The notes under the pieces: generated by a model
The model's input: only the letters and a program-made list of their open reading frames with translations
Databases searched by the model: none
What the model was told of the DNA's origin: nothing
Origin: Chelativorans alearensis
Lineage (GTDB): Bacteria > Pseudomonadota > Alphaproteobacteria > Rhizobiales > Rhizobiaceae
Direction: 5' to 3'
Assembly: GCF_010993735.1 (NCBI RefSeq)
Contig: NZ_WQNI01000017.1
Coordinates: 1 to 64,000 of the forward strand
Length of the DNA stretch: 64,000 bases
Position numbers and translations under genes: made by a program
Shown here: positions 1 to 64,000 of the stretch, piece by piece
How the letters are laid out: each line of letters starts with the position of its first letter
Numbering within the stretch: position 1 is the first letter of the stretch

Positions 1-2
1 AC

Positions 3-119
3 GGCAAGCTCGGCTGGCTCGGCTCGGCGATCCTCGCTGTGGTGCTTGCGGGCGGTGCGGTGCTCATCTTTCAGGTTGGGCTCGACCTACAGCTTCCCAC
101 CTTGAACTGGCCGTGGTGA
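3..119 (+). CDS. tctB: TctB small membrane subunit, 3' end only
   Basis: This is the last 38 codons and the stop of a TctB-type protein; the rest lies before the window. TctB is the small membrane subunit of tripartite tricarboxylate transporters. The visible piece is a hydrophobic helix followed by the ending LPTLNWPW, exactly as in the complete tctB at 9659-10108. At DNA level the two ends agree at 127 of 128 bases (1-128 against the complement of 9650-9777), the only difference being position 89. The stop is one base from the tctA GTG, so the two genes are an operon. The identity is certain only through this match to the full copy. Confidence 0.85.
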   Translation, partial: GKLGWLGSAILAVVLAGGAVLIFQVGLDLQLPTLNWPW

Positions 120-120
120 T

Positions 121-1647
121 GTGATGTTAGGTGAACTTGCGGCAAATGCCCTCCTCGGCCTTTCGGCGGCCACGACTCTGAATAGCCTATTCTATTGCTT
201 CATCGGCGTAACGCTTGGTACTTTCATCGGTGTTATTCCCGGCATCGGCGCGTTGACAGCCATTTCGCTACTGATCCCTGTCACGTTTCATATCCAGCCC
301 CTGGAAGCGCTGGTGATGCTGGCCGGCATCTATTACGGCACCGCCTATGGCGGCTCGATCGCCTCGATCCTGCTCAGGCTGCCAGGAACCAGCTCCAGCG
401 CCGTGACCTGTATCGACGGCTATCCGATGGCACAGCAGGGACGGGCGGGTGTTGCGCTCTTCATGACCGCCATCGCTTCGTTCATCGGCGCCAGCATCGG
501 CATCATCATCATGATGGCCTTTTCACCGATGCTCGTGCGCGTAGGCCTCACCTTTCGCTCGCCGGAGTATTTCTCGCTTATCGTTATGGCGCTGATCGCC
601 GCTTCTTCGATCTCGACCGGATCACAGGTCAAGGGCATCGCCATGGTCGTGCTCGGGGTGTTCTTCGGGACCGTCGGCGTCGACATCTACTCCGGCTCCA
701 GCCGGTTCACCTTCGGCATTCCGGAACTGTTCAACGGCTTCACGATGGCGGCCCTGGCCATGGGGGCGTTCGGTGTCGCGGAAGTTATCGACAGCTTGCG
801 GAGAACGAAGGCGAACGCAATCGGCGGGGGTCGTATCAGCCTGCGCTCAATGGTCCCGACGCGGGACGATGTACGGCGGTCGTGGCTGCCCATGCTTCGT
901 GGGTCTGCAATAGGATCGTTCTTTGGCGCTCTTCCGGGTACCGGCGCCAACATCGCGTCGTTCCTGTCCTACGCGGTCGAAAGGAAGGTCTCGAACGAGC
1001 CCTCCCGCTTCGGCACCGGTGCAGTCGAGGGGATTGCCGCCCCAGAGGCGGCTAACAACGCGGCCGACCAGACCGCCTTCATTCCGACGCTGACCCTTGG
1101 CATTCCGGGCAGCAGTACCATGGCGTTGATGCTGGTCGTGCTGCTGATCCACGGCATTACCCCCGGTCCGACAATGATGACAAATCACCCCGACCTGTTC
1201 TGGGGCGTGGTGATGAGCTTCTGGATCGGCAACATCATGCTAATAGTTCTCAACGTACCCCTGATCGGGATTTGGGTAAGGGTACTGTCGATCCCATACC
1301 ACATGCTCTACCCAGCGATCCTCATGTTCGCCTGCATCGGTGTCTACAGCATCAACCACTCTGTCTTCGACGTGGTCACGGTGATCGGCTTCGGCATCCT
1401 CGGTTACAGCATGCGGGTGTTGAAGTTCCCGGTGGCGCCATTGCTGATCGGCTTCGTACTCGGGCCGATGACGGAAGAATACTTCCGCCGGGCCATGGTG
1501 ACGTCACGCGGCGACTTCGCGATCTTCTTCGAACGCCCAATCAGCTTGGTCTTCCTGCTGATCGCTTGCGCACTCCTTGCCTGGAGTATCTGGAGCTCGC
1601 TCCGCATTGCACGCGGCGGAGCGGAAAAGAGGCGGGCGGCCGCCTAG
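121..1647 (+). CDS. tctA: Tripartite tricarboxylate transporter large permease TctA
   Basis: The 508-residue protein is the channel subunit of a TctABC secondary transporter, which imports a carboxylate captured by a periplasmic TctC protein. About a dozen hydrophobic segments are visible, with the family repeats GVIPGIGAL near residue 40 and ALPGTGANIASF near residue 270, and the conserved stretch YYGTAYGGSIASILLRLPG near residues 70-90. Length is normal for TctA. GTG at 121 and ATG at 124 are both possible starts, and the second copy has the same GTG-ATG pair. It is clearly homologous to the copy at 8083-9657, by eye about three quarters identical in protein, far less than their tctB ends. 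The promoter lies outside the window. Confidence 0.95.
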   Translation: MMLGELAANALLGLSAATTLNSLFYCFIGVTLGTFIGVIPGIGALTAISLLIPVTFHIQPLEALVMLAGIYYGTAYGGSIASILLRLPGTSSSAVTCIDGYPMAQQGRAGVALFMTAIASFIGASIGIIIMMAFSPMLVRVGLTFRSPEYFSLIVMALIAASSISTGSQVKGIAMVVLGVFFGTVGVDIYSGSSRFTFGIPELFNGFTMAALAMGAFGVAEVIDSLRRTKANAIGGGRISLRSMVPTRDDVRRSWLPMLRGSAIGSFFGALPGTGANIASFLSYAVERKVSNEPSRFGTGAVEGIAAPEAANNAADQTAFIPTLTLGIPGSSTMALMLVVLLIHGITPGPTMMTNHPDLFWGVVMSFWIGNIMLIVLNVPLIGIWVRVLSIPYHMLYPAILMFACIGVYSINHSVFDVVTVIGFGILGYSMRVLKFPVAPLLIGFVLGPMTEEYFRRAMVTSRGDFAIFFERPISLVFLLIACALLAWSIWSSLRIARGGAEKRRAAA

Positions 1648-1771
1648 GGCTATCCTCATCATCGACGCCCAGACAGCGCCCGAGAGGGGGATTTTAAATC
1701 TGCGGGGATACGCCGCCTGTGGTGGGGGCCCACCGGTAAGCGGCGCCGTGCGGAGCAAAGACCCTTAGACT

Positions 1772-1816
1772 GGGGCGGCCACCGTGTGACGGGGCGCCGG
1801 CCTGAGGGGCCGCCCC
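1772..1816. terminator. Inverted repeat between convergent genes
   Basis: Arms GGGGCGGCC (1772-1780) and GGCCGCCCC (1808-1816) can pair perfectly and lie between the ends of tctA and the minus-strand activator gene; the right arm touches that gene's stop codon. A bidirectional terminator is a reasonable reading, although there is no U-run and the loop is long. Nothing else was recognised between 1648 and 1815. Confidence 0.45.
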
Positions 1817-3576
1817 TAAGTCAGACCCCGAAGCTTCTTGTAGAGATAGGAGGGGGAAACGCCCAGGTGTTCGGCCGCCCGCTTCTCGTTGCCCTTGAAG
1901 CGAACGAGCGTGTCGTTGATGAGCTTCATCTCCAACTCGTCGAGCGTGTTCTTCAGGAGGCTCGAGGGCGCATCTGCACGTGATGGCTCGCTCGCACGGC
2001 TCTTTTGGGCGGCAGGCGCGGCGTGGTCGCGGAAGTTTTCGACGGTGAGCCGGTTGTTCTCGGCGAAGACGAAGGCCCGCTCGACCGTATGGCGTAACTG
2101 GCGCACGTTGCCCGGCCATGACCGTTCTTTCAGGTGGTTGATCACGTCGATATCGATTTCTGGAACGCTGCGGTTGTACTGGACAGCCAGTTCGCCCACG
2201 AAATAGTTGAGCAGCAGCGGAATATCTTCCAGCCGTTCGTCGAGGGTCGGCATCATGATCACCACCGGGCTGATCCGGTAGAACAGGTCGAGCCGGAAGC
2301 CGCCCTGCTCGACGAAGTCCTCCAAATCACGATTGGTTGCGCTGCAGAGCCGGAAGTCGACGCGCTTCGGCTTCTCGCCACCGACCCGCTCAACCATGCG
2401 GTCCTGCAGGACCCTGAGCAGCTTAGACTGCACCTCCAGCGGCATGTCGCCGATCTCATCGAGAAAGATGGTACCCTTGTCTGCCATTTCGAACTTGCCG
2501 GCACGGCCCTTGCTGTCGGCGCCCGTGAAGCTGCCGGGCTCGTAACCGAACAGCTCGCTTTCGACCAGTTTCTCGGGCAGCGCGGCGGCATTGACGGTCA
2601 CAAGCCGTCCGTCCCGTCTGGGGCTGAGGCGGTGGAGGGCCTGCGCGACAAGCTCCTTGCCCGTACCGCTTTCGCCCTGGATCAGGACCGGGATGTCGAG
2701 TGGCGCGATCTTGCGTATCTGTTCACGGACCGACTGGATGGCAGGGCTTTGTCCCACGATGGCGTCGAGGATCTTTTCCTCTTGCGCCTCGTTCCGCGTC
2801 TTCGCGCGATAGGAGGCGATTTCCTGTTCCAGCTGGTTGATCCGCCGCGACAACGCCTCGACTTGCTGGGGGCCCTTGAACATGATCCGGCCGATGGCCC
2901 CGACGATCTTTCCATCATGGCGGATCGGATGGCGCGAAACGATCCTGTCGCGCCCCTTCATGCGATGAACCTGTCCGACTTCTGCGACGCCGGTCCGGAC
3001 GACGTGATGCAGGCGCGAGTTCTCGATCACGTCGCGCACCTTCTTGCCGATCCCTTCGCCCGGCTGCAGCCCCAAGAACTTCTCGTGCACCGGCGAAATG
3101 AACGCCACCCGTGCCTTGTCGTCGACGATCGCCATGGCATCGTAGGGATCGGTCAGAACGTGGTCGATGATGTCATAGGCGAAATCCACGTGGAGCAAGA
3201 ACTGCAACACGGTGTCAGTCGGCGGTTCCGAAAGCAGGATGAGGTATCCGCCGTCCACTTTCGAGAGCAGGAAGGTATACTGCCTGTCGACCAGAAGGAT
3301 GGTTCCGAGGCGGCGGGAACTGGCCTCCTCCAGCCATTCCTTGTTCGACACGATTGCCTTCAGGCGCTTGTCGTCCCCTGTGCCCAGGGTCGCCAGGCAC
3401 TTCCCGTTCGCATCAGCGACGATAAGACCGGTTACGCCAGACGTATTGCCATCGGTGTCGGCCAGTGTCAGATCCTCCCATGCGTATCGATGCAGCTTTG
3501 GTGCGGTTGTCCGGCTACCTCGGCTGTCGAAACCTTCTCGCGTCTTGCAGCGTAACGTCCTCTTGCATCGCTGCAA
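1816..3576 (-). CDS. Sigma-54-dependent enhancer-binding activator (PAS, AAA+, Fis-type HTH)
   Basis: This is a bacterial enhancer-binding protein that would remodel sigma-54 RNA polymerase by ATP hydrolysis. Counting from a TTG start at 3576 (586 residues), an N-terminal sensory segment is followed by a PAS-like domain (about 140-235), a short coiled coil, Walker A GESGTGKE (about 301-308), the sigma-54 contact loop GSFTGA (about 348-353, a natural variant of GAFTGA), Walker B GTIFLDE (about 368-374) and a C-terminal Fis-type helix-turn-helix. The frame stays open to an ATG at 3768, but that start would cross the thiolase promoter and the thiolase start codon, so it is unlikely; the exact start is uncertain. 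There is no receiver domain, so a small ligand or redox signal sensed by the N-terminus is probable. It is the only such activator seen here and the best candidate to drive the local sigma-54 promoters. Confidence 0.92.
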
Positions 3577-3664
3577 AAGCCTGTTTGCCGCCAACAGTGT
3601 CGGAGAATCGTGAGCGGTTCGCAACAAGGTTGTCCGGAGACGGCCATACAAAAACTGTCGTAGT

Positions 3665-3679
3665 TGGCACGACACTTGC
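3665..3679 (+). promoter_or_regulatory. Sigma-54 (-24/-12) promoter of the thiolase/ETF operon
   Basis: TGGCAC-GACAC-TTGC matches the sigma-54 consensus perfectly and lies about 65 bases before the thiolase-like start codon. A second copy with one mismatch, CGGCAC-GACGT-TTGC, follows at 3679-3693, giving two overlapping candidates 14 bases apart. The string GGTTGTCCGG occurs twice upstream (near 3503 and 3629) and could mark activator sites, though this is only suggestive. Confidence 0.9.
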
Positions 3680-3743
3680 GGCACGACGTTTGCGTGACGG
3701 CCGTCACGCGACGACGCAACCTCTACCGCTTCCAGGAGCCGAC

Positions 3744-4910
3744 ATGACGCTTCGCAATCGTGCTGCAATTGTCGGAATCGGTGAAAGCGACATAGGGCGC
3801 CTGCCTCACATGTCCGGCCTCGGCCTCAACGCCCAGGCGGCCCGACGCGCCATCGCCGATGCGGGCATCAGCCATCGGGACATTGACGGCCTGCTCACAG
3901 CCTATTCCTTCACCGAACCGTACTTCATGCTGGGAGCGGTCCTGGCGGAGTACCTCGGCCTGCGTCCGTCATACTGCGGTTCGTTGGTGGTCGGCGGTGC
4001 CTCTCCCACGGCCATGCTGCACCATGCGGCGCAAGCGGTCAGCACCGGCGCGGCCCAGGTTGTTCTGGTCTGTGCTGGGGAGAACCGGGCCACCGGCATG
4101 TCGAGCGACGACACGCTCCAAGCGTTGTCGGCGGTCGGGCATCCCTATTTCGAGGCGCCCTACGGAGTCGGCATTCCCTCGCTCTACGCCCTTGTCGCGA
4201 ACGCCTACATGCGCCGCTACGGCACCACACGGGAAGAGATGGCGGCGGTTGCCGTGACCTTCAGGAACCATGCCCTGAAGCACCCCAATGCCCATATGAA
4301 GAAGCCGCTGACGATCGAGGATGTCATCGGATCGAAGCCCATTTCCGATCCTCTGTGCATGTACGATTGCTGCCTCATCTCCGACGCCGGTGGTGCCTTT
4401 GTCGTCACGACGCCGGAACGTGCCAAGGATCTTGCTGGCACACCGGTCTATCTTGCCGGGATCGGCGAATGTCATACGCACGAACACCTGACCTCGGCGC
4501 CCAGCCTGACCGAGTTCGGTGCGACCGAGTCGGGGCGGCGCGCCTATGTGATGGCAGGCCTGGGCCCCTCGGACATGGACCTGGCCATGCTTTACGATTG
4601 CTTCACTATAGTCCCGATCATCGAAATGGAGGAGCTCGGTCTCGCGCCACGCGGGGAAGGCGGTGCCTTCTTCGCAAAGGGGCATGCCGCAATCGGCGGC
4701 GATCTTCCGGTCAATACGCATGGCGGGATGCTCAGCCACGCCCATGCCGGTGCGGTTGGCGGCCTGATGGCGATCGTGGAGGCCGTACGTCAACTGCGCG
4801 GCGAGGCAGGGAAGCGTCAGGTCGCAGGCGCCAGTACCGCGCTCATCCACGGCGAGGGCGGTATCCTCTCGTCGCACTGTACGGCCATTCTGACCGCGTC
4901 ACCGCGATGA
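3744..4910 (+). CDS. Thiolase-fold protein of the SCP-x/Ltp2 type, probable aldolase or acyltransferase
   Basis: The 388-residue protein has the thiolase fold but, where thiolases carry their nucleophilic Cys, it reads GGAS (84-87). The C-terminal half has YDCFTI (about 284-289) and NTHGG (about 324-328). Loss of the Cys with a YDxFT motif is typical of the lipid-transfer-protein branch; in steroid-degrading bacteria Ltp2 is a retro-aldolase that works with a DUF35 protein and a MaoC hydratase. A MaoC gene follows directly and a DUF35 gene sits at 24012, so a retro-aldol carbon-carbon cleavage is a plausible job here (inference). The ATG at 3744 has AGGAG just upstream. First gene of the operon continuing to etfA. 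Confidence 0.85.
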   Translation: MTLRNRAAIVGIGESDIGRLPHMSGLGLNAQAARRAIADAGISHRDIDGLLTAYSFTEPYFMLGAVLAEYLGLRPSYCGSLVVGGASPTAMLHHAAQAVSTGAAQVVLVCAGENRATGMSSDDTLQALSAVGHPYFEAPYGVGIPSLYALVANAYMRRYGTTREEMAAVAVTFRNHALKHPNAHMKKPLTIEDVIGSKPISDPLCMYDCCLISDAGGAFVVTTPERAKDLAGTPVYLAGIGECHTHEHLTSAPSLTEFGATESGRRAYVMAGLGPSDMDLAMLYDCFTIVPIIEMEELGLAPRGEGGAFFAKGHAAIGGDLPVNTHGGMLSHAHAGAVGGLMAIVEAVRQLRGEAGKRQVAGASTALIHGEGGILSSHCTAILTASPR

Positions 4911-4930
4911 ACGGGAAAGGAGCCTGACCG

Positions 4931-5389
4931 ATGTCAAGCAGGGCAATGTATTTCGAAGATTTTACCGAAGGCCAAGTGATTAAGACGCCGCGGCGCACGA
5001 TTACCTCGACCGATATCGTAAATTTCGCCTGTCTCTCGGGCGATTTCAACGGTGTGCACTCCGACTATGAATACTGCAAGACGACGCCCTTCGGCGAGCC
5101 GATCGCCCATGCGCCTCTGATCTATGCCGTCATGGGCGGGCTGCAGTACGCCAGCGGCGTGAACGATGGCACGTTGATCGCCTTGCTCGGGATCGACGAG
5201 TGGCGGATGTCGAAACCGGTCAAGCATGGGGATACGGTGCACATGCGCTCCACAGTGATTGCGAAGCGTGAGACCTCGAAGCCGGACCGCGGAATCGTGA
5301 CCTTCCGGCGCGAGTTCGTCAACCAGCGCGACGAGGCCGTCCAGAGCATGAGGGCGACGTTTATGTATCGCCGGCGTCCGGCGGATTGA
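4931..5389 (+). CDS. MaoC-like (R)-specific enoyl-CoA hydratase
   Basis: A 152-residue single hot-dog domain protein. The hydratase signature is present as SGDFNGVHSDYEY (about 36-48), with Asp and His in the usual catalytic places, followed by a Pro-Ile-Ala-His-Ala segment. Such enzymes add water to 2-enoyl-CoA. Length fits a one-domain MaoC protein, which normally dimerises. It lies 20 bases after the thiolase-like gene and before the ETF genes. In the Ltp2 system the matching MaoC protein makes the beta-hydroxyacyl-CoA that the aldolase cleaves, so these two may act in sequence. Confidence 0.88.
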   Translation: MSSRAMYFEDFTEGQVIKTPRRTITSTDIVNFACLSGDFNGVHSDYEYCKTTPFGEPIAHAPLIYAVMGGLQYASGVNDGTLIALLGIDEWRMSKPVKHGDTVHMRSTVIAKRETSKPDRGIVTFRREFVNQRDEAVQSMRATFMYRRRPAD

Positions 5390-5461
5390 CGGCCAACCGA
5401 TCAGCCGTCTGTCAGGAACACGGCCGGCGGGGGAAAGGAAAACAAACTTGGAGCCATGCCC

Positions 5462-6220
5462 ATGAAGGTCCTTGTCCCGGTCAAGCGGGTTATCGACTAC
5501 AACGTCAAGGTCCGCGTGAAATCGGACGGCAGCGGGGTCGACCTTTCGAACGTGAAGATGTCGATGAACCCGTTCGACGAGATCGCGGTGGAAGAGGCGA
5601 TCCGGCTGAAGGAAGCGGGTACGGCAGAAGAGGTCGTAGCCGTCAGTATCGGCGTGAAGCAGGCCCAGGAAACCTTGCGCACGGCGCTGGCGATGGGCGC
5701 GGACCGGGCGATCCTGGTGGTTGCGACCGAAGACGTTCACCAGGATATCGAGCCGCTGGCGGTGGCAAAGATCCTGAAGGCCGTGATCGCGGAGGAATTG
5801 CCCAGCCTGGTGATCGCCGGCAAGCAGGCGATCGACAATGACATGAACGCCACGGGCCAGATGCTGGCCGCACTGCTGGGCTGGAGCCAGGCGACCTTCG
5901 CTAGCGAAGTGAAGATCGACGGCGACAGCGCGCTGGTCAGGCGCGAGGTTGATGGCGGGCTGCAGACCATCCGGGTCAAGCTGCCGGCCATCGCCACCGC
6001 CGACCTGCGCCTGAATGAGCCGCGCTATGCCAGCCTGCCCAACATCATGAAGGCGAAGAAGAAGCCGCTGGAGGAGAAGACAGCCGCCGATTACGGCATC
6101 GACGTTGCGCCGCGGCTCGAAATCGTCAAGACCATCGAGCCGGAGGCGCGCCAAGCGGGTGAGATCGTGCCCGACGTGGACGCGCTGGTGGCTAAGCTGA
6201 AAAAGCGGGGGGTCGTCTGA
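5462..6220 (+). CDS. etfB: Electron transfer flavoprotein beta subunit
   Basis: This 252-residue protein is the small subunit of ETF, which accepts electrons from acyl-CoA dehydrogenases and passes them to ETF:quinone oxidoreductase. It opens with [16 protein letters not shown] and contains the family pattern [11 protein letters not shown] and the [18 protein letters not shown] region that binds nucleotide. The ATG at 5462 was preferred to the one at 5456 because GGAG at 5451-5454 is then correctly spaced. The stop TGA overlaps the etfA ATG, so the two are translationally coupled. It probably serves the acyl-CoA dehydrogenases at 16688 and 26680; no ETF:quinone oxidoreductase gene is in the window. 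Confidence 0.97.
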
Positions 6221-7143
6221 TGACCGTTCTTCTGTTTGCCGAAGTGAATTCCGGGAAACTGGCCGCCGACGTCACGGCCAAGGCCTTCACCGTAGCCGGG
6301 GCGCTGGGCGAGGTGGCGATCCTCTGCGCAGGAGCCTCGGCGAAAGCGGCGGCCGAGGCGGCGGCGAAACTCGGCCCGGCCAAGGTGCTCTGCGCCGAGC
6401 ATCCCGACCTCGACCACCGCCTGGCAGAAACCACCGCAGATCTGATCGTGTCGCTGGCGGGCGATTTCAGCCACATCGTGGCCCCGGCCACGACCGACGC
6501 CAAGAACATTATGCCGCGGGTGGCGGCGCTCCTGGACGTCATGGTGATTTCGGATATCTCGGGCGTGGTCGATGCCGACACGTTCGAGCGCCCCGTCTAT
6601 GCCGGCAACGCCATCCAGACGGTGAAATCCTCGGACACGACCAAGGTCATCACCGTGCGCAGCTCGAGCTTCGACGCCGCGCCGATGGACGGCGCGGCCC
6701 CGGTCGAAGATGTGGCCGTGCCGGCCGCCTCGGGCCTGAGCGAATGGGCGGAGGACAAGGTGGCCGAAAGCAATCGGCCGGAACTGACCAGCGCGGGCAT
6801 CGTCGTCTCGGGCGGCCGTGGCGTCGGCTCGGAGGAGGATTTCCAGCTGATCGAGAAGCTCGCCGACAAGCTCGGCGCCGCAGTTGGCGCCAGCCGCGCC
6901 GCGGTCGATTCCGGCTTCGCCCCGAATGACTGGCAGGTGGGTCAGACCGGCAAGGTCGTGGCGCCCGATCTCTACATCGCTGTCGGTATCTCGGGCGCGA
7001 TCCAGCACCTGGCGGGGATGAAGGATTCGAAGATCATCGTCGCCATCAACAAGGACAAAGAGGCGCCCATCTTTCAGGTCGCCGATTACGGCCTCGTCGC
7101 CGACCTCTTCGACGCCGTGCCCGAACTCATCGAAAAGTTCTGA
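6220..7143 (+). CDS. etfA: Electron transfer flavoprotein alpha subunit
   Basis: The 307-residue large ETF subunit carries the FAD. The C-terminal FAD-binding region is clear: [13 protein letters not shown] (about 188-200), then [30 protein letters not shown] and [10 protein letters not shown], followed by [17 protein letters not shown]. Length is normal. The start overlaps the etfB stop by one base. Together with etfB it gives the island its own electron acceptor for acyl-CoA oxidation. Last gene of the sigma-54 operon unless the beta-lactamase-fold gene 120 bases downstream is also read from it. Confidence 0.97.
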
Positions 7144-7262
7144 CAGGTGACACTTCATGCGGCACGGATGGCGCGTTCCCGCTGGCCGTGCCAGCATGAC
7201 TGACCTTATTCAGCGGAGACAATGGTCTGCCTTATCTGAAGGAACCCGTCCCCGAATACGGC

Positions 7263-8045
7263 GTGACCCAGAGCATCCAGCCGCGGATTCGCAGGATCGT
7301 CGCCCCGAACCCGGGCATCATGACCTATCATGGCACCAACACCTACCTAGTCGGCGCGGGCGATGCGTTCATCGTCCTCGATCCGGGCCCGGCCATCGAA
7401 GCGCACGTAGAGGCGATCCTTCTTGCCACGCGTGGCCGTATCCGGGCGATCCTGCTGACCCATTACCACCGAGACCACTGCGGCGCAGTTGATCTGCTTC
7501 GTAACGAGGTCCCGGCACCGCTTCTCGCCTTCGCACCTGCCGGCACGCCCGCGGTCGAACCTGATGTAACGCTTGCGGACGGACAGACCGTCTTCGGTCT
7601 ACAGGTGATCCACACCCCGGGGCACGCTGCCGACCACGTCTGTTTCACCCTTCCCGATGGGATCGTGTTTTCCGGCGATCACGTCATGTCCTGGTCGAGC
7701 AGCGTCGTCTCGCCGCCGCTCGGCAACATGGCGGACTACTGCAGTAGCCTGCGGCGGCTGATCAATCGCAACGACAGCCTGTTCCTGCCTGGACACGGAC
7801 CGCCCTTGCAGGAGCCCGCCGCCTATACGGCAGATCTGCTGCATCACCGGATCGAACGCGAGGAGGCCATACTGAATCTGCTCCGGTCGGGTCCTTGCCT
7901 GCCGGCCCGGATTGTCGAGACGCTCTATGCCAAACGCGACCGGCGGCTGCTCGGAGCCGCCGAGCGCAACGTCATGGCGCATCTCCAGAAGTTGGCGGCG
8001 GAAGCCCGCGTCGCCGAAGGACCGAGGGGCTGGACCGCCCTGTAG
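7263..8045 (+). CDS. Metallo-beta-lactamase-fold hydrolase
   Basis: A 260-residue MBL-fold protein with the zinc motif THYHRDH (about 60-66), a later HTPGHA, the DH of SGDHV, and the terminal GHGPPL, so the binuclear metal site looks complete. The C-terminal third is a helical, winged-helix-like extension typical of the LACTB2-type branch. The only usable start is the GTG at 7263; the same frame upstream encodes more family-like residues (PYLKEPVPEYG) but no ATG, so the true start could differ. Relatives cleave thioesters or RNA; a CoA-thioesterase role would fit the surroundings but is inference. It faces the tctA copy on the other strand. Confidence 0.8.
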   Translation: MTQSIQPRIRRIVAPNPGIMTYHGTNTYLVGAGDAFIVLDPGPAIEAHVEAILLATRGRIRAILLTHYHRDHCGAVDLLRNEVPAPLLAFAPAGTPAVEPDVTLADGQTVFGLQVIHTPGHAADHVCFTLPDGIVFSGDHVMSWSSSVVSPPLGNMADYCSSLRRLINRNDSLFLPGHGPPLQEPAAYTADLLHHRIEREEAILNLLRSGPCLPARIVETLYAKRDRRLLGAAERNVMAHLQKLAAEARVAEGPRGWTAL

Positions 8046-8082
8046 CGCGGCTGAAGGCGAACGGCGGAGGCGGGTCCCCCGG

Positions 8083-9657
8083 CTACCGGCTCTGGGCCGC
8101 CTCACCGTCCCGTGCGCCGGCCGCCTCGTTCCCTGGCAACGGCGCCTCGACGACCTTCCGCTGAAATGACTGGCGAACCGACTGCCACGCGCTCCATAGA
8201 AGGAGTGCCGCCGTGATCAGCAGGAACATGAGGCTGACGGGGCGCTCGAAGAAGATCGAGACGTCGCCGGCCGAGATAATCAAGGCGCGTCGGAAATACT
8301 CTTCCACCATCGGCCCGAGAACGAAGCCGAGCAGCAGCGGCGCCACCGGGAACCGGATCAGGCGCATGAAATAGCCGAGCAGGCCGAAGGCGATCACCGT
8401 GATGACGTCGAACGTCGTCTGGTGAATTGAATAGACGCCAATGCAAGCGAACATCAGGATCGCCGGATAGAGGACGTGGTACGGGATCATCAGGACCCGC
8501 ACCCAGATCCCGATCAGCGGGACATTGAGGATGAGCAGCATGATGTTCCCGATCCAGAAGCTCATCACCACGCCCCAGAACAGGTCGGGGTGATTAGCCA
8601 TCATGCTCGGCCCCGGCGTGATGCCGTGGATCATCAGAACCCCGAGCATCAGCGCCATCGTCACGCTTCCCGGAATGCCTAGAGTGAGTGTCGGGATGAA
8701 GGCGGTCTGATCGGCGGCGTTGTTGGCTGCCTCGGGGGCGACGATTCCCTCGATCGCACCCTTGCCGAAGCGCGACGGATCGCGCGCGACCTTCCGCTCG
8801 ATCGCGTAGGACATGAACGAGGCGATGGTCGCACCCGCGCCGGGAAGGGCGCCGACAAAGGAGCCGGTGCTGGAGCCGCGCAATATCGGGAGCCACGACC
8901 GTCGCACGTCGTCCCGCGTCGGGACCATCGAGCGCAGGCCGATGCTCTTGCTCGTCAGGGTACCCCCTTTGAATTTCCGCAGGCTGCTGATCACTTCCGC
9001 AACGCCGAAAGACCCCATGGCGATCGCCGACATAGTGAACCCTTCAGTCAGTTCGGTGATGCCGAAGGTATAGCGGGACGTGCCCGTGTTGATATCCGTT
9101 CCCACGATGCCGAGGAAGATGCCCAGCACAACCATGGCGATGCCCTTGATCTGCGAGTCCGACGTGATCGACGAGGCGGCGACCAGGCCCATCACCATGA
9201 GTGAGAAATACTCCGGCGAGTGGAAGGACAGGCCGATCTCAACGAAGAGCGGCGAGAAGACCATCATGATGATAATGCCGATGCTGGCGCCAACGAACGA
9301 GGCGATGGCGGTCATGAAGAGCGCGATTCCGGCCCGTCCCTGCTGCGCCATCGGATAGCCGTCGATGCAGGTCACGGCGCTCGATCCGGTCCCCGGCAGC
9401 CTGAGCAGGATCGAGGCGATCGAGCCGCCATAGGCGGTGCCGTAATAGATGCCGGCCAGCATCACCAGCGCTTCGAGCGGTTCCAGGTGAAAGGTAATCG
9501 GGATCAGCATCGAGATGGTCGCCAGAGCGCCGATGCCGGGGATGACGCCGACGAATGTGCCGAGCGTTACGCCGATGAAGCAATAGAACAGGCTGTTCGG
9601 AGCGGTCGCTGCCGAAAGACCCAGGATGGTATAGTCGACCAGGGCTTCGAACATCAC
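8083..9657 (-). CDS. tctA: Tripartite tricarboxylate transporter large permease TctA (second copy)
   Basis: This 524-residue TctA protein has the same repeated signatures as the copy at 121-1647: GVIPGIGAL near residue 40, the TAYGGSIASILLRLPG stretch near 75-90, and ALPGAGATIASF near 270, within about a dozen membrane helices. It is about 16 residues longer, with a charged tail. GTG at 9657 and ATG at 9654 are both possible starts and sit directly after the tctB stop. With tctB (9659-10108) and the divergent tctC (10433-11368) it forms a complete transporter. Confidence 0.95.
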   Translation of the reverse strand: MMFEALVDYTILGLSAATAPNSLFYCFIGVTLGTFVGVIPGIGALATISMLIPITFHLEPLEALVMLAGIYYGTAYGGSIASILLRLPGTGSSAVTCIDGYPMAQQGRAGIALFMTAIASFVGASIGIIIMMVFSPLFVEIGLSFHSPEYFSLMVMGLVAASSITSDSQIKGIAMVVLGIFLGIVGTDINTGTSRYTFGITELTEGFTMSAIAMGSFGVAEVISSLRKFKGGTLTSKSIGLRSMVPTRDDVRRSWLPILRGSSTGSFVGALPGAGATIASFMSYAIERKVARDPSRFGKGAIEGIVAPEAANNAADQTAFIPTLTLGIPGSVTMALMLGVLMIHGITPGPSMMANHPDLFWGVVMSFWIGNIMLLILNVPLIGIWVRVLMIPYHVLYPAILMFACIGVYSIHQTTFDVITVIAFGLLGYFMRLIRFPVAPLLLGFVLGPMVEEYFRRALIISAGDVSIFFERPVSLMFLLITAALLLWSAWQSVRQSFQRKVVEAPLPGNEAAGARDGEAAQSR

Positions 9658-9658
9658 A

Positions 9659-10108
9659 TCACCACGGCCAGTTCAAGGTGGGAAGCTGCAGGTCGAGCCC
9701 AACCTGAAAGATGAGCACCGCACCGCCCGCAAGCACCACAGCGAGGATCGCCGAGCCGAGCCAGCCGAGCTTGCCGTCGGCGCAGGTGGCGATCAGGGTC
9801 AGAACGACGATCGCCGGCACGAGGCCGAAGGGCTCGACCAGCAGAACGAAGGCGAGCATCGCCGTGGTGACCGAGATCAGCGACCTCGGCTCGACCTTGA
9901 GCGCCTCGCCCTCCCGGAACAGGGCCGGGATCAGGATGACCGCACCGAGAACCGCGAGGATCACGCCGAGCGCCGCCGGGAACATGCCCGGCCCCATCCG
10001 GGACACGGTGCCAAGACTGAGCGTGGTCACCGCGTAATAGGCGATGAAGGCGCCGATCGCGACCAACGCCCCGCCACCGAACATGTCTCCGTAATCCCTG
10101 TTCGACAC
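9659..10108 (-). CDS. tctB: Tripartite tricarboxylate transporter small subunit TctB
   Basis: A 149-residue protein with four hydrophobic segments, the length and layout of TctB. The GTG at 10108 has GGGAGGAAG upstream at good spacing; the upstream frame has no better start. The last 38 codons are almost identical in DNA to the partial gene at the left edge of the window. It precedes tctA with one base between stop and GTG, and is first in a two-gene operon read from the minus-strand sigma-54 promoter at 10171-10185. Confidence 0.92.
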   Translation of the reverse strand: MSNRDYGDMFGGGALVAIGAFIAYYAVTTLSLGTVSRMGPGMFPAALGVILAVLGAVILIPALFREGEALKVEPRSLISVTTAMLAFVLLVEPFGLVPAIVVLTLIATCADGKLGWLGSAILAVVLAGGAVLIFQVGLDLQLPTLNWPW

Positions 10109-10170
10109 GTTTGCTTCCTCCCTGCTAGGACCAGTGCGAACCGCGCCGTGCGCACCCGTCCGGAGGGAAC

Positions 10171-10185
10171 GCAAACCGCGTGCCA
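10171..10185 (-). promoter_or_regulatory. Sigma-54 promoter of tctBA
   Basis: Read on the minus strand this is TGGCAC-GCGGT-TTGC, a perfect -24/-12 element 63 bases before the tctB start. It is the exact mirror of the tctC promoter at 10233-10247; the 16-base arms (10170-10185 and 10233-10248) are perfect inverted copies. Confidence 0.92.
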
Positions 10186-10232
10186 TGCGCGGCCGGCCGT
10201 GCCTGCACTGGCGTGGTGTGAAGGCCATGCTG

Positions 10233-10247
10233 TGGCACGCGGTTTGC
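10233..10247 (+). promoter_or_regulatory. Sigma-54 promoter of tctC
   Basis: TGGCAC-GCGGT-TTGC on the plus strand, a perfect element facing tctC with a leader of about 175 bases. The spacer sequence is the same as in the divergent tctBA promoter, so binding strength should be equal. Confidence 0.92.
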
Positions 10248-10432
10248 GTATGAATGCGCCGTGGACAAGGGACCTGGTCGTAGGTTGCTGGCCATGCCTT
10301 GCGGGACGGATGCTGGTGAGTCCGGGAGGGGACGCCGGTCGTCTTGCGGCTCAAGGCAGGGACATTCGCAATGCGGTGCAGAGACGATTGAGGCCGAGGC
10401 TCCGCCACAGTGACAACATGGGAGTGAGACAG

Positions 10433-11368
10433 ATGAAATCAAGAACAAGGCTCGGCGTATCGCTGGCACTGGCGCTGTCGGCATTGGTGCCGGCCGTCGC
10501 CTCCGGCCAAGACTATCCGTCCAAGACGATCACGATTTACACGGCCGCCGCTGAAGGCAACGCCGACGTCACCGCACGGCTGATCGCAACCCATGCGGAT
10601 CTCGGCCAGCCGGTCGTCGTCGTCAATCAGCCGTCGGTGCTTTCGGCGCAGCAGGTCGCGCAGGCTGATCCAGATGGCTATTCGCTATTGGTGCTGGGCA
10701 AGAGCTTCTACCTTGCGCCGATCTTCCAGGCAGATACCCCCTATGACCCGATCGCGCAGTTCGCGCCGATTTCGAAGATCACCAGCACGCCGAACATCAT
10801 GGTGGTCCACCCCGACCTGCCCGACACGGTGGAAGGCGTCATCGCCAAGGCCAAGGCCGAACCAGGTGCGTTCAACTACGCAACCGGAGCGTCGGGCGGG
10901 ACGGCCCATCTCGCCGCGGCCCTGCTGCTCGACCTCACCGGTATCGAGATGGAGCGCGTCATCTATCGCGGCGGCGGCCCATCGATGGTCGGTGTCATGA
11001 GCAACGAAAGCCAGCTTTCCTTCGGAACGCCGGCGCAGGTCGGTCCGCTTGTCGAGGCCGGCAACCTGAAGGCCATCGCGGTGACGAGCCGCAATCCCTC
11101 TTCGGTGGCGCCGGACCTGCCGACCGTCGCAGAAACTGTTCCGGGCTTCCAGATGACCTCGATCCAGGGTTTCTGGACGACGGCGGGCACGCCTCAGCCA
11201 ATCATCGACAAGCTCAACAAGGAGGTCGAACGGATCCTCAACCTGCCCGAGGTCAAGGACATCCTCCAGAAGATCGGCGCCGATGCGGATCACTCGATGC
11301 CGCAGGATTTCGCCGCCGAGATGAAGGAAGACATCGAGACGACCAAACGTCTGATGGCGGGGAACTAA
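10433..11368 (+). CDS. tctC: TctC/Bug-family periplasmic solute-binding protein
   Basis: The 311-residue protein is the extracytoplasmic receptor of a tripartite tricarboxylate transporter. An N-terminal signal peptide (about 1-25, ending VASGQ) precedes the Bug-fold opening DYPSKTITIYTAA. Family features include GGTAHLAAALL near residue 150 and the C-terminal PIIDKLNKEVERIL segment. ATG 10433 follows GGGAGTGAG at correct spacing. The glycines usual after the first strand (VPxxPGG) read TAAAEGN here, so ligand preference may be unusual; known Bug ligands are mostly mono- and dicarboxylates. It pairs naturally with the divergent tctBA. Confidence 0.93.
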   Translation: MKSRTRLGVSLALALSALVPAVASGQDYPSKTITIYTAAAEGNADVTARLIATHADLGQPVVVVNQPSVLSAQQVAQADPDGYSLLVLGKSFYLAPIFQADTPYDPIAQFAPISKITSTPNIMVVHPDLPDTVEGVIAKAKAEPGAFNYATGASGGTAHLAAALLLDLTGIEMERVIYRGGGPSMVGVMSNESQLSFGTPAQVGPLVEAGNLKAIAVTSRNPSSVAPDLPTVAETVPGFQMTSIQGFWTTAGTPQPIIDKLNKEVERILNLPEVKDILQKIGADADHSMPQDFAAEMKEDIETTKRLMAGN

Positions 11369-11432
11369 GGTGGCGAACCGGCGGGGGAGCCGCTGTCAGA
11401 GGCAGCGCTGAACCGGTCCATGACAAGACTGT

Positions 11433-11449
11433 CGCCGCCCGACGCGGCG
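11433..11449 (+). terminator. Possible terminator after tctC
   Basis: CGCCGC-CCGAC-GCGGCG forms a six-base-pair GC stem followed by GCGGTTT. It lies 64 bases after the tctC stop and before the MFS gene. Confidence 0.4.
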
Positions 11450-11528
11450 GCGGTTTCGCATTCGGGGCCCCGGCTTTTCCGGTCACCCAAAACGACGGAC
11501 CAGCCGAATTCAGGAAGCGCGAAATCCC

Positions 11529-12716
11529 TTGAACGAGAGACTCAGGCACCCGGTTTACGCCCTTACGGCCGTGTTCTTCCTGCTGAACCTGGCGCAGAAG
11601 GGCAGCAAGGTCCTTGTCGCCCTGACTGCGCTCGAACTGGGTGCGAATGCCTTCACCGTCGGGTGCCTTGCTGCGACCTATGCGCTCTTTCCTCTGCTGT
11701 TGTCGGTCTATAGCGGTCGCATTTCCGATCGCATTGGTGCGGCGAAACCCATCCTTTGGGGGGCGATGGGAATTGCCGCCGCCCTGACGCTTCCTGCCTT
11801 GCATCTAAACCTGCTGACACTGATCCTATGTCCGGCCCTGCTTGGGCTGGGCCATATCTTCGCGCATGTCTCGATTCACAACGCCATCGGCTTCGTGAGC
11901 TCGTCCGAGCGGCGCTCACGGAGCTATGCCACCCTGTCGCTCGGGTCCTCGGCGGCGGCCTTCTGCGGGCCGCTCATTGTCGGATTGACAATCGACACGG
12001 CGGGCAATCGGGCCGGGTTCTTGTTCACGGCCATTTGCGCGGTCTTGATCGCGGTTCCACTCCTTCTGGCATGGCGCCATCTCGACGTGCCGGCAAAGAG
12101 CAAGACGGAAGGCACGGGCGGCCGCACGCTTGACCTTCTCGCCCTGCCCGACCTGCGCCGGACGATGCTGATGAGCGGGGTCGCCGTGACCGGGATCGAG
12201 CTCTTTTCCTTCTACCTGCCCATCTACGGCAAATCGATCGACCTGTCGGCGACGGTGATCGGGACGATCCTGTCGGCCTATGCCATTGCGGCCGTCCTCG
12301 TCCGCTTGGGGATGAGCCTGCTTCTGCGGCGGACAGGCGCAGTCACCGTACTGACCACGTCGCTTTTTGTTGCGTCTCTGTCCTACGCGCTGATTCCGCT
12401 GGTCACGAATGCCTGGGTACTTTTCGCGATCGCATTTCTTCTCGGTCTGGGTCTCGGGCTTGCAGGGCCGCTCACCATTTACATGACCTATAACGGTGCG
12501 CCGCCCGGACGCTCGGGAGAGGCTTTGGGACTTCGTATTTCGGCCAACAAGGTCATCCAGATCTGCATTCCGCTGATCTTTGGTGGAATCGGCACCGCCT
12601 TCGGAGCTTCCCCGGTATTCCTGGCGAATTCAGCGCTCCTGCTGGTTGGCGGGGTGCTGTCGACACTCGGCATCCGCGGTCGCCGGGCCGGGGGTGGACC
12701 GTCGCAGATGGAATGA
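11529..12716 (+). CDS. Major facilitator superfamily transporter
   Basis: A 395-residue protein with twelve hydrophobic segments and an MFS loop-2/3 motif SGRISDRIGAAKP near residues 60-72. The TTG at 11529 is used as start because AGGAAG lies just before it and no ATG fits. The substrate cannot be told; overall it resembles small drug or metabolite exporters of the MFS. It lies 160 bases after tctC, possibly beyond a terminator, and has no sigma-54 element of its own. It converges with the large minus-strand operon. It might export an intermediate or a toxic analogue (inference). Confidence 0.82.
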   Translation: MNERLRHPVYALTAVFFLLNLAQKGSKVLVALTALELGANAFTVGCLAATYALFPLLLSVYSGRISDRIGAAKPILWGAMGIAAALTLPALHLNLLTLILCPALLGLGHIFAHVSIHNAIGFVSSSERRSRSYATLSLGSSAAAFCGPLIVGLTIDTAGNRAGFLFTAICAVLIAVPLLLAWRHLDVPAKSKTEGTGGRTLDLLALPDLRRTMLMSGVAVTGIELFSFYLPIYGKSIDLSATVIGTILSAYAIAAVLVRLGMSLLLRRTGAVTVLTTSLFVASLSYALIPLVTNAWVLFAIAFLLGLGLGLAGPLTIYMTYNGAPPGRSGEALGLRISANKVIQICIPLIFGGIGTAFGASPVFLANSALLLVGGVLSTLGIRGRRAGGGPSQME

Positions 12717-12735
12717 ACCGGCCGCACCGGCCGGT
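12717..12735. terminator. Bidirectional terminator between convergent genes
   Basis: ACCGGCC-GCACC-GGCCGGT forms a seven-base-pair stem in the 30-base gap between the MFS stop and the stop of the last gene of the minus-strand operon. Confidence 0.55.
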
Positions 12736-12746
12736 AATGACGAGGA

Positions 12747-14171
12747 TCAACCGCCCTCCGCGGCCTGGCGGAGGCCGAGCGAGACCCGATAGCGGGGATC
12801 GCCCGTCATCCGGTGGATGCGGTCCAGAACGGAGACGATGATCTCCAGCCCGACATCGCGCGCCCACTCGGCAGGCCCGCGCGGATAGTTGACGCCATGG
12901 CGCATCGCCGCATCGATTGCGTCTTCGCTCGCCACACCGGTGAGGATGGCTTCGAAGGCCTCGTTCGCCAACATCGCGAGCGTCCGCATGAGCACTAGGC
13001 CGGGCCAGTCGGGCAGCCGTGTTGCAGCAATCCCTTCTGCAGCAAGAGAGGCGGCGAACCGACCGGCCATTTCGGCTGGAACCTCCGATGAGCAGGCGAA
13101 ACCGAGGCGGCGGGTGACACCAGGAACCATGAGGTCGTGAACGATGACCGGCTTGCCGAGGCGGCGGGCGGTCTCTGCGGTCGTCGTGCCGTCGGTTTCC
13201 ACGATCACGAGGTCATCGCCAGCATATCCGTCTTCGAGCGAGAACCCAGGCAGGGGAGCTGACTGTGAAGCGTGTTCGGTCGTCGGGAAGGGCGCTACTG
13301 CGACCTCGGCATAATTATAGAAGCCTCGCCCCGTCTTTCTCCCCAGCCAGCCGGCATTGACCAGTTCCTGCTGGAGCAGGGAAGGGCGAAAGCGCGGGTC
13401 CTGGAAATAGGCATCGAACACGGAGCGCGTCACGGAGAAGTTCACATCATGGCCGATCAGGTCCATGAGCGCGAAGGGGCCCATGCGAAAGCCGCCACCT
13501 TCGGTCAAGAGGGCGTCGATCGTGACCGGGTCGGCAACCCCTTCTTCGCAGAGCCTCAGCGCTTCGGCGTAGAAGGGACGCGCGACGCGGTTGACGATAA
13601 AGCCCGGTGTGGATCGGGCATAAACTGGGATCTTTCCCCATGCCTCGGCCGTGGCGAAGACCGTTTCGGCGACCTTTGGTGAAGTGGCGAGCCCCGAGAC
13701 CACCTCGACAAGTTTCATGATCGGCGCCGGGTTGAAAAAGTGCATGCCGACGATCCGGTCCGGCCGCAGGCTGCTGTTGGCAATGGCGGTGACGGAGATC
13801 GAGGAGGTGTTGGTCGCCAGGATGCAGCTTTCTGGAACGACTGCTTCGAGGCGGCCGAACAAGCCACGCTTGGTTTCGAGGTCCTCGACGATCGCCTCGA
13901 TAACGAGGGCCGCCTGCGCGAGCGCGGGCAGATCCCCCGGCGTCTGAATGCGGGCCACGATGTCGGAGACTGTCTGCGCGGTCATCTTTCCGCGCGCAAC
14001 CAGCATGTCGAGGTCGGCGCCGATCCGGTCGCGCGCCTGTTCGGCGGCCCCATCCACTGCGTCGAACAGAAGGACCTGATGGCCGGCAGCGGCGGCGAGT
14101 TGCGCGATGCCCGCACCCATGGTGCCAGCGCCGACGATGCCGATCGTTTCCGAGGGGGGGATTGCAGGCAT
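12747..14171 (-). CDS. 3-hydroxyacyl-CoA dehydrogenase (PaaH/FadB-type, double C-domain)
   Basis: This 474-residue NAD-dependent enzyme oxidises 3-hydroxyacyl-CoA to 3-oxoacyl-CoA. The N-terminal Rossmann motif is [14 protein letters not shown] (about 10-23); the active-site region includes TNTSSISVT and [14 protein letters not shown] with the catalytic His; a second 3HCDH C-terminal domain follows, ending near [15 protein letters not shown]. The layout matches PaaH-type 3-hydroxyadipyl-CoA or 3-hydroxybutyryl-CoA dehydrogenases. ATG 14171 was chosen because the protein then starts just before the Rossmann strand. It is the last gene of an operon read from 22235 and is one of two such dehydrogenases there. 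Confidence 0.93.
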
Positions 14172-14175
14172 GGGG

Positions 14176-15183
14176 CTATTTCTCCGGGCGACCGATTTCG
14201 AGAATGACCTTGCCACGTGTTTTTCCCGACCCGATGGCGCGCAGGGCCTCGGCGATTTCGGCCAGCGGCAGAGTGCGGTCGATGTGCGGCGACAGCATCC
14301 CCTTCGACCAGAGGTCGAAGATCTCGTGTTGCGCGGCGAACGCAACACCCGGCTCACGGCTGCGATAGTCGGTCCATTGAAGGCCGCTGACGCTGATGTT
14401 CTTTACCAGCAGGTATCCCGCGTTGAACGATGGGATCTCGCCCGATGCGAAGCCGACAACGACGTAGCTGCCGTTCCACGCGACTGCGCGGATTGCCGCA
14501 GCTGCAAGCGTCCCGCCGACGGGATCAACCACGATGTCTGCGCCGCGCCCGTTTGTGGCCCCTTTCACAGCGGCCGGAAGGCCGTTGCGCAAGTCGGCCA
14601 TTTTCGCGTCAATGACGACATCCGAGCCGAGGGAACGCGCGAAGGCAACGCCGTCCTCACCCCGAGACGTGGCGATGATCTTTCCGGCGCCAAATGCACG
14701 GGCGAGCTGGATCGCCGCCATTCCGACGCCGCCGGACGCGCCGAGGACAAGAACCGTATCGCCAGGCTTCACCTTGGCGCGAATTCTGAGGGAGAAATAT
14801 GCGGTTTGGTATACCAGTCCGAGGGCCGTGGCGATCTCCGAAGGCACCTCGTCCGGTACCGGCATGCAAAGCGATGCGGGCACCACAACCCGTTCAGCAT
14901 GTGTTCCGTAGTCAGGAAGGACGAGAACTCTGTCACCACGCGTGACCATGCCGTCCGCCATCGGGCCAAGGGCGATGACGCGGCCGACGCATCCGAAGCC
15001 AAGCGTGAACGGTAGTTGCGGCTTCCGCTGGTACCTGCCTTCTATGAGCAGGATATCGGGGAAATTGACCTCGCTGGCCTCGACGGCGACCACGGCTTCA
15101 CCCTCGCTCGGGACGGGTTCGGGAATGTCCTCGACCGTGATCTGGTCGAAAGGCATGAAGTCCCGGACGATGGCGGCCTTCAT
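14176..15183 (-). CDS. Zinc-independent quinone oxidoreductase-type MDR enzyme
   Basis: A 335-residue NADPH-dependent medium-chain dehydrogenase/reductase. It has the GroES-like N-domain with [13 protein letters not shown] and GFGCVGRV, the Rossmann motif [14 protein letters not shown] (about 148-161), and [13 protein letters not shown]. The zinc-binding Cys/His set is absent, placing it with quinone oxidoreductases and enoyl reductases. In a CoA operon it may reduce an enoyl-CoA double bond, but this is inference. Its ATG overlaps the stop of the upstream dehydrogenase gene by four bases (ATGA). Confidence 0.88.
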
Positions 15184-16691
15184 CGGTTGGCGCCCTCCCG
15201 AGACTTTTCGACGACTGCGGCACGGGCCGGCCAGTAGCCGGCAAGACCGGTCATCTCGTGGAGGGCGTGGCAGATGTCGTGGTGGCGGACAAGCCCACCC
15301 CTGACGACGCGCTCGATCGGGCCGTCCGAGTAGCCGAGGCCCATGCAGCAAATCTTGTCCATGTCCGCTGCAGACGCGAGGCCCTCATCGAGAAAGCGCA
15401 GGGCGTCGTTGTACTTCGGCCTGACCAGTCGGTCGACGATGCGCCCGGGTTGGTCGCTGCAGACGACGACGTCGAAGCCGGCGACCTCGAAGATCGCGCG
15501 GGCGCCGGCGATCGCCTCGTCGGTTGTCGATGCCTGACGGGCCAGTTCGACTAGGTTCGACGGCGGATCGCCCCCGTTGCGATAGCGCGCGAAGCCGACG
15601 GCGTTCGACGGTGCGCCGTCATTGACTTCGCCCGTGTGGTGTCCAAGGCACTCCGTGTCGAGTTCCACCAGGACGCAGATCTTCGTCGGATCGGGCGTGT
15701 AGTGGCCACCAAGGCAGATCGTGACATCGCCGTCGGCGACCGCCTTTGCAAGAAACAGGTCACCATCCGGGAAGGAGCGGCTGTCGCCAGACCGGGTTAG
15801 GCCGAAGGATGGCGCAGCCGACGCCCTCTCGGGCCGAATGCCAGTGAGCAGACCGCAGCCCGACTTGCGCCCGAGCCGGCCGGCGGCGACCATGCGGCGC
15901 AGGAGCGGCGGCACGGCGGCGCGCTTGTCCAGCGTGATTGGATGGAACGCTTCGCCCAGGCGGGCCTGAGTATCGAGGCCGATTAGGTCGAGCAGCGTGC
16001 AGGGCCCCATCTTGTATCCGAGCGCCGAGGTGATCGCCAGGTCGATATCCTCGGGGAGGCAGAGGCCGGTTTCGATCGCGCGGATGACGTCGTTGTTGAA
16101 CGGCACGAGCAGCGCATTGAGTACGAAGCCGGGCTTGTCTTGTGTTTCCACCGGAACCTGACTGGCCGCTTCGGTCCACGCCCACGCGGCCTCAAACGTC
16201 TCGCTGGAGGTATTCAGACCGCGCGACATCTCAATCAGCTTCATCAGCTGCGCCGGCAGGCAGAAGTGCATGCCGACGACGCGGTCGTCTCGACCGCTGC
16301 CGCCGGCGATCTCTGTGATCGAGAGCGTCGAGGTGTTCGATGCGAAGATCGTGCGGTCGTGACAGATGCCGTTGAGTTTGCCGAAAAGCTCCTTCTTGGC
16401 TTCGAGGTTCTCGAAGATCGCCTCGATCACCAGATCGCAGTCCGCAAGCGCGTCGAGATCCGAGGTGTCGCGCATCCGGGCGAGCGCGGCGCCGCGTTCC
16501 TCTTCGCTCATCCTGCCCCGCTCTACGGATTTGGCGAAGAACTTTCCTGCCTCGACCCGGGACCGGGCGAGACCGTCTTCCGACAGGTCGTAGCAGACGG
16601 TTTCGAACCCGCCGCGCGCCGATACCAGCGCGATACCGGCTCCCATCGTCCCTCCGGCCCCGCAGACGCCAACTTTTCTGATCCTGGTCAT
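15180..16691 (-). CDS. 3-hydroxyacyl-CoA dehydrogenase (second, divergent)
   Basis: A 503-residue relative of the enzyme at 12747. The N-terminal nucleotide site reads [13 protein letters not shown], one Gly longer than the usual GAGTMG. SNTSTLSIT and MHFCLPAQLMKLIE mark the catalytic His region, with Cys-Leu where Phe-Asn is usual, so the active-site environment is altered. The second C-terminal domain ends with LGYSDGPIERV. Having two such enzymes in one operon suggests two successive or stereochemically different hydroxyacyl-CoA oxidations. The start overlaps the acyl-CoA dehydrogenase stop by four bases. Confidence 0.9.
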   Translation of the reverse strand: MTRIRKVGVCGAGGTMGAGIALVSARGGFETVCYDLSEDGLARSRVEAGKFFAKSVERGRMSEEERGAALARMRDTSDLDALADCDLVIEAIFENLEAKKELFGKLNGICHDRTIFASNTSTLSITEIAGGSGRDDRVVGMHFCLPAQLMKLIEMSRGLNTSSETFEAAWAWTEAASQVPVETQDKPGFVLNALLVPFNNDVIRAIETGLCLPEDIDLAITSALGYKMGPCTLLDLIGLDTQARLGEAFHPITLDKRAAVPPLLRRMVAAGRLGRKSGCGLLTGIRPERASAAPSFGLTRSGDSRSFPDGDLFLAKAVADGDVTICLGGHYTPDPTKICVLVELDTECLGHHTGEVNDGAPSNAVGFARYRNGGDPPSNLVELARQASTTDEAIAGARAIFEVAGFDVVVCSDQPGRIVDRLVRPKYNDALRFLDEGLASAADMDKICCMGLGYSDGPIERVVRGGLVRHHDICHALHEMTGLAGYWPARAAVVEKSREGANR

Positions 16692-17854
16692 TTCTCGACA
16701 AAGCTCCGTCCAATGAGTTGGCGGTGGATCTGGTTCGTGCCCTCCCAGATCTGGGTGATCTTGGCGTCGCGCATGAGCCGCTCGGCGCGGTAGTCGCGGC
16801 AATAGCCGTATCCGCCGTGGAACTGGACGCATTCGGTCGCCATCTTCATCGCCAGATCGCTGGCGCGGAGCTTGGCCAGTGAGGCCTCCATCCCGAAGTC
16901 GGCCCTGCCATCGTCGACCAGACCCGCAACGTAGTCGAGCCAGGTTTCGAGCAGCATGAGCTCGCCGGCAAGGTCTGCCAGCGTGAACTGGTTTCCCTGG
17001 AACTCCAGGATCTTGCGGCGGCTCTGCACCCGCTCGTTCCCATAGGCGATCATGTCTCGGAAGGCGGCCCGGGCGATACCGCGGGCGTGGGCTGCGACAG
17101 AGGGCCGGGACTTGTTGAGCGATGCCAGCAAGATGCGCAGCCCGTCGCCAGGCGCACCGATCAGGTTGTCCATGGGGACGCGCAGGTTGTCGAAGGCGAG
17201 CGCGCAGGTGGACGAGCCATTGTGGCCCATCTTCTTTTCCTTGCCTACAATGCTGAACCCAGGCCTGCCTTTTTCGAGGATCAGGACCGAGATCGCCGCT
17301 TTCGGATCGTCGATCTCGGCCCATTTCCCGAACACCAGATACAAGTCGGCGACATCGCCATTGGTGATGAATATCTTGCTGCCGTTCACGACGATCTCAT
17401 CGCCATCCGGGCGGAAGCTTGTCTTCATGCCCGTGGCATCCGATCCAGCGGTCGGTTCAGTTATCGCCAGTGCGCCCAGTCCGCCCTCGGCGATCCGGGG
17501 CAAAAGGCGGGCACGCTGCTCGTCCGAGCCGAAATCGATCAGCGGCTTCATCCCGTGGAAATTGGTCGCATAAATGATGCCGGTTGACGCGCAGGCCTCG
17601 GACAAGATCGAGACGATTTCGAGATACAGGCGGTAGGATGTCGGCATTCCGCCGAATTCCTCGGGAATGAAGATCGTGTTCAAGCCGAGTTCGTTGATCG
17701 CCTTCACGTTCGACCAGGGGAATTCTCCGGTCGCATCGACATGCTCCGCGTTCGGGGCGATGACCCCGCCGGCCATGCGCTGGACCTGGTCGAGGACGGC
17801 GCGCTCCTCCTGGCTCCAACTGCGGGTGGCGTGGAATCTGTCCAGCATGTTCAT
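16688..17854 (-). CDS. Acyl-CoA dehydrogenase
   Basis: A 388-residue FAD enzyme that introduces a 2,3-double bond into an acyl-CoA and passes electrons to ETF. Signatures include AITEPTAGSDATGMKT (about 132-147), the flavin segment KIFITNGDVADLYLVF, and the C-terminal QFHGGYGYCRDYRAERLMRD. The catalytic glutamate is present in QIWEGTNQIHRQ. Length is that of short/medium-chain ACADs. It overlaps its neighbours on both sides by one to four bases, so it is made in step with them. The ETF at 5462-7143 is the natural partner. Confidence 0.95.
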   Translation of the reverse strand: MNMLDRFHATRSWSQEERAVLDQVQRMAGGVIAPNAEHVDATGEFPWSNVKAINELGLNTIFIPEEFGGMPTSYRLYLEIVSILSEACASTGIIYATNFHGMKPLIDFGSDEQRARLLPRIAEGGLGALAITEPTAGSDATGMKTSFRPDGDEIVVNGSKIFITNGDVADLYLVFGKWAEIDDPKAAISVLILEKGRPGFSIVGKEKKMGHNGSSTCALAFDNLRVPMDNLIGAPGDGLRILLASLNKSRPSVAAHARGIARAAFRDMIAYGNERVQSRRKILEFQGNQFTLADLAGELMLLETWLDYVAGLVDDGRADFGMEASLAKLRASDLAMKMATECVQFHGGYGYCRDYRAERLMRDAKITQIWEGTNQIHRQLIGRSFVEK

Positions 17855-18558
17855 CAGTGGTTAATTCCCTGCGCTCCGTCGATGTAGAGGGTTTCGCCGG
17901 TCAGGAACCCGATCTGTTCCGAGAAGATCGAAGCCACTAGCCGGGCGACGTCTTCGGGTCGGCCGGGCGCGCCCACCGGTATGCGGGTCTGCATCCAGGC
18001 CTTGACCTTCTCGCGTTCGAGATAGGCCCGGTTGAGGTCGGTCTCGATATATCCGGGGGCGACATTCAGAACACGGATGCCATCCCGCGCCCATTCCACC
18101 GCCATGCAACGTGTCATCGCCGCGACCGCAGCCTTCGAGGCGCAATAGGCCAGGTTGTCGGGTACGCCGATCTTGTCAAAGAACGAGCCGATGTTGACGA
18201 TGGTGCCGCCCTGGCCACGCAGATGCGGGTAGGCCTCGCGGGCGGCGATCATCACCGCCGTCATGTTCAGCGCCATCGTCTTTTCGAATTCGGCGGTCTT
18301 CAGCTTGAATATGGGGCCGCCGATATGGACGCCGGCGTTGTTGACCAAACCGGCGATCCGGCCGCGTTTGGCGATTTCGGCAACCGCGCGTTTGATGGCC
18401 TGTTCGTCCGTCATGTCGCAGGCGATGCCGTAACCTGCCTTGGCCTCGCCGCTTCGGGACAGGCTGGCCACCACCCAGCCACGTCGGGCCAGTTCGGTGG
18501 CGATGGCGGCGCCGATGCCCTTCGAGGCGCCAGTCACGATAACCTGTCCGTCAGCCAT
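17854..18558 (-). CDS. Short-chain dehydrogenase/reductase
   Basis: A 234-residue classical SDR with TGASKGIG (about 9-16), NNAGVHIGG and the catalytic YCASK, so the Tyr-Lys pair is intact. The C-terminus ends with the usual substrate loop and GETLYIDGAQGINH. Proteins of this shape reduce 3-oxoacyl groups or oxidise secondary alcohols; the substrate is unknown. The start ATG 18558 lies inside the end of the crotonase gene (eight-base overlap), so the long upstream frame is not used. It is part of the minus-strand operon from 22201. Confidence 0.92.
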   Translation of the reverse strand: MADGQVIVTGASKGIGAAIATELARRGWVVASLSRSGEAKAGYGIACDMTDEQAIKRAVAEIAKRGRIAGLVNNAGVHIGGPIFKLKTAEFEKTMALNMTAVMIAAREAYPHLRGQGGTIVNIGSFFDKIGVPDNLAYCASKAAVAAMTRCMAVEWARDGIRVLNVAPGYIETDLNRAYLEREKVKAWMQTRIPVGAPGRPEDVARLVASIFSEQIGFLTGETLYIDGAQGINH

Positions 18559-19321
18559 CGCGGAACTCCGGTTTGCGCTTCTCCTCGAACGCGCGCATGC
18601 CCTCTTCGGCATCCTCCGTACGGTAAGCAAGGGTGGAAAGCTCGGCTTCGGTTTCGAGGCCCGCAGCAAGCGGCAGGTCGGCGGCGCGCTGCACGGCCCG
18701 CCGAGCGAACTCCATCACCGGCAGGCTGTAGCGCGTGAAACTCCGCGCGAACTTGGCGCCCGCCTCGCGCAGATCGCCCTCGACCACCTTGTTGACGAGC
18801 CCGATGCGCTCGGCCTCATCGGCGGTCACGGCCCGTCCGGTCATGATGATCTCCAGCGCCCGCCCCTCGCCGATCAGGCGGGGAAGGCGCTGGGTGCCAC
18901 CGTAGCCGGGGATCAGGCCGAGCTTGATTTCCGGTAAGCCGAAGATTGCGGCCGGCGAGGCGAGCCGGAAGGTGCAGGCCAAGGCCAGTTCTGCGCCTCC
19001 GCCGAAGGCGTAACCGTTGACCAGCGCAACAGAGGCCATCGGCAGCCGGTCCAGCTTGGCGAAGACCGACTGACCAAGCTCGGCGCCGCGTTTCTGGTCG
19101 ATGAGCCGCCGTTCGCGCAGTTCCTTGATGTCCGCGCCGGCGCAGAATGCCTTGTCTCCTGCACCTGTAACAAGCAGCGCGCGCACGCCGGGCATGCCGG
19201 CAACGGCGTCCAGCGCCTCGCCGATTTCGCGCAGGATGGCAAAGGACAAGGCGTTCAGCGCCTCGGGCCGGTTCAGCGAGAGGACGGCCAGATCGTTCTC
19301 GTGGGTTAGCTCGACACTCAT
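18551..19321 (-). CDS. Enoyl-CoA hydratase/isomerase (crotonase)
   Basis: A 256-residue crotonase. The oxyanion-hole segments are AFCAGADIKEL (about 60-70) and GYAFGGGAELALAC (about 103-116), and the active-site stretch FGLPEIKLGLIPGYGGTQRLPRLIG retains both glutamate positions usual for hydration. This is the canonical fatty-acid type, unlike the MenB/BadI-like protein at 44677. It sits three bases after the ligase gene. Confidence 0.94.
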   Translation of the reverse strand: MSVELTHENDLAVLSLNRPEALNALSFAILREIGEALDAVAGMPGVRALLVTGAGDKAFCAGADIKELRERRLIDQKRGAELGQSVFAKLDRLPMASVALVNGYAFGGGAELALACTFRLASPAAIFGLPEIKLGLIPGYGGTQRLPRLIGEGRALEIIMTGRAVTADEAERIGLVNKVVEGDLREAGAKFARSFTRYSLPVMEFARRAVQRAADLPLAAGLETEAELSTLAYRTEDAEEGMRAFEEKRKPEFRDG

Positions 19322-19324
19322 CGG

Positions 19325-20941
19325 TCAAGCCTCCTCGATTACGAAGCGGACCGGTTTCGGGCTGATCTCGCCCGTCTGGACCATCTCGGTCAGCCTGCGC
19401 TTGAGGATCTTTCCGCTTGCGGTCAACGGGAACGCGTCGAGGACGATGAACCACTCCGGCATGTCGTACTTGGACAGGCCGTTGCAGTGCAGGTGATCGA
19501 GCATCTCGTCGGCATCGACCTTGCCGATGACACCCAGGCAGACCTTCTCGCCAAGTCGCTGGTCAGGCACGCCGAAGGCTGCTGCTTTGGTCACGGCGGG
19601 ATGGGTCAGCGCGATGGATTCAATCCTTGAGGGATAAATGTTGTGACCGCCGCGGATGATGAGATCCTTGATGCGACCGACGATCCGCAGATTTCCGTTT
19701 TCGTCGAGCGAGCCCAGATCGCCGGACAGAAGGTAGCCATGGCTGTTCATCGTGGCCTCCGTCGCGGCCTGGTTAGCGAAATATCCCAACATCATGGCTG
19801 CGCCTCGTCCGCCGATGTTTCCGGTGCTGCCGATCGGTAGCTCGTTATCCGGGTTGTCGGGATCCCAGATCTTTACCTCGTAGGCGAGGCCTCCCCGGCC
19901 GCAGGTGGAAATCCAGACGTCCTTCGAGTCGCCCGGATGTGTGTACTGGTGTGATGAACACTCCGTCATCCCGTAGATGTTTTGCGGCGCGATACCCTGC
20001 TCGATGAAGTCCCGGGCGACGATGTCGGGGATGGGCGCACCCGCCATGTAGAAGGTCTGAACCTGTCCGATCCGGGAGATGCTGCGCGCCTTCTGCTCGT
20101 CGAGGATGTCCATCGCGTGGGTCGGAACACCCAGCACATAGGTGGCGCCGGTCTCGACGATCCAGTCAAGCCGGCTGTGACCCGGCGGCGGATCGTCGGT
20201 CACGAACTGCCCACCACAGACGAGCCACTGCGCGGCCGCGACCCAGGCGATGTGATGTGATAGGGGGCTGAGCGAGAGGATCACCGACTGTTCCGACAGC
20301 CCCCAATCCCGGGCGAGGTCGCGGGCGTTGGCGAGCAGCGTGTTGCACGAGTGCATGACGCATTTCGGCTTTCCGGTCGTGCCGGAGGTGAAGGCTAGGT
20401 AGACGATGCTGTCCGGATTGCTGTGCACCACCCGGTCGACGCCGGTGATATGCATCGGGAAGTTGTTCGGAGTGTAGACCTTCTTCAGGAACGGGAGCCT
20501 CGCCAGCGTCGCGTCGAAGTCCTGCCGTGCGCGATCGGCCCCCCAGCCGTCTTCCGTGAGCAGGGCCCGGGCGGAAAGCTCGGTCAGAAGCTCGATGATC
20601 TCCGCGCAGGTGAAGGTCTTGTGCAGCGAAGGGTTGCAGGCGATGCCCTCGCGCGAGCAGGCAAGGAAGGTGATGACGGCCTCGACCCGGTTTCCCATCC
20701 AGATCGCAATTCGGTCGCCGGCGACGATATCCTGTGCGCGCAGATGATCGGCCATCGCGTCAACCCGGGCCTTCAGGGTATGCCAATCCAGATTGGCCCT
20801 GCTGTCCCGCAGGGCGGGGGCGTCCGGCCGTTGGTTGGCATGCCGCTCCATCAGGGAATAGAACGTGTCGTCTTTCCAGAGGCCTGCCTCGTAATAGGCT
20901 CGACCGGTTGCTGGGTCATGCAGTGTGAGGAACGGTTTCAT
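19325..20941 (-). CDS. AMP-forming acyl-CoA ligase
   Basis: This enzyme of about 538 residues activates a carboxylic acid through an acyl-adenylate to its CoA thioester. The P-loop is FTSGTTGKPKCVMHS (about 188-202); other signatures are YGMTECSS, SGDLGSLDENGNLRIVGRIKDLIIRGGHNIYPSRIE, and the catalytic lysine in LTASGKILKRRL near the C-terminus. ATG 20941 is preferred to GTG 20953 because AGGTGAG is then well placed. It is probably cyclohexanecarboxylate-CoA-ligase-like or medium-chain, but substrate cannot be assigned by eye. Together with the CaiB-type gene upstream it gives two candidate ways of making CoA esters. Confidence 0.93.
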   Translation of the reverse strand: MKPFLTLHDPATGRAYYEAGLWKDDTFYSLMERHANQRPDAPALRDSRANLDWHTLKARVDAMADHLRAQDIVAGDRIAIWMGNRVEAVITFLACSREGIACNPSLHKTFTCAEIIELLTELSARALLTEDGWGADRARQDFDATLARLPFLKKVYTPNNFPMHITGVDRVVHSNPDSIVYLAFTSGTTGKPKCVMHSCNTLLANARDLARDWGLSEQSVILSLSPLSHHIAWVAAAQWLVCGGQFVTDDPPPGHSRLDWIVETGATYVLGVPTHAMDILDEQKARSISRIGQVQTFYMAGAPIPDIVARDFIEQGIAPQNIYGMTECSSHQYTHPGDSKDVWISTCGRGGLAYEVKIWDPDNPDNELPIGSTGNIGGRGAAMMLGYFANQAATEATMNSHGYLLSGDLGSLDENGNLRIVGRIKDLIIRGGHNIYPSRIESIALTHPAVTKAAAFGVPDQRLGEKVCLGVIGKVDADEMLDHLHCNGLSKYDMPEWFIVLDAFPLTASGKILKRRLTEMVQTGEISPKPVRFVIEEA

Positions 20942-20971
20942 GGCAATTCTCACCTGTCGAGAAATGACGGT

Positions 20972-22201
20972 TCATCGGCGCGCTCTCAACTCCGCCAGGA
21001 CCTGCTCGGTATGTTCGCCGAGGTCCGGCGGGGCAGAGGACGGAATGCTGGTCGCACCGTCGATGTGAAGACCAAGCCCGACCTGCGGTGTCAGGTGGCC
21101 CGACCCGTCATCGAGCACGAAGAAGAGACCGCGATCCTGCAGGTTTCGGTCGGAGACGACTTCGTCGATACGGTTGATCGGGCCGGCCGGAACCCGGGCC
21201 TTGGCGAAGATGGCCAGCCAGTCGTCGCGGGTCTTGGTCCTAAGGACCCGCTGGATCCGCTCGGCAATCTCCGAACGCGCGTTGCGCCGCTCGGCGTTCG
21301 TCACCAGTTGTGGGTGGGTTCCGTAGTCTGGGTCGCCCACGGCCATCCAGAACCGCTTCCAGATCTCGTCGGACCCGAGGCCCAGGTTCATTGGTAGATC
21401 CGCGGTCTCGAACGCCTGATAGATCGCGATCACGCTGTCGCGACCGCCGGAACGGGTAGGCACCTCGCCGGAGCCGAGGTAGGACGCGATCCGGCAAGAG
21501 AGAAACCTGGTCATGCTTTCGACCAGTGCGACATCTATGAGATGGCCCTTGCCGGTGCGCTGCCTTTCGAACAGTGCGGCGATGACCGCCATGGCCGCAT
21601 CCTGACCGGCCAGCATGTCCGCCGCCGGAGCGCCGATCTTCTGTGGATCGCCATTGGCTTCTCCGGTGATGTCCATGATGCCGGAATAGCCCTCGGCAAT
21701 CAGGTCATAGCAGGTCAGGTCCGACCGCGCCCCGGTAAGTCCGAACCCGGTGATCGACGCGAAGACGATGTCTTCCCGCTCTTGCCGCAAGGTCTCGTAG
21801 TCGAGCCGCAGTTTCCTCTGGACGGCCGGCGGATGGCTGGTGACGACGACATCGGCCAACCCGACCAGTTGCATCAGTGCGGCGCGGCTGTCGTCGTCAT
21901 GCACATCGATGGCAACGCTTTTCTTGTTCCGGTTAACGGCGGCGAACCAGAGCGATTGCCCTCTCAGGAAGGGAGGACCCCATTTCCGGGCCTCGTCGCC
22001 GGTTGGTCGTTCGATCTTGATGACTTCGGCCCCGAAATCCGACAGGAGCATTGTCGCATAGGGGCCCGCCACCGACGTCGTCAGGTCGACGACGCGAATA
22101 CCCTTCAGCATACCGAACGCAGTCCCGGCCGAAACGATGGGCAGGCTGCGAAACGGCAAGTGCTGGTCAACTGTCGCATGTTCGGCCTTGGTGCTTGCCA
22201 T
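20972..22201 (-). CDS. Class III CoA-transferase family protein (CaiB/BaiF)
   Basis: A 409-residue CaiB/BaiF protein; the family moves CoA between carboxylates. The opening LKGIRVVDLTTSVAGPYATMLLSDFGAEVIKIE is typical. At the position of the catalytic Asp (formyl-CoA transferase reads SMQDAV) this protein has ALVESM, so Glu replaces Asp; whether it is a working transferase is open. ATG 22201 is 34 bases from the -12 element with a GGGGTGG ribosome site, so this is the first gene of the eight-gene operon to 12747. Confidence 0.9.
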   Translation of the reverse strand: MASTKAEHATVDQHLPFRSLPIVSAGTAFGMLKGIRVVDLTTSVAGPYATMLLSDFGAEVIKIERPTGDEARKWGPPFLRGQSLWFAAVNRNKKSVAIDVHDDDSRAALMQLVGLADVVVTSHPPAVQRKLRLDYETLRQEREDIVFASITGFGLTGARSDLTCYDLIAEGYSGIMDITGEANGDPQKIGAPAADMLAGQDAAMAVIAALFERQRTGKGHLIDVALVESMTRFLSCRIASYLGSGEVPTRSGGRDSVIAIYQAFETADLPMNLGLGSDEIWKRFWMAVGDPDYGTHPQLVTNAERRNARSEIAERIQRVLRTKTRDDWLAIFAKARVPAGPINRIDEVVSDRNLQDRGLFFVLDDGSGHLTPQVGLGLHIDGATSIPSSAPPDLGEHTEQVLAELRARR

Positions 22202-22234
22202 TATCCACCCCGAAAATGTTGTGCCCGTTCAAGA

Positions 22235-22249
22235 GCAAGATCGGTGCCA
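22235..22249 (-). promoter_or_regulatory. Sigma-54 promoter of the eight-gene acyl-CoA operon
   Basis: Minus-strand TGGCAC-CGATC-TTGC, a perfect element. Transcription would begin about 22 bases before the CaiB-type start codon. It drives genes from 22201 down to 12747, which are spaced by -8 to about 30 bases. Confidence 0.9.
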
Positions 22250-22387
22250 AGGCGTCCGGCTCCTCTACGGCCGCGACGGGTGCCATCTGGGTCGAGCATC
22301 CCTATCGGACCGGGCCGTCTGCGCAGTCGCCCGCGTTGGCGGAAACGGCCGGTCGGAAGATCGGGAAGGCCGTCGCGTCGAGCAACT

Positions 22388-22402
22388 TGGCACGCCAATT
22401 GC
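22388..22402 (+). promoter_or_regulatory. Sigma-54 promoter of rpoN (possible autoregulation)
   Basis: TGGCAC-GCCAA-TTGC, a perfect element 111 bases before the rpoN start. It points away from the promoter at 22235-22249; the 310-base gap between the CaiB-type gene and rpoN holds only these two elements as far as can be seen. Confidence 0.88.
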
Positions 22403-22512
22403 GTCTATCCTCTGGTCCGGCAAGCTCTCGGTAGGCCAAGGGCTGGTTCTGCCAACAAGTGGGGTCGGACAGGACGGGATTTGAGGAATTCCGCCGCCTG
22501 AAGGAGGGCAAT

Positions 22513-24012
22513 ATGCAGCTTGCGCACGGAGTGTTCGTCCAGCAGAAACAGACGATCTCGATCACGGCCAAGGTCATACAGTCCATTAATCTCTTGCAGT
22601 ACGGTTGCGACGAGCTTCAGGAATTCATCCGGCATCAGGCCGAAGTGAATCCGCTGATCAAGGTCGAGACGGATGGCGATGAGATCGCCGCGGTGCCCTG
22701 CGACGAACTGGCCGACAGGGCCGATGCCGGCGCTGTCGCGGCCGGGCCGGCGAACGAGACGCCGCGGGACGAAGAAAATCCTGGGTGGCGGGAGCGCGGC
22801 CTCGGGGCGGGGCGATCGAGCGGCGCCCCGATGGGGAAAGCGAAGTCCGCCGGCAACCTCAATCCCAGCCTGGAGGACTACACTCCTTCGAAGGTTTCGC
22901 TGCGCGAGCATCTTCTGATGCAGAACGCGTTAGCGTTCTGCGATCCGGTTGATCTTCTCGTCGGGGCCGAGATCGTCGAGTCCATCGACCAGGACGGGTA
23001 TATGCGCAGGGACCTCGGGGACGTGGCCGACATGCTGGGCGTCTCGGGGGAGCGTGTTCTTGGGGTGCTGCGCACTATTCAGACCTTCGAGCCGACGGGC
23101 GTCGGGGCTCGAGATCTGGCGGAATGCCTGCGGCTGCAACTTGACGAGCAGGGACGGCTGACGCGCGCGATGAGCGCGCTCCTGGACAACCTCGAGCTCT
23201 TGGCAAACTGCGAAATCGAGAAGCTCGGCCGCATCTGCAAGGTGGGCAGTGGCGAGATCTTCGAAATGCAGGCCGCAATCCGCAAACTCGATCCGAGACC
23301 GGGAAGACAGTACGATTGCGAACTGACTCAGCTGGCGTTGCCGGATGTAGTTGTCGACAGGCGTGCGGATGGAACCTATGTCGTCGAGCTGAACACGTCG
23401 CTCATGTCACGGGTCCTCATCGACCGACAGTACTACGCCGAGGTGACGGCGATGCCCCTCGGTCAGCAGGAGACGCGGTACGTCTCTGACTGCCTGAAAA
23501 GCGCGCACTGGCTCGAGCGCAACCTCGATAAGCGGGCGCAGACGATCCTCCGCGTGTCCTCGGCGATCGTGGCGCGTCAGCGCGACTTCTTCGAAAAGGG
23601 CGTCGAGTTCCTCGTTCCGCTTTCGCTGAAGGACATCGCGACCGAACTCGATATCCACGAGTCGACGGTCTGCCGGGCGACGTCGAACAAGTACATGATG
23701 ACCCATCGTGGCATGTTCGAATTGAAGTCGTTCTTCATCAACGCGATCTCCGCGAACGGAGGCGGAGACGAGGTGTCGACCGAACGGGTCCGTCACAGGA
23801 TCAGGCAGTTGATCATAGCCGAGCCGGCGGATGCCATCCTCTCCGATCAGGACATTATGAGGGAACTTCAGGACGAAGGGATCGACATCGCCCGGCGCAC
23901 TGTCGCGAAGTACCGCGAGATGATGAACATTCCGACCTCGGTCAAACGCAAGCGCCTGAGAAGGGTGGAGGTGCTGCGTTTGGAAGAAGCCAGCGGGGTC
24001 GAGGTGGCATAA
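22513..24012 (+). CDS. rpoN: RNA polymerase sigma-54 factor, local paralogue
   Basis: The 499-residue protein directs RNA polymerase to -24/-12 promoters. The N-terminal activator-contact region I (about 1-50) is Gln-containing but lacks the common MTPQLQQ string; an acidic, low-complexity region II follows (about 55-115); then the core-binding domain, a helix-turn-helix (about 376-415) and the RpoN box ARRTVAKYRE (about 460-469), which reads the -24 element and is intact. ATG 22513 follows AAGGAGGGC. The gene sits inside a catabolic island rather than beside the usual chromosomal rpoN neighbours (lptB, hpf, ptsN), so it is probably an additional copy. Multiple rpoN genes with separate duties are known in Rhodobacter sphaeroides. 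Its stop overlaps the next start (TAATG). Confidence 0.96.
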   Translation: MQLAHGVFVQQKQTISITAKVIQSINLLQYGCDELQEFIRHQAEVNPLIKVETDGDEIAAVPCDELADRADAGAVAAGPANETPRDEENPGWRERGLGAGRSSGAPMGKAKSAGNLNPSLEDYTPSKVSLREHLLMQNALAFCDPVDLLVGAEIVESIDQDGYMRRDLGDVADMLGVSGERVLGVLRTIQTFEPTGVGARDLAECLRLQLDEQGRLTRAMSALLDNLELLANCEIEKLGRICKVGSGEIFEMQAAIRKLDPRPGRQYDCELTQLALPDVVVDRRADGTYVVELNTSLMSRVLIDRQYYAEVTAMPLGQQETRYVSDCLKSAHWLERNLDKRAQTILRVSSAIVARQRDFFEKGVEFLVPLSLKDIATELDIHESTVCRATSNKYMMTHRGMFELKSFFINAISANGGGDEVSTERVRHRIRQLIIAEPADAILSDQDIMRELQDEGIDIARRTVAKYREMMNIPTSVKRKRLRRVEVLRLEEASGVEVA

Positions 24013-24440
24013 TGGTAGGGGGAGGACCAGTGACAGTTGACAAGAGCTTGGTGAACGGCGATTCCGAGCCATATTGGGCGGCTGCGGCGCTGGGGCGCCT
24101 TGTATTCCAGAAGTGCGGGCAATGCTCGACTGTTCAGTTCCCGCCGCGCCATCACTGCGCGACCTGTTGGGGCAGCGACCTCGACTGGATCGAAAGCTCG
24201 GGACGGGGGACCGTGGAAAGCTGCACGGTCGTGCGACGTGCGCCCAGCTACGCCTTTGCCGATAAGGTTCCCTATGCGGTGGCTTCGGTGATCGTGGACG
24301 AGGGGCCGAGGATGATCGCGTCCGTCGTGGGGGAAGGGGCGCTCGACGTCCGGATCGGGGATGCAGTCTCAGTTGTCTTTGACGCGGACACGGGCCTTCC
24401 GCAATTCCGTTGCAATCAGTCTGGGCCGTCGGGCGGTTAG
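24012..24440 (+). CDS. DUF35 zinc-ribbon/OB-fold protein, thiolase partner
   Basis: A 142-residue protein with an N-terminal zinc ribbon (CGQC near 36-39 and CATC near 50-53) followed by an OB-fold. DUF35 proteins act with thiolase-fold enzymes of the SCP-x/Ltp2 type, binding acyl-CoA and sometimes completing the active site. The only such thiolase here is at 3744, 19 kb away, so the two probably form a complex in trans. The gene begins within the rpoN stop (TAATG), so its translation is coupled to the sigma factor, an unexpected pairing. Confidence 0.88.
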   Translation: MVGGGPVTVDKSLVNGDSEPYWAAAALGRLVFQKCGQCSTVQFPPRHHCATCWGSDLDWIESSGRGTVESCTVVRRAPSYAFADKVPYAVASVIVDEGPRMIASVVGEGALDVRIGDAVSVVFDADTGLPQFRCNQSGPSGG

Positions 24441-24473
24441 TGGCAGGGACAGGGCATTCGCGCCCAGTCCGGC

Positions 24474-24488
24474 TGGCACGCGGCTTGC
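24474..24488 (+). promoter_or_regulatory. Sigma-54 promoter of the MmgE/PrpD gene at 24606
   Basis: TGGCAC-GCGGC-TTGC, a perfect element 34 bases after the DUF35 stop and 117 bases before the MmgE/PrpD start. Confidence 0.9.
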
Positions 24489-24605
24489 TGTCTTACTGTC
24501 GATATCCGGGGCGAAATCGACCGGGTGGAAGCGGGTAATCGCGTGGCCGGATCGCCGGTCAGGCGGTGTGGGTCGCAACAATGACAGGGAGAGAGCAAAA
24601 TCCTC

Positions 24606-26015
24606 ATGGACACGCCGATCGCCGACACGATCCGGGACAGCGCGCAAGGGCGTCTGACCGACTATGCGATGAACCTGTGCTACGAGAATCTTCCGGCGGA
24701 CGCCGTCCATGCGGCGAAAGTGCGCCTGATCGACACGCTTGGCGTCTTGATCGGCGGATATTCGGGCGAACCCTGCAAGGTCGCGCGCCGGATCGCCAAG
24801 CGGACGCCCCAGGACGAGGGCGGCGCGACCGTCATCGGTTCGCAGCTCCGGACCGCTCCGGACCTCGCGGCGTTCGCCAACGGAACGGCGGCGCGGTATC
24901 TCGACATGAACGATACCTACAACTGGCCGAACAGCGCCCATGGGCATCCGAGCGATGTGATCGCGCCGGTTCTGGCGGCTGGGGAGGCCGTCGGCGCTGG
25001 CGGGGTTCGGCTCATCGAAGCCATTGTGCTTGCCTACGAGATATTCCTGCGGACCTCGCATATGTTTCAGAGCCACCGCATCTTCGATACTGCGAACCTG
25101 ACGTGTATCGCCGGCGCGGTGGGCGCGGGTAAGCTTCTGGGGCTCTCGCGGGACGAGATGGCGCAGTGCATCGCCATGGCCGTCGTACCCAATGCGATCC
25201 TGAAGCAGGTAAGGCTTGGGAAGCGGTCGATGTACAAGGCTGCCGCTTCGGGACATGGCGCGCGCGCCGGGGTCTTCGCAGCATTGCTCGCCAGGGCGGG
25301 GATGGGCGGACCGGATCTTCCGTTCGAGGGCGATGCGGGATGGTGCGAGCACGTAGCCCGAGGGTCCTTCGAGAGGATTCTCTATGGGGGCGAGCAGGGC
25401 ACACCCTTCAAGATCTGCGATAGCTTGATCAAGCTGCGGCCGGCGAACGCGGGCTCGATTGCCGCCATTCTGGCGGCGGAGACGATAGCGCCCCTGGCCG
25501 ACGCCAGTGCCGTGCGCCGGATCGTGGTCGAGGTCAGTTTCTACACCAAGCGTGCCGTCGGCAGCGGCGAGGGACCCTGGCATCCCGACACGCGTGAGAT
25601 CGCCGACCACAGCATCCCTTACCTCGTCGCGCATACGCTGGTGCACGGAACGGTCGGGATCAATTCCTTCGAGAACCATTTCCTGCATGACCCGCGGACC
25701 CGGGTTCTCGTGAAGATGACGGAGGTAGACGAGAATCCCGAGTACACCAGGGCCTATGACAACATTCCGGTTCGGGAACTGGCCCGCGTGACGGTGACGA
25801 CGGCAAACGGCGACACCCTGGTCGGCGAGTCCGGCGGTGCCGGCGACGGGCTGTCGGCTCCGAAGTCCGACGATCAGATCGCCAACAAGTTCCTGGGGCT
25901 GACGGCGCCCTATATCGGCGAAGAGAATGGTCGGGCAGCGTTGAACATGCTGTGGAACGCGGAGACCATGTCGGGACTCGCGCCGCTTGTGTCGCGGTTG
26001 GTCATTCGCAAGTGA
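24606..26015 (+). CDS. MmgE/PrpD family protein
   Basis: A 469-residue member of the family of 2-methylcitrate dehydratase (PrpD) and cis-aconitate decarboxylase. The all-helical first domain includes LIDTLGVLIGGYSGEP and ATVIGSQ near the start and GLSRDEMAQCIAMA near 180; the second domain contains ADHSIPYLVAHTLVHG. It lacks the GWHTT and KSFH motifs of the IRG1-like branch that are visible in the protein at 38185, so it belongs to a more divergent group with unknown substrate. It has its own promoter and is followed 96 bases later by another sigma-54 promoter, so it may be a single-gene unit. Confidence 0.88.
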   Translation: MDTPIADTIRDSAQGRLTDYAMNLCYENLPADAVHAAKVRLIDTLGVLIGGYSGEPCKVARRIAKRTPQDEGGATVIGSQLRTAPDLAAFANGTAARYLDMNDTYNWPNSAHGHPSDVIAPVLAAGEAVGAGGVRLIEAIVLAYEIFLRTSHMFQSHRIFDTANLTCIAGAVGAGKLLGLSRDEMAQCIAMAVVPNAILKQVRLGKRSMYKAAASGHGARAGVFAALLARAGMGGPDLPFEGDAGWCEHVARGSFERILYGGEQGTPFKICDSLIKLRPANAGSIAAILAAETIAPLADASAVRRIVVEVSFYTKRAVGSGEGPWHPDTREIADHSIPYLVAHTLVHGTVGINSFENHFLHDPRTRVLVKMTEVDENPEYTRAYDNIPVRELARVTVTTANGDTLVGESGGAGDGLSAPKSDDQIANKFLGLTAPYIGEENGRAALNMLWNAETMSGLAPLVSRLVIRK

Positions 26016-26110
26016 TGGCGGTAAGTCGCATTCGGGTTGACCGGTACGCGGCTGTGCCCCGGAATGGAGGTGCTGCGGGTAGGGAGCGTGAAGCCGGATA
26101 GCTGCGCGGC

Positions 26111-26125
26111 TGGCACGCAACTTGC
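26111..26125 (+). promoter_or_regulatory. Sigma-54 promoter of the MaoC/ACAD/CaiB/lyase operon
   Basis: TGGCAC-GCAAC-TTGC, a perfect element. Transcription should begin near 26136, which argues for the ATG at 26175 rather than 26148 as start of the next gene. All genes from 26175 to 36690 are on the same strand with gaps of at most about 50 bases. Confidence 0.9.
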
Positions 26126-26174
26126 GTTCATCAGGAAGCAAATTCGGATGGCCGAGATGCCGAGGATGAGAACA

Positions 26175-26678
26175 ATGAACAACAAGACAGATGTCGTACC
26201 GGATTTCATCGAGAAGGCAGTCCTTTGGGAGAAAGGAAGCGCCTTCGAGGATTTTTCCATTGGGCAGATCTTCGAACACCATTGGGGGCGGACGATCACC
26301 GAAGGCGATAACGCGCTCTTCACGACGCTGACGCTTCACTACAACCCCCTCTACTTCAACGCGGAATATGCCAGGGCGCATGGCCATCCTGGCGTGGTGG
26401 TTGCACCGATGCTGGTCTTCAACCTCGTGCTCGGACTGACGGTCGAGGAGCTCAGCGAAGGCGGAGGCGCCTTCCTCGGGGCAGACAATCTTACCTTCCA
26501 CACTTCCGTCTATCCCGGCGACACGCTGACGGCGCGCAGCACGGTCGTCGACATGAGGGAATCCAAGTCTCGGCCCGACCGGGGGATCGTCACCTGGCAC
26601 ACCGAGGGCATCAACCAGCGCGGGGAACTCGTGGTCGACTACCGCCGCGCGAACTTCAAGATCAAGCGGAAAGCCTGA
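26175..26678 (+). CDS. MaoC-like hydratase
   Basis: A 167-residue hot-dog protein. The hydratase segment reads GDNALFTTLTLHYNPLYFN, where Asp and the following polar residues occupy the usual catalytic area, although the normal GD-x-NPxH order is changed. Later PDRGIVTWHTEGINQRGE is typical of MaoC proteins of dicarboxyl-CoA pathways. ATG 26175 was preferred because its ribosome site GAGGA (26162-26166) lies downstream of the predicted transcript start. It may pair with the second MaoC gene at 27843 as a heterodimer (inference). Confidence 0.85.
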   Translation: MNNKTDVVPDFIEKAVLWEKGSAFEDFSIGQIFEHHWGRTITEGDNALFTTLTLHYNPLYFNAEYARAHGHPGVVVAPMLVFNLVLGLTVEELSEGGGAFLGADNLTFHTSVYPGDTLTARSTVVDMRESKSRPDRGIVTWHTEGINQRGELVVDYRRANFKIKRKA

Positions 26679-26679
26679 C

Positions 26680-27846
26680 ATGGGATACATGACCGAAGAA
26701 CGGCGAATGATACAGGAACATGCACGCGAATTCGCGATGCGGGAGGTCCTGCCGATCGCCAACAAGCTCGACCCCGAAAAGGGCGACATCCCGATGGAGC
26801 TGCGTGAGAAGATGGCCGAACTCGGCTACTTCGGCATCACCATTCCCGAGGAATACGGTGGTCTTGGTCTCGGTTATTTCGAATACTGCCTGGTGGTCGA
26901 GGAACTGGCGCGGGCTTGGATGAGCGTCGGCAGCCTCCTGGCGCGCGGCAACAGCCTACCCGGTTGCGAGGTCTGGCCCGAGGATAGGCGGAGGGATTAC
27001 CTCAGCCGTATGGCGCGTGGTGAGTTCCTGCGCTGCACCGCGATTTCGGAACCTAACGCCGGATCGGATGCGGCGAATATCTCTTGCCGCGCCGTGCGTG
27101 ACGGGGATTCCTGGTTGATCACCGGTCAGAAATACTGGTGTACCTTCGCCGACGGTGCCGACTGCATCGTCCTCCATGCCCGCACCGACCCGAACGTGGA
27201 TCCGGAACGACGGCACCGCGGGATAAGTACCTTCATGATCGAGAAGCCGCGCGGCGGATTCCCCGAGGGGTGCGTCGGCAACCCGATCCCGAAGATCGGA
27301 TACTTCGGATGGCGCACCTATGAGCTGTCCTTCGACAACTGCCGGGTGCCACATGAGAACATGCTCGGCGAGGAGGGGCGGGCGTTCTACAACTTCACGG
27401 GTGCGCTCGAGCGCGCGCGGGCCAACACCGCAGCACGGGCCATTGGTCTGGCGCGCGGGGGGCTTGAGGATTCGATCGAGTATTCGCAGCAGCGGGTGCA
27501 GTTTGGCCGCCCGATCTCGGACTTCCAGGCGATCCGCTTCAAGATCGCCCAGATGGCCGCCGAGATCGAATCCGCGCGGCAGCTGCTGTACTATGTCTGT
27601 GAGGAGATCGACACCGGCCGGCGCTGCGACATGGAAGCGTCGATGGCCAAGTGGTTCGCCACGGAAATGGCCGAGCGTGTCACCAGCGAGGCGATACAGA
27701 TCCACGGCGGCGCCGGCTACACCACGCATTGCGCTGTGGAGCGCTACTGGCGCGATGCGCGGGTGACAAAGATTTTCGAGGGAACGTCGGAGATCCAGCT
27801 GCGAATCATCTCTGACCGACTGCTCGGTGCGGGAGGGAAACGATGA
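26680..27846 (+). CDS. Acyl-CoA dehydrogenase
   Basis: A 388-residue FAD acyl-CoA dehydrogenase. Signatures are AISEPNAGSDAANI (about 116-129), the flavin segment GQKYWCTFADGADCIVLHAR, and near the end QIHGGAGYTTHCAVERYWRDAR with the catalytic glutamate in KIFEGTSEIQ. It starts one base after the MaoC stop and overlaps the next MaoC by four bases. Its place between two MaoC genes and before a CoA-transferase and a malyl-CoA-lyase-type gene resembles the order oxidation, hydration, cleavage used for methylsuccinyl-CoA in the ethylmalonyl-CoA pathway; it is shorter than methylsuccinyl-CoA dehydrogenase. Confidence 0.94.
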   Translation: MGYMTEERRMIQEHAREFAMREVLPIANKLDPEKGDIPMELREKMAELGYFGITIPEEYGGLGLGYFEYCLVVEELARAWMSVGSLLARGNSLPGCEVWPEDRRRDYLSRMARGEFLRCTAISEPNAGSDAANISCRAVRDGDSWLITGQKYWCTFADGADCIVLHARTDPNVDPERRHRGISTFMIEKPRGGFPEGCVGNPIPKIGYFGWRTYELSFDNCRVPHENMLGEEGRAFYNFTGALERARANTAARAIGLARGGLEDSIEYSQQRVQFGRPISDFQAIRFKIAQMAAEIESARQLLYYVCEEIDTGRRCDMEASMAKWFATEMAERVTSEAIQIHGGAGYTTHCAVERYWRDARVTKIFEGTSEIQLRIISDRLLGAGGKR

Positions 27847-28322
27847 AGTCTTCGCTTACTGGGAACGACAACTATCTTGAGAATTTCCATCCGGGCGCGA
27901 TCCACAGGCACGCCCGAGGCAAGACGGTCACCGAGCTCGAGAACGTGCAAATCACCAACATGGTGATGAACACGGCACAGTCGCACTTCAATGAAGACAT
28001 AATGACGCGCGATCCGCGCAAGCATCGTCTCGTCTATGGGGGAGTCACCGCCTCGATCGCCATCGGTCTGGCCGCGGAGGACACGGCGGAGAACGCGTTG
28101 GCGGAACTGTCGATGGATAAGATCCGCTTTCCTGCCTCGGTGTTCCACGGCGATACGATCTACGCCTTTACCGAGGTCCTCGCGGTCGAAGACAGCCCCG
28201 ATCGGCCCGACGCGGGCATCGTGACCTTCCGGCATTGGGGGGTGAACCAGAACCAGATCGTCGTCTTCGAGGGCGAACGCAGAGTGCTGATAAAGCGAGG
28301 CAGCCATTGGCAGGACAAGTGA
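27843..28322 (+). CDS. MaoC-like hydratase, mesaconyl/itaconyl-CoA hydratase-like
   Basis: A 159-residue MaoC protein opening NDNYLENFHPGAIHRHARGKTVTE and containing NMVMNTAQSHFNED (about 40-53), the form of the hydratase motif found in hydratases of C4-C5 dicarboxyl-CoA esters, with Asn and His as the visible catalytic pair. The C-terminal part again has PDAGIVTFRHWGVNQ. It overlaps the preceding dehydrogenase by four bases and is followed by a CoA-transferase. The substrate assignment is by resemblance only. Confidence 0.87.
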   Translation: MKSSLTGNDNYLENFHPGAIHRHARGKTVTELENVQITNMVMNTAQSHFNEDIMTRDPRKHRLVYGGVTASIAIGLAAEDTAENALAELSMDKIRFPASVFHGDTIYAFTEVLAVEDSPDRPDAGIVTFRHWGVNQNQIVVFEGERRVLIKRGSHWQDK

Positions 28323-28324
28323 CC

Positions 28325-29545
28325 ATGGAGACCGGGGCTGGCGCGCTTGACGGGGTGATAGTCGTCGATCTGACGCAGCACCTGTCCGGGCCCTATTGCA
28401 CGCAACTGCTCGCGGACCAGGGCGCGACCGTCGTCAAGGTCGAGCCGCCCTCGGGCGACAGCATCCGCCATGCCGGGCCGTTTCATGCCGACGACCCGCT
28501 CCAGGCCTATGGTGGGTATTTCCAGAGCGTCAATCGCAACAAGCTCGGGATCGCTGTCGATCTCAAGAATCTGGAGGGCGTCTCCGTCTTCAAGGAGCTC
28601 GTCCGCCAGGCCGATGTCGTTGTCGAGAATTACCGGGCGGGCGTGATGGAGCGGCTGGGTCTTTCCTATGACGTGCTGAGGGAGATCAACCCGCGGTTAG
28701 TCTATGCAACGGTGCGCGGCTTCGGCGATCCGCGATCGGGACGCAGCCCCTATTCGGACTGGCCGTCCTACGACGTGGTCGCGCAGGCTTTCGGCGGAAT
28801 CATCGGGATAACCGGCGACGATCCGGAGCATCCGGCAAAGGTCGGCCCCGGTGTCGGCGACATTTTCCCCGGCACTCTGACGACCGTCGGCATCCTCTCG
28901 GCGCTTTACCGCGCGCAGAAGACCGGGCAGGGGCAGTTCGTCGATGTCGGCATGGCCGACGCGATCCTCGCGCTTTGCGAACGGATCGTCTATCAGCATT
29001 CCTACCAGGGGCGCGTGCCCGCCCAGGAAGGTCGGATTCACCCCGTGTTTTCGCCCTTCGGGATGTTTCCCACCAAGGATGGCTTCGTCACCATCGCCGG
29101 CCACCTCGACGCCTCCTGGGCGATCCTGACACGCGAAATGGGGCAGCCGGAACTGGCGTGCGATGCCCGTTTCTGCGACCGTCATGCGCGGGTCAGGAAC
29201 AACCATCTCGTCTACGAGGTGGTAAGCGCTTGGACCAGCCGGCACACCAAGAAGGAGCTGCTTGGCATTCTGGGCGGAAAGGTTCCCTTCGGCCCAGTCT
29301 ACAACATCGCGGAAATCTTCGATGACCCGCATTTCAAGGCGCGCAGGATGCTGGTTCCGGTCGAACAGCCGGGCATCGAAGCGAAAGTGGTGATTGCCAA
29401 CACGCCGATCCACATGAGCGGGACCCCCGGTGGCGTGCGCCACCGCGCGCCGCTGCTAGGAGAACACACCGACGACGTCCTCGGGCGGTTCGGCTTCTCT
29501 CCGGCGGAGATCGATACGCTGCGCGAATGCGGAGCGGTGAAATGA
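28325..29545 (+). CDS. Class III CoA-transferase (CaiB/BaiF family)
   Basis: A 406-residue CoA-transferase. It begins ALDGVIVVDLTQHLSGPYCTQLLADQG and keeps the catalytic aspartate in VGMADAILAL (about residue 215), unlike the protein at 20972. Other family marks are VVENYRAGVMERLGLSYD and the C-terminal APLLGEHTDDVL. Members of this family activate mesaconate, itaconate, citramalate, oxalate or carnitine by taking CoA from another thioester. Between a MaoC hydratase and a malyl-CoA-lyase-type enzyme, a dicarboxylate CoA acceptor is the best guess. ATG 28325 has CAGGA upstream. Confidence 0.92.
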   Translation: METGAGALDGVIVVDLTQHLSGPYCTQLLADQGATVVKVEPPSGDSIRHAGPFHADDPLQAYGGYFQSVNRNKLGIAVDLKNLEGVSVFKELVRQADVVVENYRAGVMERLGLSYDVLREINPRLVYATVRGFGDPRSGRSPYSDWPSYDVVAQAFGGIIGITGDDPEHPAKVGPGVGDIFPGTLTTVGILSALYRAQKTGQGQFVDVGMADAILALCERIVYQHSYQGRVPAQEGRIHPVFSPFGMFPTKDGFVTIAGHLDASWAILTREMGQPELACDARFCDRHARVRNNHLVYEVVSAWTSRHTKKELLGILGGKVPFGPVYNIAEIFDDPHFKARRMLVPVEQPGIEAKVVIANTPIHMSGTPGGVRHRAPLLGEHTDDVLGRFGFSPAEIDTLRECGAVK

Positions 29546-29575
29546 GTGCATCATTCACAAACAATGGAAGTTGAT

Positions 29576-30487
29576 ATGACCCACCAGCGTCCCATGCGGC
29601 TGCGTCGCGTCGAGCTTGCGGTGCCGGCCTCGAACGAAAAGGTAATGGCCAAGGCTGCGGCCAGCGAAGCCGATCTCGTGTTCCTCGACAACGAGGACTC
29701 CGTCGCGCCGAGTGCCAAGGTCGAGTCGCGCGAGAAGATCGTCCAGGCCCTGAAGAATCTCGACTGGAGCGGCAAGACCACCTGTGTCCGGATCAACGAG
29801 CTTGGCAGCGAATGGGCCCATGAAGACATCATCCACGTGGTCGATAATGCCCATGAGCAGCTGGACCTGATCATGGTTCCCAAGGTCAGGACGCCCAGCG
29901 ACGTTCTGTTCGTCGACACGCTGCTGACCGGGATCGAGAAGAAGCTGAAGCTGACGAAGACGATCGGCCTTGAGGTCCTCATCGAGGAGGTCGAGGCGAT
30001 GATCAACGTCGAGGCGATCGCCCGCTGCACGCCGCGGCTCGAGGCACTGATCTTCGGAATGGGCGACTATTCCGCCTCGCAGGGTGTCGACCGCAAGGCC
30101 ATCGCCGCTGGTGAATATCCCGGCGACCATTGGCATTACCAGCGTAGCAAGATGGTGATCGCCTGCCGCGCGGCGGGGATCGAGGCTGTCGACGGACCGC
30201 AGGGCAATTTCCGCGACACCGAGACCTATGCGCGCGAGGCGGCTCGGGCGCGCATCCTGGGCTGCGTCGGCAAATGGGCCATTCACCCGGTACAGATCCC
30301 GATCGCGCTCGAGGCGTTCACCCCGCTGCAGGAGGACGTCGACCTGGCCAGGCGCATTGTCGGGACCTTCAAGAAGGCCGAAGCGGAAGGGCAGGGCACG
30401 ATCGTCATCGACGGCGTCATGTTCGACGCCGCGTCAGTGCGCAGCCGGCAGAACATCGTCGATCGGGCTGACCTGATCGGAATGTAA
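29576..30487 (+). CDS. CitE-like malyl-CoA/citramalyl-CoA lyase family protein
   Basis: A 303-residue TIM-barrel lyase. It shows ADLVFLDNEDSVAP (about 28-41), VRINELGSEW, MVPKV, the acidic GLEVLIEEVEAMINVEAIA with the metal-binding Glu, and near the end KWAIHPVQIPIALEAFTP. This is closest in layout to L-malyl-CoA/beta-methylmalyl-CoA lyases (Mcl1), which split malyl-CoA-type esters into glyoxylate or pyruvate plus an acyl-CoA. The usual LDLEDSV reads LDNEDSV. ATG 29576 has GGAAG upstream. It is probably the carbon-carbon cleaving step of this operon. Confidence 0.92.
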   Translation: MTHQRPMRLRRVELAVPASNEKVMAKAAASEADLVFLDNEDSVAPSAKVESREKIVQALKNLDWSGKTTCVRINELGSEWAHEDIIHVVDNAHEQLDLIMVPKVRTPSDVLFVDTLLTGIEKKLKLTKTIGLEVLIEEVEAMINVEAIARCTPRLEALIFGMGDYSASQGVDRKAIAAGEYPGDHWHYQRSKMVIACRAAGIEAVDGPQGNFRDTETYAREAARARILGCVGKWAIHPVQIPIALEAFTPLQEDVDLARRIVGTFKKAEAEGQGTIVIDGVMFDAASVRSRQNIVDRADLIGM

Positions 30488-30503
30488 GCGTGGGGAGAAA
30501 GCC

Positions 30504-32231
30504 ATGAAACAGCCTGAATACGAGGTGGTCTGGCCGCTCGGACCGACCGTTGGCATCGAGAAATCGACCGCCGATGGACTGCCGAATCTCAATGGCAAGA
30601 CCGTCGTCGAAGTGTGGGACGGGGTGTTTCGAGGCGACGAGGTTTTCCCGATCCTGCGGGAGGAGCTTCGCAAGGCCTTCCCGGAGGTGAAGATCGTTCC
30701 CTTCGAGACGATGGGAATCCCTTATGGCGACATAAAGCAGTACGTCGCCAAGCTGCCGGATCGCTTGCGGGAACAGGGTGCCGATGCGGTCATCGTCGGG
30801 GTCGGCGCCTGTGGCGGCTGCACACCCAAGGTAATGTGGATGAGCATGGCCGCCGAACAGGCCGGCATACCGGCCGTGTCGATCATCGCAACCGGGTTTC
30901 TTGCGCAGGCACGCACGTTTGCCCGTGGACTTGGCGGGGAGGACACTCCGCTTGCCGAATATCCCGGCGTGCCCATGGTCGATTCTGCCGAAGCGCTACG
31001 GCAGAAGGTCATCTCCACGATCGCCCCGAAGGCGATCGAAGGGCTTTGCAGTCGGGGTGAGACAGGTGATGCGGGTGACGGCGAGCCGAACCGGAGCGAC
31101 ATCGTCTATCGCGGATCGCTTGATGGCGTGCACGAGTTCTTCGAGGAGAAGGAGTGGTCGGACGGTCTGCCGATCATTCCGCCGACCCGGGACAGGGTGG
31201 AGGAATTCCTGCGCTTTACCGACCGCGCGCCGGACGAGGTGCTCGGCGTCTGCTATCCAGAGTCGCGTGAGGCCACGGTCTGGAACATCGCGGTCAACGG
31301 CGTCATGGCAGGTTGTCGCCCCGAATATATGCCGGTGCTTCTGGCCGTCGTCGAGGCGATGATCGATCCGACCTTCAAGATGGAGCTCGGCGGTACCACG
31401 CCCGGGTGGGAGCCGCTCGTCATCATCAATGGCCCGATCGTCAAGGAACTCGATTTCAATTACGGCTCCGGCGTGATGCGGGTCGGGCGGCGTGCGAATA
31501 CCAGTATCGGGCGTTTCGTGCGCCTCTACATGCGCAACCTGTCCGGACTCCGGATTCATGCGCATGGCGGCGAAGGGGGTGGCACCGATAAGGGAACGAT
31601 CGGGATGTCGTTCAACATGGTGCTCGCCGAGAACGAGGATGCCGTACGGGATATTGGCTGGCAGCCCTTCAGCGCCGATTGTGGCTTCGAGGCGGGCGAG
31701 AACGTTGTGACCGTCCAAAGCTGCATGTCGATGACCCAGCCCGTCTATACCGGCGGCAAGAAGGCGATCGAGCACATGGAGATTATCTTCGACGTGATCG
31801 GCGAGGCGATGAAGTACCGTTCCTGGGGTTACATCCGCGACCGGACCGCCTATCCGATGATCGTGATGAGCCCCAGTGTCGCCCGCGCCTTCGCGGAAGA
31901 CGGCTGGAGCAAGCTCGATATCAAGACCTACCTCTACGAAAAGACGCTGATACCGGCCGGGTTGGCCGAGAGATACGCCCACGCCAACGGCGTCAACCAT
32001 TACTCGATCAAGGATTATGTCGAGCGGGGTCTCACGCCTAGGGAATACTACGAATCCGATGACCCGAACCGGCTCGTGCGCTGTCTCGTCGAGCCCGAGC
32101 AGATCGGCATCGTGATTTCGGGAGATCCCGGGCGAAACCAGACCCGCGGGTATCCGCAGAATTCGAAAATCGGAATCCCGGTCAGCAAGCGAATTGAACT
32201 GCCACGGAACTGGGCGTTGCGGGCGGCGTGA
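30504..32231 (+). CDS. Large protein with UGSC-like Cys-Gly-Gly-Cys domain, function unknown
   Basis: I do not know the function. The first part (about 25-180 of 575) resembles UGSC-family proteins, named for a selenocysteine-Gly-Ser-Cys motif; here the motif is GACGGCTP (about 103-110), encoded TGT-GGC-GGC-TGC, so Cys replaces Sec. The remaining 380 residues start with SDGLPIIPPTRDRVEEFL, continue with VNGVMAGCRPEYMPVLLAVVEA and GGTTPGWEPLVIINGPI, and contain GSGVMRVGRRANTSIGRFVRL; this second part is usually a separate protein as far as I recall. No signal peptide or membrane segment is seen. A paralogue with the same two-part build lies at 39568-41331. Both belong to operons with MmgE/PrpD and CoA genes, so a role in the same pathway is likely. 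Confidence 0.75.
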   Translation: MKQPEYEVVWPLGPTVGIEKSTADGLPNLNGKTVVEVWDGVFRGDEVFPILREELRKAFPEVKIVPFETMGIPYGDIKQYVAKLPDRLREQGADAVIVGVGACGGCTPKVMWMSMAAEQAGIPAVSIIATGFLAQARTFARGLGGEDTPLAEYPGVPMVDSAEALRQKVISTIAPKAIEGLCSRGETGDAGDGEPNRSDIVYRGSLDGVHEFFEEKEWSDGLPIIPPTRDRVEEFLRFTDRAPDEVLGVCYPESREATVWNIAVNGVMAGCRPEYMPVLLAVVEAMIDPTFKMELGGTTPGWEPLVIINGPIVKELDFNYGSGVMRVGRRANTSIGRFVRLYMRNLSGLRIHAHGGEGGGTDKGTIGMSFNMVLAENEDAVRDIGWQPFSADCGFEAGENVVTVQSCMSMTQPVYTGGKKAIEHMEIIFDVIGEAMKYRSWGYIRDRTAYPMIVMSPSVARAFAEDGWSKLDIKTYLYEKTLIPAGLAERYAHANGVNHYSIKDYVERGLTPREYYESDDPNRLVRCLVEPEQIGIVISGDPGRNQTRGYPQNSKIGIPVSKRIELPRNWALRAA

Positions 32232-32249
32232 AGGGAGGAAGGCAAGGAT

Positions 32250-33002
32250 ATGGATCTCGAGCTTGAAGGCAAGACGGCGCTGGTGACCGGAGGAAGCGCC
32301 GGGCTGGGCAGGGCGATCGCCGCCGGATTAGCGGGCGAGGGCGTGCGGCTCTGCATCGCCGCCCGCCGCCCGGAGATGCTCGAAGATGCAGCCGGGGAAC
32401 TCGCTGCCATATCCGGAAAGCGTCCAGTCCTGGTTCAGGCCGACATGATGGAGAAGGGGGCGGCTGTGCGCCTGGCCGAAGAGGCGATCCGCGGCCTCGG
32501 CCACGTCGATATCCTGGTGAACTCCGCGGGCGTCGGGCGGCCTGTCAAGCTCGATACGCCGGAAGAGACCTGGGACGAGGTCATCATGATGAACTTCACA
32601 AGCCGCCGGCAGCTTATCCAGGCGCTCCTGCCAAGAATGATGGAGCGGGGCTGGGGCCGGATCATCAACATCACGGGGGGATCCGAGCCGACGAAGATCA
32701 ATGCCGGCTTCTCCGGCAAGGCTGCGCTTCAGGCATGGTGCAAGGGGGTGTCGCGCGAGGTCGGGAAACACGGGATCACGATCAACGCGGTCGCGCCGGG
32801 GCGTCTTCTGAGCGAGCAGGCCTATCGCCGGTATACCGAGGAGGAGCGCGCCGCCTTCGCCGCGAAGGAGGTGCCTGTCGGTCGGCTCGGCTATCCCGGG
32901 GAACTTGCCAACGTCGCGGTGTTTCTCGCCTCGCCCAAGGCGAGTTATGTCACCGGCGCGGTGGTGCCGGTTGACGGCGGTATGCGTCGCTATGCGTTCT
33001 GA
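32250..33002 (+). CDS. Short-chain dehydrogenase/reductase without the usual catalytic Tyr
   Basis: A 250-residue SDR with the cofactor motif TGGSAGLGRAIAAGLA (about 14-29) and NSAGVGRP. At the active site, where SDRs read YxxxK, the sequence is INAGFSGKAAL: Lys is kept but Gly stands in place of Tyr with Phe next to it, and the preceding catalytic Ser position reads NITGG. The C-terminus is normal (YVTGAVVPVDGGMRRYAF). The protein may use a different chemistry, as in SDR-fold dienoyl-CoA reductases, or bind without reducing. It lies 18 bases after the UGSC-like gene. Confidence 0.87.
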   Translation: MDLELEGKTALVTGGSAGLGRAIAAGLAGEGVRLCIAARRPEMLEDAAGELAAISGKRPVLVQADMMEKGAAVRLAEEAIRGLGHVDILVNSAGVGRPVKLDTPEETWDEVIMMNFTSRRQLIQALLPRMMERGWGRIINITGGSEPTKINAGFSGKAALQAWCKGVSREVGKHGITINAVAPGRLLSEQAYRRYTEEERAAFAAKEVPVGRLGYPGELANVAVFLASPKASYVTGAVVPVDGGMRRYAF

Positions 33003-33053
33003 TAATTCCCCGAAGATCGGCTGTGCGCCGGCAGGCAAGGTGGCGGGCGGCCC

Positions 33054-34010
33054 ATGACCATCCTCATCACGGAAGAAGAGAGCCGCGATCTGATCGCGCT
33101 CGATGCCGCGATCCCGGTCATCGAGTCCATGTTTCGCTCGGCGGGCCAGGGTGAGACCGGGAATTCGGAGCGGTTCGAACTGCCGGCCGGGGACGGGTAT
33201 CTCCTGTTCCGGGCCGGTTCGCTGCAGGCCGAAGGCCGCGTGGGATTCAAGCTGCTGTCGAGCTTCGGCTCCGGTCCCCGGCTCATGTGGAATTTCCTTT
33301 ATGACACTCGCACGGGCGAGCTTCTGGCCATCGTCCAGTCACGCGCGATCAGCAAGCTCCGAACCGCGGCGGCGAGCGCCGTGGCTGCGAAATACCTGTC
33401 CCCGGCGACGGCCAGCGTCGTCGGCATGTACGGGACCGGTCGCCAGGCCGAGGCGCAGCTTGCCGCCATCTGCCGTGTGCGCCCGATCAAAGCGGCCATA
33501 GTCTATGGCCGCGATCCGAAACGGAGGACCGAGTTTTGCGGCGCTATGTCGGCACAGCTTGGCATCGATGTCAGCCCGGTCGCCGCGCCGCAGGAGGTGC
33601 CTCGGAACGCCGACATCATCGTGACGATCACCAATTCGGAAAAGCCGGTTCTCTCGGCCAACTGGCTTGAACGGCCCTGCCTGATCGTCGCCGTCGGCGC
33701 GAACGAATGGTACGAGCGGGAGATCGACGAAACCGTCGTCGCCCGCGCTGCGCTCGTGGTGGTGGACGACAGGGAGGATGCACGCCGGCACTGCGGCGAT
33801 CTTCTCTATGCCGCGGCCAAAGACGCCTTCCGTTGGAAAGATGTGGTCACGCTTGGCGAGATCGTCGCGGAATCGGTCGAAACGCCGGCCTTCGGCGAGG
33901 GGATCATTCTCTTTGAATCGCAGGGGATCGCGCTCGAGGACGTGGCCGTGACCTCGGCCGTCTACGACGCGGCCGTCAATGCCGGGCTTGGCCGGGAGGT
34001 GAAGCTTTGA
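33054..34010 (+). CDS. Ornithine cyclodeaminase/mu-crystallin family protein
   Basis: A 318-residue NAD(P)-binding protein of the OCD/mu-crystallin fold. It has LRTAAASAVAAKYLSP (about 102-117), the Rossmann segment VVGMYGTGRQAEAQLAA (about 122-138) and GANEWYEREID. Members act as imine reductases (pyrroline-2-carboxylate, ketimines), alanine dehydrogenases or cyclodeaminases. The nucleotide motif is GTGRQ where GSGxQ is usual, an ordinary change. It is distinct from the OCD-fold protein at 51000. Its role in a CoA-ester operon is not obvious; reduction of an imine or keto intermediate is possible. Confidence 0.86.
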   Translation: MTILITEEESRDLIALDAAIPVIESMFRSAGQGETGNSERFELPAGDGYLLFRAGSLQAEGRVGFKLLSSFGSGPRLMWNFLYDTRTGELLAIVQSRAISKLRTAAASAVAAKYLSPATASVVGMYGTGRQAEAQLAAICRVRPIKAAIVYGRDPKRRTEFCGAMSAQLGIDVSPVAAPQEVPRNADIIVTITNSEKPVLSANWLERPCLIVAVGANEWYEREIDETVVARAALVVVDDREDARRHCGDLLYAAAKDAFRWKDVVTLGEIVAESVETPAFGEGIILFESQGIALEDVAVTSAVYDAAVNAGLGREVKL

Positions 34011-34056
34011 GGCCGCGGGTCACCGTTTTTCCGACAACCGGGAGGAGTGGAAGCTG

Positions 34057-34764
34057 ATGACGACCAGATGGGAAACCACCACGGTCAACGGGTCACCCAT
34101 GCGTGTCTACCTGGGCATTCCGGATCGCCCGCGGCGCCATCCCGGGATCATCGTCGCCCAGCACGGCTCGGGAGTCGACGCGTTTCTTCAGGACGTTGTG
34201 CACCGGCTCCACCGTGAAGGTTACGCCGTCGCGGCGCCCGAGCTGTTCCACCGTCAGCCGGAGGGGCTGGGTCTGACGGAGCGCCTCGTGCTCATGCGGG
34301 ACGATGACCTCGTCGCCGACATCTCCGCCGCGATCGCGGTGCTGCGCGGGCTCGATCCGCATCTGGGGACTCTTGGCGTTGTCGGGTTCTGCATGGGCGG
34401 GCGGGTCTCCTATCTGGCGGCGTGCGCGATCCCCGGGTTCAAGGCTGCGGCGGTCTTCTACGGCGGCAATATCCTCAAGGCGTGGGGAGACGGACCGACA
34501 GCGCTGGAGCGCAGCGAAGGACTTGACTGCCCGCTGATTGGATTCTTCGGAGCCGAGGACAAGAACCCCTCGCCGGAAGACGTGAACCTGATCCACCAGG
34601 AGCTTGCCCGGCTCGGGAAGTGGCACGAGTTCCACAGCTATCAGGATACCGGACATGCATTCCTCAGCTTCGGAAATCCGGACCGCTACCGGCCGCGCGC
34701 TGCCCGCGGAGCCTGGGGCGAATTGCTGGCCTTCTTCGACGACCGTCTTTGGGACGCAGCCTAG
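34057..34764 (+). CDS. Dienelactone hydrolase family protein
   Basis: A 235-residue alpha/beta hydrolase. The nucleophile elbow is GFCMGG (about 110-115), a cysteine as in dienelactone hydrolase, and the catalytic His is in QDTGHAF (about 198-204); an acidic residue in GAEDKNPS completes the triad. It starts with MTTRWETTTVNGSPMRVY, and AGGAG is present before ATG 34057. Classical members open a lactone ring during aromatic breakdown; here the substrate is unknown. It ends 12 bases before the next gene. Confidence 0.92.
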   Translation: MTTRWETTTVNGSPMRVYLGIPDRPRRHPGIIVAQHGSGVDAFLQDVVHRLHREGYAVAAPELFHRQPEGLGLTERLVLMRDDDLVADISAAIAVLRGLDPHLGTLGVVGFCMGGRVSYLAACAIPGFKAAAVFYGGNILKAWGDGPTALERSEGLDCPLIGFFGAEDKNPSPEDVNLIHQELARLGKWHEFHSYQDTGHAFLSFGNPDRYRPRAARGAWGELLAFFDDRLWDAA

Positions 34765-34776
34765 GGACCGGGCCCG

Positions 34777-36690
34777 ATGGACAGGATCCAAGAGCATCTT
34801 GTCGACCTGGCGCTAGCCGTGAAATTCGATGCGCTTTCCTGCGACGAGATCGCGCTGGCCAAGGCAGGTCTGGTCGCCTGTCTCGGGAACATTGTTACCG
34901 CCCTGTCGCACGACGTTTGCCGAACGGCCCACCGGCTGGCGGGTAGGTCGCCGCAGAGATGTGGCGCCGCGCTGATTGGAACGCGGACCGGAACCTCGGT
35001 CGAATTGGCTGCCTTCGCCAATGCAACGGCAGCGCTCTGCCTGGAGCCGGGTGACGACGCGGCAAGGCGTCAGGGCGTCATCGTGCCTGCTGTCCTCGCT
35101 TCGGCCGAAAGTGCCCAAGCCTCGGGCCGCATGCTGATCGAGGCGCTGGTGGCGGGCGAAAGAACGGCCTGCTGGCTTCAGAAGCGCTACCCGCTCTCGG
35201 ACGGGTTCTCTCCAGCAAGTTTCGCCAGCATCGGCAGCGCACTCGGTTGCGGCAGGGTTTTCGGTCTGTCGCGGGATCAGCTTGGGCAGGCGGCGTCGCT
35301 GGCCGCGATGACATCCGTCTTCCTGCTGGAGACCGAACCAGGGTGCCCGCTGTCCTCACACCAGCCGGCCGGTGCCTACGCAGCCCGCGCCGGAGCCTTC
35401 GCGGCGTTGGCCGCCCGCGAGGGGATGACCGGGCCGGCGCGGCCCTTCGAAGGCAAGACCGGATGGGTGGCCGAACTGGCCGGAGAGGCTATCGCCGAGG
35501 ATCCGGCCGTGGCCGGCATGGAGATCCCGACGGTCGCAAAAGCCCCCGTTGCGGAGAACCTCAAGATCCGGTTCGAGCGGCAGGTCGCCCCCGTTCTGGG
35601 CGGACGGAAGGCTGCCGATCTCTGGGACCGGATCTGGTCGGTCGAGGCTCTCCCCGAGGTCTGGATGGTTTTCGACTGCCTTCGCCGTCGGTGTATCGCC
35701 GCTGGCCTGAACCGGTCCAGCCCGACCGTGCCGAGCCTTGGAAAAGGACATAGCAGGAGGAGCGTATTGCCCGTGTCAGGATATCCAGACAGACCCATCC
35801 GAATAATCGTCCCCGGCTCGAAAGGCGGGCCCGGCAATATCATCGCAGATACGATTGCAGAGAAGCTATCGGCGGCCTTGTCGCAGCCCATCGAGATCGC
35901 GCCGGCGAAGAGCCAGACGGCCGGACTGAAGGAGACTGCCGAGGCGCCGCCTGACGGCTATACCCTCGGGATGGGGGGTGGCTCCTTCTTTCTAAGCGCT
36001 GCACTTTACAAGTCGCTGCCTTTCGATCCCCGCGCCGACTTCGCCCCGGTCAATCTCGTGGCCGGCATCGCCAATGTCCTCGTCGTGCACCCCTCTGTTC
36101 CGGTGCTCACGGTCGCCGAATTCATCGACTACGCCAAGGCGAACCCCGGCGTTCTCAAGTACGGCTCCAGCGGCTACGGAAGCCCTCCGCACATCGCCGG
36201 TGCGACCTTCGCCCGGATGGCCGGCATCGATATCGTCCACGTTTCCCACAAAGGTCATGTGGTCGCCGGGAACACCCTGGCAGAGGGAAAGGAACTGCAA
36301 CTCATGTTCGATGCCGTCCCGACCGCCATGTCCCACATCCGGGCTGGAGAACTGCGTGGCCTTGGCGTCACCACGAGCCGGCGTCTGCCGGCCCTCCCGG
36401 ACATCCCGACCATCGCGGAAGAGGGCCTGCCGGGTTACGAACTCAACCCGTTCATGGGAATGCTGGCCCCGGCAGGAACGCCGGAGGAGGTGCTGGAGAA
36501 GATCGCGGTCGAGGTCGGAAAGATTACGCGGATGCCCGACGTGCGGCAAAAACTGGAGGCCATCGGGATCGAGGCCGTCAGTTCGACCCGCAAGGAGTTC
36601 ACGTCCTATATGACCGGCCAGTTCGCGACTTGGGCGAAGGCCCTCGAAGCGGCGGGCATCGAGCCTCTGGAGGCGCCCAAGATCGCCTAG
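34777..36690 (+). CDS. Fusion of an internally deleted MmgE/PrpD domain to a signal-less TctC/Bug domain
   Basis: The 637-residue frame joins two unrelated families. Residues 1 to about 235 match the first domain of MmgE/PrpD (FGLSRDQLGQAASLAAM, PFEGKTGWVAELAG); about 170 residues of the second domain are missing and the family C-terminal helix reappears at about 275-300 (WDRIWSVEALPEV). From about 331 a complete Bug solute-binding domain follows (YPDRPIRIIVPGSKGG, then PDGYTLGMGGGS and YGSSGYGSPPHIAGATFARMAG), beginning where a mature Bug protein would begin, without signal peptide. AGGAGGAG at 35755-35762 precedes in-frame TTG 35767 and GTG 35773, so the Bug part could also be translated separately. 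A cytosolic Bug domain cannot serve the transporter in the normal way. It may be a decaying fusion or a ligand sensor. Confidence 0.82.
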   Translation: MDRIQEHLVDLALAVKFDALSCDEIALAKAGLVACLGNIVTALSHDVCRTAHRLAGRSPQRCGAALIGTRTGTSVELAAFANATAALCLEPGDDAARRQGVIVPAVLASAESAQASGRMLIEALVAGERTACWLQKRYPLSDGFSPASFASIGSALGCGRVFGLSRDQLGQAASLAAMTSVFLLETEPGCPLSSHQPAGAYAARAGAFAALAAREGMTGPARPFEGKTGWVAELAGEAIAEDPAVAGMEIPTVAKAPVAENLKIRFERQVAPVLGGRKAADLWDRIWSVEALPEVWMVFDCLRRRCIAAGLNRSSPTVPSLGKGHSRRSVLPVSGYPDRPIRIIVPGSKGGPGNIIADTIAEKLSAALSQPIEIAPAKSQTAGLKETAEAPPDGYTLGMGGGSFFLSAALYKSLPFDPRADFAPVNLVAGIANVLVVHPSVPVLTVAEFIDYAKANPGVLKYGSSGYGSPPHIAGATFARMAGIDIVHVSHKGHVVAGNTLAEGKELQLMFDAVPTAMSHIRAGELRGLGVTTSRRLPALPDIPTIAEEGLPGYELNPFMGMLAPAGTPEEVLEKIAVEVGKITRMPDVRQKLEAIGIEAVSSTRKEFTSYMTGQFATWAKALEAAGIEPLEAPKIA

Positions 36691-36699
36691 CGCTATTCC

Positions 36700-36728
36700 C
36701 GCGCGCCGGTACTTGCCGCCGGCGCGCG
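36700..36728. terminator. Bidirectional terminator between convergent operons
   Basis: CGCGCGCCGG (36700-36709) and CCGGCGCGCG (36719-36728) pair perfectly over ten bases. The hairpin lies in the 45-base gap between the two convergent operon ends. Confidence 0.7.
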
Positions 36729-36735
36729 TCCCGGC

Positions 36736-38124
36736 TCAGCCCTGCAGGAGCAGTCCGGACAGAAGCGCGGCGATATCGTCGACGCATTCCAGGTTCCACC
36801 ACCGCTCGACGGCGTCCCGTGCCTGCCCGTCGGGCAGGATAGGCCCCGCCAACATAAGGAATTTCTTGTTTATCTGCGCGTCGGGTTTCGGCGCCGATAG
36901 ATCATCGGCATCGCCGCCTGTCTCGGCCACTTCGCACGTGCCGTCGGTCCTGAATACCGTCAGGCGCGCTCTGTGCTCGTGGCGATCCGCGTAGGCCGCG
37001 GTGAAATCGGCGCATTCCTCCACCTCAACCTTCTGCATAAGGGACCGCACCCGCTCGTCATGGATCCGGTCTTCGTCGAAGGCGTGCAGGTCGAGCGCCC
37101 CGTTCGCAAGGATCGTTGACACGATGAAGGGAGCACTGTGGTCAGCGGTGTCGCGCGAATCCGGCGACCAGCGTTGTGCACCCGTACCGAAGCTCTTCTT
37201 CAGCTTGCCGTAGACCTCCAGCACGATGCGATCCACCTGATCCGCTTCGGCGATGGGCGCGAGCTTCTCTGTCGCCATGACGATGGGGTAGGCGGCACCG
37301 GGAATGGCGCGCAGCTTGATCCATGTATCGAGCATCCGGAACGGCCGTCCTGCGCCGCCCAGCGTGCCGGTGTCGTAATCACCGTCGGCGACGAGCCGAA
37401 GCCATCCAGCCGGTCCGTCGAACGCCCGATCAGACCCCCTGCCGCCCTCGGCGGCAAGCAGGGCGGCAAAGACGGCGGCGCGCGCCTGGTACCCGGCAGC
37501 GGTTTCCCGCGTCATCGCGGCAGGCCGGGAGCGGACCTCCTTCAGCACGTTCTCGTTCACGGCGGCCAGCGACAGGCAGGCCGCGATCCGTTTCTCGTCC
37601 AGGCCGAGAAGCTTCGCGGCCCCGGCTGCTGCCCCGATCCTGGCGCAATTGGTATTGTCGAAACCGGGATGCTCGAAATAGTCCCGCAGCCAGCAGAAGA
37701 TCTCATAGGCGATCACGGTCGCCTCGATGAGCGCCTTCCCGCTTGCCTGCGCGTAATCGGCGGTGGTCAGCAGCGGGGGGATGCAGTCGGCCGGGTGCCC
37801 GACCTTCCCGTGTCGGTGATAGGCGTCGAGCGTGTCGACCCCGCGCGCCGCGATCGCGTTGGCGAATGCCGCGCGGTCGGGCGCCGCGAGCCTTGCGCAT
37901 CCGATGACAGACGCGGCAAACGGGCGCCGGGCCTCTCCGGCGAGCCCACGCGCGAGCCGGGCCGCCGCGGAGCCGTGCCCAGCCAGAATGGCTCCCAGCG
38001 TGTCGAGGAGGAGAGCCTTGGCCTTGTGGGCGACCTCCGGTGGCAGATCCTCGTAGCGTAGGGCGCGCACATAGCCCGCCAAGCGGTGCAGGGTCCGGTC
38101 GCGGCGGTCAGTCATTGTGTCCAT
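36736..38124 (-). CDS. MmgE/PrpD family protein
   Basis: A 462-residue protein of the same divergent MmgE/PrpD branch as the one at 24606: AKALLDTLGAILAGHGS near 35, ASVIGCARLAAPDRAAFANAIAARGVDTLDAYHRHGKVGHPAD style segments around 75-115, and TADHSAPFIVSTILANGA in the second domain. The start ATG 38124 has GAGG upstream. It is the last gene of the minus-strand operon and lies 60 bases after the other MmgE/PrpD gene. Dehydration or isomerisation of a hydroxy-carboxylate is the family theme; the substrate is not known. Confidence 0.87.
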   Translation of the reverse strand: MDTMTDRRDRTLHRLAGYVRALRYEDLPPEVAHKAKALLLDTLGAILAGHGSAAARLARGLAGEARRPFAASVIGCARLAAPDRAAFANAIAARGVDTLDAYHRHGKVGHPADCIPPLLTTADYAQASGKALIEATVIAYEIFCWLRDYFEHPGFDNTNCARIGAAAGAAKLLGLDEKRIAACLSLAAVNENVLKEVRSRPAAMTRETAAGYQARAAVFAALLAAEGGRGSDRAFDGPAGWLRLVADGDYDTGTLGGAGRPFRMLDTWIKLRAIPGAAYPIVMATEKLAPIAEADQVDRIVLEVYGKLKKSFGTGAQRWSPDSRDTADHSAPFIVSTILANGALDLHAFDEDRIHDERVRSLMQKVEVEECADFTAAYADRHEHRARLTVFRTDGTCEVAETGGDADDLSAPKPDAQINKKFLMLAGPILPDGQARDAVERWWNLECVDDIAALLSGLLLQG

Positions 38125-38184
38125 GTCGCTTGGCCTCGTCTTGGCTTGGAGTGGGCCATTCAGCCTACTGATCGTCTCTGGTTC

Positions 38185-39561
38185 TCATGGTTCTGGCGAC
38201 GCGGCCGCCTCGCCATCCTTCAGATCGAGGAGCAGGTCCGCAATCGGCCGGTCGTCCAGGTCGAGGACCTGGCGGGCGAAGTCACGCCCGGATATCGGAT
38301 GGCCGGCGAACGAGAAGCAATCCTCCACCTTGGCGATCAGTTCCTCCTCGGAAAGCGAGTCCTTGGCCCCACCGCGAAGCTGGTCGCACATGCGCTCCAA
38401 CGTACGACCGTCGCGCAGTTTCAACTGCACACGTGCAAAGCGCGGCTTCGGCGGACCGGACTCCTCGCGCACCGCGATCCGCGGCAGGAAGTCCATCAAT
38501 CTCGGTTCCAGCACCCGTGCCCCGTCAAAGGTGGACAGCCGGACGGCGCCGTCCTCCAACGCGGCCGCCAGCGTGTACTCCATGCTGAACTTTGCCTCGA
38601 GACCGGTCGTCGGCGGTCTGACGATGAGGGCGTCGAGTGCGTTGGCGCTGGCCACGACCTCGACGCTCTCGACTGCGGCCAGGTCGAGGCCGTGCTCTTC
38701 TCGCAGCGACAGCATGGCGTCGAGCGCGAGATGGATCGCATAGCAACATGGGTATTTCTTAACCTCGATGCCGGTGCGCTCGATCTCCCAGGTGTCGGTG
38801 CCCATGTGTTTAAACGCACGGGAAAGATCCTCGCCCGCGCCGTAGAGAGCGGCGTAGCCGGACGGGCCGTCGATGGCATCGGCCGACGCCTCAAAGCCGT
38901 CCTGCGCCAGCTTCACAGCCCGGATGGCTGCACGGGCGCATTCTCCGACATGGAAGGACTTCGCCATGGTTCCGAAATTCTGTCGGGTTCCCGCGGCCTG
39001 CGCGACCGCAAGTCCCAGGGCGTGTTCTGTCTGCCTTTCAGAAAGCGACAAGAGCGCGCTGCAGCCCGCGACCGCACCGAGTAATCCAAGCGTGGTCGTC
39101 GTGTGCCAGCCCTTGGCGTACTGGGATGCGGCCATGACCTTTGACATCCGTGCTGCTACCTCGAAGCCGACCGCATAGGCTTCTGCGAAATCCTTGCCAG
39201 TCGCCTCGACCTCGGGTGCCAACGCAAGCAGGGCAGGGACGACGGCAACGCTGATATGGCCCCGCATGGGAGCCATAACGTCGTCGTAGTCGAGCACGTG
39301 AGAGGCAATGCCGTTGAGCCAGCCGGCCTGCTCGGGCGGCAGTATGGTTCCGTCGATCCATGAACGTGACCGGCCGCGGTTGGCATCGGCCTGCACGTAG
39401 CGCCGCGCGATCCTGACCGCCGGCTCATTGCGCCCCGCGACGGCGACTGCGACCGTGTCCAGCAGCGCCCGGAAGGCCAAGGTGCGGGCGCAGGGCGGAA
39501 GCCGGTGTGACGGGCGGGCGGCGAAGGCCGCTATGCGGGACGACGCGTTGACCATGTTCAT
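38185..39561 (-). CDS. MmgE/PrpD family protein, aconitate-decarboxylase-like branch
   Basis: A 458-residue protein closer to the PrpD/IRG1 type than its neighbours. Visible active-site stretches are HVLDYDD (about 88-94), KGWHTTTTLG (about 148-157), MAKSFHVGECA (about 194-204) and KKYPCCYAIH (about 268-277), corresponding to the His, Lys and Asp clusters of cis-aconitate decarboxylase and 2-methylcitrate dehydratase. It could therefore be catalytically complete. It lies seven bases after the UGSC-like gene. Together with the CoA-transferase and lyase at 28-30 kb it could belong to a C5-dicarboxylate route (inference). Confidence 0.88.
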   Translation of the reverse strand: MNMVNASSRIAAFAARPSHRLPPCARTLAFRALLDTVAVAVAGRNEPAVRIARRYVQADANRGRSRSWIDGTILPPEQAGWLNGIASHVLDYDDVMAPMRGHISVAVVPALLALAPEVEATGKDFAEAYAVGFEVAARMSKVMAASQYAKGWHTTTTLGLLGAVAGCSALLSLSERQTEHALGLAVAQAAGTRQNFGTMAKSFHVGECARAAIRAVKLAQDGFEASADAIDGPSGYAALYGAGEDLSRAFKHMGTDTWEIERTGIEVKKYPCCYAIHLALDAMLSLREEHGLDLAAVESVEVVASANALDALIVRPPTTGLEAKFSMEYTLAAALEDGAVRLSTFDGARVLEPRLMDFLPRIAVREESGPPKPRFARVQLKLRDGRTLERMCDQLRGGAKDSLSEEELIAKVEDCFSFAGHPISGRDFARQVLDLDDRPIADLLLDLKDGEAAASPEP

Positions 39562-39567
39562 CCGGCG

Positions 39568-41331
39568 TCAGGCATGCGATACGGCGGCCGGCCGGCTCTC
39601 CGAAAGGCGCCGGTCCCAGTCCCGTGGCAAGCGGACAGGCTTGCTGACCGGCGCGCCCTGGTTGTGGTTGCACATGTAGGCCCGCGATTGATTGCGGTCG
39701 GGATCGCCCGCGATGATGAATTCGACGGCATCCGGGGTAAGGAAGAAATCCACGATCCGGTCGGGGTCGTCGGAGTCGAGGTATTTCGCCGGCAGCACAC
39801 CCTGCTTGACCAGGGTCTTCAGATTGAACTGCCTGTTCCCGGTCGCCTGGCCGAAATGCTCGGCCGTCCCGGCGGTGATCCCGGCGTTATTCCAGAGGTA
39901 CTGCCGGATATCATCCTTGCTCCATTCCCGTGCGACCACGCTGGCCACCAGCGGGGATAGGACCAGCAGGTAGTGCCCGACGCCATGCTTAAAATCCAGC
40001 GGCACCCAGGACGAGAAGGTCCGCACCATGACCTGCATCCAGTCCCGGACATGATCCTCCGGCCGGTCGCCGGAACTGTAGATGGCCGGAGAGATGGCCA
40101 CGACGCTGCGGACCGTCACGACATTTTCGCCGGCGTCGTAGCCACGATCCTCGGCATGGGTGGGCCACCCGATATCTCGGGCGCTCTCTTCGTCTTCGGC
40201 GAGGGCGACGAGGAAACTTTGGCCGATGCTCGCCTTGTCGCCGGCGCCGGGCGGAATGCGGTAGCCGCAGATATTTCGCAGGTAAAGTCGCACGAAACGC
40301 CCGATGCTGGAATTGGCGCGGCGGCCGACACGCATCACGCCCTGTCCGGAATGCAGGCCGAGCTGATCGGCGATCGGGCCGCTGACGGTGACCAGCGGCT
40401 CCCACCCCGGCGTCGTGCCGCAGGAGTTGATCCGGAAGGTCGGATCGCACATGGCCTCGACGATGGCGACAAGGACCGGCATGTATTCCGGCCGGCATCC
40501 GGCCATGACGCCGGTGACGGCGATGCTGTGAATGGTCGCCTCACGGCCCTCAACGGGAACGGTGCCGAACGAGTCGGTCGGCGCCCGGTCGGCGAACGAC
40601 AAAAACCCGTTCACCCGTTCTGGCGTAGGCGGGACAATAGGCAGCCCGTCGCTCCACAGATTCGCGTCGAAGTGATCCTGCACCTCGTCAAAGCTGCCGG
40701 TGAAGACGACGGAACCCGGTTCCGGCTCTGCCGGCTCCACCTGCCGGGAAGCGTCGAGCCGCGCGGTGAAGGCTTCGACCAGCTCCGGGGCGGTCGTCTC
40801 GTTTACCTTTTCGGTCACGAGCTCAACACTGTCGACGCTGGGATGGCCGGGATATTCGACGATCTTGAGCGGAAGGCCGAGGCCCCGCGCAACGATCTCC
40901 GCCTGCGCTAGGAAACCGGTTGCGACCACCGAAACGGTCGCGATGCCCAGCTTCTCGATCATGGCGGCCACCCGCATGACGGCGGGCGTGCAGCCGCCGC
41001 AGGCGCCGATGCCGACGATGGCCGCGTCGCAACCCAATTCCTTCAGCTTCCCCGGCAACGCGTCGATAACGGCCTGTCCCCGTGGGCCGTGGAAGTTTCC
41101 GAAGACCGAGTAATCGACGATCTTCACCCCGTGAAAGCGATTCTTCAGATGCTCCCGGAACAGAGGATACATGACTTCGCCACGAAAATTCATATCCCAG
41201 AGCTCGCAGATCGTCTTGCCGCTGAGGTCGATGGGCCGGGCTGCGGCGTTGTCGCCAGAGACCGTACGCGGGCTGAGAGGCCAGACAACTTCGTAGCGCG
41301 GCTCGCTCGGTCTGCCAGTGCTGTATCCCAT
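39568..41331 (-). CDS. Large protein with UGSC-like Cys-Gly-Gly-Cys domain, paralogue
   Basis: This 587-residue protein has the same two-part build as the one at 30504: an N-terminal UGSC-like region with GACGGCTPAVM (about 110-120) and a C-terminal region with SDGLPIVPPTPERVNGFL, VTGVMAGCRPEYMPVLVAIVEA and GQGVMRVGRRANSSIGRFVRL. The two proteins are recognisably related over their whole length but differ at many positions, so they are old paralogues. No Sec codon is used. Each sits in a different sigma-54 operon, both near MmgE/PrpD genes, which suggests two subunits or two related reactions. Function unknown. Confidence 0.75.
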   Translation of the reverse strand: MGYSTGRPSEPRYEVVWPLSPRTVSGDNAAARPIDLSGKTICELWDMNFRGEVMYPLFREHLKNRFHGVKIVDYSVFGNFHGPRGQAVIDALPGKLKELGCDAAIVGIGACGGCTPAVMRVAAMIEKLGIATVSVVATGFLAQAEIVARGLGLPLKIVEYPGHPSVDSVELVTEKVNETTAPELVEAFTARLDASRQVEPAEPEPGSVVFTGSFDEVQDHFDANLWSDGLPIVPPTPERVNGFLSFADRAPTDSFGTVPVEGREATIHSIAVTGVMAGCRPEYMPVLVAIVEAMCDPTFRINSCGTTPGWEPLVTVSGPIADQLGLHSGQGVMRVGRRANSSIGRFVRLYLRNICGYRIPPGAGDKASIGQSFLVALAEDEESARDIGWPTHAEDRGYDAGENVVTVRSVVAISPAIYSSGDRPEDHVRDWMQVMVRTFSSWVPLDFKHGVGHYLLVLSPLVASVVAREWSKDDIRQYLWNNAGITAGTAEHFGQATGNRQFNLKTLVKQGVLPAKYLDSDDPDRIVDFFLTPDAVEFIIAGDPDRNQSRAYMCNHNQGAPVSKPVRLPRDWDRRLSESRPAAVSHA

Positions 41332-41368
41332 ATCGATCTCCCTGAGGCCGGCCGCCGGGCGCCGGTCG

Positions 41369-42205
41369 CTAGGTCTTCATGGACGGCGGCAAGCCGTCAT
41401 TATGCCCGTTGGCCCGCACTGCGCCAACGTGATCCGGAAGACGCTTTTCGATGAGCGCTGCAAGGCCCTCGCGGAATTCCGGGCTGGACATCGCCAGCAC
41501 CTGCCCGAAGTCCTCGTATTGCATCATTTCCGTCAGACTGCTTTCGAAGGATCTCAAGATGAGCTGCTTGGCAAGCCCCATCACCTCTGCGGGGCCGTTG
41601 GCCAGCTTCTCGGCAAGCGCAATGCCCTCGGCATCGACCTCATCGTCGGGAACGGCCTTCAGCGCCAGCCCAAGCTCGACGACGTCACAGGCGCTCCACT
41701 CGGCGTTGGAGAAAAGGAAATTCCGGGTGCGCGACAGTCCGATCATGCGGGGCAGGGTGAACATCGTCAAGCAATCGGGCACGACGCCGAGGCGGAAGAA
41801 GCCGGCACTGAACTTCGCGCTTTTCCCAACGATCAGGAGATCCGACATGAGGGCAAGGCCCAGCCCGCCGCCGATGGCCATTCCTCGCACGCCGCAGACA
41901 ACCGGACGGTTAAGCGCAGTCAGCGGCGGGAAAAGACCCGCCGCATGCTGGAACCGGCGGTGTACCGGCCAAGGGTCAGCCGCCTTGGTCAGCATGCGCA
42001 GGTCGCCCCCGGAGCAGAAATTCGCTCCCTTTCCGGTCAGGTAGATTGCCCGGACCGTATGGTCGTCTTCGATGGTCCGGGTGACGTCCCTTAGCGAAAA
42101 GCGCATTTCCCTGGTCAGGGAGTTGCTCGCCTGGACATTGTCCAGCCGGACGACCAGGATGCCGCCCCGGCGCTCGGTCTCGAGATGAGGGTAACTGGTG
42201 ATCAT
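41369..42205 (-). CDS. Enoyl-CoA hydratase/isomerase family protein
   Basis: A 278-residue crotonase-fold protein. Oxyanion-hole segments are NFCSGGDLRML (about 63-73) and GMAIGGGLGLALMSD (about 108-122). In the catalytic stretch FSAGFFRLGVVPDCLTMFTLPRMIG the usual glutamates are replaced (Phe/Arg and Asp), as in isomerases or 1,4-dienoyl-type hydratases rather than classical crotonase. ATG 42205 overlaps the end of the upstream SDR gene by four bases, so the longer frame to 42220 is not used. Confidence 0.9.
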   Translation of the reverse strand: MITSYPHLETERRGGILVVRLDNVQASNSLTREMRFSLRDVTRTIEDDHTVRAIYLTGKGANFCSGGDLRMLTKAADPWPVHRRFQHAAGLFPPLTALNRPVVCGVRGMAIGGGLGLALMSDLLIVGKSAKFSAGFFRLGVVPDCLTMFTLPRMIGLSRTRNFLFSNAEWSACDVVELGLALKAVPDDEVDAEGIALAEKLANGPAEVMGLAKQLILRSFESSLTEMMQYEDFGQVLAMSSPEFREGLAALIEKRLPDHVGAVRANGHNDGLPPSMKT

Positions 42206-43020
42206 GCCGTTTCCTTCCACAGGCCTTCTGGAACGTATCCCGTGCTGGCACGGCTGCGGTTGCGACCGCCGTCAACAACGAGATCGGCGCCGGTAACATA
42301 CTGGCCGGCATCCGAGCACAGGAAGACCGCGGCGTTGGCGATGTCGCTGGTCTGACCGAACTTGCCGAGCGGGATCGATCCCAGTTCCAGCGCCTTGCGC
42401 CCCTGGTCTTCATAGATGCGCCGGACGCCCTCGGTGTCGCCGATTGCGCCGGGGGCGATGGTGTTGCAGCGGATGCCGTCCCGTCCCCATTCCGCGCTGA
42501 GTGTCCGTATCAGTGACATGATCCCGGCCTTCGCCGCACCGGCATGGGCGCATCCCGGCCAGCCCTCGAGCGCCCGGGTGGTTGAGATCGCAAGGAAACG
42601 ACCGCCGAATCTCGACGCCTTCAGAGCTTCATAGGAGGCGCGGGCGCAGAAGAACGTTCCGTTGAGGTCGATGTCGATGACCACCTTCCACGCGTTCGGC
42701 GACATTTCCGCCGCAGGCACGACGAAGTTTCCCGCGGCGTTCGCGACCACGATGTCGAGCGATCCGTAGATCTCGCCGGCGGTCTTCACGGCAGCCTCGA
42801 CCTCTTCGTATTTGCGCACGTCGCACTTCACGCGGGCGGCCTCGGCGCCAAGACATCTCAACTCCTCCAGGGCGGAGTCCAGCCGTTCGACATTCCGGCT
42901 CGCCAGGAGAAGCTTTGCGCCCGCCGCGGCGAGTGCCTTCGCGATCCCAAGGCCAATGCCGCTGCCGCCACCGGTAATGAGCGCCACCCGGCCCGCCAAC
43001 GCATCTTTGGTATAGGTCAT
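42202..43020 (-). CDS. SDR-fold protein resembling 2,4-dienoyl-CoA reductase
   Basis: A 272-residue SDR with TGGGSGIGLGIAKALAAAG (about 16-34) and NAAGNF. The active-site region reads STTRALEGWPGCAHAGAAKAG: the Lys is kept but Tyr is absent, as in peroxisomal-type 2,4-dienoyl-CoA reductases, which carry HAGSAK in this place. It would then remove double bonds from polyunsaturated acyl-CoA using NADPH. ATG 43020 has GGGAG upstream and is 74 bases from the -12 of the sigma-54 promoter at 43094-43108; the frame extends to 43089, but that start has no ribosome site as good. Confidence 0.9.
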   Translation of the reverse strand: MTYTKDALAGRVALITGGGSGIGLGIAKALAAAGAKLLLASRNVERLDSALEELRCLGAEAARVKCDVRKYEEVEAAVKTAGEIYGSLDIVVANAAGNFVVPAAEMSPNAWKVVIDIDLNGTFFCARASYEALKASRFGGRFLAISTTRALEGWPGCAHAGAAKAGIMSLIRTLSAEWGRDGIRCNTIAPGAIGDTEGVRRIYEDQGRKALELGSIPLGKFGQTSDIANAAVFLCSDAGQYVTGADLVVDGGRNRSRASTGYVPEGLWKETA

Positions 43021-43093
43021 CTTCTTGCTCCCGGTTACTGGATCGCGGCCGACCGACGCCCGCGAAAGGTCGTCGTCAGCCACCGCCATTCAA

Positions 43094-43108
43094 GCAATAG
43101 CTGTGCCA
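43094..43108 (-). promoter_or_regulatory. Sigma-54 promoter inside the minus-strand operon
   Basis: Minus-strand TGGCAC-AGCTA-TTGC, a perfect element in the 257-base gap between tctC and the SDR gene. It would give the genes 43020-36736 their own start in addition to read-through from tctC. The rest of the gap contains two copies of a GCCGGGCCCA-type repeat near 43190-43220 and no gene. Confidence 0.88.
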
Positions 43109-43277
43109 AAGAGGGGGCGTCGTTTCGTGTTCGATGCCATCCTCTTTGGCGTAGGCGCCAGGAGGTCTGCCTAGCGGGCGAAAGGAAGCCGGGCCCAGCT
43201 TCGGAAGCTCAGTGGCCGGGCCCAGTCTCGGCAGGTGCAAGGGCGCGTCACGTCGCGTGCCCCCGCCCCGGCAGGGG

Positions 43278-44264
43278 TCATTTCGCCGCCGTGTTGAACT
43301 CTTCGGCGATCTTCTTGCCCCGCTCGATCTCGCTTTTCAGGATAGCGACGACTTCGTCCGGCGTGCTCGCCTCGGCGTCAAGCCCGCGGCCGCGGAAGGT
43401 TTTCTGCGCTTCCGGCGAATTCAGGAAATTGACGGCCGCCTGGTTCAGCCTGTTGACGATGTCCTGGGGAACGCCGGCCGGTGCCCAGAGAACCTGCGCG
43501 CTAGCGGCTTCGGCATCGGTCACCCCAGCTTCGGTGATGCTCCGCAGATCCGGGACGAGCGGAGAGCGTTCGTTAGCCATGACAGCGAGCATCTCGAGCC
43601 GGCCCGAATCCACATGCGGCTGGAGTAGGCCGATGGTTCCGAAGGTGACCATGACCTCGCCGGACACCGCCGCCGTGATCGCCTGGCCGGAACCCTTGTA
43701 GGGGATATACCGGATGTCCAGATCGCCGGCGCGCGTCTTGAACAGCTCACCCGCGCGATGGTGTGCCGAGCCCACCTGGCCCGCCGAATAGGTGAGCTTT
43801 CCAGGACTCTCCTTTGCATAGGCGATCAGGTCCTCGACCGTTTCGATCCCGAGATCGGTGTTGACGGCAAGAATGCTGGGCGATCCCGCGATCGTCGTGA
43901 TCGGCTGCAGGTCCCTAAGGGTGTCATAGGTGGCGACATCAGGCTGTAGGAGCGGGAACATCCAAAGGCCGCTGCCGTAGAACAGGAGCGTATAACCGTC
44001 GGGTTCCGCCTTGGTCACGGCCTCGATGCCGACGAGGTTGGAGCGGTTCTCGACCACGAACGGCTGCCCCAGTTCCTTCTCCAGCCCCTCTGCGAGCACG
44101 CGCGCCGCCCAGTCGCCGCTGCCGCCCGCGGACGGCGCGAAGAGCTGCACAGCCTTAGTCGGGTAATCTTGGGCGTGGCCGGCACCGCCCGCGACGGCCA
44201 AGGCGATTGCCGCGAATGTCGCGATAAGTCCGCGACGACCCCAGGTGTTGATGTTGCGGTTCAT
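43278..44264 (-). CDS. tctC: TctC/Bug-family periplasmic solute-binding protein
   Basis: A 328-residue receptor protein with a long signal peptide (Arg-rich start, hydrophobic core LIATFAAIALAVAGG, cleavage near GHAQ at about 32) and the Bug opening DYPTKAVQLFAPSAGGSGDW. Later marks are EPDGYTLLFYGSG and IPYKGSGQAITAAVSGEV. ATG 44264 is chosen over 44270 because the ribosome site GGGAGGA is directly against 44270 and seven bases from 44264. It has no TctAB genes beside it, so it must borrow one of the two permeases in the window or elsewhere. It is first in the operon from the promoter at 44437. Confidence 0.93.
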   Translation of the reverse strand: MNRNINTWGRRGLIATFAAIALAVAGGAGHAQDYPTKAVQLFAPSAGGSGDWAARVLAEGLEKELGQPFVVENRSNLVGIEAVTKAEPDGYTLLFYGSGLWMFPLLQPDVATYDTLRDLQPITTIAGSPSILAVNTDLGIETVEDLIAYAKESPGKLTYSAGQVGSAHHRAGELFKTRAGDLDIRYIPYKGSGQAITAAVSGEVMVTFGTIGLLQPHVDSGRLEMLAVMANERSPLVPDLRSITEAGVTDAEAASAQVLWAPAGVPQDIVNRLNQAAVNFLNSPEAQKTFRGRGLDAEASTPDEVVAILKSEIERGKKIAEEFNTAAK

Positions 44265-44436
44265 TTTCATTCCTCCCTGTTCATCGATGTTCACGCCACA
44301 CCTCTTTGCTACGAATTCACGAGCCGGATTTCGGTGGCCCGGGTGCTGGCGAATGCGCATCAGAATGGGTCGGACAGCATCGTTCGGACTGCACGTGATC
44401 TTCCATCTCGACACATCTGCGCGTGCGATCGTTGCC

Positions 44437-44451
44437 GCAATTCCTGTGCCA
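44437..44451 (-). promoter_or_regulatory. Sigma-54 promoter of the minus-strand tctC operon
   Basis: Minus-strand TGGCAC-AGGAA-TTGC, a perfect element 173 bases before the tctC start, back to back with the promoter at 44546-44560. The 412-base gap 44265-44676 holds only these two elements as far as can be seen. Confidence 0.9.
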
Positions 44452-44545
44452 TGTCGCAAGCCGATGGCGTTTCCGAGAGGGCGTGCAGGGGACAGGCGGC
44501 CCTGCCATCAGGCCGATGCGTGGGCAGGTACGACGACCACAGGCA

Positions 44546-44560
44546 TGGCACGGCTATTGC
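44546..44560 (+). promoter_or_regulatory. Sigma-54 promoter of the MenB/BadI-like gene
   Basis: TGGCAC-GGCTA-TTGC, a perfect element 117 bases before the start codon at 44677. Confidence 0.9.
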
Positions 44561-44676
44561 TACGTCCGACCAGGCGGGCTTTGCGCCGCATGAGGGGCGG
44601 TCGTTCCGGTCGGTATCGGGACGAAGCGTCGTGTCGGCAACATGCGTGAGGCAGGCACAGCAATGGCGGAGGTTTC

Positions 44677-45456
44677 ATGGGATTCGAGGAGATCACCTAT
44701 AGCGAGGACGGCCCGATCGGCACGCTCACGCTCAACCGTCCCGGTGACGGAAACATGTTCACGGCCCGCATGTGCCACGAGGTGCGGGATTGTCTAAACG
44801 CGGTGCGCCGCGAAACACGGACGAGGGTTATCGTGTTGACCGGAGCCGGCGAGAAGTTCTTCTGCCTTGGCGGCCGCAAGGACGGCATGGAGGATACGCT
44901 TCTGTATGCAGGCGTGCTGCCGACGCTCGAGATGTACGAGGCCATCGACCGTCTCCAGAAGCCGGTCATCGCGTCAGTCAATGGCTATGCCGTCGGCGGC
45001 GGCAATGTTCTGCAGATGGTCTGCGACATCACGATCGCCAAGGAGAGCGCGATCTTCAGGCAGGTCGGGCCGATGATGGGCAGCTTCGATGCCGGTTATG
45101 GAACTTGGTATCTCGAAGACCTGGTCGGCAAGAAGCGCGCCAAGGAGATGTGGTACCGCAACCCGAAACTCTCTGCCGCCGAAGCGCTGGAATGGGGATT
45201 GATCAATCACGTGGTGCCGGATGACGAGCTCGAGAGCGCGACCCGCAAGCTGGCGCTCGAAATCGCCGATCGGGGCGCCTTGGCTCTGGCCTCTGTGAAG
45301 GCGGCCTTCAATGCGCGTCACGGCGGGGTCTCCGGCCTGTCGCGGATGGCGCACGACCTGCTGCTGCGGACCTATCTCGAGACCGAAGAGCACCACGAGC
45401 TGTCAGCCGCCTTCGCCGAGCGGCGCGCACCCGACACGGACAAGTTCGGTCACTGA
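44677..45456 (+). CDS. Crotonase-fold hydrolase of the MenB/BadI type
   Basis: A 259-residue crotonase-family protein whose active-site region differs from hydratases: it reads GSFDAGYGTWYLEDLVGKKRAKEMWYRNPKLSAAEALEWGL (from about residue 130), the pattern of MenB (naphthoyl-CoA synthase) and BadI (2-ketocyclohexanecarboxyl-CoA hydrolase), including the Asp of SFDAGYG. The oxyanion-hole segment is GYAVGGGNVLQMVCD. BadI-type enzymes open a six-membered 2-keto ring to a pimelyl-CoA chain; MenB-type enzymes close a ring. In a catabolic island ring opening is more likely (inference). It has its own sigma-54 promoter and is followed by a separately promoted gene. Confidence 0.85.
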   Translation: MGFEEITYSEDGPIGTLTLNRPGDGNMFTARMCHEVRDCLNAVRRETRTRVIVLTGAGEKFFCLGGRKDGMEDTLLYAGVLPTLEMYEAIDRLQKPVIASVNGYAVGGGNVLQMVCDITIAKESAIFRQVGPMMGSFDAGYGTWYLEDLVGKKRAKEMWYRNPKLSAAEALEWGLINHVVPDDELESATRKLALEIADRGALALASVKAAFNARHGGVSGLSRMAHDLLLRTYLETEEHHELSAAFAERRAPDTDKFGH

Positions 45457-45469
45457 TCCGGGGCCGGGT

Positions 45470-45484
45470 TGGCACGCATTTTGC
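45470..45484 (+). promoter_or_regulatory. Sigma-54 promoter of the thioredoxin reductase gene
   Basis: TGGCAC-GCATT-TTGC, a perfect element 14 bases after the preceding stop codon and 73 bases before the start codon at 45557. Confidence 0.9.
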
Positions 45485-45556
45485 GGATTTCAGGACGATC
45501 GCCGGCAGGGGTTGACGGACCGGCGGCAAACCACCGAGACGGAGCGCAACAAGGAC

Positions 45557-46510
45557 ATGTCTTCTTCTGCCCGACACTTCCGCCTTTTAATCCTGGGCTC
45601 CGGGCCGGCAGGTTACACGGCCGCCATCTATGCGGCGCGCGCCGGGCTGGCGCCGGCGCTGATCAGCGGCTGGATGCCAGGCGGGCAGTTGATGATCACG
45701 ACCGATGTCGAAAACTGGCCGGCCGACGCCAATGCCGTCAACGGACCTGAGCTTATGGCCCGTTTCGCGCAGCATGCCGAGCAACTCGGGACGGAATTGC
45801 TCACCGACCAGATCGTGTCGGTTGAGCTGGGCGCCCGACCGTTCCGCCTGATAGGCGAGTTGCAGGAATACACCTGTCACGCGCTGATTGTCGCAACCGG
45901 TGCCACCGCGCGCTACCTCGGCCTCGACAAGGAGCAGGAGCTTTTGGGTCGCGGCGTCTCTCCTTGCGCGGTTTGCGACGGCTACCCATTCAAGGGCAAG
46001 CGGGTCGCCATGGTCGGTGGAGGCAACACCGCCGTCGAGGAAGCGCTCTACATGAGCAACATCGCCGAGCATGTGACGGTCGTTCACCGCCGCGACCAGT
46101 TCCGCGCGGACAAGATCCTCGTCGACCGGCTCTTGGAGAAGGTAGACGAGGGTTCCGTGTCGATCATCTGGGATCACGTGGTCGAGGAAATCCTCAGTGA
46201 CGACGGCGGCGTGATCGGGATCGCCCTTAAGTCCACCAAGACCGGCATCCGGCAAGAGCGCGAGGTCTCGGCGATGTTCGTCGCCATCGGGCACACGCCC
46301 AACACCGGGATCTTTAAGGGCCAGCTTGAGATGGAAAACGGCTATATCGTCACCAAGGGCGGGCGCGCCGGGGGGGCGACCCGCACCAGCATCGACGGCG
46401 TCTTCGCCGCGGGCGACGTGCAGGACATGATCTATCGTCAGGCGGTGACGAGCGCGGCCAGCGGCTGCATGGCGGCTCTCGACGCGGAGCGGTATCTGAG
46501 CCGGTTCTAG
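45557..46510 (+). CDS. trxB: Thioredoxin reductase-like flavoprotein
   Basis: The 317-residue protein has the TrxB layout: FAD motif GSGPAGYTAAIYAARAG (about 12-28), the redox-active pair in CAVCDGYPFKG (about 136-146), NADPH motif GGGNTAVEEALYMS (about 156-169) and the second FAD motif FAAGDVQD near 290. The canonical pair is CATC, so the change is mild. ATG 45557 follows AAGGAC and fits the length of TrxB. No thioredoxin gene is adjacent; under a sigma-54 promoter in this island it may reduce a dedicated partner, possibly the Cys-Gly-Gly-Cys proteins at 30504 and 39568 (inference). A 32-base piece of the gene is repeated exactly at 49514. Confidence 0.92.
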   Translation: MSSSARHFRLLILGSGPAGYTAAIYAARAGLAPALISGWMPGGQLMITTDVENWPADANAVNGPELMARFAQHAEQLGTELLTDQIVSVELGARPFRLIGELQEYTCHALIVATGATARYLGLDKEQELLGRGVSPCAVCDGYPFKGKRVAMVGGGNTAVEEALYMSNIAEHVTVVHRRDQFRADKILVDRLLEKVDEGSVSIIWDHVVEEILSDDGGVIGIALKSTKTGIRQEREVSAMFVAIGHTPNTGIFKGQLEMENGYIVTKGGRAGGATRTSIDGVFAAGDVQDMIYRQAVTSAASGCMAALDAERYLSRF

Positions 46511-46817
46511 GACCCGAGCAGGGGGCTCTCACGAGCAATGTGTCCGGTTGCGTCTCGCAAAGGCGTCGCCGTACGACAATCACGTGTTTTACGGGGATGA
46601 AGCCTTTGGTCCTCCGGTTGGCGCGCGCTGCCTTCGGCGCATTGGGTATGAGCGGCCGGATGCTGCTGTCGTCGGGGAACAGGTTGATGATGACCGCGTT
46701 CGGCCATACCGGCAGCAAGCATCTGCTCGGGGCGGTTCGCCATTGGAGGCCGGTACGCAATTTGCCGGGTCGCGGTAGTCGGGCGCGTGCCCCTCTTGTG
46801 CAACAGAGCCGTCGACA

Positions 46818-46832
46818 TGGCACAAGATTTGC
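46818..46832 (+). promoter_or_regulatory. Sigma-54 promoter without a clear target
   Basis: TGGCAC-AAGAT-TTGC, a perfect element. The next gene starts at 47114, which would leave an unusually long leader of about 270 bases. Nothing convincing is coded between 46511 and 47113; the short frames there match no family I recognise. A small RNA, a lost gene, or regulation of the hydrolase are the options. Confidence 0.7.
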
Positions 46833-47113
46833 GCCGCCCTTGCCAGGCTTCACTAGGATAAGGCGATCCTACCGCCATTCGCCGTATGCCCTACGAGAAC
46901 CGAATGAATCGGGAGCAGGCGCGCAAATTTGCGATCTCCACCCTTCGGTGCACTGGCGAACAAGTAGCAGCCGGCCAATTCGGCGAAGCGTGAAATGAGG
47001 CGGGCGTCAACTAGCGCCGCCTATGAAACTGCACTTGAGCTCCGCCCTATGGAGCACCGTGGGAGAATGTGATGCCGCGGTGCAATAGAATGCGGAAAAC
47101 GGGAGGAACTTCC

Positions 47114-48748
47114 ATGTCAACCAAATCACTAGCTCGCGGTTCATTGTCGTTGTTGCTGTCGTCGCTGGTTCCGGCGGCCGCGCTTATGCTGCCTGTCTCG
47201 CCGGCCAAAGGACAAAGCTTCGTCAATCCCGGCAATCCCCCGCCCGACTGCACTAGCATATTTCCCGAACTGGAAAGCGAGCGGGTCTGGCCAGGATACT
47301 TGGCACAGTGGGACTCTGGCGAGATCTGTATTCCATTCACGCCTACAGATCATCTGCGACCGGCTGACTACTCTGGCGGCGACTACTACGTCGAGGAATT
47401 TACCGACAGCCGGATAGCGGAGAGATGGCAGGAGTGCAAACAAGACCCTGCATGCGCAGAGCGCTACTTGGAAGCTGCGAGGCGATCCACCCGGTTTGTG
47501 GAGCGTAAAACCGGTACCGTTGACAGTTTCGGCGCCATTGATCCGGAAGGAGATGTCGATCTGGCCGACATTCGGCGCCCGATCTATTTCGGCGCGGAGC
47601 AATTCGCCGAACCCATTGCCGCTGCCGACGCCAGCACTTACATCGTCGAATTCACCGCGCCGCGCGACGGATACGAGCGCGAGCATCTGGGGATGACCGA
47701 TACGATCAAGCTGCGCGGCTGGTACATCCAAGGCGAAGGCGTCGACGACGGCAATGGGAAGAAGGTCCGCGCGCTCATCGTCGTCAACAATGGCGGCGGT
47801 TCCGAAATCACCGCACTCGCGCATCGCTGGTACGAACTCGACGCGGCGACCGGCGGATATATGCCGAGACAGGGCGATCTCGCCAATGAATCCTCGGGCA
47901 TGGCGCCCTGGCGCTATCACGTCCATGATCTCTACGCCGCCGGGTTCGACGTGCTGTACACGGACCGGCGCGGCAACGGAATCTCCGGCGGTGTTGCGGG
48001 CTACAACAACCTGGTCGAGCAGGCGAACGACATCTTTCGCATGATGGAGCAGCTGAACAGCGGCGATGGTCTCCGCATCCTGACGCCGGTGGGCGAAGCG
48101 CTGGAAGGCGCGGCGGCCGCCCGCGTGCCGACCGGAGGCGTGAGCCCGTATGAGCTGCCGACGGTGGTGATGGGCTATTCGCGCGGAAACTATGCAGCGC
48201 AGTGGTTCATGCACAAGAACTTCGTGGAGAACTGCGATTACGGCCCGGCCGGAAAGACCTGCAAGGAGGCGGTCGGGTTGGCGAATATTCGCGGAGCCAT
48301 CGTCTATGGCCCGAACGTTGGTAGTCTCGGATATCGTTATGCCGCCGACGGCGAGGACGTTCGTGAGGCCGCACTCCGCCACGAGTTCTATATTGCGCAG
48401 CTCCACGACAGCGATGTGCTCGCAAATATCCACAAGTGGCCCGGGCTGCAGATCATCAGGGGCACATTTGACGACGTCGAAGGGTTGGAGGGCTCGCTCT
48501 ATGGTTATCGGCGGATCACGGGACTGAAAGACATATCGGTCTTCGCTGGCCAGCACGGATTAACGCGCCACCCGCCCGAAATCATGGATCATGTTGGAGA
48601 GCGCATGGTGGCGTTCGCTACCGCTGCGGTACTTGGACATGACGAGGTTGATGGCAGCAAGGACCCCGCGGACCTGAAGGAGCTCGTGTTATCGGCGCCG
48701 CAGCTCTGGGACATGGGCATAGGAAAAACAAACTGGAAGCCCCTTTGA
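47114..48748 (+). CDS. Secreted alpha/beta hydrolase
   Basis: A 544-residue exported protein. The signal peptide has the core LSLLLSSLVPAAALMLPVS and cleavage near AKGQS (about residue 34). The hydrolase domain contains VRALIVVNNGGG (oxyanion region), a DRRGNG turn and the nucleophile elbow VVMGYSRGNYAAQ (GxSxG, about 355-365); a late His in GQHGLTRHPPE may complete the triad. ATG 47114 is preceded by GGGAGGAAC; the frame upstream to 47069 lacks a ribosome site. The DNA is less strongly GC-biased than its neighbours, suggesting separate acquisition. It lies at the edge of the sigma-54 island; an esterase or lactonase releasing substrate outside the cytoplasm is possible. Confidence 0.85.
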   Translation: MSTKSLARGSLSLLLSSLVPAAALMLPVSPAKGQSFVNPGNPPPDCTSIFPELESERVWPGYLAQWDSGEICIPFTPTDHLRPADYSGGDYYVEEFTDSRIAERWQECKQDPACAERYLEAARRSTRFVERKTGTVDSFGAIDPEGDVDLADIRRPIYFGAEQFAEPIAAADASTYIVEFTAPRDGYEREHLGMTDTIKLRGWYIQGEGVDDGNGKKVRALIVVNNGGGSEITALAHRWYELDAATGGYMPRQGDLANESSGMAPWRYHVHDLYAAGFDVLYTDRRGNGISGGVAGYNNLVEQANDIFRMMEQLNSGDGLRILTPVGEALEGAAAARVPTGGVSPYELPTVVMGYSRGNYAAQWFMHKNFVENCDYGPAGKTCKEAVGLANIRGAIVYGPNVGSLGYRYAADGEDVREAALRHEFYIAQLHDSDVLANIHKWPGLQIIRGTFDDVEGLEGSLYGYRRITGLKDISVFAGQHGLTRHPPEIMDHVGERMVAFATAAVLGHDEVDGSKDPADLKELVLSAPQLWDMGIGKTNWKPL

Positions 48749-48869
48749 CACTTTGAACGGTCGGCTGCCACTCAATTAAGGACCGCACCTTCGTCCGTCC
48801 GGGTGCGCAGAGCATCTGACTGACGAAAGTCGGATGAAAGGCTGGCGCGCGCAAATCCGCGATGGCCAG

Positions 48870-49010
48870 TAATGAATGCGGGCACCAATTTTAAATCGCA
48901 CGGAGACAGGAGCTCTGGGTTCCTAGCAAAGCGGAGGGGGGCAGTGCCAAAGTGAAATAGAATGCAAAAAGGGATTAACGCCCGTGTCAATGAATTGTAC
49001 GCCTTCGAGG
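48870..49010 (+). repeat. Possible decayed copy of the hydrolase leader region
   Basis: Several short blocks here repeat, in the same order, sequence found just before the hydrolase gene: GCGCGCAAAT..GCGAT (near 46921 and 48850), AATAGAATGC..AAA..GGGA (near 47085 and 48956), and a following RTGTCAA start-like string (47114 and 48983). The reading frame after it stops after about 26 codons. This looks like the remains of a tandem second gene. The alignment was done by eye. Apart from this, 48749-49068 shows nothing. Confidence 0.35.
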
Positions 49011-49068
49011 AAGGCCGCTTGGTTGTCGCATGCGCGCGTGACAGCGTGCCGCTATGATGGCTAGCGGC

Positions 49069-49450
49069 TCAGGCGGCCTCGGCGGCCACTGGTTTTTCGC
49101 TCTGCTGCTTCCAGGTCTAGGGCAGCAGATCGTGGATGCGATTCTGTGGGTGGACCGGCATGCGGGCGAAGGCGTCAGCGAGCCACGTCTGCGGGTCGAC
49201 GTCGTTGAGACGCGCCGTCTGGATCCGCGTGATCATGACGGCGGCCCGTTCGGAGCCGGCGAACAGCATGCCCGTCTGCCCAGGGCCGGTCCCAGCAAGG
49301 CGCGTTCGGCCGCGTTGTTGCTGAGACAGATCCGACCGTCCTCGGCGAAGCGCGTGAAGTCGCTCCAGCGCTTGAGCAGGTAGTCGATCGGTCCGGCGAC
49401 GGAGGATGGGGAAACAAAGTCTCCCGCATGCAGAACGCTGATGCAGCGGG
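49069..49450 (-). pseudogene. IS66-type transposase remnant (C-terminal part, frameshifted)
   Basis: In two minus-strand frames this reads as the end of an IS66 TnpC protein: RWSDFTRFAEDGRICLSNNAAERALLGPALGR, a frameshift near 49280, then MLFAGSERAAVM, TARLNDVDPQTWLADAFARM, and HDLLP followed by a stop codon where Trp is usual, then TWKQQSEKPVAAEAA. Only about a quarter of a TnpC is present and neither the accessory genes nor terminal repeats are seen, so the element is dead. Confidence 0.85.
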
Positions 49451-49513
49451 CGGCGAGGCCGAGATCTTATGCAGAGGCCGCCTCCCTTCGGGCTGGGTCT
49501 TGAGCTGTTGTTC

Positions 49514-49545
49514 GTCGCAACCGGTGCCACCGCGCGCTACCTCGG
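49514..49545 (+). repeat. Exact 32-base copy of part of the thioredoxin reductase gene
   Basis: These 32 bases equal 45890-45921 in trxB (codons for VATGATARYLG) and after one mismatch four more bases match. The flanks differ. It lies in the same direction as trxB, next to the IS66 remnant. Apart from this, 49451-49839 carries no recognised gene. Confidence 0.85.
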
Positions 49546-49839
49546 GCTCGCCGCGGTTCGGACCGGGTGTGAATCGGCACCGAACGACGACCCTACGCCA
49601 AAGGCCCGATAAGGGCCTTGGTTTTGCGAGGGAAGTGAGAACCCCGAGGGGCGCCGTCGGCGCCGGTGCTGGCCCTGGGTAGTGTGCTGCATATTTCCAA
49701 GTAATATCATGTATTTGCTGCCAATCCACATGGGGCAACCTTCAGTGCTGATTCACAGGTAGTGAGCAGATAGCATTCTATTCCGCCGCTGAAACGGCTT
49801 GAAGTCCAAGCCGCGGCGGCCTCGTCCGGGTCGATGTGA

Positions 49840-50943
49840 TCACGAGATAACTGCTAGCGGCGAACCCAGAAGCGACTTGTCGACCTCGATGCCAAGACCG
49901 GCTCCCTTTGGAGCCGAGCCCAAGCCAGCTTCTGACCGTGGCTGGTAGCCTGCGACGTGCTCGTTTGTCCAATCGTTGAAGAACGAGGCGTGCATCAGTG
50001 ACACCGGCAGGGAGCTGGCGGCCACATGGGCAACGGCGGCGGAAATCACGTCGCCGCCCCACATGTCCTCGATGCAGAAGGTCATGCCGAGGTCCTGCGC
50101 CTGGTTGCGCATGGCGACCGCGGCACTGATCCCGCCCACCCGGCCGAGCTTGATGTTGATCGATCCGGCTTTCGCCTCGTATTTGGCCCGATAGAGGTCG
50201 GCGGAGGTGACAACGCTCTCGTCCATGATCAGGGGCAGGGGCGTCATCGTTCTAACGATCGCGCAATCGGCCATTTCCCGGCACGGCTGTTCCACATAGA
50301 GATCCAGCCCTTCCAAAAGACGCACTGCTATGATCGCATCCTGCAAGTTCCAGCCGCCGTTGGAGTCGGCGATGACGACCATATCGTCGGACGCCGAATC
50401 CATGACGGAGCGGCAGCGCGCCGCGTCTTCGTAGGGATCGTTGCCGACCTTGAGCTGGAACCGACGAATGCCCGCGTTTCCGCGGGTCGTCACATACCGT
50501 GCCATTTCCTCTGGCGAGGCCAGCGGAACGGCCTCGTAAAGCGGAAAGGTGTCTTGCTGCACACCGCCGAGCAACGCGGCTATGGGGAGGTTGACCGACT
50601 TGCCGAACAGGTCCCAGCAAGCGATGTCGATGGCGCTCTTCGCGTTGTTATGCCCCATCAAAACGCCGTTCATCGCACGGCCGATCATGGTGGTGTTGGT
50701 GGGATCCTGTCCGATCAGATGCGGTGCCAGCTCCTGGAGCGCAGCGCGGGTGCTGCCGTGGAACGTGGGGAGATACGTTCCCGACAGGGTCGCCGTTTCG
50801 CCCCAGCCTTCAAGGCCGGTGTCCGTGAGCACCCTGACCAGGGTCGAGTCCTGATGAGTGGCGGCACGGCCTCCGGACATGACATATTCGCCGTGGGCGT
50901 AGGAGAGCTTGTATCCGTAGGCTTCAATGGACTTGATCTTCAT
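49840..50943 (-). CDS. Mandelate racemase/muconate lactonizing enzyme family, cis-3-hydroxyproline dehydratase-like
   Basis: A 367-residue enolase-superfamily protein. The barrel shows FQLKVGND with the KxK-type base region (about 164-172), then metal ligands in IADSNGGW (about 193-200), VEQPC (about 218-222) and IMDES (about 239-243), and KLGRVGGISAA and CIEDMWGGDVIS near the end. VEQPC and IEDxWGGD are typical of cis-3-hydroxy-L-proline dehydratase and hydroxyproline betaine epimerase. The neighbouring OCD-fold reductase supports the former: dehydration of cis-3-hydroxyproline gives pyrroline-2-carboxylate, which that reductase converts to proline. Specificity is inferred. Confidence 0.85.
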   Translation of the reverse strand: MKIKSIEAYGYKLSYAHGEYVMSGGRAATHQDSTLVRVLTDTGLEGWGETATLSGTYLPTFHGSTRAALQELAPHLIGQDPTNTTMIGRAMNGVLMGHNNAKSAIDIACWDLFGKSVNLPIAALLGGVQQDTFPLYEAVPLASPEEMARYVTTRGNAGIRRFQLKVGNDPYEDAARCRSVMDSASDDMVVIADSNGGWNLQDAIIAVRLLEGLDLYVEQPCREMADCAIVRTMTPLPLIMDESVVTSADLYRAKYEAKAGSINIKLGRVGGISAAVAMRNQAQDLGMTFCIEDMWGGDVISAAVAHVAASSLPVSLMHASFFNDWTNEHVAGYQPRSEAGLGSAPKGAGLGIEVDKSLLGSPLAVIS

Positions 50944-50999
50944 GATTTTCGTTCCGGAGATGTTTCGATGTTAGATAGCGGTGAGGGGAAGCGGTCAGC

Positions 51000-51977
51000 T
51001 CAAGCGCCCTTTAGGTTCCGGTATGCGAGCGCTCCGGCTGCCAGATCGGACAGGCCGGTGCCCACGGCCTTGAAGACGGTAATCTCGTCTTCCGACTTGC
51101 GGCCGGGAAGGCGCCCGGAGCACAGATCGGACAATGTGCCGACGATGTCGGATTCCTTGATGCGCCCGGCCTTGATCGGACCAATGAGATCACCCGTTTC
51201 CCGGAACGCGTCGGTCGAGTCGATATAGACCGAGCCCCTTGCGATACATTCGTCATCGGCCTCGCGCATGTGAGGGGTGAAGCTTCCGATGAGATCAAGA
51301 TGGGTGCCTGGGGCCAGCCACTCGAACCTGATGAGCGGCTCGGTGGAAAGTGTGGCGCAGGAGATGATGTCCGCCGCGCGGACCGCCTCTTCCAGGTCGT
51401 AGGTCACCTGTGCGGCGATGCCTTGGGCGTTGAGCGTGGCCACGAGCTTCTCGCTGGACGTGCGTTCGCGATCCCAAACCGTTATGTCTTCAATATCACG
51501 TACGCATTTGAACGCGTAGGGACTGAGCGAGCCGATCCGGCCCGCCCCGACGATCAACAGGCGACGCGCGTCTGCGCGCGCCAGGTAAGAGGCGGCGAGC
51601 GCCGCCACGCCGACAGTTCGCCGCCCCGTGATCTGATTGCCGTCGATGAGGGCCAGGTGCTCGCCGGTCGTCCCGTCACACAGCATGTATGTCGAATGCA
51701 GACCAGGCAGCCTGCGGGCGGTGTTGCCGGGAAAGATCGTCACGATCTTGACGCCGATCACCCCGCCATTGGTCTGCCAGGAGGGCATGAGCAATAGCGT
51801 TGCTTCGGTTCCGTCGGCTTGCGAGATGGAATGGTGGTGTCGCAAAGGCACCTTGGCATCTTGCGCGAAGGCGTCGCGGATAGCGGGGATCAGTTGATCG
51901 TACGGCAATGCCGCGGCCGCCTGCTCAGGACCGAATACCGGAATCGTGGCGGAAGCACCCGCTGTTTCGTTGGTCAT
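51000..51977 (-). CDS. Ornithine cyclodeaminase-family reductase, pyrroline-2-carboxylate reductase-like
   Basis: A 325-residue OCD/mu-crystallin protein. GRRTVGVAALAASYLARADARRLLIVGAGRIG (from about 116) contains the Arg-Thr substrate segment and the Rossmann glycines; DLIGSFTPHMREADDE and VGTGLSDLAAGALAYR follow. This pattern fits bacterial delta-1-pyrroline-2-carboxylate reductases (LhpI), which make L-proline. ATG 51977 was chosen from the family N-terminus. It lies 56 bases upstream of the dehydratase-like gene in the same operon, giving a two-step route from 3-hydroxyproline to proline. Confidence 0.87.
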   Translation of the reverse strand: MTNETAGASATIPVFGPEQAAAALPYDQLIPAIRDAFAQDAKVPLRHHHSISQADGTEATLLLMPSWQTNGGVIGVKIVTIFPGNTARRLPGLHSTYMLCDGTTGEHLALIDGNQITGRRTVGVAALAASYLARADARRLLIVGAGRIGSLSPYAFKCVRDIEDITVWDRERTSSEKLVATLNAQGIAAQVTYDLEEAVRAADIISCATLSTEPLIRFEWLAPGTHLDLIGSFTPHMREADDECIARGSVYIDSTDAFRETGDLIGPIKAGRIKESDIVGTLSDLCSGRLPGRKSEDEITVFKAVGTGLSDLAAGALAYRNLKGA

Positions 51978-52123
51978 GAAGTTCAATCTCCTTGTACTAC
52001 GCGGGTCATCAAACCACGCGCCAGAGAACCGGGGCCGCGGATGAAGACGGTGCCGTAGCCGGTCATCTGGGCGCCGCGTGTGATGACCGGGGGTTGCCTG
52101 TCTGTCGACGATTTTCGCCTCCG

Positions 52124-53131
52124 TCAGGCGCCCCACACCTCTTCGAGCACGCGCAGCCAGTTCAGGCCAAGCACCTTGCGGATATCCTCGGCGCCGTAGC
52201 CGCGTCGGTCCAGTTCCTCCGTCAGGGCGGGCAGCTTTTCGGGCGTCTCCATTCCCTGCGGGTAGAAATGGGGCGGACGCGGGTAGCAATCCCCGCCCCA
52301 GCTGCCCGTTTCTGCCCATTGATCATAGTCGGCAATGGACTTTTCGTCCGGGCAAATGCCGTTTTGGCCGATGTAATAGTCTATGGCGAGCGCCGCGTGG
52401 TCGATGCCGCAGACTTCGACGATTTTGTCAATGTGGTTGGCGAAATCGCCGATGGTCGGCCGTTCGCCCTCTTTGACCAGAAAACCTGGATACCCGGTCA
52501 CCCCGATCACCCCGCGAGTGTCGGCCACGGCCTTGAGCGTGGCATCGTCAGCGTTGCGGCTGCAGGCATAGACGCTGGAAGCGTTGGTATGGGAGAAGAT
52601 GATCGGGCCCTCATTGAGTTCAATCGCCTCCATGACCGATCTCTGTCCGGTATGGGACACATCGACGATGATTCGCAGGTCGTTGCAGCGCCGGATCAGG
52701 CGGCGGCCGAAAGCACTCAGTCCGGCGTCGCTTTCTTCCAGGGCGCCGTCGGCCACGCGATTGCGGGTGTTGTAGGTCAGTTGCACAATGCCGACCCCGA
52801 GCGCCTTGTAGATGTTGAGGAGATTGAGGTCGTCGTCCACCGGATCGGCTCCCTGGAAATGCAGGATCACCGCAGTCTTGCCCTCCGCCTTCGCCGTCCT
52901 GATGTCGGCGGCGGTGCGCGCGAGGATCAGGTCGTCCGAGCGGCGGATGTGCTCGAGCCAGGACCCGATCTCCTTCATTGCCGTACCCGAGGGCGACCAG
53001 CCGCCGACGGTAGGGGTCACTGCCGTCGCTCCGCCGGCCCGGTAGAGCGGCATCCATTTCTTTTCCATCAGGAGAGGACAGACCAGGTCGACGATGATCG
53101 CGTCCTCATGGAGGGCTTTGAGGTCAGGCAT
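52124..53131 (-). CDS. M19 (renal dipeptidase) family protein with altered metal site
   Basis: A 335-residue TIM-barrel protein of peptidase family M19. The late metal histidines are seen in VDVSHTG (about 170-176) and IFSHTNASSVYA (about 193-204). However, the N-terminal HxD of the family (human DPEP1 reads VIDGHNDLP) is VDLVCP here, and the bridging Glu (VEGGHS) is Gln in HFQGAD. The C-terminus LGLNWLRVLEEVW is typical. It may bind one metal or none and act on something other than a dipeptide. First gene of the operon with the reductase and the dehydratase; it diverges from the LysR gene. Confidence 0.87.
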   Translation of the reverse strand: MPDLKALHEDAIIVDLVCPLLMEKKWMPLYRAGGATAVTPTVGGWSPSGTAMKEIGSWLEHIRRSDDLILARTAADIRTAKAEGKTAVILHFQGADPVDDDLNLLNIYKALGVGIVQLTYNTRNRVADGALEESDAGLSAFGRRLIRRCNDLRIIVDVSHTGQRSVMEAIELNEGPIIFSHTNASSVYACSRNADDATLKAVADTRGVIGVTGYPGFLVKEGERPTIGDFANHIDKIVEVCGIDHAALAIDYYIGQNGICPDEKSIADYDQWAETGSWGGDCYPRPPHFYPQGMETPEKLPALTEELDRRGYGAEDIRKVLGLNWLRVLEEVWGA

Positions 53132-53277
53132 AGGGGCTCCGAAATGTTTCTTCTTCGCGGCCGGCCGCGTTTGTTGCCGCATCCTATGCATCCAGATTCA
53201 TCAATAATAATAAAATATTTTTCCGAGATTCCATAAAACATGTATATAGATTTGTGGGCTACGCACAGGACGATTCC
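53132..53277. promoter_or_regulatory. AT-rich divergent control region
   Basis: The 146 bases between the M19-like gene and lysR include an AT-rich core near 53196-53250 (TAATAATAAAATATTTTT and TATATAGATTTG). This is the expected place for LysR-type binding and divergent promoters. No exact operator can be named. A similar AT-rich stretch (54165-54235) lies before the first TRAP operon. Confidence 0.5.
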
Positions 53278-54195
53278 ATGACCTTGACCCAGATCAAGAC
53301 TTTTTACCTGGTCGCCACCATGGGCACCTTCCAGAAGGCGGCAGAAAAGCTCAACACTTCCCAGCCCACCGTTTCGGCGAGGATCGTGGCCCTGGAAAGC
53401 TGGTTCGGAACGAGCCTGTTCGATCGGTCGACCCATCGCGCCCAGCTGACCGCACAAGGGCGCGCCTTCCTCGACATCGCGCGCCGGATGCTTGATTTGG
53501 AAGCGGCGGCCAGATCGGCCGTGGGCAATGGCGGAGAGCTGCAGGGCGTGGTGCGGATCGGGCTGGCCGATACGCTCGCGCTCTCCTGGGTGCCGCGCTT
53601 CATGATGTCGTTGCAGGAGCTTTACTCCGACGTGACGTTTGAATTTCAGGTCGGAGCTTCCCCGGTTCTGCGCGATGAACTCGTGCGTCAGTCGCTGGAC
53701 ATCAGCTTCATGGTCGGGCCGGTGGCGGAGCCTAACGTGGTGTGCGAACGCTTATGCGAGACGCCGGTTTCGCTGACCGCGGCGCCCCGGATGGGCCTTC
53801 ACGGGCGCAAGCTTGGGATCAAGGAAATCTCGCAGCACCAGATACTCACCTTCCAGCGCCGCAGCCAGACCTATCAAAGCCTGATGCGCGCCTTCGATGC
53901 GGCACAGCTCAATGTCCGGATCAGCGGGGTGTCGTCCTTGAGTTTTGCGGTCGCGCTCGCGCTCGAAGGATACGGGATCCTCGCGGTGCCCACTGTGTCT
54001 ATCGAGCGCGAACTCGAGCAGGGTAAGCTGGAGCTTCTGGACAGCGACCTCACCCCTGAAGCGCCCCAATTTGCGGCCTGCTGGGTTTCGGGCCCTTCGG
54101 CCGCGGCATCCCAGACGATTGCCGCTCATGCCAGGGACTTTCTCACCGCCTATGCCTCCGAAAATATGATCAATATATTTGATGGAGTGGAATAA
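53278..54195 (+). CDS. LysR-family transcriptional regulator
   Basis: A 305-residue LysR protein. The winged helix is at the N-terminus (LTQIKTFYLVATMGTFQKAAEKLNTSQPTVSARI, about 2-36) and the periplasmic-binding-protein-like effector domain starts near GVVRIGLADT (about 90). ATG 53278 has AGGA upstream and gives the standard family start. It probably controls the divergent M19-like/reductase/dehydratase operon and the TRAP genes that begin 74 bases downstream, with a degradation intermediate as co-inducer (inference). Confidence 0.93.
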   Translation: MTLTQIKTFYLVATMGTFQKAAEKLNTSQPTVSARIVALESWFGTSLFDRSTHRAQLTAQGRAFLDIARRMLDLEAAARSAVGNGGELQGVVRIGLADTLALSWVPRFMMSLQELYSDVTFEFQVGASPVLRDELVRQSLDISFMVGPVAEPNVVCERLCETPVSLTAAPRMGLHGRKLGIKEISQHQILTFQRRSQTYQSLMRAFDAAQLNVRISGVSSLSFAVALALEGYGILAVPTVSIERELEQGKLELLDSDLTPEAPQFAACWVSGPSAAASQTIAAHARDFLTAYASENMINIFDGVE

Positions 54196-54268
54196 TTATT
54201 TTTATATTTTTTTATATAGTCGGGTCTGTAGGATGAGGGGCATAAAATTCAGAATAAGGGAACATCAC

Positions 54269-55264
54269 ATGAAACCGTATTTCTGTTGCGTCCTCGCGAT
54301 CGGAACCGCACTGGGCCAGACGCCTTCCCTCGCGCAGGTCTCGCTGGAGATGAGCTCCGAGAACGCCCCCACGATCCTGCATGGCCAAGGTGAGCAGGCA
54401 TTCGTCCAGCGCGTTGAGGAACTGAGCGGCAATGAAATCGAGATCACGCTGCACCAGAGCGGCTCGCTGGGGCTGAAGGCCGCAGACAACCTCGATGCCG
54501 TGGCGGACGGCGTTGTCGATATCGCCAGCACCATCAGCGGTGTCCTTGCCGGTACCGAGCCGATTTTTATGCTCGCCAGCCTTCCTTTCGTCGCTCCCTC
54601 CACCGAAGACGCGCGCATGCTCTACCAGGCCACGCGCCCCGAATTCGAAGCCTTCTTTGAGGAAAACGGGCAGATCTTGCTCTATGCCGTGCCGTGGCCG
54701 GCCTCGGGGATCTTTGCGGATCACCCCATCGATTCCATTGAAGCGCTCAAGGGGCTCAAGATCCGGACCTATGACGCCAACGCGACCCGCACTCTGATCG
54801 AAGCCAAAGCCGCGCCGATCCAGCTCGCCTGGACCGATACGATCCCGATGCTGGCCACCGGTGGCGTCGACGCGGTGCTCACTTCGGCCGAAGGTGGGGT
54901 TTCCGCCGAATTCTGGGAGCAGCTCAGCGACTTCACCTCGGTGAACTACGCCATGCCCCTTGAAATCACGCATATGAACAAAGACTCCTTCGAAAGGCTT
55001 TCGCCCGAACAGCAGGATGCCCTGCTCGAGGCGGCCCGGATCACCGAAGAAGCGGGATGGGAAGCGGTCGTGAACCGCATGGAAGAGAACTTCGCCAAGC
55101 TCGAAGAGTACGGCATGACCGTGACGCGGAGCGCACCGGCAAAGGTTCTGTCCTACCTCGCCGCGGCAGGCTCGTCGGTATTGAACGATTGGAAGGAATC
55201 CGCTGACGAGGACGCGCAGGCGGCCCTCGCGGAATATGCGTCCAGAGTCGGGCGCGAATACTAA
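54269..55264 (+). CDS. dctP: TRAP transporter solute-binding protein DctP
   Basis: A 331-residue periplasmic receptor for a TRAP transporter. A signal peptide (about 1-24, ending SLAQ) precedes VSLEMSSENAPTILHGQG. The carboxylate-binding Arg is in LKGLKIRTYDANATR (about 172-186), and GGVDAVLTSAEGG is the usual second segment. ATG 54269 follows AAGGGA; the frame opens earlier at 54179 but through the AT-rich control region. First gene of a complete dctPQM operon. Ligand unknown; amino acids or their derivatives fit the context. Confidence 0.93.
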   Translation: MKPYFCCVLAIGTALGQTPSLAQVSLEMSSENAPTILHGQGEQAFVQRVEELSGNEIEITLHQSGSLGLKAADNLDAVADGVVDIASTISGVLAGTEPIFMLASLPFVAPSTEDARMLYQATRPEFEAFFEENGQILLYAVPWPASGIFADHPIDSIEALKGLKIRTYDANATRTLIEAKAAPIQLAWTDTIPMLATGGVDAVLTSAEGGVSAEFWEQLSDFTSVNYAMPLEITHMNKDSFERLSPEQQDALLEAARITEEAGWEAVVNRMEENFAKLEEYGMTVTRSAPAKVLSYLAAAGSSVLNDWKESADEDAQAALAEYASRVGREY

Positions 55265-55275
55265 TCGGTCGATTC

Positions 55276-55773
55276 ATGCTTCAAACGCTCGACAAGATAG
55301 CGGTAACCCTGGCCAAATTGGCCGGGGTTTTCGCCGCATTATCGCTGGTCGCCATGTTCCTTCACATCGTCTACGAGATGATACTGCGGAACCTGTTCGA
55401 CACCTCGACCTTCGTGCTGGACGAATTCGTTGGCTACGAGGTCTCGGCGATGATGTTCCTAGGCCTCGGCTGGACCTATCTGCGCGGCGAGCTGCTCAAA
55501 CTCGACCTGTTTTACGAACGTTTGGGCCCGGGAGGGCAACGCCTTCTGAGAGGGTTCGGTGACATTACCGCCCTCGTCCTAACCCTCTTTCTGCTGGTTC
55601 ATATCGGGGACACGGTCATCACCACCTATAGTCGCGGAACAGTGAGCGCCAGCATCGCCCGCGTCCCACAATTCTTGCCACAATCGATGGTCTTTATCGG
55701 GCTGGTGGTCTTTGCGCTGTGCCTGACCACCCGCCTGATGCTCCGGATTGCCGGGCAGGAGGTGCACTCGTGA
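55276..55773 (+). CDS. dctQ: TRAP transporter small membrane subunit DctQ
   Basis: A 165-residue protein with four hydrophobic segments (near 15, 50, 90 and 135), the DctQ layout. ATG 55276 is 12 bases after dctP. The stop TGA overlaps the dctM ATG (TGATG), so the two membrane subunits are translationally coupled. Confidence 0.92.
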   Translation: MLQTLDKIAVTLAKLAGVFAALSLVAMFLHIVYEMILRNLFDTSTFVLDEFVGYEVSAMMFLGLGWTYLRGELLKLDLFYERLGPGGQRLLRGFGDITALVLTLFLLVHIGDTVITTYSRGTVSASIARVPQFLPQSMVFIGLVVFALCLTTRLMLRIAGQEVHS

Positions 55774-57068
55774 TGCCGGGTGCCGTCGGGCTGATCTTGC
55801 TCCTGACGCTCATCGTTTTGCTGCTTCTCCGGTCCTACATCTTCGTTGCGATTCTACTGGTCTCGATCTTTGGGTTGGCGGTATTCCACGGGTTCACCCT
55901 GGACCGGATTGGAGCGACCTTGTCGCGGATCCTGTTCCGCGCCTCCAATTCCTGGGAATTGTCGGCGGTGCCGATGTTCGTCTGGATGGGCGAGATTGCC
56001 TTGCGGACGTCGGTCATTCCGCGTCTGTTTCGAGGCTTGTCTCCGCTTGTTCGCGGTCTGCCCGGCGGGCTGATCCACACCAACGTGATCGCCAGCACGC
56101 TGTTTGCCGCAGTTTCGGGCTCGTCGGCGGCAACCACCGCGACCGTAGGACGGGTTACGTTGCACGAGCTAGAAGAGCGCGGTTTCGACCGCAAACTGTC
56201 CATCGGCTCGCTCGCCGGAGCAGGAACCCTTGGCCTCCTCATTCCACCCTCGGTGATGATGATCATCTATGGGCTTCTGGCCGAGGTCTCTATCCTCAGG
56301 CTGTTCGCCGCGGGCCTCATCCCGGGGCTCATGATCGCTGCACTCTATTCGGGCTATCTGATCCTTCGCAGCCCCAAAAACCCCGAGGATGGCTTTATCC
56401 CGAGCCAGGGCTACATCCTGCACGCCCTAGGCGATCTTGTTCCCATTGCAGTGCTCATTGTGGCGGTCATCGGCGCGATTTATTCGGGCTGGGCAACGCC
56501 GTCCGAGGCTGCCGCGGTCGGCGTGCTGGTCAGCTTCGGGCTGGCGGCCGTCATGGGCGAACTGAATTTTGCCCTGATCCGCGACTCGCTGGCTGCCGCC
56601 GTGCCGACAGCGACGATGATCTGCATCATTGTGGTGGCGGCCTCGTTCCTGTCGACGGCAATCGGCTTTCTGCACCTGCCGCAGGATGTGGCGGTCTTCA
56701 TCGTGGGCCTCGGCCTGTCGCCGCTAGCGCTGCTGCTTGCGTTGGGGATATTCTATCTGCTCTTGGGACTGCTGCTGGATGGAATATCGATTGCAGTCAT
56801 GACCCTTCCCATCGTGCTGCCGATCGTTCAGCTTGCCGGGATCGACCTGATCTGGTTTGGGGTGTTCCTCATTATTCTGGTCGAACTGGGGCAGATGACG
56901 CCTCCGATCGGGTTCAACCTGTTCATCCTTCAGTCCATCACCGGCGTGCCGATGCTTGACGTCGCCAGGGCCGCGATCCCCTTCTTCCTGCTTATGCTGT
57001 TTGGTGCGGTGCTAATCATCCTATTCCCGAACCTTGCAATATGGTTGCCAACGCTAATTTTCGGCTAA
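55773..57068 (+). CDS. dctM: TRAP transporter large permease DctM
   Basis: A 431-residue permease with about twelve membrane segments. Family marks include the VSGSSAATTATVG region (about 112-124), GAGTLGLLIPPSVMMIIYG (about 149-167) and, near the end, ELGQMTPPIGFNLF. ATG 55773 is used because AGGAGG lies before it and it overlaps the dctQ stop; the longer frame from 55719 lies inside dctQ. Confidence 0.94.
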   Translation: MPGAVGLILLLTLIVLLLLRSYIFVAILLVSIFGLAVFHGFTLDRIGATLSRILFRASNSWELSAVPMFVWMGEIALRTSVIPRLFRGLSPLVRGLPGGLIHTNVIASTLFAAVSGSSAATTATVGRVTLHELEERGFDRKLSIGSLAGAGTLGLLIPPSVMMIIYGLLAEVSILRLFAAGLIPGLMIAALYSGYLILRSPKNPEDGFIPSQGYILHALGDLVPIAVLIVAVIGAIYSGWATPSEAAAVGVLVSFGLAAVMGELNFALIRDSLAAAVPTATMICIIVVAASFLSTAIGFLHLPQDVAVFIVGLGLSPLALLLALGIFYLLLGLLLDGISIAVMTLPIVLPIVQLAGIDLIWFGVFLIILVELGQMTPPIGFNLFILQSITGVPMLDVARAAIPFFLLMLFGAVLIILFPNLAIWLPTLIFG

Positions 57069-57095
57069 CCACCGCCTCCCTCTCGGCACTTCATA

Positions 57096-57117
57096 GGCCC
57101 GCGCTTTTGCGCGGGCC
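57096..57117 (+). terminator. Terminator after the first TRAP operon
   Basis: GGCCCGCGC-TTTT-GCGCGGGCC is a perfect nine-base-pair hairpin 27 bases after dctM. The following 57118-57357 is AT-rich around 57160-57225 and must contain the promoter of the second TRAP operon, but no clear element can be assigned. Confidence 0.75.
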
Positions 57118-57357
57118 GATGTGTTTCAAGGTGTTACACCGGATCCATAGGGCAGCTTTATGACTCATAATAACAAGTTTTTTTGTAGAATTCGGTTTAC
57201 TTAATCAAGAATTATTTTCATCTTGACGTGAATGGAACCCCGTCTCGGGCTGGACCAGAGACGTGACAGGCAATCGCACGAGCCAGACGGCCGCCAACCA
57301 GTTCCTGTCGCGGCAGGCGGTCGAACCAGAACAACTTGCCAACAGGGAGGCCTCCAT

Positions 57358-58350
57358 ATGAAAGCCCAGCTCTTACTCATCGCCTACGCCTCGGTCGCGG
57401 CCTTCGTTGCCACCCCGGCGGCGGCAGAGAACCTTCGTGTCCTTTCGGCGTGGGATCAGAATTTCGTGTTCAACACGACCATGCTCGAACCCCTGCTCGA
57501 AAAGATCGAGACCGCCAGCGAAGGCGAAATCACCTTCTCGACCAACGGGCCGGAAGTCGTGCCCACCTTTGAACAATTCGAACCAGTCCAGGCGGGCGCC
57601 TTCGACATGCTGTTTGCGCATCCGGGTTATTTCTCGGGTAATGCCGGCGTGGGCGTTACCATCGACGCCATCGACCCCGACCCAACCAAACGCCGCGAAA
57701 CCGGCGTCTGGGACTATCTCGACGAATACTATCAGAAGCACGGGCTCAAGCTGATCGCCATGCCCCCGCAAGGCACCAATTCGCTTCTTTTTGTTACCAA
57801 GGATCCGCTGCCCGAGACCGACACGCCGTTCAAAGGCCTCAAGCTGCGCGCGAACGTAACCTATCACGCCTTGGTCGAGACCTTGGGCGGTGCGCCGGTC
57901 CTGATGTCGGGCGGCGAAATCTATCCGGGCCTTCAGGCCGGACTGATTGACGGGGCAGCCTGGAGCGTGGTCGGGGTGACTGACTACAAGCTCAGTGAAG
58001 TCGCCGGTTATTGGACCGAGCCGTCCTATGGCCAGACCGGGACCGTGGTCCTCATGAACCTTGATACCTGGGAGGGTCTTTCGGACGAGTCCAAGTCCAT
58101 CATCGAGCAGGCCGCCATCGAGGTCGAGAATGAGACCACGGAGCTTTACACCGACCTCAACGACCGCGAGCGCGAGCTGATGGAAGAGGCCGGCATGAAG
58201 CCGACCTACTACACCGACGCGGTCGCCAGTCAGCTCAACGACCTCTGGGCTGAAGGTGTCTGGGCACTTGGCGACGAGAAGGCCGGCGCGGAATCCGCGG
58301 CGTTTCGGTCCTTTGCCGCCTCGAAAGGGATGACCCCGGCGGCAGAATAA
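57358..58350 (+). CDS. dctP: TRAP transporter solute-binding protein DctP (second system)
   Basis: A 330-residue periplasmic receptor, only distantly similar to the one at 54269. The signal peptide (about 1-23, ending PAAAE) precedes NLRVLSAWDQNFVFN. The ligand Arg is in FKGLKLRANVTYHALVETLGG (about 160-180) and YPGLQAGLIDGAAW follows. ATG 57358 has CAGGGAGG upstream. Start of a second complete TRAP operon that ends with an M19-like gene, so its ligand may be that enzyme's substrate. Confidence 0.93.
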   Translation: MKAQLLLIAYASVAAFVATPAAAENLRVLSAWDQNFVFNTTMLEPLLEKIETASEGEITFSTNGPEVVPTFEQFEPVQAGAFDMLFAHPGYFSGNAGVGVTIDAIDPDPTKRRETGVWDYLDEYYQKHGLKLIAMPPQGTNSLLFVTKDPLPETDTPFKGLKLRANVTYHALVETLGGAPVLMSGGEIYPGLQAGLIDGAAWSVVGVTDYKLSEVAGYWTEPSYGQTGTVVLMNLDTWEGLSDESKSIIEQAAIEVENETTELYTDLNDRERELMEEAGMKPTYYTDAVASQLNDLWAEGVWALGDEKAGAESAAFRSFAASKGMTPAAE

Positions 58351-58375
58351 GCCAGCGCCTCACGCATAGCGCCGT

Positions 58376-58398
58376 GCGGGACCCTATCAGGGTCCCGC
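58376..58398 (+). promoter_or_regulatory. Intercistronic hairpin between dctP and dctQ
   Basis: GCGGGACCCT-ATC-AGGGTCCCGC is a perfect ten-base-pair stem with a three-base loop and no U-run. Such hairpins after binding-protein genes commonly protect the upstream message or partly stop transcription, so that the receptor is made in excess over the membrane subunits. Confidence 0.7.
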
Positions 58399-58417
58399 CG
58401 TCCAGAAAGGTCCGCCG

Positions 58418-58909
58418 ATGCCGTTGATCCAGTTCCTCATCCGCGCTCACAGGAACGTGACGGTTGTCGCTTTCGCCGTCGCCGGGGCGGCGCTCGTGCT
58501 GTTCACTGCCGTATTCAACATCGAGGTCGCGCGGCGTTATTTCCTTAATGCTCCCTCCACCTGGTCACAGGACGTGATCGCGGTCTGCGCGCTGGCGGTG
58601 ATCTTCCTGGCCATGCCCTACGTGACGATGAAGCAAGGCCACGTGCGCATCGACATCCTGCTGCGAAAGATGGGACCGGCGGGCGAAAAGGCCGTCACCT
58701 CGGTCTCGCTCGTGCTTGCCGTCATCATCCTCGGAGCTGTCGCCTGGATCACCGGGATCGAGGCGCACAAGCAGTTTCTGCGGGGCACACAGACGGCCTC
58801 GTCTATCGCCATTCCGAAATGGCCGCTTCTTGCCCTCATGGCCTGGGGGTTCCTGAGCTCGGCGCTTCACGTTCTGAGCCTCCCCTTCGTCCGGGATGAC
58901 GCGCAATGA
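58418..58909 (+). CDS. dctQ: TRAP transporter small membrane subunit DctQ (second system)
   Basis: A 163-residue protein with four hydrophobic segments and the DctQ-typical FNIEVARRYFLNAPSTWSQDV loop after the first helix. AGAAAGG precedes ATG 58418. The stop region overlaps the dctM start by four bases (ATGA). Confidence 0.92.
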   Translation: MPLIQFLIRAHRNVTVVAFAVAGAALVLFTAVFNIEVARRYFLNAPSTWSQDVIAVCALAVIFLAMPYVTMKQGHVRIDILLRKMGPAGEKAVTSVSLVLAVIILGAVAWITGIEAHKQFLRGTQTASSIAIPKWPLLALMAWGFLSSALHVLSLPFVRDDAQ

Positions 58910-60216
58910 CCATTGAATGGTATTTTCTTCTGCCTATCGCCCTGGCGATATTAATGACCCTGCTTTTGCTTGGCGTGCCGATCTTCATCGCCTTTCTCTC
59001 GCTCAACGTCGTGGGCACCTTGCTCATGATCGGGCCGGCCGGTTACGGGATGCTGGTCAACAGCATTTATTCCAGCGCAAGTTCGCTCAGTCTTGCAGCG
59101 ATCCCGCTCTTTGTTCTCATGGGAGAAGTCCTGTTCCGGTCTGGCTCGGTCGACGTGCTTTTCGACGCCTTGAGCAAGGTGATGGGGCGGGTGAAGGGAC
59201 GCCTTTACTATTTCATCATCTCGCTATCGGCCGTCTTTGGCGCGCTCTCGGGCTCGGCCATCGCAGTGACGGCAATGCTTGGCAACACCGCGCTCAAGAC
59301 CATGCTCCAGCGTGGCTATGACAAGAAGCTATCGGTCTCGATGATTCTCGCAGGCGCGTCTCTGGCCCCGATCATCCCACCCAGCACGATGGCCGTGGTT
59401 ATCGGCTCGGTCGCCGACGTTTCGATCGCAAAACTTCTGATGGCCGGACTGCTTCCGGGCCTGTTGATGGCGATAATCTTCGCGATTTTCATCGCGTTTT
59501 CGGTCCGCGCCAATCCCGATCTAGCTCCCGCTGACGAGGAGGTCGAGCATGTCACGGCCCGGGAAAAGTTGGCGGGCCTGGCGCAGTGCCTGCCTTTCGG
59601 GCTGGTCATCTTTTCGGTGATGGGCTTTATCCTGCTCGGCGTTGCCACCGCGACCGAGGCCGCCGCCACCGGCGTGCTCGCCTCGCTGGCCGTTGCCGCC
59701 TTTTACGGCAAGCTGCGTCTTAGAATGGTCATTGCGGCAGTGAAGTCGGCCGTCACCGTCACGGCGGTTATGATGGTGGTGATCGTCTCCTCGACGCTCT
59801 ACACCCAGCTCCTTGCCTTTTCGGGCGCTACCTCCGGCCTGGTTCAGAGCATTACCGATCTGCCGATCAACGGGCTGGTGTTCACGCTGGGTGTGCTCGC
59901 GGTGTCCTTCGCGATGTGCATGTTCATCGACCAGATCGCGTACCTTCTGCTCGCCGTGCCGATCTTCCAGCCGATCATGCAATCGTATGGGATCGACCCG
60001 GTCTGGTTCTGGATGCTCTTTGCCGTCTTCCTCTCGATTGGATCGAACACACCTCCCTTCGGCTACAACCTGTTCACCCTCAATGCAGTCGCCGACGACG
60101 TGAATATCCAAACGATCTTCTCGGCTGCCTGGAAAAGCGTGGGTCTGGTCCTGATCGGGGTTGTCATCATGATGCTTTTCCCCGCGCTCGTGACCTTCAT
60201 CCCCTCGCTCATCTGA
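58906..60216 (+). CDS. dctM: TRAP transporter large permease DctM (second system)
   Basis: A 436-residue permease with about twelve membrane segments. It shows SGSAIAVTAMLG (about 113-124), GASLAPIIPPSTMAVVIGS (about 150-168) and IGSNTPPFGYNLF near 370-385. Normal DctM length. It is translationally coupled to dctQ and followed after 87 bases by the second M19-like gene in the same direction. Confidence 0.94.
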   Translation: MTIEWYFLLPIALAILMTLLLLGVPIFIAFLSLNVVGTLLMIGPAGYGMLVNSIYSSASSLSLAAIPLFVLMGEVLFRSGSVDVLFDALSKVMGRVKGRLYYFIISLSAVFGALSGSAIAVTAMLGNTALKTMLQRGYDKKLSVSMILAGASLAPIIPPSTMAVVIGSVADVSIAKLLMAGLLPGLLMAIIFAIFIAFSVRANPDLAPADEEVEHVTAREKLAGLAQCLPFGLVIFSVMGFILLGVATATEAAATGVLASLAVAAFYGKLRLRMVIAAVKSAVTVTAVMMVVIVSSTLYTQLLAFSGATSGLVQSITDLPINGLVFTLGVLAVSFAMCMFIDQIAYLLLAVPIFQPIMQSYGIDPVWFWMLFAVFLSIGSNTPPFGYNLFTLNAVADDVNIQTIFSAAWKSVGLVLIGVVIMMLFPALVTFIPSLI

Positions 60217-60303
60217 GCCATCGGGCTTTGACCGCACCGTTCGAGCACCGCTCGGGTCTTCTCTGCCCGACGATGCGCCTGTACCACCAAAAGGAGACCT
60301 TTC

Positions 60304-61317
60304 ATGTCCCATCCCGTCTATGACGACTCGATCGTGATCGACCTCGTCTCGCCATTGCTCGATCCCGAACAGGACGATATTTCTGATTATTTCCGCATGT
60401 ACCGCCAGGGCGGCGTGACCGTCGTCGGCCCGACCGTGGCGATCGACCATGATTTCGACGAGACCCTGCGCCTGTTCACGCGCATGTATGAATTCATCCA
60501 CCGCGACCGCGAAAACCTGATGGTGATCCGCACGGTTGAGGACTTCCGCATCGCCAAGCAGGCCGGCAAGCTCGGTCTCCTGATGCACTTCCAGAATTCG
60601 ATTCCCATCGGGCTCAAGACTGAGCGCCTGGGCATCCTGCACGCGCTGGGTCTGCGGGTCGTGCAATTGACCTATAACCGGCGCAATCCGGTGGGCGACG
60701 GCTGCACTGTGCCCGAGGACGGCGGCTTGACCGATTTCGGGCGCAGGATGATCGCTGCGCTCAACGACCATGGCATTGTCGTCGATCTGTCGCACACATC
60801 CCACCGCACGACGCTTGAGGCCATCGAGGCGACCAGAAAGCCGCCGATCTTCTCGCATTCCAATGTGTACGATGTGCTCCCCAATGCGCGGGCCATCAAG
60901 CGCGACCAGATCCGCGCGGTGGCCGCAAAGGGCGGGACGGTCGGCCTGGTCGGCTGCGAGTATTTCGTCTCCCGCGAACGCGGCGCAACCGTAGACGATC
61001 TCGTACGTCATGCCGATTTCATCGCCGAGGAGGTGGGGACCGATCACATTTCGCTGGGTATCGATCACTACTGGGGCCATGCGCCCCATGCCACGATGGA
61101 AGCCCAGCAGGCGATGTACCATCACCAAGTCAGCAGCGGCACATGGGACCCGAAAACCTGGCCGACGCCGCCCTTGAAGCATATCGCGGGGCTCGAGACA
61201 CCTGAAACCACCCATACGATTGCCGAGGCGCTGGCGCGGGCGAAATACAAGGACGAGGATATCCGCAAGATACTCGGCGAGAACCTGATCCGCGTCTTCG
61301 CCGCGAACTGGATCTAA
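60304..61317 (+). CDS. M19 (renal dipeptidase) family protein with altered metal site, second copy
   Basis: A 337-residue paralogue of the protein at 52124. It again lacks the N-terminal HxD (IVIDLVSP) and has Gln for the bridging Glu (LMHFQNS), while the late His residues remain in VDLSHTS (about 161-167) and IFSHSNVYDVLP (about 184-195). AAGGAG lies before ATG 60304. Because both copies show the same changes, this is a subfamily property and not decay. Placed directly after the second TRAP transporter, it probably processes what that system imports. Confidence 0.88.
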   Translation: MSHPVYDDSIVIDLVSPLLDPEQDDISDYFRMYRQGGVTVVGPTVAIDHDFDETLRLFTRMYEFIHRDRENLMVIRTVEDFRIAKQAGKLGLLMHFQNSIPIGLKTERLGILHALGLRVVQLTYNRRNPVGDGCTVPEDGGLTDFGRRMIAALNDHGIVVDLSHTSHRTTLEAIEATRKPPIFSHSNVYDVLPNARAIKRDQIRAVAAKGGTVGLVGCEYFVSRERGATVDDLVRHADFIAEEVGTDHISLGIDHYWGHAPHATMEAQQAMYHHQVSSGTWDPKTWPTPPLKHIAGLETPETTHTIAEALARAKYKDEDIRKILGENLIRVFAANWI

Positions 61318-61325
61318 GTAGGGAC

Positions 61326-61343
61326 AAGCCGGGACCCCGGCTT
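61326..61343 (+). terminator. Terminator-like hairpin after the second TRAP operon
   Basis: AAGCCGGG-AC-CCCGGCTT is an eight-base-pair inverted repeat nine bases after the M19-like stop. Confidence 0.6.
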
Positions 61344-61473
61344 GAACTCTATAGGTCCCTGGCGGCACCATAAGATACCAAGCGGACTTGCGACCCTCCA
61401 ACTACCAATGTTCGACACGGATAATGTCCAGACGATGAGCGTGTCGAACTCAGCGTTCGCTTGCAGCGCCCGG

Positions 61474-61519
61474 GTTCCTCAACTGTATCGGTCTGTTTTG
61501 GCCGATACAGTTGAGGAAC
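61474..61519. repeat. Perfect 18-base inverted repeat in a gene-free stretch
   Basis: GTTCCTCAACTGTATCGG (61474-61491) and its exact reverse complement (61502-61519) flank a ten-base spacer. It may be a regulator site, an RNA hairpin or a mobile-element end. The surrounding 61344-62036 has only short frames that match no family I recognise, so this 690-base stretch is otherwise unassigned. Confidence 0.75.
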
Positions 61520-62036
61520 TCAGTCGAATGCGGCGAGGTCGATTGGCTTGTGATTCGCGGGAACGGAGGCCGCGGCCGTCACGCCGGTCTCGGCGTGAGC
61601 ATCGGGATGAGTTTCAGGATCGGCTGGTCTCGGCTGAGTCCGTCGCATCGGCGGTGCGGGCCTGTACGCAGGAGATGAACCGCCTCAACTGCGAGCAGCG
61701 CGCTCAAGTTTTGTTTTCGGAAAACAACCCGCACAAAACACCAATGTAATAAAATCAACAAGTTAGATCCGCAGGTGCAAGTCAGGGGTGTTGACCCTGC
61801 AACCATTCGCGATGCCGAGGTCGGGCGCAGAAATGGCTGCATCGGAATACTTCAGCGCAGAGCGGCGGGCACCATGCGCAAAAATGACAGTGGATAATAC
61901 CATGGTCAGCGCCGCTGAGGTTCAGGGAATGGACCGTATCGGGGCAGCAGCTCACACATGGGAACTGATCGAGATCATGAGGCTTTCCGGGCGCGAGCAA
62001 AAAATCCGACCATTCGGTCTCGCGTGTTAATCCCTA

Positions 62037-62059
62037 TTGACAGTATCCAAAATGGATAC
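62037..62059 (+). promoter_or_regulatory. Promoter with GntR-type operator before hydantoinase gene
   Basis: TTGACA (62037-62042) is a perfect -35 box. The palindrome GTATCC-AAAAT-GGATAC (62043-62059) follows directly and fills the spacer up to a weak -10 (AAGACT, 62060-62065). A site in this place would block polymerase, as expected for a repressor; the form resembles operators of GntR/FadR-type regulators. No such regulator gene is in the window. Confidence 0.55.
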
Positions 62060-62097
62060 AAGACTTGCGGTCAATCTTTGACTTGAGGAAGAGGGTT

Positions 62098-64000
62098 ATG
62101 GACGCCAACGGTTTGCAGGGGGAATGGCTGGTCGGGGTCGATGTCGGTGGAACCTTCACCGATTTTTCCGCGCGCAATCTCGTGACTGGCCAGGTGCGCA
62201 TTCATAAGAGGCCGTCCACCCCGGACGATCCGGGCCGTGCTGTGATCGACGGTCTCGCCGAACTGGTCGAGAAGCACGCCATCGACCCTGCGTCGATCAC
62301 CCGTTTCGCTCATGGCACCACCGTTGCCACCAACGCGCTGCTCCAGCGACGCGGTGCACGGGTCGCCGTCGTGACCACCAGGGGTTTCCGCGATCTGCTC
62401 GAGATCGGGCGGCAGATCCGTCCGCACCTCTACGATTTGCAACTCGACAACCCGGCACCGCTGGCCCCGCGTGAGCTGCGGTTCGAGATCGACGAGCGCA
62501 TCGGATCGCGAGGCGAAGTCGTCAGGCCACTGACCGACGAATCCATTGCCGCGCTCATCGCAGAGTTGCGGGAGCATCCCGAGATCGAGGGTATCGCAGT
62601 CTGCCTGCTCTTCTCCTATCTCAACGGCGCTCACGAGGGGAAGCTGGCCGAGGCGCTACGCGCGGCCTTCCCCGATCTGCTGGTTTCGGTCTCGCGCGAG
62701 GTGCAGCCGGAGTTTCGCGAATACGAGCGGTTCTCGACCACGCTGATCAACGCCTTCCTCCAGCCTGAGGTCAGCCGTTACATCGATCGTCTGCGCAACA
62801 ATGTGGGCGATGCCGCGCCAAAAGCAGCCTTCGGCATCTTCCAGTCGAGCGGTGGGCTTATGTCGGCAGCAAAGGCCGCGGATTACCCGGTGCGCACGGC
62901 GCTGTCGGGGCCTGCGGCGGGTGCGGTTGGAGCGGCGCGCTCGGCCGCGTTGTCGAAATTCGACGACATCATCACGCTGGACATCGGTGGCACATCGAGC
63001 GATGTCTGCCTGATCCGCAACGGGCGCACCTCCATCGCGCGCTCCCGCGACATCTCGGGATTCAGCATCCGTCTGCCCATGGTCGACATCCACACCATCG
63101 GTGCGGGGGGTGGCTCCATCGCGACCTTGGCCAATGACGGGCTGATGAAGGTCGGTCCTGAAAGCGCTGGCGCCGTGCCGGGGCCTGCCTGTTACAATCT
63201 CGGCGGCACGCTGCCCACGGTCTCGGACGCGAATGCCGTTCTCAACCGACTCCCTCAGGAGTTGGTCGGCGGCGGTTTTTCCCTGCGGCGTGATCTGGCA
63301 GTTGATGCGCTAAGACCCATAGCCAACATGCTCGGCATCGGGCTTGAAACCGCCGCAATGGGCATCATCGAAATCGTCAACTCGAACATCGTGCGAGCAA
63401 TTCGCACCATCTCGGTTGAAAAGGGCTACGATCCACGCAAGTTCGTACTCATGTCCTTTGGCGGGGCAGGGGGACTTCACGCCGCCGAGGTCGCACGTGC
63501 ACTCGGCATGAAGCAGGTGCTGGTGCCCGAGGCGCCGGGGATCCTCTGTGCCGATGGGCTCATCGCGGCGGACCTACAGGAGGATTTCGTCACAAGTTGT
63601 CACCTCAAGCTCGCGGCTGGCGTCGCGGAGCTTGAAGCGGTCGTGCAGGAACTGTTCGTACAAGGACAGGCGTGGCTGAAGACCGAGGCGGTGGACGCGC
63701 AGGGCGAACGACTGATGCTGTTCCTGGACATGCGCTATGTCGGCCAGAATTACGAGCTGCCGGTCGAGATCGAGGCAACGGTCGACGCGCAGGGGCGTGT
63801 GGCGTTGCCCGATGTCGACGCGCTGGCTCAAGCCTTCTTCGAGACCTATGAGCGCAATTTCGGCCACTACGACCCCGCGGCGCCAGTCGAGATCGTCAAC
63901 GCTCGCTTGCGCGTGCTGGCGCATCTCAGCCGCAACGATCGTGCACAAGACAAACCCGTGGCCGAGACCGGCAAGGCGAAGACCGTCCAGGTCTGGTTCG
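62098..64000 (+). CDS. hyuA: Hydantoinase/oxoprolinase A subunit (HyuA), 3' end outside window
   Basis: The visible 634 residues are most of an ATP-dependent hydantoinase or acetone-carboxylase-type A subunit. The N-terminal ASKHA fold has VGVDVGGTFTDF (about 12-23), FAHGTTVATNALLQRRGA (about 74-91), then LSGPAAGAVGAA, ITLDIGGTSSDVCLI and HTIGAGGGSIA (about 321-331), and MSFGGAGGLHAAEVARALG near 450. GAGG before ATG 62098 is the ribosome site. A HyuB subunit normally follows. Such enzymes open hydantoins, 5-oxoproline or related cyclic amides, which fits the amino-acid-derivative genes around it. Confidence 0.94.
   Translation, partial: MDANGLQGEWLVGVDVGGTFTDFSARNLVTGQVRIHKRPSTPDDPGRAVIDGLAELVEKHAIDPASITRFAHGTTVATNALLQRRGARVAVVTTRGFRDLLEIGRQIRPHLYDLQLDNPAPLAPRELRFEIDERIGSRGEVVRPLTDESIAALIAELREHPEIEGIAVCLLFSYLNGAHEGKLAEALRAAFPDLLVSVSREVQPEFREYERFSTTLINAFLQPEVSRYIDRLRNNVGDAAPKAAFGIFQSSGGLMSAAKAADYPVRTALSGPAAGAVGAARSAALSKFDDIITLDIGGTSSDVCLIRNGRTSIARSRDISGFSIRLPMVDIHTIGAGGGSIATLANDGLMKVGPESAGAVPGPACYNLGGTLPTVSDANAVLNRLPQELVGGGFSLRRDLAVDALRPIANMLGIGLETAAMGIIEIVNSNIVRAIRTISVEKGYDPRKFVLMSFGGAGGLHAAEVARALGMKQVLVPEAPGILCADGLIAADLQEDFVTSCHLKLAAGVAELEAVVQELFVQGQAWLKTEAVDAQGERLMLFLDMRYVGQNYELPVEIEATVDAQGRVALPDVDALAQAFFETYERNFGHYDPAAPVEIVNARLRVLAHLSRNDRAQDKPVAETGKAKTVQVWF

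What the first reader, a model, noticed from the sequence alone, without database searches (positions are those of the whole stretch)
3665..46832. A catabolic island with its own sigma-54 regulon: twelve perfect -24/-12 promoters
Twelve intergenic perfect matches to TGGCAC-N5-TTGC (3665, 10171-, 10233, 22235-, 22388, 24474, 26111, 43094-, 44437-, 44546, 45470, 46818; minus sign marks the minus strand) lie between 3.6 and 46.9 kb. Eleven point at a nearby gene and together they precede nearly every catabolic gene in this part. A fixed ten-base pattern is expected about 0.1 times on both strands of 64 kb, somewhat more with GC bias. An enhancer-binding activator and an rpoN gene lie in the same stretch. 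A whole degradation programme under one local sigma-54 and one activator appears unusual; most known sigma-54 catabolic systems control one or two operons with the housekeeping rpoN.
Basis: partly seen in the sequence, partly recalled or inferred. Interest (0 to 1): 0.9.

Follow-up and report, generated by a model that had tools for sequence, protein, structure and literature searches.

The report
Catabolic island with its own sigma-54
A patchily distributed block of bacterial degradation genes appears to carry its own variant of the RNA polymerase sigma-54 subunit, a matching activator protein and about a dozen near-identical promoters, so the whole pathway may be switched on as a private, self-contained regulon.

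Summary
All 12 listed TGGCAC-N5-TTGC sites are present; a 13th (62313) is coding. Shuffles give 0.13 per window. The 5.70-Mb genome has 29 such sites; 12 lie in this 43-kb stretch (0.22 expected; ~93-fold denser), only at N5 spacing. One precedes the local rpoN; another rpoN lies elsewhere.

The arrangement recurs. Plasmids pP73A (Celeribacter indicus) and pPABY4 (Salipiger abyssi) carry the activator (71%, 65%) beside a related RpoN (53%, 46%), fifteen shared CoA-thioester/BadI-type pathway genes, and 18 and 15 perfect sites (reversed control 0). Six plasmids with the BadI-like gene and a more distant activator but no rpoN average one site per 182 kb, against one per 8.5 kb. These RpoNs form a supported clade with altered region I and recognition helix.

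Most likely a portable sigma-54/activator/promoter module, in logic like the nifA2-rpoN2 regulon of the M. loti symbiosis island, but catabolic and with a distinct sigma clade. That RpoN2, not housekeeping RpoN, drives these promoters is inferred. A Rhodovulum cluster has few perfect sites; no enhancer motif was found.

The parts
1816..3500 (-). enhancer-binding activator (weak PAS-like match, AAA+ sigma-54 interaction domain with GSFTGA loop, Fis-type HTH); true start uncertain, frame extends to 3768
   Evidence: PF00158 226.5 bits, PF02954; 71/65/71% identical to the activators beside rpoN in pP73A, pPABY4 and Rhodovulum SAT37; loop
3665..3679 (+). -24/-12 site before thiolase-like/MaoC/EtfB/EtfA genes; a 1-mismatch copy starts at 3679
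   Evidence: start ATG 3744
3744..7143 (+). thiolase-like, MaoC hydratase, EtfB, EtfA
   Evidence: MaoC and Etf 71-83%, thiolase 46-50% in pP73A/pPABY4
8083..10108 (-). TctB and TctA uptake genes
   Evidence: GTG 10108 with RBS
10171..10185 (-). -24/-12 site before TctB-TctA
10233..10247 (+). -24/-12 site before TctC; identical 15-mer to 10171
10400..11368 (+). TctC binding protein (start uncertain)
12747..22201 (-). pathway operon: two 3-hydroxyacyl-CoA dehydrogenases, quinone oxidoreductase-like, acyl-CoA dehydrogenase, SDR, enoyl-CoA hydratase, acyl-CoA ligase, CaiB CoA-transferase
   Evidence: 53-82% conserved in three other modules
22235..22249 (-). -24/-12 site before the CaiB1 operon
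   Evidence: sites before CaiB1 in pP73A and pPABY4
22388..22402 (+). -24/-12 site before rpoN2 (predicted autoregulation)
   Evidence: a perfect site before rpoN also in pP73A, none at 0-1 mismatch in pPABY4
22513..24012 (+). rpoN2, second sigma-54, 499 aa
   Evidence: TIGR02395 380 bits; all three Pfam sigma-54 domains; start from alignment and RBS
24012..24440 (+). OB-fold/zinc-ribbon protein following rpoN2
   Evidence: PF01796, PF12172; 60-62% identical near rpoN in the other modules
24474..24488 (+). -24/-12 site before PrpD-like gene
24606..26015 (+). MmgE/PrpD-like
26111..26125 (+). -24/-12 site before MaoC2 operon
26148..36690 (+). MaoC, acyl-CoA dehydrogenase, MaoC, CoA-transferase, CitE-like lyase, UGSC, SDR, OCD, DLH, PrpD-like genes (start 26148 or 26175)
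36736..43020 (-). two PrpD-like, UGSC, enoyl-CoA hydratase (ECH2), SDR3
   Evidence: ECH2/SDR3 64-79% conserved in three other modules
43094..43108 (-). -24/-12 site before SDR3
   Evidence: perfect sites before SDR3 also in pP73A and Rhodovulum
43278..44264 (-). TctC binding protein
   Evidence: start
44437..44451 (-). -24/-12 site before TctC2
44546..44560 (+). -24/-12 site before BadI-like gene
   Evidence: sites before BadI in pP73A and pPABY4
44677..45456 (+). BadI/MenB-like hydrolase
   Evidence: below equivalog cut-offs; 73-77% conserved
45470..45484 (+). -24/-12 site before thioredoxin-reductase-like gene
45557..46510 (+). thioredoxin-reductase-like
   Evidence: TIGR01292 over cut-off; start
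46818..46832 (+). -24/-12 site before a gene of unknown family
   Evidence: probable start ATG 47114 with RBS, 282 bp away (read)
47114..48748 (+). protein with no family match, alpha/beta-hydrolase-like by eye only

Best explanation
A horizontally distributed catabolic module whose promoters are largely of the -24/-12 type and which brings its own sigma-54 (RpoN2, a distinct clade) and cognate enhancer-binding activator. An inducer, probably a pathway substrate sensed by the activator's N-terminal domain, releases the activator; it remodels RNA polymerase-RpoN2 at about 12 promoters, including rpoN2's own, so a few molecules (or housekeeping RpoN1) start a positive loop that turns on uptake (Tct), CoA activation, beta-oxidation and BadI-like ring opening together. 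Shown by sequence: the sites and their enrichment, the genes, the rpoN-activator linkage, the recurrence on other replicons, the clade. Inferred: that RpoN2 and this activator act on these sites, the loop, the inducer, the substrate class (alicyclic or related acyl-CoA).
For: Enrichment and spacing control. Recurrence of activator + RpoN + pathway + dense sites on pP73A (18 sites/155 kb) and pPABY4 (15/134 kb), reversed control 0 on both. Sites before the same genes: thiolase-like, CaiB1 and BadI in window, pP73A and pPABY4; rpoN in window and pP73A; SDR3 in window, pP73A and Rhodovulum. Linkage: 24 of 60 C-type RpoNs share their longest-contig length with one of 119 listed activators (own included), against 0 of 45 SRV, 1 of 13 SRA and 0 of 1 untyped RpoNs. 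Replicons with the BadI-like gene and an activator but no rpoN have few sites: 18 on six plasmids totalling 3.28 Mb, against 46 (one coding) on 390 kb for C9, pP73A and pPABY4. RpoN clade with changed activator-contact region and recognition helix.
Against: No expression data. Rhodovulum SAT37 has the pair and the pathway but only 2 perfect sites in about 51 kb of fetched cluster DNA, and its genome shows little excess over the reversed control (16 against 13). No shared enhancer motif was found. The perfect consensus is what ordinary sigma-54 also reads, so the sites do not prove RpoN2 specificity. The comparator activators are only 45-52% identical and most comparators are betaproteobacteria, so presence of rpoN is confounded with activator and host. 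pPABY4 has no 0-1-mismatch site before its rpoN. In pP73A the activator's HTH is diverged and a second activator is present.
Confidence: 0.74

Rival explanations
1. The promoters are real but read mainly by housekeeping RpoN1 with the local activator; RpoN2 is a redundant or decaying passenger.
For: Sites match the ordinary consensus. A related activator and BadI-type genes occur without any rpoN on six plasmids (pAA02, P. fungorum, C. basilensis, A. denitrificans, pANY103b, PGU19) and, with a single rpoN elsewhere in the genome, in G528 and G276 (G276 only 74% complete). RpoN2 is less conserved (46-53%) than most enzymes.
Against: RpoN2 keeps all three domains and the RpoN box, belongs to a coherent clade and that clade is repeatedly linked to this activator; a site is kept before rpoN in two replicons; high site density goes with this rpoN in three of four modules.
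Confidence: 0.2
2. Several activators, not one, run these promoters with RpoN2 or RpoN1.
For: No common enhancer motif; pP73A carries a second related activator gene (probably the 65%-identical P0184, by contig and protein length); six PF00158 matches above 140 bits in this genome.
Against: Only one PF00158 match lies on contig C9 and it is the one linked to this RpoN clade.
Confidence: 0.15
3. Chance or base-composition artefact.
For: The window is 63% GC; some GC-rich gapped words of the same shape also reach 9-13 copies in the window.
Against: This word is expected 0.13 times, occurs only at N5, lies before genes, and recurs on two other replicons with 0 in the reversed control.
Confidence: 0.01

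Closest known systems
NifA2-RpoN2 regulon of Mesorhizobium loti symbiosis island ICEMlSymR7A (PMC3538637)
   Same: Mobile island with its own rpoN and activator, rpoN in an operon behind a -24/-12 site, 16 candidate promoters, housekeeping rpoN elsewhere (introduction and passages read).
   Different: Nitrogen fixation, 502 kb; by my count 3 of 16 listed promoters fit the perfect pattern; NifA has a known enhancer site. The two rhizobial plasmid RpoNs examined are SRV type and fall outside the clade found here; the M. loti RpoN2 itself was not examined.
Paralogous RpoN1-4 of Cereibacter (Rhodobacter) sphaeroides with cognate activators (PMC11999139)
   Same: Separate RpoN copies paired with separate activators; promoter position -11 and activator contact give specificity (passages read).
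   Different: nif, flagellar and xrpA targets; not catabolic islands. Sequences of those RpoNs were not available to me, so their place relative to this clade is untested.
Classical sigma-54 catabolic systems such as XylR/Pu of TOL (recalled)
   Same: Enhancer-binding activator on a catabolic plasmid, -24/-12 promoters.
   Different: Use the host RpoN and one or two promoters (recalled).
Plasmid CaiB-BadI-ligase operons with an activator and no rpoN (P. fungorum, C. basilensis, A. denitrificans, Aminobacter)
   Same: Pathway genes in similar order, related activator (45-52%), a 0-1-mismatch -24/-12 site between activator and operon.
   Different: 1 to 5 perfect sites on the whole plasmid instead of a dozen or more; no rpoN on the plasmid.

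Membership tests
sigma-54 (RpoN) family | activator-interacting, core-binding and DNA-binding domains with RpoN box | tested here: met
   PF00309, PF04963, PF04552; RRTVAKYR present
bacterial enhancer-binding proteins | AAA+ domain with GAFTGA-type loop and C-terminal HTH | tested here: met
   PF00158, PF02954; GSFTGA variant, seen in 114 of 119 listed activators, own included
sigma-54 promoters | -24/-12 sequence with fixed spacing upstream of genes | tested here: met
sigma-54 promoters | transcript start about 12 bp after the -12 box, activator dependence | not testable with these tools
   needs RNA data
island-borne dedicated RpoN/activator regulon (M. loti type) | rpoN and activator on the element, housekeeping rpoN elsewhere, many element promoters | tested here: met
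   that the stretch is a mobile element was not shown
island-borne dedicated RpoN/activator regulon (M. loti type) | shared upstream activator sequence | tested here: inconclusive
   no convincing motif
island-borne dedicated RpoN/activator regulon (M. loti type) | genetic dependence of element genes on the element rpoN | not testable with these tools
   none
rhizobial symbiotic RpoN2 | clusters with rhizobial RpoN2 in a tree | tested here: not met
   R. tropici and R. ruizarguesonis plasmid RpoNs group with ordinary RpoNs; special side 37 of 51 rows, SH-aLRT 98

The most novel reading that the evidence does not exclude
The RpoN clade is an orthogonal sigma-54: changes next to Arg383 (S382C, V384A in E. 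coli numbering), a rewritten region I and a GSFTGA activator make a private sigma/activator/promoter channel that moves between alphaproteobacteria (and, by source names of a MAG, Burkholderiaceae), at least twice on plasmids, and lets a single-operon pathway expand into a replicon-wide regulon of 12-18 promoters insulated from the host.
Probability: 0.4. Interest if true: 0.86.

Novelty: new variant of a known kind. Interest (0 to 1): 0.7.

Why it matters
It gives a natural series (related pathway with and without its own sigma-54) in which to test why a mobile catabolic pathway would carry a core transcription subunit, and whether acquiring one drives regulon expansion. If RpoN2 proves orthogonal, it is also a ready-made insulated expression system for catabolic pathways.

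Tried and rejected
Enhancer search: the dyad GCA-N7-TGC looked strongly enriched upstream of the sites (26 of 45 regions) but is the reverse complement of divergent promoters and fell to 5 of 45 after masking perfect and 1-mismatch sites. CGT-N8-ACG stayed at 13 of 45 after masking (window 4 of 12, pP73A 3 of 18, pPABY4 6 of 15; background 83 of 855 unmasked) but at scattered distances, and was not among the top dyads of 1088 in a wider masked background; the top ones there were words seen in 2 to 5 regions, some with almost no background counts. Not taken as an enhancer. A palindromic expectation-maximisation search over 36 merged regions scored below six random sets at all four widths tried; the null was drawn from whole replicons, coding DNA included, so this is a weak test.

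The -11 base: G in 26, T in 11, A in 8, C in 0 of 45 sites. Against the M. loti list (5 G of 16, counted from the table) this is weak (P 0.086 for all; 0.031 for window plus pP73A, a subset chosen after looking). Not claimed as a difference.

Chance, and a rhizobial RpoN2 origin, were rejected. UGSC2 was tried as an island marker and gave only weak plasmid hits (17 records, none covering 80%). The other 16 genome sites: by a crude codon-composition test some lie inside frames and some precede uptake-type genes (NMT1-like, TctB, SBP_bac_3), so the regulon may reach beyond the island or these may be RpoN1 targets; not resolved. No rep or par gene was seen in 10 of the 23 frames listed from the rest of contig C9, so whether C9 is a plasmid is open.
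Full report
OBSERVATION. The pattern TGGCAC-N5-TTGC occurs 13 times in the window: the 12 listed places and 62313, which lies inside a long open frame. Dinucleotide shuffles give 0.13 on average, at most 1 in any of 100 shuffles. The genome in which the window lies (5,702,301 bp, 36 contigs) has 29 perfect sites and 6 for the pattern read backwards; the stretch 3665-46832 holds 12 of the 29, 0.22 expected. Changing the gap is the cleanest control: TGGCAC-Nk-TTGC for k = 0 to 11 gives 13 at k=5 and at most 2 at any other k in the window. With one mismatch allowed the window has 20 matches, 4.3 expected.

WHAT LIES THERE. An enhancer-binding activator is on the minus strand below about 3.5 kb. 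rpoN2 starts at 22513 behind the site at 22388 and is followed by an OB-fold protein. The rest is mostly CoA-thioester catabolism: thiolase-like, MaoC, ETF, acyl-CoA dehydrogenases, hydratases, 3-hydroxyacyl-CoA dehydrogenases, an acyl-CoA ligase, CaiB-type transferases, a BadI/MenB-like hydrolase, PrpD-like and UGSC proteins, and Tct uptake genes. For these pathway enzymes no NCBIfam equivalog cut-off was reached in the rows shown (one subfamily cut-off was, for a 3-hydroxyacyl-CoA dehydrogenase), so the substrate is a guess (alicyclic or similar acids). The genome has two rpoN genes; the better-scoring one (422 bits) is on contig C12 and is 97% identical to that of a genus mate. None of the 15 genus mates searched has a close copy of RpoN2: their best matches are 40-45% identical; one of them, G008, has a second match (43%) that I did not examine.

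RECURRENCE. A scan of genome contigs with RpoN2 found a Rhodovulum MAG (SAT37) with the activator (71%), RpoN (48%), the OB-fold protein and pathway genes together. Among 72,556 plasmids the two best matches for both proteins are the same two records: Celeribacter indicus pP73A (activator 71%, RpoN 53%) and Salipiger abyssi pPABY4 (65%, 46%), with the two genes side by side in each. Sixteen window genes have counterparts at 46-83% identity on both plasmids (the activator and 15 pathway genes: thiolase-like, MaoC1, EtfB, EtfA, HAD1, x391, HAD2, ACAD1, SDR1, ECH1, AMP ligase, CaiB1, ECH2, SDR3, BadI), besides RpoN and the OB-fold protein; the Tct, MFS, UGSC, CitE, TrxR, DLH and other genes have none at the cut-off used, and PrpD-like and second ACAD/CaiB genes only 31-35%. 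pP73A has 18 perfect sites and pPABY4 15, with 0 on each for the reversed pattern, again essentially only at N5 (at most 1 at any other gap). Sites sit before the same genes: thiolase-like, CaiB1 and BadI in all three replicons, rpoN in the window and pP73A; none was found at 0-1 mismatch before rpoN in pPABY4. Rhodovulum is the exception: 2 perfect sites in about 51 kb fetched, one before an acyl-CoA dehydrogenase and one before SDR3, with weaker GG-N10-GC look-alikes seen by eye before rpoN, CaiB1 and others; its genome-wide count (16) is close to the reversed control (13).

LINKAGE. In the two protein searches the longest-contig length serves as a fingerprint. 24 of 60 RpoN relatives with the C-type helix (CRA/YRA/CRV) share that length with one of the 119 listed activators; 0 of 45 SRV-type, 1 of 13 SRA-type and 0 of 1 untyped do (from the 120 best rows each, own RpoN left out, one activator without a length dropped). 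A shared length is strong but indirect evidence for a shared contig; three of the 24 are contigs under 5 kb. In sampled genomes the pair is rare: RpoN2 at E <= 1e-116 in 1 of 385 class and 1 of 398 phylum genomes, both times the window's own; the activator at E <= 1e-105 in 3 of 385, own included.

THE SIGMA FACTOR. The four module RpoNs share a region I of the form ITxxVIQSI where most ordinary ones read MTPQLxQSI, and a recognition helix ending CRA where ordinary ones end SRV. Alignment to solved E. coli sigma-54 places the changes at 382 and 384, either side of Arg383 (numbering from the 20-residue offset between chains; that Arg383 reads the -12 element is recalled). In a 51-row tree, thinned by me from 147 rows plus four added, all 37 CRA- and SRA-type rows form one side of a branch (SH-aLRT 98) and two rhizobial plasmid RpoNs fall outside. 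In a 141-row tree (six fragmentary rows left out) the starred set is 59 C-type plus 10 SRA rows (97). One ordinary RpoN (L015) also reads SRA, so SRA alone is not diagnostic; L015 was not in the 51-row tree.

COMPARATORS WITHOUT THEIR OWN SIGMA. On plasmids the BadI-like protein also occurs at 78-83% identity in Paraburkholderia, Cupriavidus, Burkholderia, Achromobacter and Aminobacter records that also hold activators 45-52% identical to the window's. Of the five annotated records I opened with an activator nearby, four show it facing a CaiB-BadI-ligase operon and pANY103b a BadI-ligase operon with an unannotated gap where CaiB would be. Ancylobacter has similar enzymes without an activator in the fetched stretch; PGU19 is unannotated and I did not check its other pathway genes. 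None of the six plasmids tested has an rpoN; G528 and G276 have one rpoN each, elsewhere, G276 being only 74% complete. A -24/-12 site with 0 or 1 mismatch, facing the operon, lies beside the activator in 7 of 7 spacers examined (pAA02, P. fungorum, C. basilensis, A. denitrificans, pANY103b, G528, G276; PGU19 not examined). In the 37.6-kb pAA02 stretch 9 sites with 0-1 mismatch occur against 4.25 expected. Perfect sites (reversed control in brackets): pAA02 5 [1] in 452 kb, P. fungorum 1 [1] in 295, C. basilensis 2 [1] in 425, A. denitrificans 5 [0] in 363, pANY103b 3 [0] in 301, PGU19 2 [1] in 1441, G528 8 [11] in 5.6 Mb. That is 18 in 3.28 Mb of plasmid, against 46 (one of them coding) in 390 kb for contig C9, pP73A and pPABY4, about 21-fold. 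The two sets are not independent samples and differ in activator identity and partly in class, so the association is suggestive, not a test.

HOW IT MOST LIKELY WORKS. One-operon modules use the host sigma-54. In the lineage here an extra sigma-54 joined the activator, its gene came under a -24/-12 promoter, and uptake and side-pathway operons were recruited to the same promoter type. The activator would respond to a pathway metabolite through its N-terminal half (only a weak PAS match, below Pfam's cut-off). The sites, genes, clade and recurrence are shown; sigma assignment, feedback, inducer, substrate and the order of evolution are inferred.

COMPARISON WITH THE LITERATURE. The nearest precedent is ICEMlSymR7A, whose nifA2 and NifA-activated prxS-rpoN2 serve 16 candidate promoters; by my reading of its Table 1, 3 of 16 fit the perfect pattern (PMC3538637, introduction and passages). 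C. sphaeroides shows that RpoN paralogues can be tied to particular activators and that base -11 matters (PMC11999139, passages). Bradyrhizobium DOA9 has a plasmid RpoN with a restricted predicted regulon (PMC13207237, passages). A survey reports multiple rpoN genes in about 5% of the organisms studied (PMC12316311, passages). In six searches of the open PMC library none of the rows listed (15 of 17, 10 of 223, 12 of 42, 12 of 25, 9 of 9, 9 of 9) is by title or abstract start about a catabolic island or plasmid with its own rpoN regulon; 'pP73A' has no occurrence in the 12 papers listed. Subscription papers were not searched.

VERDICT. Observation confirmed, interpretation supported with the causal step open; a new variant of a known kind, with an unusually good comparative series.

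Noticed in passing
L081:36828-41386 and L086:10365-15424 (pP73A): pP73A holds two copies of the BadI-ligase-hydratase-SDR-acyl-CoA dehydrogenase operon with the same protein accessions (WP_043872147 to WP_043872151), a recent duplication inside one plasmid.
   Followed up: no
window 10171-10247: Two divergent sites carry the same 15-mer in inverted orientation, 47 bp apart.
   Followed up: no
window 3665-3693: A second, 1-mismatch -24/-12 site starts 14 bp after the first, overlapping its last base.
   Followed up: no
window 49050-49740: The sequence looks by eye like a decayed transposase or insertion-sequence remnant just after the island; two frames tested gave no Pfam match.
   Followed up: partly
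G000:C2:238720-238734 (L073:6721, minus): Outside the island, a site with the identical 15-mer of 44437 lies at the 5' end of an NMT1-like binding protein frame; C6:34323 and C23:410119 precede another NMT1-like gene and TctB. Possible distant regulon members.
   Followed up: partly
L084:15527-17185 (pP73A): A second activator gene lies on pP73A, and the HTH of the activator beside rpoN is diverged there, as if roles were split.
   Followed up: no
window 30504-32231 and 39568-41331: Two UGSC-family proteins of about 580 aa with only the N-terminal third in the Pfam model; plasmid relatives of the second, several in haloarchaea, are mostly annotated hypothetical.
   Followed up: no
G008:C1:2230780-2231940: One genus mate has a second RpoN match (43%, 314 bits) that was not examined.
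   Followed up: no
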